Source of the DNA: Strigomonas culicis
Lineage: Eukaryota; Euglenozoa; Kinetoplastea; Trypanosomatida; Trypanosomatidae
Length of the DNA stretch: 17,715 nt
Direction: 5' to 3'
Assembly: GCA_000482145.1 (NCBI GenBank)
Contig: AUXH01000407.1
Coordinates: forward strand, 1-17,715
Shown: piece after piece, positions 1-17,715 of the stretch
How the letters are laid out: every line of letters starts with the position of its first letter
Position numbering within the stretch: the first letter of the stretch is position 1
Position numbers and translations under genes: made by a program
Notes under the pieces: generated by a model
Seen by the model: only the letters and a program-made list of their open reading frames with translations
Told to the model about the DNA's origin: nothing
Databases searched by the model: none

Positions 1-65
1 AATACATTTCATTCCGCGTGAGTGTTTACATGATTGATACATCACAAACGATGGAATACATAAAA

Positions 66-338
66 CTACCCAATTGTTATTTTACTATTTTTCCGTATTA
101 AATTTACCATAAAATATTTTGCTATACAGTACCTCATGCGATGTGCGAGAAAGAGGTCCTCTATCTCCTCAAAATCCAAGGATCCCTGTCGTGGCAGGGT
201 GCAGGGGTGGGCGGGACGGATTTTCGAAAGAAAAGAAAGAATACTCTTTAAAGTACAGAAGAGGAGGACCAAGCGAATGAAACCAAATCCATCATGAAAT
301 ACCCTACACGTTCGAGAACGAATCGTTCTCTTCTCCAT
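66..338 (-). CDS. Possible small ORF (90 aa) behind a strong splice acceptor
   Basis: ATG at 338, 41 bases after a TTTGTAG acceptor with a long T-rich tract, and no ATG between. The product is basic and hydrophobic in its middle (FIRLVLLFCTLKSILSFL), with no recognised domain. Against it: composition is AT-rich, unlike the confident genes, and the acceptor lies only 80 bases past the stop of the upstream gene, leaving almost no room for that gene's 3' UTR. It may be 3' UTR that happens to be open. Confidence 0.22.
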   Translation of the reverse strand: MEKRTIRSRTCRVFHDGFGFIRLVLLFCTLKSILSFLSKIRPAHPCTLPRQGSLDFEEIEDLFLAHRMRYCIAKYFMVNLIRKNSKITIG

Positions 339-379
339 TACACTCCTTGCCTACTCCGTAATTCTATTTTCTCCGCGAG

Positions 380-445
380 CTACAAAAAAAAAAAGAAACA
401 CGACAATTATTGAAAGAAAAAAAACAAACGAAACAAAAAAAAACG
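380..445 (-). promoter_or_regulatory. Polypyrimidine tract and AG acceptor (candidate)
   Basis: On the minus strand a T-rich stretch of about 60 bases ends in twelve or so T residues and TGTAG, with the AG at 381-380. It has the form of a spliced-leader acceptor and would serve the 66-338 ORF. It could instead guide polyadenylation of the gene ending at 461. Confidence 0.4.
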
Positions 446-460
446 ATGAAACGCAGTTAT

Positions 461-3334
461 CTAAACGCTGTTGTCCATAATACTGAGGCGTCGCTCCAAC
501 GGCTCCTCATTCTTTTCCGCCCATGACTTCAGCAACGCCGTTTCCTCCTTCAGAATATTATTTTGTGTCTGTTTATCTTCGCTGCTCAACTTGCCGGAGC
601 GAAGGCTCTCATGCGCTGCGGCGATCTTAGAACGGGATTTACCCACAAGACGCCGCAGGGACCCGCGTTGCGGCGCCGGCACGTACAGTTCGCTCAACTG
701 CGTCGCAAGGCGCAGCGGGACGGTCGAGGCGGGATCCTTCGGGTCGACACTGGTGAACACAGACACATAGCTGCGGCTCTGCAAGAGATCCCGCAGCAGT
801 GGTAAGCCGCCCTCCGCGGTACCTGGCATCGACTCCTCGCACATCTGAAACTTGCTTTCTATCCCGATACAGGTCAGCACACTGACAATGCGGTCGGCCA
901 GCGGCGACTCGCTCGTGCGCGGGCAGAACTCCTCCGTGGGCACATGGCTAATGAGATCCGACATGGAGAGGTCCACCTTCTCCGTCTCCCCGGGGACCGC
1001 CGTCACGAGCGGCGCGCCCTCCTTCACCTGCATCAGTAGCCCCGTCACGACGAACGTGAGAGAGGCCCGCTCCTTTAGCAGCTTCTCGTCCTGCGGGCTG
1101 GACGCGAGCTTATTGTCCAGGCCCTCGACGAGGAGGGTCGCCGCCGTCTGGGCGGACATGAAGGCCTTGAGAAAGGCCTCGCGCGTCGCGATGAGGCGGT
1201 ACGTGACCCCGGCGAGCCGGCTGCCGTACACGGCGTCCGCGGTCTCGTTGTACGGGAGGGGCACCTGCGGCCCTTCCACCAAAAGGTCGACCATCTCGTA
1301 GGCTTTCCCACGTGGATACTTGACCTCCAGTGCGTCCGAGGAGCGCAGCTTCACAGCTGCAAAGGAGAGGTGAAATTCCGTCTGTGTGCCTGCGTCCTTC
1401 ATGCCAGACACCTTCTCCGTAATAAGATCGAGCAGACCCTGAATGGCGAACCAAGTAGGGGTTTCGAAAGGAGAGACAGAGGTGAGGGTGCTGTTGTCGA
1501 TGTTCAGCACCGCCGCCCGCCGACCGGATAAGAAAACAGTGATCAGATTACTTATTATCTTAGAGTCCACATAGGTCGAACCTTTGCGGTGCATCACCAT
1601 CTCGTGGACGTAGAACCGCTCGATCGACTCATCTTCCTTCGTGACACGCACATCGGTGCACACCTCTCCGTACAGCTTGAGCGGGTAGGTGCGCTCGTCC
1701 TCCTTCATGCCCTTCTTCTTGCCGATCATCAGCTTCTTCTCGTACAGCCCCAGCAGCGCGGGGTGGTAGAATCCTGGCCGCTCCTCCGGTCGCGACCCTC
1801 GCCAGTCCTCCGACTGCGACTCTCGCCGCGGGGGTGGCCGGGACGCCTCCGCGTCCCTCGCCTCCGCCGGCGGCACGGCCACTCGCTGCGCAGCCGGGGC
1901 AGCCGCGTGCACCGCCGCCGGCTCCTTCGTGGGGACGGCGACCGTGGGCGCTTGCGTCTCGCCCGCCTCTCCACCGCGGACGCCTTCCGTCACCGTGTTA
2001 AAGAAGCGCCGCTCGGCAGCGCCCCTCTGCAGGTCCATCGCCTGTCGGTGCCGCTCGGCCGCAATGCGCTCCTCGGTGACGCTCTCTCGCACGATTTGCT
2101 CGTTCTTCGCGCGGATGTATTCGGCGGTGCGCTGCTGCGCAAGGCGCTCCTCTTCCATCTTCTTTCGCGCTGCCTCCTCCTCCTCGCTGAATTGAGGCTT
2201 GAAGCGCGAGTTGTGCGCGAGAATGCTGTTGCCCCTTATGCGCCCATTGCCTGCGGTGGCGTTGCCCATATCGGGGGCTGGCCCACCCGCCGCGTGCTCC
2301 GGCGCCACGCTGCCACGCAGCACCCGCGGCACAGCGGGCATTTCCTCGCTCAGCTGGGTCGGCACGACATCGGTGTGCAGCGCCTCCCTGCCACCCGACG
2401 GTCGCTGCAGGATGCTGCCCATCTGCGAGGAGGACCCTTTGCGCAGGTTGGGGAGTGCGCCGGTGCTTTTCTGGCGCTTAAAGCTCGCAGCCGGCTGAAT
2501 TGCATTGGATGCGCGACCAATCGACGGGGCTTGCACGCAAGGGAGGGAGCTGTCCATCGGAGGCGGAGGATCCATGTGCGTCGGCTTGTAATTAACGGGA
2601 GACTCGTTGCCGGCTGCAGGTGGCTGTGGAAAGTGCTTCAACATCTGAGGCATCAGCTCGCGGGGAATGAAGAAGGGAAAGGGCGGGATGAGCAGCGGCT
2701 GGCCGTCGTGTAGCGCGAGCACCGGGAGCACGGGGAGCTGCAGCAGCCGCTGCGCCTGCTCCGGGGGCATTGGGCAGCTTGGCGCCGCGTTCGCGAGGGG
2801 CGCCAGCTGCAACGGCGCGGTGCGCAGGGTGCCACGCGAAATAAACGAGGAGCGGGTGGGTCTCATCGTCTGGCTGCGGTTGCGCGTAAAGTCCTTCATA
2901 CTCTTTAGGTGCTGCTCCTGCGAGCCTGAGTCCCGCTTAGGCCGTCGCCGATCGGCTAGAGGATCAAGCTCCTTATCGGCATCGGTGGGCTCGGAGGACG
3001 ACTTGCGCATGTGCAACACGGAGAAAAACGAGGATTTTCTCCTGTCCTTTCCCGCATTCTCCCCCTTTGTGGTTTTATCCTCTTCCTTCTTCACCTCATC
3101 CTTACCCTTGTCCTTGCCCTTGTCCTTCTCCTCCTTCCCCTTCTCCTTTTCCTTACCCTTGTCCTTTTCCTCCTTCCCCTTCTCCTTTTCCTTACCCTTG
3201 TCCTCCTCCTTGTCCTTCTCCTCCTTTCCCTTCTCCTTTTCCTTACCCTTGTCCTCCTCCTTGTCCTTCTCCTCCTTTTCCTTCTCCTTTTCCTTGTCCT
3301 TATCGGGCTTTTCTTCTTTAATGTGACGGGTCAT
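461..3334 (-). CDS. Divergent member of the pseudo-kinesin-like family with Lys/Glu-repeat N-terminus (957 aa)
   Basis: No named family recognised. The open frame extends to 3409, but the codon there is GTG. The first ATG is at 3334, seven bases after a polypyrimidine-AG site, so I start there. Residues 6-90 are a Lys/Glu repeat. Residues 90-370 are disordered and rich in Ser and Pro, with basophilic sites such as RRKSS and KRQKS. Residues 378-445 are a charged, heptad-like probable coiled coil rich in Glu, Arg and Ala. Residues 545-957 are globular and align in order with the paralogues at 6414, 12070 and 16013. The position equivalent to the kinesin P-loop (about residue 604) reads SGRRAAVLNIDNS and has lost every nucleotide-binding residue. 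The terminal signature is reduced to PQRGSLRRLV, and the P-x4-P-K-x-Y tail of the other copies is missing. It is the most divergent copy and the last in the array. A structural, non-catalytic role is inferred. Gene certain, kinship likely. Confidence 0.88.
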   Translation of the reverse strand: MTRHIKEEKPDKDKEKEKEKEEKDKEEDKGKEKEKGKEEKDKEEDKGKEKEKGKEEKDKGKEKEKGKEEKDKGKDKGKDEVKKEEDKTTKGENAGKDRRKSSFFSVLHMRKSSSEPTDADKELDPLADRRRPKRDSGSQEQHLKSMKDFTRNRSQTMRPTRSSFISRGTLRTAPLQLAPLANAAPSCPMPPEQAQRLLQLPVLPVLALHDGQPLLIPPFPFFIPRELMPQMLKHFPQPPAAGNESPVNYKPTHMDPPPPMDSSLPCVQAPSIGRASNAIQPAASFKRQKSTGALPNLRKGSSSQMGSILQRPSGGREALHTDVVPTQLSEEMPAVPRVLRGSVAPEHAAGGPAPDMGNATAGNGRIRGNSILAHNSRFKPQFSEEEEAARKKMEEERLAQQRTAEYIRAKNEQIVRESVTEERIAAERHRQAMDLQRGAAERRFFNTVTEGVRGGEAGETQAPTVAVPTKEPAAVHAAAPAAQRVAVPPAEARDAEASRPPPRRESQSEDWRGSRPEERPGFYHPALLGLYEKKLMIGKKKGMKEDERTYPLKLYGEVCTDVRVTKEDESIERFYVHEMVMHRKGSTYVDSKIISNLITVFLSGRRAAVLNIDNSTLTSVSPFETPTWFAIQGLLDLITEKVSGMKDAGTQTEFHLSFAAVKLRSSDALEVKYPRGKAYEMVDLLVEGPQVPLPYNETADAVYGSRLAGVTYRLIATREAFLKAFMSAQTAATLLVEGLDNKLASSPQDEKLLKERASLTFVVTGLLMQVKEGAPLVTAVPGETEKVDLSMSDLISHVPTEEFCPRTSESPLADRIVSVLTCIGIESKFQMCEESMPGTAEGGLPLLRDLLQSRSYVSVFTSVDPKDPASTVPLRLATQLSELYVPAPQRGSLRRLVGKSRSKIAAAHESLRSGKLSSEDKQTQNNILKEETALLKSWAEKNEEPLERRLSIMDNSV
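3065..3319 (-). repeat. Lys/Glu/Asp-coding tandem repeat, almost pure purine on coding strand
   Basis: Encodes about 85 residues of EEKDKEEDKGKEKEKGK-type units at the N-terminus of the 461-3334 product. Two 51-base copies (3191-3241 and 3242-3292) differ at one base. Shorter copies lacking four residues precede 3191. The coding strand is nearly all A and G over some 240 bases. Confidence 0.85.
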
Positions 3335-3341
3335 CGGTGCA

Positions 3342-3372
3342 CTAGTAACAGTAGGAAAGAGAATACGAAAAG
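3342..3372 (-). promoter_or_regulatory. Proximal candidate splice acceptor for the 461-3334 gene
   Basis: The minus strand reads a 21-base pyrimidine-rich tract (3372-3352), then ACTGTTACTAG with the AG at 3343-3342, leaving a 7-base leader before the ATG at 3334. If used, the GTG-initiated extension to 3409 would be outside the mRNA. A distal alternative lies at 3466. Confidence 0.35.
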
Positions 3373-3465
3373 GTTCTCGTTTCAAAGTTGTGTACGTTAC
3401 AGTACGCACGAGGTATTTCTATTTCTTGCTAGTATAGGTGTTCGCTTGTAGGTTGAAATGAGCAG

Positions 3466-3563
3466 CTCATCAAAAACAGCAACAAAAGGAATAATAATAA
3501 TAATAAACGTTCAACATATTAAGAAACCGGCGAGATAAACAGAGAGAGAGAGAGAGAGAGAGA
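3466..3563 (-). promoter_or_regulatory. Distal candidate splice acceptor: (TC)n tract and first AG
   Basis: A pure (AG)n run at 3541-3563 is (TC)n on the transcribed strand. The first AG after it is at 3467-3466. The resulting leader of 131 bases contains no ATG before 3334. The same arrangement, with (TC)n about 70 bases from the first AG, is seen upstream of the 6414-9908 gene. Confidence 0.45.
3541..3563. repeat. (AG)n microsatellite
   Basis: Pure AG dinucleotide run, (TC)n on the transcribed strand, upstream of the 461-3334 gene. Confidence 0.95.
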
Positions 3564-3677
3564 ATGTATACAGAAAGGCAATCTGGGTAGTTGATTTCTT
3601 GTCAATAGTTTAATCTTCGACAATATCTAGATATAATCTCAAGCGTTACTTTTATAATATTATTGTTGTTGTGTGTA

Positions 3678-3683
<6 letters not shown>

Positions 3684-3724
<41 letters not shown>
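3684..3724. repeat. (TG)n microsatellite
   Basis: About twenty TG repeats, preceded by TGT-rich sequence. It marks the left edge of the GC-richer island at 3725-4150. Confidence 0.95.
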
Positions 3725-3726
<2 letters not shown>

Positions 3727-4796
3727 AACTATGCTTGTCCGAAATGGACGTGCGCATCTTGTGCACCCTCTTCGTTCAGGAAGCAGTCCACCGTGAGTAT
3801 TGGTGCCCAAGTTGGGGACGTCCAGTCCTTGACGCTGATATCCGTATTATGGAAACCATGCGTGTGTGTGCTTCAAACTCTCGCGTTATGGTGGAACGAG
3901 GAGGTGCGGCAAACACATCAACACCTTGCGTGGCACGAAACGCCCTAGTAGTTCCACCATCGCTGCACTCCATCTAACAGGCACTATCATCTCTGGTGTA
4001 CATGTGCTCTCCATTGCAGCTGTAGACAGCGCTCCGCCTATAATATGACGACATCCTACGCGTGTACCCCACTGCGGTACAATGTCGCGCTGGCAGCAGC
4101 AGTGTGAAATGAGAAACCTGGCCCGGCGGAGCTATGAAGCTACCGGCGTACTACACACAAAAATGCTGAACAACCTTGTAGCAGAAAACAAAGCCATCTT
4201 TCGTAGATTCAAAACAAAGAGAACCATAAAAGGGAAGAAAAGCACATGAAGTGGTTGTCAATGCGTACAAGAAGAGTAGCGTTGCCATCAAGACAACACA
4301 GTCGAAGCTAAAGGGGGAAAAAGGAGTGGACTCCACAAAAATACTACTCAATCCCCAAAAAAAACGGCAAATCAATACAATGAGGAGTGTAAGATACACT
4401 CAGTTTTCTTTTTTATTATTATTGTACATAATTACCTATACATACATCAACACTGTAAAAGGAAATGTAAAGAGAAAAAAAGAAAGAGAAGAAGGTAGTA
4501 CTCCTTACTCCGTGTACAGATATGTATGATACAAAAAAAAAAAGTGAAAGGGGAAGCAACTATAACGGGGCCAGTGGCATATCAGAGCGGGATGGGGGAG
4601 GGTGGTGTGACAGCGGAAAAATACAGGAGAAAGCAAAGAAAACTTGCGAAAGGGGGTGAAAAAGAGAATAAAGATAATTCCGAAAAAATGGAATGCGAAT
4701 GTGGTGAGTTGCAAGTCCCCTCCACCCCTTCCCCTTCCCTCACACTACTTACGTATATGCACGTTAACCCATTTCATGGAACTCATCTTACCTATT

Positions 4797-5318
4797 TTAA
4801 CGAACACTGGGTAGTCGGTTCGCATCATCACCGCTCTTCTGATTACCTTCATTGCGGCGTGCCGAGTTCTGTCGGCGGAGGGAACTCTGGCGGTTGAGTG
4901 CGCTGTTCCCTTGGCCCGCAGTGGAGCCCTGGCGCTGCTGCGGCGGCGACGCAGAGCCCGGAAGCTTCTTCTGCGATGGCTTCCGCGACGGCGGTAGATG
5001 TCCAGGATCCTGCAGGTCCTCGCCATTCAGCACCGGCACATAGTACGTTTTGTAGTATTCAACGTACTGCCTGTACCAGTCCGGGTACTGCCGGCGCAGC
5101 TGACGGTAGTACTGGATCATGGGCTGCTGGTAATTGGCTGGATAGAGTGCTAGTATCTGTGGCGGGGGGAAGGGCAGAGGTTCCTCATCCGCGGGGCCCG
5201 GCTGCTCGGCGGACCCTTGTGCGCCCTGCATCGGCTGCAGGTGGTGCGGGCGCTGGTGCGCGTCCTGCGCAAGACCGTTCGTCGCGCCCTCATACCCGCT
5301 CGCTCCAGCCTGCTGCAT
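4797..5318 (-). CDS. Small Tyr/Gln/Pro-rich hypothetical protein (173 aa)
   Basis: Not recognised. It starts at an ATG with a 75-base leader that contains no upstream ATG, after a clean CTGCAG acceptor behind a 36-base polypyrimidine tract. The N-terminal 60 residues are Gln, Gly and Pro rich. Residues about 64-88 form a dense aromatic and basic segment, including QYYRQLRRQYPDWYRQY and followed by EYYKTYY, possibly an amphipathic helix. The C-terminal 60 residues are Ser, Arg and Gln rich, with repeated basophilic sites (NRQSS, RRQNS). There is no signal peptide, membrane span or cysteine cluster. It lacks the globular module of its neighbours but sits between two of them on the same strand, so it would be co-transcribed. 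GC content is high, as in the other genes. No function can be assigned. Confidence 0.75.
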   Translation of the reverse strand: MQQAGASGYEGATNGLAQDAHQRPHHLQPMQGAQGSAEQPGPADEEPLPFPPPQILALYPANYQQPMIQYYRQLRRQYPDWYRQYVEYYKTYYVPVLNGEDLQDPGHLPPSRKPSQKKLPGSASPPQQRQGSTAGQGNSALNRQSSLRRQNSARRNEGNQKSGDDANRLPSVR

Positions 5319-6413
5319 GTGTAACGGGGTAGAAGTGTGGTGGTGGTGGTGGTGGTGTTAATAGCTAGTTTTTGTGTGTGTGTGTGTTTACTCCTGCAGG
5401 GTGTAAGTGAAGCACGCAATCATAAGAAAGCGTGATACAGTGTAAATGAAATAAGTCAAGAAGAGAAAGAGAAAGAGAGGAGAGAAGAATAGAAAAACAC
5501 AACACAGTATGCCCGCAACCCACTTGGGAACAGGATGCCGGAGAGAGGCCATGGCCGCAGCAATAAGTGCACGAGGAGGTCGTGTGTGGAAATGAGTACA
5601 GGTGAAGAAGAAAAGCACTTCGCTCCTAACGCAAAGGTAACCATCACCTAGGAAAAGAGCCCTGCTCTGCTGGACGCCGAATAACTTGAAGAGTGAAAAA
5701 GAAAAAAAAACGACAAAAAAAAGAAACACTTAGGCTAGAAAGGCAAAACAAAAACACAAAAAAGTGAACACCAACATTAATAGCTTTTTATTTTTGAAAA
5801 TATATAAAGCGATAGAAATAAATAGGTTTTATACGATGAAACAACATGACTCCTCACTTGCAAAAGCAAAACTGATCCAAAAATAAAAGCAAGTGGTACA
5901 CAAAAGGTATCAGAAAAGAGAACAGCGACTGTAAAAAAAAAAAAAACCAACAATTCAAATTGGTCACTATTTGTCATAGAGTACAGACAGTGAAGAGGAA
6001 ACAGAAAAAAAAGGGGGAAAACATATGTACACCAATAAAGAAGAGTGTATATGGAATATCACCAATCCAATTAGCAAATAAGATTTTAAAAAAAGAGGAA
6101 AATAATGAAAAGAAGAGAGGGAAAAAAAAAACAGCACAAAGTCCAGCTAGTAATACATTCGAAACGCTGAATTTGGTCATGTATTTTTTTTCCTTGTTTT
6201 CTTCCGATTCGCTTATTGTTCTCATTATTATAGTCCTCTTGTATTGAAATTTTCTGCATATTACTTTTTTTAAAAACTCTCTTATTGTTCAAGGAAGACT
6301 GTTCTTCACGATCATGAACGACCGCAATGTATTTGCTGCGTACATATATGTGTATAAGTACAGGTTTGCCTAGATGTGTGAAGAACACAACTCATCTCAT
6401 ACTCCCTCTCCTT
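5319..6413. other. Intergenic region between the 6414 and 4797 genes
   Basis: AT-rich. Contains the acceptor of the 4797-5318 gene, a (TGG)n run near 5338-5356, a (GT)n run near 5374-5387 and several A-runs. The rest is likely the 3' UTR of the 6414-9908 gene. No gene seen. Confidence 0.5.
5394..5490 (-). promoter_or_regulatory. Splice acceptor for the 4797-5318 gene
   Basis: A 36-base C/T-only or nearly C/T-only tract on the minus strand (5490-5455) is followed by 60 bases without any AG and then CACCCTGCAG, with the AG at 5395-5394. The 75-base leader has no ATG and contains a (CCA)n run. It is the clearest acceptor in the window. Confidence 0.55.
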
Positions 6414-9400
6414 TTATTCCTTGGAGCCTCCGCTCTTGCGATACGTTTTGGGGTCGCGGTTCTGCGGGTCGGCGTACAGTGCCTTGTACTCGTTATAAAA
6501 GACCTCCATACTCTTCCGCCCCTTCAGGATGGATTCCTTCTCCTTGTCCGACTGCGCAGCGGCCAGTTTCTCGTCCGTCTTTTTCAGCGTCTCCTCCGCG
6601 AATGAGATGAATTTCTTGACACTGCAACTGCGAACGCTGCGGTTCGGCGAGGAGCGCAGGCGCTGGATGAGGTTGATGACCGCTGCGACGTTGGTGTCAC
6701 CTTGGTTGACATCACCGAAAAACAGCGTACAGCAGGGACCTCCCAGCGTGTACTCAAACAGCTCATGCGGCGCGTTAGGCTTCTTGTCCAAGATGTCCTG
6801 AAACACCTGGGGGTCCGTGGTGCTGGCCGCCACCAGCGAGCTTGTGTACACGTCGTTGTCGCGCACGCCCTTCAGAATGGCTGAGGCGAAGATAATCGGG
6901 TGCTCGTTCGGGCACTGTTGGAGGTACGTGGGGACCTGGTACAGCGCGCTGTTGATGGTCGACTCCAGCTGCAGCGGGGTGGGGGGCTTGATCATCGTTG
7001 TCTTGTACACCGTCGGGCCGAAGAGGGGTGAGAAAGCGACCGAGAGCTTCTTCGGCGCGTGCGCGACGTGCTTCTCCGAGTCGAGGCCCGTCAGCAGGTC
7101 CGCCAGCAGCTCGTTCCCCTTCACGAGCGTCACGCTAAGGCTCACCTCGGCGAAGGCGTACTTCTGCGAGGCGACGCTGATGAGCGAGGACACCATCCGC
7201 TTGTAGGAGAGCCACAGCGGCTGCTTGTCGAGCGTCTGCATCTCGTTCCACGAGACGGTGCCGATCACGGCCGTGTTGTTGCCGTTCTCGAACATGGACT
7301 GGATGTGGCCGACCTCCTCCGACAGGGTGCAGGTGCGCCAATCGTCCACCGCGCGGACTACAATCTCGTCCACGGTGCATTGCGGGCCGTCGACGGCGGA
7401 GATCGTCTTACCGTCGGGGCCGAGGTTGAAGGTGACGGTGCTGCCCACATGCGGGTCCGGGAGCGGGCTCACGACAAGCGCGACGTGAATGGGGTTCTCC
7501 TTCATGTGACCGGAGCTGTTGCTGCCGGTGCTCGTGCTGCGTTTGAGGGGCGGCGCGGCCGCGGCGGCCTGCGCACTGCCGCCGCCCTCCTCACCGGGGC
7601 CGACGCTGTACGGCCGCGGCGTGCAGCCCTGGGGGTTTGCCAGGAGCGCCTGGCTGTCGCTCAGCATGAGCTCGAGCTTCGCTACAAAGGCGGACTCGCT
7701 GCCCTTATCCGAAATGCGCTCGCGCTCCGCCTTCGCAAAGTTCAAGAAGCGCTCCACGTTACCGCTGCGCGGGGGTGCGATCACGAAGGCGCGCAGCGCC
7801 TCCAGCGAGGCCGCCGCCGCGCCGGCGGATGCGGCGTCCGCCGAGGGGGACAGGCAGAAGATGGCCATGGTGTGGCCTGCGCCCGCGAAGGTGCCCTTTG
7901 TGAGCTGGGAGGGCACTATGCGATCGTTGTGAATGCACTGGCAGAAGGCGTCCGGTCCCTGTGACACGTGGCTAAGGAAAATCCGAATGGAGGCCAGGAG
8001 GACGTCGTTGGCGCCGCCCTTGGGGCTGGGGTGCACCTGCTTCGTGACCGCCTCGACGCAGACGACAGGAAACTCCGCGAGCGCCTCTGCTGACGTCGCG
8101 CGCTGCACGACGGCGCGCACCTGCTCCTCGCCCTGCGCCACGCCCTTGATGGACAGAGACTTGAGGTTGAGGAAGCACTGGCTAAAGAGGGGATGCGACC
8201 CAATCTCCGGCACCTTCAGGTCCGCCGTGTTCTCCACAAAGTCGCGCGCCTCCGTCGCCGACTTGAAGCCCGCACAGTAGAGCTCCGTGTCGAAGTAGCC
8301 GTCCTGCGCCGTGTTCGCCGCCTCGAGCTGCCGCAGCGGATCGATGGCAAGGCGCGCGAAGAGGTCCAGCGCGAGCCTCTGGTCGCCCGGCCGCGCGCCG
8401 TACGCAATGAGCACCGACGTGTTGTGGCCCACCTGCATGTGCTGCAGGAGTGAGGCGTAGTTCGTCCCGCCCAAGAAGGCCGGCTCATCGCCAGCCTGGA
8501 GAACCTCCGCCACCTCCAGCTCCTTGCCGGCCACCCGCAGCGTCCTGGGGTTCGACTCGTGCGGGGCAATGGTGACCGTGCCGTTCGGCTGCGTCAAGAG
8601 CACGGAGACCGAAATGGGCTCCTTCTTGATGATGTTGCGGCTGCTGCGCACGCCCTCCAGTGTGGCGCACGGCGTGATCGCCGGCGGCACCGCCGCACTC
8701 GTGCCGTTCGCGGGCAGTGGATCACTTTCCGATCCGTTCTGCGCCACCGGCTGAGGCTGCGGGCTCTGAGGGGGCTGGCTCGGACTATCCTGTGGCGGCG
8801 CTGCCAGCTGCGGCTGCGGCGGCGGTGCAACCGGCGGCGGCGGCTGTGCGAACGGGTGGGGTGGCTGGGCGACCTGCTGCCGCTGCTGGGCGAACTGTTG
8901 CTGTTGCTGTAGCTGTCCAAACTGCTGTTGCTGCTGTGGCAACGGTTGCGGTGGCTGCGGTTGCGGCATGAAGCCGGAGCTCATCGGCGGCACACCGGCG
9001 CCGATGTTATACATGGAATTCCGGCCGTACATGCTGTTGAGACCACTACCGTACATGCTCCCCCCGACACCACTGCCGTACATGCTACCGTTGAACAAGC
9101 TGTGCTGGGAAAAGTTGTACATGGTGCCTCTCATGCCGTACATGCTGCCCGTCATACGGCTGGGGCTGTACATGCTGCCCGTCATGCTGCTGGGGCCGTA
9201 TATGCTGCCGAGACTGGCGCCGTACAGGCTACCGAAGACGGAGGCGGGGCGCGAGTACATGCTGCCAAACCTTCCCATGCCGTACATGGAACCCATGGGG
9301 TTCCCCATGGGATGACTCATGTTACCCATCCCACCCATACCATACATGGACCCCATGCCGTACAGAGATCCCCTCATTGGCCCTCCCATCTGTTGCATGG

Positions 9401-9908
9401 GCATCATCGGGGCACCCATCATGGGACCCCCCATCATCGATCCCCCCGGCATCCGGGCACCCAACATGGGCCCCCCCATCATGCTGCCCATGCCCGTACC
9501 CATTCCCATGCCCATAGTCGACCCAAAACGGTTTATTCCTACATTGCTGATGGTGCGGAAAGGGGGTTGGTTTTGCTGCCACATCTCATCGGCAAAGCTA
9601 CTGTGATCTAAGTTCACAGCATATTTCCCCTGGTCTGGCACCGCGCACACAAAGGCTGCGGTTTCGTTCGTGAAGCCACTATTCATAGAGGGCGGATTGG
9701 CCGCGGGGACTATCGGCACGGCCGGCGGCGGTGCTGGTTTCATGTATGCGGCATCCGACTCCACGCTGCCGGAACGAGAAGAACGTCCCTTTCTCTCGCT
9801 CGACGAACCCGTGCCCTTCTTACTGTCCTTGCTGGAGAAGGAGCCGGACCTCTTACTCTTCTTGCTTCCCCCCTTATCGGAGCCCGTCTTAGATTTCTTC
9901 GAGGGCAT
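6414..9908 (-). CDS. Two-module pseudo-kinesin-like protein with SMYG-repeat region (1164 aa)
   Basis: No named gene recognised. The start ATG at 9908 follows a leader without upstream ATG. Residues 1-50 are a Lys/Ser-rich basic tail. Residues about 128-312 are Met, Gly and Tyr rich with many GSMYG-type motifs. Residues about 312-420 are Gln then Pro rich. Module A covers about 425-765. Its P-loop-like site is GHNTSVLIAYGARPGDQ at 494, where a kinesin has GxNxTxxAYGQTGSGKT; the Gly-Lys-Thr end is gone. It also has GAGHTMAIFCLSPS, resembling kinesin GGNxxTxMIxxxSP, and ends with PPRSGNVERF at about 707 and NPQGCTPRPYS. Module B covers about 803-1157. It opens with HVALVVSPLP, like the kinesin first strand VxVRPL, has GNNTAVIGTVSW at 876, LGGPCCTLFFGDV near the end, then SCSVKKFISF and DPQNRDPKTY. 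Neither module can bind nucleotide in the canonical way. It probably arose by internal duplication or fusion. Homology to kinesin is inferred from motif order. Confidence 0.9.
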   Translation of the reverse strand: MPSKKSKTGSDKGGSKKSKRSGSFSSKDSKKGTGSSSERKGRSSRSGSVESDAAYMKPAPPPAVPIVPAANPPSMNSGFTNETAAFVCAVPDQGKYAVNLDHSSFADEMWQQNQPPFRTISNVGINRFGSTMGMGMGTGMGSMMGGPMLGARMPGGSMMGGPMMGAPMMPMQQMGGPMRGSLYGMGSMYGMGGMGNMSHPMGNPMGSMYGMGRFGSMYSRPASVFGSLYGASLGSIYGPSSMTGSMYSPSRMTGSMYGMRGTMYNFSQHSLFNGSMYGSGVGGSMYGSGLNSMYGRNSMYNIGAGVPPMSSGFMPQPQPPQPLPQQQQQFGQLQQQQQFAQQRQQVAQPPHPFAQPPPPVAPPPQPQLAAPPQDSPSQPPQSPQPQPVAQNGSESDPLPANGTSAAVPPAITPCATLEGVRSSRNIIKKEPISVSVLLTQPNGTVTIAPHESNPRTLRVAGKELEVAEVLQAGDEPAFLGGTNYASLLQHMQVGHNTSVLIAYGARPGDQRLALDLFARLAIDPLRQLEAANTAQDGYFDTELYCAGFKSATEARDFVENTADLKVPEIGSHPLFSQCFLNLKSLSIKGVAQGEEQVRAVVQRATSAEALAEFPVVCVEAVTKQVHPSPKGGANDVLLASIRIFLSHVSQGPDAFCQCIHNDRIVPSQLTKGTFAGAGHTMAIFCLSPSADAASAGAAAASLEALRAFVIAPPRSGNVERFLNFAKAERERISDKGSESAFVAKLELMLSDSQALLANPQGCTPRPYSVGPGEEGGGSAQAAAAAPPLKRSTSTGSNSSGHMKENPIHVALVVSPLPDPHVGSTVTFNLGPDGKTISAVDGPQCTVDEIVVRAVDDWRTCTLSEEVGHIQSMFENGNNTAVIGTVSWNEMQTLDKQPLWLSYKRMVSSLISVASQKYAFAEVSLSVTLVKGNELLADLLTGLDSEKHVAHAPKKLSVAFSPLFGPTVYKTTMIKPPTPLQLESTINSALYQVPTYLQQCPNEHPIIFASAILKGVRDNDVYTSSLVAASTTDPQVFQDILDKKPNAPHELFEYTLGGPCCTLFFGDVNQGDTNVAAVINLIQRLRSSPNRSVRSCSVKKFISFAEETLKKTDEKLAAAQSDKEKESILKGRKSMEVFYNEYKALYADPQNRDPKTYRKSGGSKE
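8968..9530 (-). repeat. Met/Gly/Tyr (SMYG) low-complexity coding region
   Basis: Residues about 128-312 of the 6414-9908 product. SMYG, SLYG and SIYG motifs recur at irregular spacing, first in a Met/Gly background and then in a Ser/Gly background. The stretch is degenerate rather than a clean tandem array. Confidence 0.7.
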
Positions 9909-9985
9909 ATTGCCAAGACAGAACTAATAGAGTAGCACGGGAAGAGTACACAGGAAACCAAAAATAAAAAATAACACAAAACAAG

Positions 9986-10107
9986 CTACTCAAACGCACA
10001 GAAAAAAAAAAAAACTGGAAGAAAAACGCATACAAGAAGACAACGAGAAAAGGAATAGATAAAACAAGGACAGCCAATAGAAACAGAGAGAGAGAGAGAG
10101 AGAGAGA
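9986..10107 (-). promoter_or_regulatory. Splice acceptor region for the 6414-9908 gene
   Basis: On the minus strand, (TC)n (10107-10085) and a T-run (about 10014-10002) precede candidate AGs at 10016-10015, 9990-9989 and 9987-9986. Leaders from the last two, about 77-80 bases, contain no ATG before 9908. Which AG is used cannot be decided from sequence. Confidence 0.5.
10085..10107. repeat. (AG)n microsatellite
   Basis: Pure GA dinucleotide run, (TC)n on the transcribed strand, about 180 bases before the start codon at 9908. Confidence 0.95.
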
Positions 10108-10629
10108 TGAAGATCGTTTCAAGGGAAGCCGCATGATTCATAGCGGGACACATAGAACGCTTTGATAATAGGTATTCCAATAATGAGCAAATACGTGTCC
10201 CATAACACACAAGTACACTTTATCAGAATCGTTCGTGTCTTTTTCTTTTTTTCCATGAGTATTGGGAAGCGAAAAAAAAACAAAAGAACGTATGTGTGTG
10301 TAAGAGAGAGCGGATACTACTCCGCACAAATGCTGATGGAAATAGTTAAAGAAGAGAAATGGTGAACGGCAAAGCGTGAAAACCACAAGAGAAAGTGAAA
10401 GTAAAACAGGAGAGAAAAAAAGAAATTGGTATCAGTATGTCACATACATAATGCAGTCAAACGCAAGCCTAAACAGAGGAGAGACGTAAACCGCAAACAG
10501 ACTCAGTAACAAAGGAAATGATACCCTGAATTCAAGAAGGAGACAATCGATCGCAACATGCATTCTTTCGTTGCTCGGGAAAGAAGTAAAGGTGTACCTG
10601 CACACCTCCGCCCGAAAAAAAAAACACCG

Positions 10630-10812
10630 TCAGGTTGTCCCTATGGTCAGAAAGTCAAATGCTCTCTCTAGCTGGAACGGAAGCACAATGAAGAAAGAAC
10701 ACTTCCACGTAGTATTGTCCGTGCATCCCGGATCAACCGTAGACGCCATCCGATAGACACGCGCGGCTTCGCATGATAATAACATTAGGCACCCGCCAGC
10801 ACCACGAGGCAT
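10630..10812 (-). CDS. Possible small ORF (60 aa) with its own CT tract and acceptor
   Basis: First ATG at 10812 (a GTG opens the frame four codons earlier). A roughly 44-base CT-rich tract at 10881-10925 is followed by a TATAG acceptor at 10870 and a 57-base leader free of ATG. GC content is clearly higher than in the surrounding AT-rich DNA. The product begins MPRGAGGCLMLLSCEAARVY, contains three cysteines and a hydrophobic stretch FFIVLPF, and matches nothing I recognise. It could be a short gene, a decayed gene remnant, or a chance ORF in a long 3' UTR. Confidence 0.28.
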   Translation of the reverse strand: MPRGAGGCLMLLSCEAARVYRMASTVDPGCTDNTTWKCSFFIVLPFQLERAFDFLTIGTT

Positions 10813-10869
10813 CAGCTGGTCCACTGAAACGTAGGAGGGACAAGAATCTGCTGTCGCGAAGCAAGTACA

Positions 10870-10925
10870 CTATACATATAAAAAGACAAAAAGAAGAGAG
10901 AGAGAGAAAGAGAGAGAGAGAGAGC
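10870..10925 (-). promoter_or_regulatory. CT-rich tract and AG acceptor (candidate)
   Basis: The minus strand has about 44 bases of nearly pure CT, then TTTTTATATGTATAG with the AG at 10871-10870. No coding sequence of normal length follows, only the 60-residue ORF at 10630-10812. Confidence 0.35.
10894..10924. repeat. (AG)n microsatellite, interrupted
   Basis: AG run with one AAAG interruption, part of the pyrimidine tract described at 10870-10925. Confidence 0.9.
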
Positions 10926-12069
10926 GATTACAACATGGAATGCCATAATACAAGATAGTAATAAGAACAGGTAAACCCCTCCAAGGAGACAGTTGATAGA
11001 ATAGCCTACGTACACGTACTGTGCACAACAGTATATTCTATATTGACAACATATTTATTCTTTGTTCATTCAAGAAGATAGTGTTTAAAAGTAGTAAAAT
11101 AGTCAAATAAAACAGTTTCTAATGATAAAAATATATAAAAAAAACGTAGTTTGTGCTTACTAATTGTATTTTCTCCCATTTTTAACCGTCCAAAGTAAAA
11201 CTATAAATATATGTGAATGTTCATCTGTATACATATGTATCGGTACGCGTGGTTCCTTTCCCTAAAAAAACAAGGATGACAACATGTAACTCTTCATCTC
11301 ATCATTTTAGTTAATGTCAACAGAACGACCTTATCAGTATGAGAGAACTCGTGTACTTTATTATGTAGTACATACGTGTTCACGTCCATCTGCATAAAAA
11401 AAAAGGGTTAAGCTTATCGTTCTACATAACATTACTTGGATTCGATTCTGTAGTATTTCATGATCGCCAGTTCCTTATTTTTTTAATCAAAACGATTCTC
11501 TTTTATTCTTACACGATTGACGATTGACGATACCAACGAAAAGGAAAAGGAAAAAAAGTGTAAAAGAGTTTTGACAAAAAGAGGACCACAAAAGAGAAAA
11601 AAAAATCTATGCGGATATGTTCACAAAACTAATTATCTTCATACTAAATATTATCGTGTTTTATGATCTCATAGATTGGAAACTGAACAAAAACAAAAGG
11701 AGGAAAACCCTACCAACACTGAAAACAAAAAAAAATGAAAAGGTAAAAAAAAAAACAGAAATCAGATTGTATCTTTTTCCTTTTTCCTTTAACAACAACG
11801 AAAAAAAAAAAAGCGAGTAATGAATCAATAACAGAAGTGTGTGGAAGGTGTATAGCTAATCAAACTAATACAAAAAAGAAAAACATCGAAGCAAAGAAGA
11901 CAAAATGGAAAGGAAAAGGGGGGGTTATTCCATTCTACACAAATAGGTGGGGTTTTCTTCCTCTGTTATTTTCTTTTTTATGACGAAAGAAAGAGTTTAT
12001 ATATATGGACTGGAAAAGAGATGAGCAAACGAAATACGTTTTCCTCCTCTATCGTACCTTCACGGCCCC

Positions 12070-13696
12070 CTACGCGTAGGCCTTGGGCGCGACATGCTCC
12101 GGGTCCGCGCTAGCCTCCTTCGCGTCCTTCAGCATGAGCTCCATGCGGTTCACCATATTGTCCAGGCCCGCCCGCTTGTCCTCGGGCGCGCTCGCCGCCT
12201 TCTCCTTCCAGCGACCAAGCTCCTTCTCGGTGTACTCCACAAAGCGCTTGATGTTGCCGCTGCGCGGCTCCGTGTTCTTCACCTCGCGCATCTCCTTCAA
12301 GCAGTCGACCGCCTTCTTCGCGTCGTCGTCGTCGGCGGCGATCACGTTCGCGCACAGCGTCAGGCAGCCGCCGCCCACCGTGTAGCGGTACAGCTTGGCC
12401 GGCTCGCTCGGGCTCTTCGCCTTGAGCCCGGTGAAGTGCTCCACGGTCTCGCCGGCGATGGTGAGGTTGAAGGCGGACTGGTAGACCATGGTCTCGCCGT
12501 TCGCCTTGCGGGACTGCTGAAGGACGAAGTAGGCGCAGATGAGCTCCTTCTCATTCGTCGCGTTCTTGAGGCCGTCGTCGACTACCTTGAGGGCCTCCTC
12601 CACGGAGGTGATCTCCTTCACCGCGAGGTCGTTGATGGACGGGCCGTAGATGGGGGAGGAGGAGAGCTTCAGCCGGTCATAGGAAGCGCCGTCCTTGAGC
12701 AGATCCTTGCCGGAGTCCGCGTCCTTGATCGCCACCATGATGGCGAAGATCTTGAAGAAGTCGCCGATGTCCTTCAGCTTCTTCACCGACGTCGCAAGAA
12801 AGGTCTTCGCGAGGTCGATGGCATCGTTGCGCAGACCCTTACCGCAGCCGACGAGCAGCGCCGTGTTGTGGCCCTGAATCCACTGGCGGCGAATCTCCGA
12901 CAGGCACACGGATTCGAATGCCTTCTTGAGGTCGTCCGACTCGGTCACCTCGTCGAGCGTCACGTCCGTGCTGCCCGTCGTCACCGTCACCGCGTCCTTG
13001 CGCTTGTTCTTGGCCTCACTGCCGGTCTTCTTCACCACCGCCAGACCGCGGATATTGGTGCCGGAGGGGGCAGGGGCGACGGAGGCGGTGCTCTCCTTCT
13101 TCTCCACCTTCGGCTCTTCCCTCCTCTCCACCTTCGGCTCTTCCCTCCTCTCCACCTTCGGCTCTTCCCTCCTCTCCACCTTCGGCTCTACCTTCTTCTC
13201 CTCGACCACGATGATGGCAGGGGCGGCTAACGTGCGCGCATTGGCGGGCAGACTCTCCTCCTTCGGATCCTCCGCCTTCACCACCTTCTTCTCGGCTTCC
13301 ACGCCCTTGCTCTGCAGCGGCCTGACGTCGGCGCGGAGGAGGTCATTTCCGGCCAAGAAGCCATCACGGCGGGAGGCCGCATCGACCACGCTGTGGTACC
13401 CGCCGTACATGCTCCCGAAGCCACCGCCCATGCCGCCCATGCCGCCCATGCCTCCCATGCCGTACATGGAGCCCATCCCTCCCATGCCTCCCATGCCTCC
13501 CATACCGTACATGCTGCCCATGCCAAAGCCGCCCATCATGCTGCCAAAGCCGCCCATGCCGCCCATGCCACCCATGCCACCGTAGCTGCTACCCATACCG
13601 TACATGGAGTTGCCGCCACCGCCGAAGGAGCCGCCGTACAGAGAGCCGAAGCCTCCACCGCGCATAGAGCCAAAACCGCCCATGCCACCCATGCTA

Positions 13697-13749
<53 letters not shown>

Positions 13750-14526
13750 ACCCATGCCACCCATGGAGCCAAAGCCGCCCATAGCGTTCATGGAACCGAA
13801 ACCGCCCATGGAGTTCATGCCGCCGCGCATAGAGCCAAAGCCGCCCATGCCACCCATGGGCCCCTGACCCATGTTCATGCCGCCCATGGGTCCCTGACCC
13901 ATGTTCATGCCACCCATGGGCCCCTGACCCATGTTCATGCCACCCATGGGCCCCTGACCCATGTTCATGCCACCCATGGGCCCCTGACCCATGTTCATGC
14001 CACCCATGGGTCCCATCGGCCCTGGCGCCTTCGCGCCGTTCATGCCGGGAGGGGCCGCGGGGCCCGGGCCCTTGTGCATGTTCGGCTGGGGGTTGGTGCC
14101 CGGTGCAGGCGCCGCGTTTTTCGGGGGTGCGGCGGCGCTGGACGGCTTCTGGGCCATATTGGAGCCAGACGGCTTACGGGTCATGTTGGAGCCGGACGGC
14201 TTACGGGCCATGTTGGAGCCGGACGGCTTACGGGTCATGTTGGAGCCGGACGGCTTACGGGCCATGGCGGGGTTGGAAGGCTTACGAGCCATGTTGGAGC
14301 CAGACGGGCGGCGGGTCATGTTGGAGCCGGACGGCTTACGGGCCATGGCGGGGTTGGAAGGCTTACGAGCCATGTTGGAGCCAGACGGGCGGCGGGTCAT
14401 GTTGGTGCCGGACGGCTTCCTCTCAGGGCCAGAAGAGTGCCCCTTCTTGTCCTTATCGTGGCTCTTCTTGTCCTTATCATGACCCTTCGAAGAAGAAGGT
14501 TTGTCGTGAGAGGAAGTCTTAGCCAT
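12070..14526 (-). CDS. Pseudo-kinesin-like protein with RKPS-repeat and Met/Gly-rich N-terminus (818 aa)
   Basis: No named gene recognised. The start ATG at 14526 sits in the context CACCATGGC and has no upstream ATG back to 14716. Residues 1-34 are a basic Lys/Asp/His/Ser tail. Residues 35-133 are ten 9-residue units of the type [TA]RKPSGSNM plus a degenerate eleventh. Residues about 173-222 are five GGMNMGQGPM repeats. Residues 222-380 are Met/Gly rich with GSMYGMGGMG. Residues about 446-475 hold KVERREEP repeats. The globular module covers about 489-818: GHNTALLVGCGKG at 552 (P-loop-like, still GCGKG), PIYGPSINDLAVKEITSVEE (like the kinesin stretch before its fourth helix), FNLTIAGET where kinesins have LNLVDLAGSE (the switch II Asp is replaced), PRSGNIKRFVEYTEKEL at about 752, and a final DPEHVAPKAYA. 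Closest in sequence to the gene at 16013. A non-motile scaffold or microtubule-associated role is inferred, not shown. Confidence 0.9.
13103..13174 (-). repeat. Three exact 24-bp tandem repeats (KVERREEP)
   Basis: Units 13103-13126, 13127-13150 and 13151-13174 are identical, and a fourth is partial up to about 13190. They encode an eight-residue charged repeat, KVERREEP, in the linker before the globular module of the 12070-14526 product. Confidence 0.9.
13385..13860 (-). repeat. Met/Gly-rich low-complexity coding region (GGM, SMYG)
   Basis: Residues about 222-380 of the 12070-14526 product. Runs of GGM triplets alternate with GFGSM and GSMYG. The run at 13693-13758 is nearly pure tandem GGM. 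Confidence 0.75.
13861..14010 (-). repeat. Five 30-bp tandem repeats (GGMNMGQGPM)
   Basis: Five in-frame copies of exactly 30 bases. The three copies at 13921-14010 are identical; the two at 13861-13920 differ from them by one base each. They encode GGMNMGQGPM in the 12070-14526 product. Confidence 0.92.
14155..14424 (-). repeat. Ten 27-bp tandem repeats (RKPSGSNM-type) with a nested 81-bp duplication
   Basis: Ten 9-residue units of consensus [TA]-R-[KR]-P-S-[GN]-[SP]-[NA]-M. The triplet of units at 14236-14316 is repeated base for base at 14317-14397, so a three-unit block was duplicated recently. Confidence 0.92.
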
Positions 14527-14715
14527 GGTGATGGAAGCGAAGAGTAACGGATAGTGTTAGAGGTTGCTAGTAAATACGAGCGAGATGACAAGTTGTTCTT
14601 CTCGCTTTTTGATTTAATTAGCACGTGCTGTATAACAATAGCTATCGCTTTCTTCTTATTCTCAAACTTCTCGAGGTGAACAAGTACCAAAGAAATGAAA
14701 AGTGAAGGGGGTAAA

Positions 14716-14758
14716 CTGAAGGAAATAGATTAAAAACAAAAACCGAAGAAAAAAAAGT
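14716..14758 (-). promoter_or_regulatory. Candidate splice acceptor for the 12070-14526 gene
   Basis: The minus strand carries a T-rich tract (14756-14718) ending ATTTCCTTCAG, with the AG at 14717-14716. The 189-base leader is free of ATG. A weaker alternative, TTTACTAG with the AG at 14568-14567, would leave a 40-base leader. Confidence 0.42.
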
Positions 14759-15584
14759 AACTAATATATTAAAGAGTGGGTAGTTATGAGAGGAAGAAAG
14801 GTGATGCGACAGGAGCGGGAAGCACAAAAAAAGGAAACACGAACACATACGACAGAAACACCATATAGCGGACGGTACTCGGACGGTCATGACGACTCAC
14901 ACATTTTTTTTTTCGTTCAGAATGCGTGCTAATCATTGATAAAGAAAATAAAACTACAAAAAAAGGGTAATAAAGTAACAAAACAACAACAAAAAAGAGG
15001 TAGTGTGGGCATTGTGTTTCGTCTTGTGCATGGTACTGGAACGCTATAAGCAAGAATATCACCAGAGTTGATTTTCTTTTGCTTTCACATCGATTTTGCT
15101 TGAAAGTAGAAGTAGAACTGACACAGCACAATCCATGCATTTTGGGTTGAGTTATTTTCCTTTTTTTTTCCAAGAGAAAAAGTCACGCGGTTCAATCAAT
15201 TGGAAAAAAAAATGTGTAAAAGGGGGGAACTCTCATTATTATTGACCTTTCAGCATACAACTTGAGGCAAGACTATAAATACACTCTTTTTTTTTTCTTC
15301 ATACAGTTTCTTATGTCATTGAAAAGCTATAAACTAGTAATCAAAATCAACAGAAAAAAGGATTTTTCTCACAATAAACAGAACAATTTGTATATATGTA
15401 TATCAAAATACATCAAAATCGATAAAGCTCAAATATCAAAAGAAAACAAAAGCATTATTTTTCACTTTTCGGTCAAAAAAAAAACTTTTTTTTTTGCCAG
15501 TGTTAAATGCCAAACACTTCTTGTGTGTCCACGCGCTGATGTACTCAAATATACAGGTGCATAAGTATCCGTGCGTACACGCGC

Positions 15585-15631
15585 ATACACACACAAACAC
15601 ACACGCACGCACACACACACACGCACGCACA
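15585..15631. repeat. (CA)n/(CACG)n microsatellite
   Basis: CA repeat mixed with CACGCACG units between the genes at 16013 and 12070, next to a long A/G-rich tract. Confidence 0.85.
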
Positions 15632-16012
15632 ACAGGAAAAAAAAAGGGAAAAATAGAACAGAAGATCTTTTTCATACCAAAAAAAAAAAACCACATACAG
15701 AAAATAAAGAAAAGGGAAAACGAAGAGAGAAGGGTAATGAAGTTTTGCGGAAAATAAACAGGAAAAAAAAGGGAGAGAAAAAAAGAGAACAGTGGAATAC
15801 ACAAACTGAAATGCATTACACAGTCCTTTTCTTTTTTCGTCTCCAGAGATTCCCGTTGTCACCAACGCACATCTCCCTGAGGGTAAGTGTGCGCCTCTTC
15901 CACCTCGTAGCATAACAAGACGCTTCCGCAATGTATATGTGTGTCGATGTGTGAAGTGGTGCCACGGCGATAAAGATCGCTCCTGCATTAGACAGGCACG
16001 CGCGACGCGTCC

Positions 16013-17715
16013 CTACATACCGACGGAGTACCCCTTCGGCGTGGTGTTCATGGGGTTGTCCAGCATGGTCTGCGCCTCCTTGATCATCTCGTCCATGCGG
16101 GCGATCTGCGCCTCGCGCTGCTGCTTCTCCGAGTCGCTCACGGACGACAGCTTCTCCTTCTGACGCGAAATCTCCTTCTCGGTGAACTCGATGAAGCGCT
16201 TGATGTTGCCGCTGCGCGGCGGGCGGTTCTTCACCTCGCGGATCTTGCGCTCCGCCTCGAGGCCGCTGCGCGCGCCCTCGTCGTTGTTGCTGATGCAGAC
16301 GGCACTGACGCAGACGCTGGGGCCGCCGAGCGCGTAGCGGAACAGGCGGTGCGGCGACGAGGACGTCTTGTCCTTGATGTCGACGAGCATGCCCACCTCC
16401 TCGCGGAAGAGCGCCAGGCAGAGCGACGAGAGGTACACCTCCGCCTCGGAGCCGCCCTTCTTGACCTGCTTCAGCACAAGGAAGGCGCAGATGGGCTCCT
16501 TCTTCTCCTTCGCGGCCGCCACGCCCTCGTTGAAGATGCTCAGGCACTCGCTCGTGGTCTTGGCCACCTTCGTCTTGAGGTCCAGCAGGCACGGGCCGAA
16601 CACGGGGGAGGAGCCCAGCTTGAGCCGCGTGTAGTCGCCTGGTCCAAGCAGATCCTTGCCGTTCTCCGGGCCCTTGAGGGCCGCCATGTTGATGCTGATG
16701 TCGAACTTGGTCGACGCGTCCTTCTCGTTCTTCTCTAGCCGCTCGACGCACTTGCGGAGAAAGCCGCGCACCGCCTCGATGGAGGCGTCCGCCTTGCCGC
16801 TGCCGGCCGCGACCAGCAGCGACGAGTTGTGGCCGTTGAACCAGTTGCCGCGGAGCTCCGAGAGCAGCACGGAGTCCAGCTCCTCTGTGGGGCCGCTGTG
16901 GTCGAGCGCCTCGTCGCACTCGAAGGTCTCCTTCTTGCCGCCCTTCTCGTACACGACCGTGTTGGGGGTCGTGACCTTCACAAAGCTGCCCCTGTCCTGC
17001 TCCACGACCAACAGCGTGTGCACGTCGTAGTTGGACGGCACCTTCGCGCGCTGCTTGCCGTCGCTCGTCCTGGTCTCCGAGCCGCTGCGGGCGCCCGCAC
17101 CCGCCGCCGCGGGCTCCGCCGTGTCCTTCTTGCGCTTGATGGTGATCGCGTTGGACTGGGAGTTGCTCGTGGCCACTACCGGTGCGGTCTTCTCGCGCAG
17201 GTACAGGTGGTTGCCGCCGCGCCGGCCGCTGCGCTTGACCTCATCGCCCTCGTCGTAGCTGCCAATGTTGGGGCACAGGTCGTCAATGGTGATCTGCGCG
17301 TTCGAGGCGAAGCCGCCACCACCGCTGATGCTGCTGCGCTGACCGTTCGCCGGCATGTTGGGGTTCAGGCTCATGTTGGCGAGGCTGCCCCACTGCGCTG
17401 CGACGCTCACGGGGTCCGCCTGGCCCATGCCGCCCATGCCATACATGCTGCCCATGGGGCGGTACATGTTGCCGCCATACATCGATCCCATGCCGCCCAT
17501 GCCGCTGTTGCTGTACATGCTGCCCATGTTGTTCATCGACCCCATGCCGCCCATGCCGTACATGCTGCTCATGCCCCCGCCGGGAGCGCCGGGAGCGCCG
17601 TAGCCTCCCATGCCCATCATCGAGCCGAAGCCCTGGGGGTTCATGGATCCGTAGGCGCCGGGGCCCATGGAGCCGTACGGGTTCCCCGCCGCGGCGCCCG
17701 CCGGGGCCGCGGCGG
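16013..17715 (-). CDS. Pseudo-kinesin-like protein, 5'-partial (566 aa visible)
   Basis: The frame is open to the window edge (AAAPAGAAAGNPYGS precedes the Met at 17668), so the N-terminus lies outside. Residue numbers count from that Met. Residues 1-95 are Met/Gly rich with GSMYGMGGMG motifs shared with the genes at 12070 and 6414. Residues 95-170 are a linker with basic patches. The globular module runs from about 170 to 551: NGHNSSLLVAAGSGKADAS at 278 keeps a GSGK core but has Ala where a kinesin has Thr; SPVFGPCLLDLKT follows; ALGGPSVCVSAVCIS resembles the kinesin LGGNxxTxMIxxxSP strand; then RPPRSGNIKRFIEFTEKEI at about 480, a roughly 45-residue charged helix, and the end NPMNTTPKGYSVGM. 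No DLAGSE-like switch II is seen. It is the least decayed copy. ATP binding remains conceivable and motor activity unlikely. Kinesin kinship is inferred from motif order. Confidence 0.88.
   Translation of the reverse strand, partial: AAAPAGAAAGNPYGSMGPGAYGSMNPQGFGSMMGMGGYGAPGAPGGGMSSMYGMGGMGSMNNMGSMYSNSGMGGMGSMYGGNMYRPMGSMYGMGGMGQADPVSVAAQWGSLANMSLNPNMPANGQRSSISGGGGFASNAQITIDDLCPNIGSYDEGDEVKRSGRRGGNHLYLREKTAPVVATSNSQSNAITIKRKKDTAEPAAAGAGARSGSETRTSDGKQRAKVPSNYDVHTLLVVEQDRGSFVKVTTPNTVVYEKGGKKETFECDEALDHSGPTEELDSVLLSELRGNWFNGHNSSLLVAAGSGKADASIEAVRGFLRKCVERLEKNEKDASTKFDISINMAALKGPENGKDLLGPGDYTRLKLGSSPVFGPCLLDLKTKVAKTTSECLSIFNEGVAAAKEKKEPICAFLVLKQVKKGGSEAEVYLSSLCLALFREEVGMLVDIKDKTSSSPHRLFRYALGGPSVCVSAVCISNNDEGARSGLEAERKIREVKNRPPRSGNIKRFIEFTEKEISRQKEKLSSVSDSEKQQREAQIARMDEMIKEAQTMLDNPMNTTPKGYSVGM
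17415..17713 (-). repeat. Met/Gly/Tyr low-complexity coding region, incomplete
   Basis: N-terminal part of the 16013-17715 product, with GSMYGMGGMG and SMYG motifs in common with the two upstream-facing paralogues. It continues past the window edge. Confidence 0.7.

What the first reader, a model, noticed from the sequence alone, without database searches (positions are those of the whole stretch)
461..17715. A family of degenerate kinesin-motor-like proteins in a dispersed tandem array
Five copies of a roughly 350-residue module in four co-oriented genes follow kinesin motor motif order. There is a first strand like VxVRPL (HVALVVSPLP in module B at 6414-9908) and a GHN-type turn before a P-loop position. 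A stretch like SPIYGPSINDLAVKEITSVEE resembles the kinesin VxGLxExxVxSxEE. A strand FNLTIAGET sits where LNLVDLAGSE is expected, and LGG-type strands close the fold. No copy has a full GxxGxGKT, an SSRSH or a DLAGSE. This would be a lineage-specific set of pseudo-motors, perhaps cytoskeletal scaffolds. I know of no named system of this kind.
Basis: partly seen in the sequence, partly recalled or inferred. Interest (0 to 1): 0.8.

Follow-up and report, generated by a model that had tools for sequence, protein, structure and literature searches.

The report
Dead kinesin motors reused for adhesion
Four neighbouring trypanosomatid genes carry degenerate copies of the kinesin motor that have lost its fuel-binding loop, and they appear to belong to a recently named protein family found in the plaque by which related parasites fasten their flagellum to insect tissue.

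The parts
461..3334 (-). Gene A: 957 aa from ATG at 3334 (982 aa from GTG at 3409); Lys/Glu/Pro-rich N-terminal half, then one diverged module
   Evidence: open frame; family HMM E 2.6e-15; composition
548..1654 (-). Module of gene A (residues 561-929), the most diverged in the window
   Evidence: two HMM stretches, iE 1.5e-9 and 2.2e-8; hhalign to the modules outside the window 98.1%
4797..5318 (-). Small 173-aa co-oriented gene without a module; only match in its genome is itself
6414..9908 (-). Gene B: 1164 aa; Gly/Met/Ser/Tyr-rich and Gln/Pro-rich N-terminal part, then two modules
7602..8627 (-). Gene B, module 1 (residues 428-769)
   Evidence: iE 1.4e-72 (sequence part of the model)
6435..7571 (-). 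Gene B, module 2 (residues 780-1158)
   Evidence: iE 9.6e-79 (sequence part of the model); in a 12-tip clade of mostly second modules (support 0.859)
8949..9548 (-). Gene B GM/SMYG-rich low-complexity stretch (residues 121-320)
   Evidence: 24% Gly, 20% Met, 15% Ser, 7% Tyr; 6 SMYG
12070..14526 (-). Gene C: 818 aa; groups with T. cruzi/T. theileri homologues, one named 'Present in the outer mitochondrial...' (POMP)
12073..13152 (-). Module of gene C (residues 459-818)
   Evidence: iE 2.7e-124 (sequence part of the model); sub-threshold Pfam kinesin hit E 0.15
13372..14046 (-). Gene C GM/SMYG-rich low-complexity stretch (residues 161-385)
   Evidence: 46% Gly, 24% Met; 4 SMYG
16013..17713 (-). 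Gene E: 566 aa as read, 5' end cut by the contig end; searched part 68% identical to Angomonas deanei AGDE_09970
16022..17122 (-). Module of gene E (residues 198-564); residues 200-566 modelled with AlphaFold2
16793..16834 (-). Relic of the P-loop in E (GHNSSLLVAAGSGK; residues 294-307), with no Thr/Ser after GK
   Evidence: alignments
16322..16423 (-). Shortened beta7-to-LGG segment in E (residues 431-464), where kinesins have switch II, alpha-4 and loop 12
   Evidence: 29 residues in E; 28-33 in 27 of 27 own modules measured; 59-81 in 22 of 22 own kinesins
17429..17713 (-). Gene E GM/SMYG-rich N-terminal stretch (residues 1-95 as read; runs off the contig)
   Evidence: 33% Gly, 20% Met; 3 SMYG

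Best explanation
The genes are members of the trypanosomatid ARND family: proteins with a low-complexity or charged N-terminal part followed by one to four copies of a dead kinesin motor domain. Shown here: the module family descends from a kinesin motor domain, module E keeps its fold, the P-loop and switch motifs are missing, and the modules share a shortening that removes about half of the switch II / alpha-4 region by which kinesins couple ATP hydrolysis to microtubule grip. Inferred: it neither hydrolyses ATP nor walks, and works as a rigid protein-binding bead. Low-complexity tails and repeated beads would give several contacts per chain and help assemble the plaque inside the flagellum that fastens the cell to insect tissue. 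Plaque location and the need for one member (KIAP4) were shown by others in Leishmania mexicana and, for location, in T. congolense; for this organism they are inferred by homology.
For: Homology: family profile (21 own-genome modules) against 177,635 distinct PDB sequences, 120 matches, the 60 shown all kinesins, best E 2.8e-12. hhalign 97.0-98.7% against 22 own-genome kinesins; reversed and 20 block-shuffled controls at most 35.2%. Pfam PF00225 36.7 bits, cut-off 29.3, in the 2234-aa paralogue. Reciprocal search of the family HMM over the 22 kinesins: best E 1.5e-11, many with an N-terminal and an LGG stretch in the right order. Fold of module E. P-loop 0 of 34 vs 22 of 22. Shortening: 28-33 residues in 27 of 27 own modules measured and 29 in 23 of 23 homologue rows (P0001-P0023, P0001 being the window's own E) vs 59-81 in 22 of 22 kinesins. 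Family identity and function: PMC13416946 (abstract, sections 5, 6, 7, 9, 10, 19 and passages) describes the same anatomy: gene array, NTPase-like domains with kinesin as best structural match, no Walker A, disorder. It names T. brucei POMP22B as a member; a T. cruzi homologue carries a POMP name and clusters with gene C (support 0.872).
Against: I could not align the window with KIAP4 (LmxM.32.2940) by its locus tag, so identity with ARND rests on matching anatomy, species range and the POMP name. Of the window products only C touches the Pfam kinesin model, below threshold (E 0.15); of 21 modules scanned singly 4 match it at E up to 10. Modules of A and B do not reach kinesin alone, and gene A was not among the modules measured for the shortening. 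In PMC13416946 no C. fasciculata paralogue was upregulated in adhered cells, and POMP22B, the likely relative of gene C, is mitochondrial in T. brucei, so some members may not be adhesion parts. I saw no binding or ATPase data.
Confidence: 0.8

Rival explanations
1. Active but divergent kinesins: the modules still bind ATP by other residues and move on, or hold, microtubules.
For: Fold of module E is kinesin. Some E-type homologues keep a partial remnant, e.g. GKGKT in A. deanei.
Against: Canonical P-loop 0 of 34. Switch II / alpha-4 segment shortened in 27 of 27 own modules and 23 of 23 homologue rows measured. The published survey also found no conserved Walker A in the predicted domains of the L. 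mexicana members (PMC13416946, section 6).
Confidence: 0.06
2. Unrelated P-loop-like or de novo alpha/beta fold that converged on kinesin motif order; the reader's resemblance would be chance.
For: Single window proteins mostly miss the Pfam kinesin model; 4 of 21 single modules match at E up to 10; A, B1 and B2 alone do not reach kinesin by hhalign.
Confidence: 0.02
3. Kinesin-derived but not for adhesion in this organism: a general flagellar, cell-body or mitochondrial-surface scaffold, adhesion being a role of some members in other species only.
For: POMP22B, the likely relative of gene C, is mitochondrial in T. brucei; C. fasciculata paralogues were not upregulated on adhesion; the authors themselves expect functional diversity (PMC13416946, sections 6 and 10).
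Against: Seven of 11 L. mexicana members localise strongly to the adhered flagellum, and so do the three T. congolense members tagged, of nine (same paper, sections 7 and 10).
Confidence: 0.25

Closest known systems
ARND (Adhesion Related NTPase-like Domain) family, founding member KIAP4 LmxM.32.2940 (Owino et al., PNAS 2026, PMC13416946)
   Same: Array of related genes in trypanosomatids; one or more NTPase-like domains whose best structural match is kinesin; Walker A not conserved; low-complexity regions; overlapping species range; POMP-named member.
   Different: Organism not covered in that paper's main text ('Angomonas' and 'Strigomonas' 0 occurrences). About 15 genes here (my reading) vs 11 in L. 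mexicana, nine in T. congolense and eight in T. brucei as stated there. Location and function untested here; no direct alignment to KIAP4.
Kinesin superfamily motor domain (Pfam PF00225), e.g. kinesin-3 KIF13B/KIF1A, kinesin-2 OSM-3, KIF15
   Same: Fold and colinear sequence profile; GxN turn before the P-loop position; strand and helix of the VxGLxxxxV region; LGG before beta-8; alpha-6.
   Different: No P-loop, switch I or switch II motif in place; beta7-to-LGG segment about half as long; a conserved PPRSGN stretch and C-terminal helices where the neck linker would follow.
Inactive calpain-like proteins of kinetoplastids (comparison made by Owino et al.)
   Same: An enzyme fold that lost catalysis, multiplied, and serves the cytoskeleton.
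   Different: A different enzyme fold; analogy only, taken from section 10 of PMC13416946.

Membership tests
ARND family | Sequence relation to KIAP4 (LmxM.32.2940) or other named members | not tested
   No sequence with that locus tag came to hand. Leishmania homologues of B, P0028 of L. mexicana among them, were found at 44-45% identity, and a T. cruzi homologue named as a POMP; T. brucei POMP22B is a named member (PMC13416946, section 10).
ARND family | NTPase-like domain whose best structural match is a kinesin | tested here: met
ARND family | Walker A not conserved | tested here: met
   GxxGxGK[ST] 0 of 34 own matches; GxxxxGK[ST] in 1 of 34, not shown to be at the P-loop position.
ARND family | Several genes arrayed together | tested here: met
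   4 module genes on this contig, about 8 on contig C50, all minus strand.
ARND family | Regions of disorder and predicted coiled coils | tested here: inconclusive
   Low-complexity composition shown; no disorder or coiled-coil predictor was run.
ARND family | Location in the adhered flagellum | not testable with these tools
   needs tagging
Kinesin motor family | Descent from the kinesin motor domain (sequence profile) | tested here: met
   A and B only through the family
Kinesin motor family | Kinesin motor fold | tested here: met
   module E only
Kinesin motor family | P-loop GxxGxGK[ST] | tested here: not met
   0 of 34 vs 22 of 22 own kinesins
Kinesin motor family | Switch I SSRSH and switch II DLAGSE | tested here: not met
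   Loose SSR 6 of 34 and loose DxAG 1 of 34, vs 22 of 22 each in kinesins (strict forms 21 and 20 of 22). In the hhalign alignment of E neither motif is at its place.
Kinesin motor family | Full-length switch II / alpha-4 / loop 12 microtubule-binding segment | tested here: not met
   28-33 residues in 27 of 27 own modules measured (A not among them) vs 59-81 in 22 of 22 own kinesins
Kinesin motor family | ATPase and movement on microtubules | not testable with these tools
   needs biochemistry

The most novel reading that the evidence does not exclude
One kinesin motor in an ancestor of the trypanosomatids lost its switch II / alpha-4 segment in a single event. The resulting dead motor was duplicated in tandem into a chain of three or more beads before the genes themselves multiplied, giving a lineage-wide toolkit of non-motor kinesin-fold chains (about 32 modules in about 15 genes in this genome) from which the flagellar adhesion plaque is assembled.
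Probability: 0.5. Interest if true: 0.6.

Novelty: new member of a known kind. Interest (0 to 1): 0.42.

Why it matters
It ties a newly named adhesion family to the kinesin superfamily at sequence level and points to the physical change that may have ended its motor life. That makes a clear test possible: if the shortened segment is the defining change, the module should bind neither nucleotide nor microtubules but should bind plaque partners. It also extends the family to a trypanosomatid group not named in the founding paper's main text, with about twice as many modules as genes.

Tried and rejected
Pfam and NCBIfam on the window's products: no family over its cut-off. Single-sequence PDB search with C and E: no kinesin; C hit eIF3A (E 0.0013) through its GM-rich stretch, the rest E above 1. 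Homologue search with gene A: none at E <= 1e-3 among the 7999 candidates scored, so A's membership rests on the family HMM and hhalign. B's modules alone do not reach kinesin by hhalign (18.3% and 6.3%), nor does A (0.2%); told here because the pooled figures are stronger. Rfam and tRNA scans: nothing. Literature searches for an earlier account of a degenerate or pseudo-kinesin family in kinetoplastids (the library holds open-licence papers only) listed none that I recognised from titles and abstract starts; one search returned no paper at all. KIAP4/ARND searches gave one paper. Its supplements and its section 8 were not read. Of PMC7952579 and PMC13035230 I saw passages only. Families not listed in the fold comparison (for example myosin) are not excluded by it.

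Dropped rows: the module tree used 61 modules spanning more than 220 model positions and leaves out gene A, shorter fragments, and P0001 and P0024 (the window itself). The kinesin profile used 22 of the 30 loci saved from the 57 PF00225 matches, chosen for covering most of the motor. Alignment A3 used 21 of the 34 own-genome module matches. The segment length was measured on 27 own modules; an earlier count of 28 had gene C twice.

Full report
What is there. The window is a whole contig (C407, 17,715 bases) of an unnamed 17.7-Mb genome in 670 contigs. The nearest named homologue of gene E is Angomonas deanei AGDE_09970, 68% identical over 95% of the searched part, and it groups with E at support 0.99. 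All 18 species-named homologues among the 23 hits are trypanosomatids, so the source is a trypanosomatid, probably near Angomonas, that is of the Strigomonadinae (inference; taxonomy). Four minus-strand genes carry modules: A (461-3334), B (6414-9908, two modules), C (12070-14526) and E (16013-17713, cut by the contig end). In the one gap that I read (3300-6420) pyrimidine runs lie on the coding strand, as expected of trypanosomatid gene clusters (general knowledge).

The module is real and repeated. A profile from E, C and P0001-P0023 finds B at 1.5e-55 and A at 3.4e-4. A profile from all clear modules, A not included, finds A at 2.6e-15, while the best reversed ORF scores E 0.094. Searching the own genome gave 25 matches to E, most of them on another contig, C50. 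There, minus-strand genes of about 790 to 2,230 residues carry one to four modules each; contigs C171, C102 and C519 carry five more. In all there were 34 matches in 16 open frames, 29 of them spanning more than 250 of 372 model positions. Counting A's two pieces as one module, and the adjoining fragments near C50:19573-22640 as one gene and one module, this is about 32 modules in about 15 genes, eight of them on C50 (my reading).

It descends from kinesin. Pfam barely sees this in the window: only C, at E 0.15. But the paralogue at C50:43342-50046 scores 36.7 bits against a cut-off of 29.3. A profile of 21 modules run against all PDB sequences gives 120 matches; the 60 shown are all kinesins, best E 2.8e-12. 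hhalign against a profile of 22 kinesins from the same genome gives 97.0% for E/C-type modules, 97.9% for the own-genome modules, 98.3% for those outside the window and 98.7% for all pooled. Reversed and 20 block-shuffled kinesin profiles give at most 35.2%. Taken separately, the E and C groups reach 96.0%; B1, B2 and A reach only 18.3, 6.3 and 0.2% and join through the family (100, 100 and 98.1% to the modules outside the window).

What has been lost. The P-loop pattern is in 0 of 34 module matches and 22 of 22 own kinesins. The distance from beta-7, where DLAGSE should be, to the LGG strand is 28-33 residues in 27 of 27 own modules measured (29 in E and C, 31 and 28 in B; A not measured) and 29 in 23 of 23 homologue rows, P0001 being the window's own E. 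It is 59-81 in 22 of 22 kinesins. In kinesins this stretch holds switch II, loop 11, helix alpha-4 and loop 12, the main microtubule-binding and coupling element (general knowledge). Such uniform shortening across diverged paralogues points to one ancestral deletion (inference). After alpha-6, where the neck linker would be, the family has its own conserved PPRSGN stretch and two helices.

How the modules spread. In a FastTree of 61 modules, second modules of several proteins group together, with one third module among them (12 tips, support 0.859), two third modules pair (0.928), and the first or only modules of three C50 proteins join that of C171 (0.912). This suggests that the chain of modules is older than the duplication of the genes. 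Several deeper nodes have low support and the sequences are diverged, so it is a lead. Gene C groups with T. cruzi and T. theileri proteins (0.872), and gene E with T. congolense, T. conorhini, Leishmania, Phytomonas, Angomonas and other proteins (0.912). The C/E split would then predate the split of Trypanosoma from the rest.

What it is known as. Owino et al. (PNAS, 20 July 2026, PMC13416946; read: abstract, sections 5, 6, 7, 9, 10 and 19, and passages) describe the ARND family: 11 L. mexicana proteins, mostly from an array on chromosome 32, with NTPase-like domains whose best structural match is invariably a kinesin and whose Walker A is not conserved. Seven localise strongly to the adhered flagellum, as do the three T. 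congolense members tagged. Deleting KIAP4 significantly reduces attachment to glass, and the mutant fails to colonise the sand-fly stomodeal valve. The authors compare the proteins with septins and suggest protein-protein contacts. T. brucei POMP22B is a member; a T. cruzi homologue that groups with gene C carries a POMP name. The words motor, microtubule, switch, Angomonas and Strigomonas do not occur in the main text; the supplements were not available. So the family, its kinesin-like fold and its adhesion role are already in print, provided that the window belongs to it, which I hold likely but could not test against KIAP4 itself. Not in that main text are the sequence-level descent with controls, the shared shortening, the module tree, and the record in this organism.

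Mechanism. Shown: kinesin descent of the family, fold of module E, loss of nucleotide and switch motifs, shortened coupling segment, repeated modules, Gly/Met/Ser/Tyr-rich tails in B, C and E. Shown by others in relatives: plaque location, and need for KIAP4. Inferred: the module is a rigid binding bead; tails and bead repeats give several contacts per chain; together they build or shape the adhesion plaque. The main doubt is whether these four genes serve adhesion in this organism, since POMP22B is mitochondrial and C. fasciculata paralogues were not upregulated on adhesion (PMC13416946, sections 6 and 10).

Noticed in passing
window 4797-5318 (-): A 173-aa co-oriented gene between A and B with a Tyr/Gln-rich centre (YPANYQQPMIQYYRQLRRQYPDWYRQYVEYYKTYY). 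No Pfam or NCBIfam match over a cut-off and no second copy found in the genome.
   Followed up: partly
window 8949-9548, 13372-14046, 17429-17713 (-): GM/SMYG repeats in B, C and E, also visible in homologues from Leishmania to Trypanosoma that I printed and in C50_7171 and C50_24736. Their spaced tyrosines look like those of condensate-forming low-complexity domains (impression, not tested).
   Followed up: partly
L048 (G000:C15) 1350-4364 (+): A 1004-aa frame with weak kinesin similarity (PF00225 20.7 bits, below cut-off; kinesin HMM 2.4e-5) that does not match this family (family HMM E 3.4): possibly a separate degenerate kinesin.
   Followed up: no
G000:C50:19573-23641 (-): Modules spread over adjoining open frames, so either an assembly error or a broken gene; left as found.
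   Followed up: no
window 13816-14454 (-): Gene C holds two tandem arrays: a 30-base unit (GPMGGMNMGQ) and a 27-base unit (KPSGSNMAR-like).
   Followed up: no
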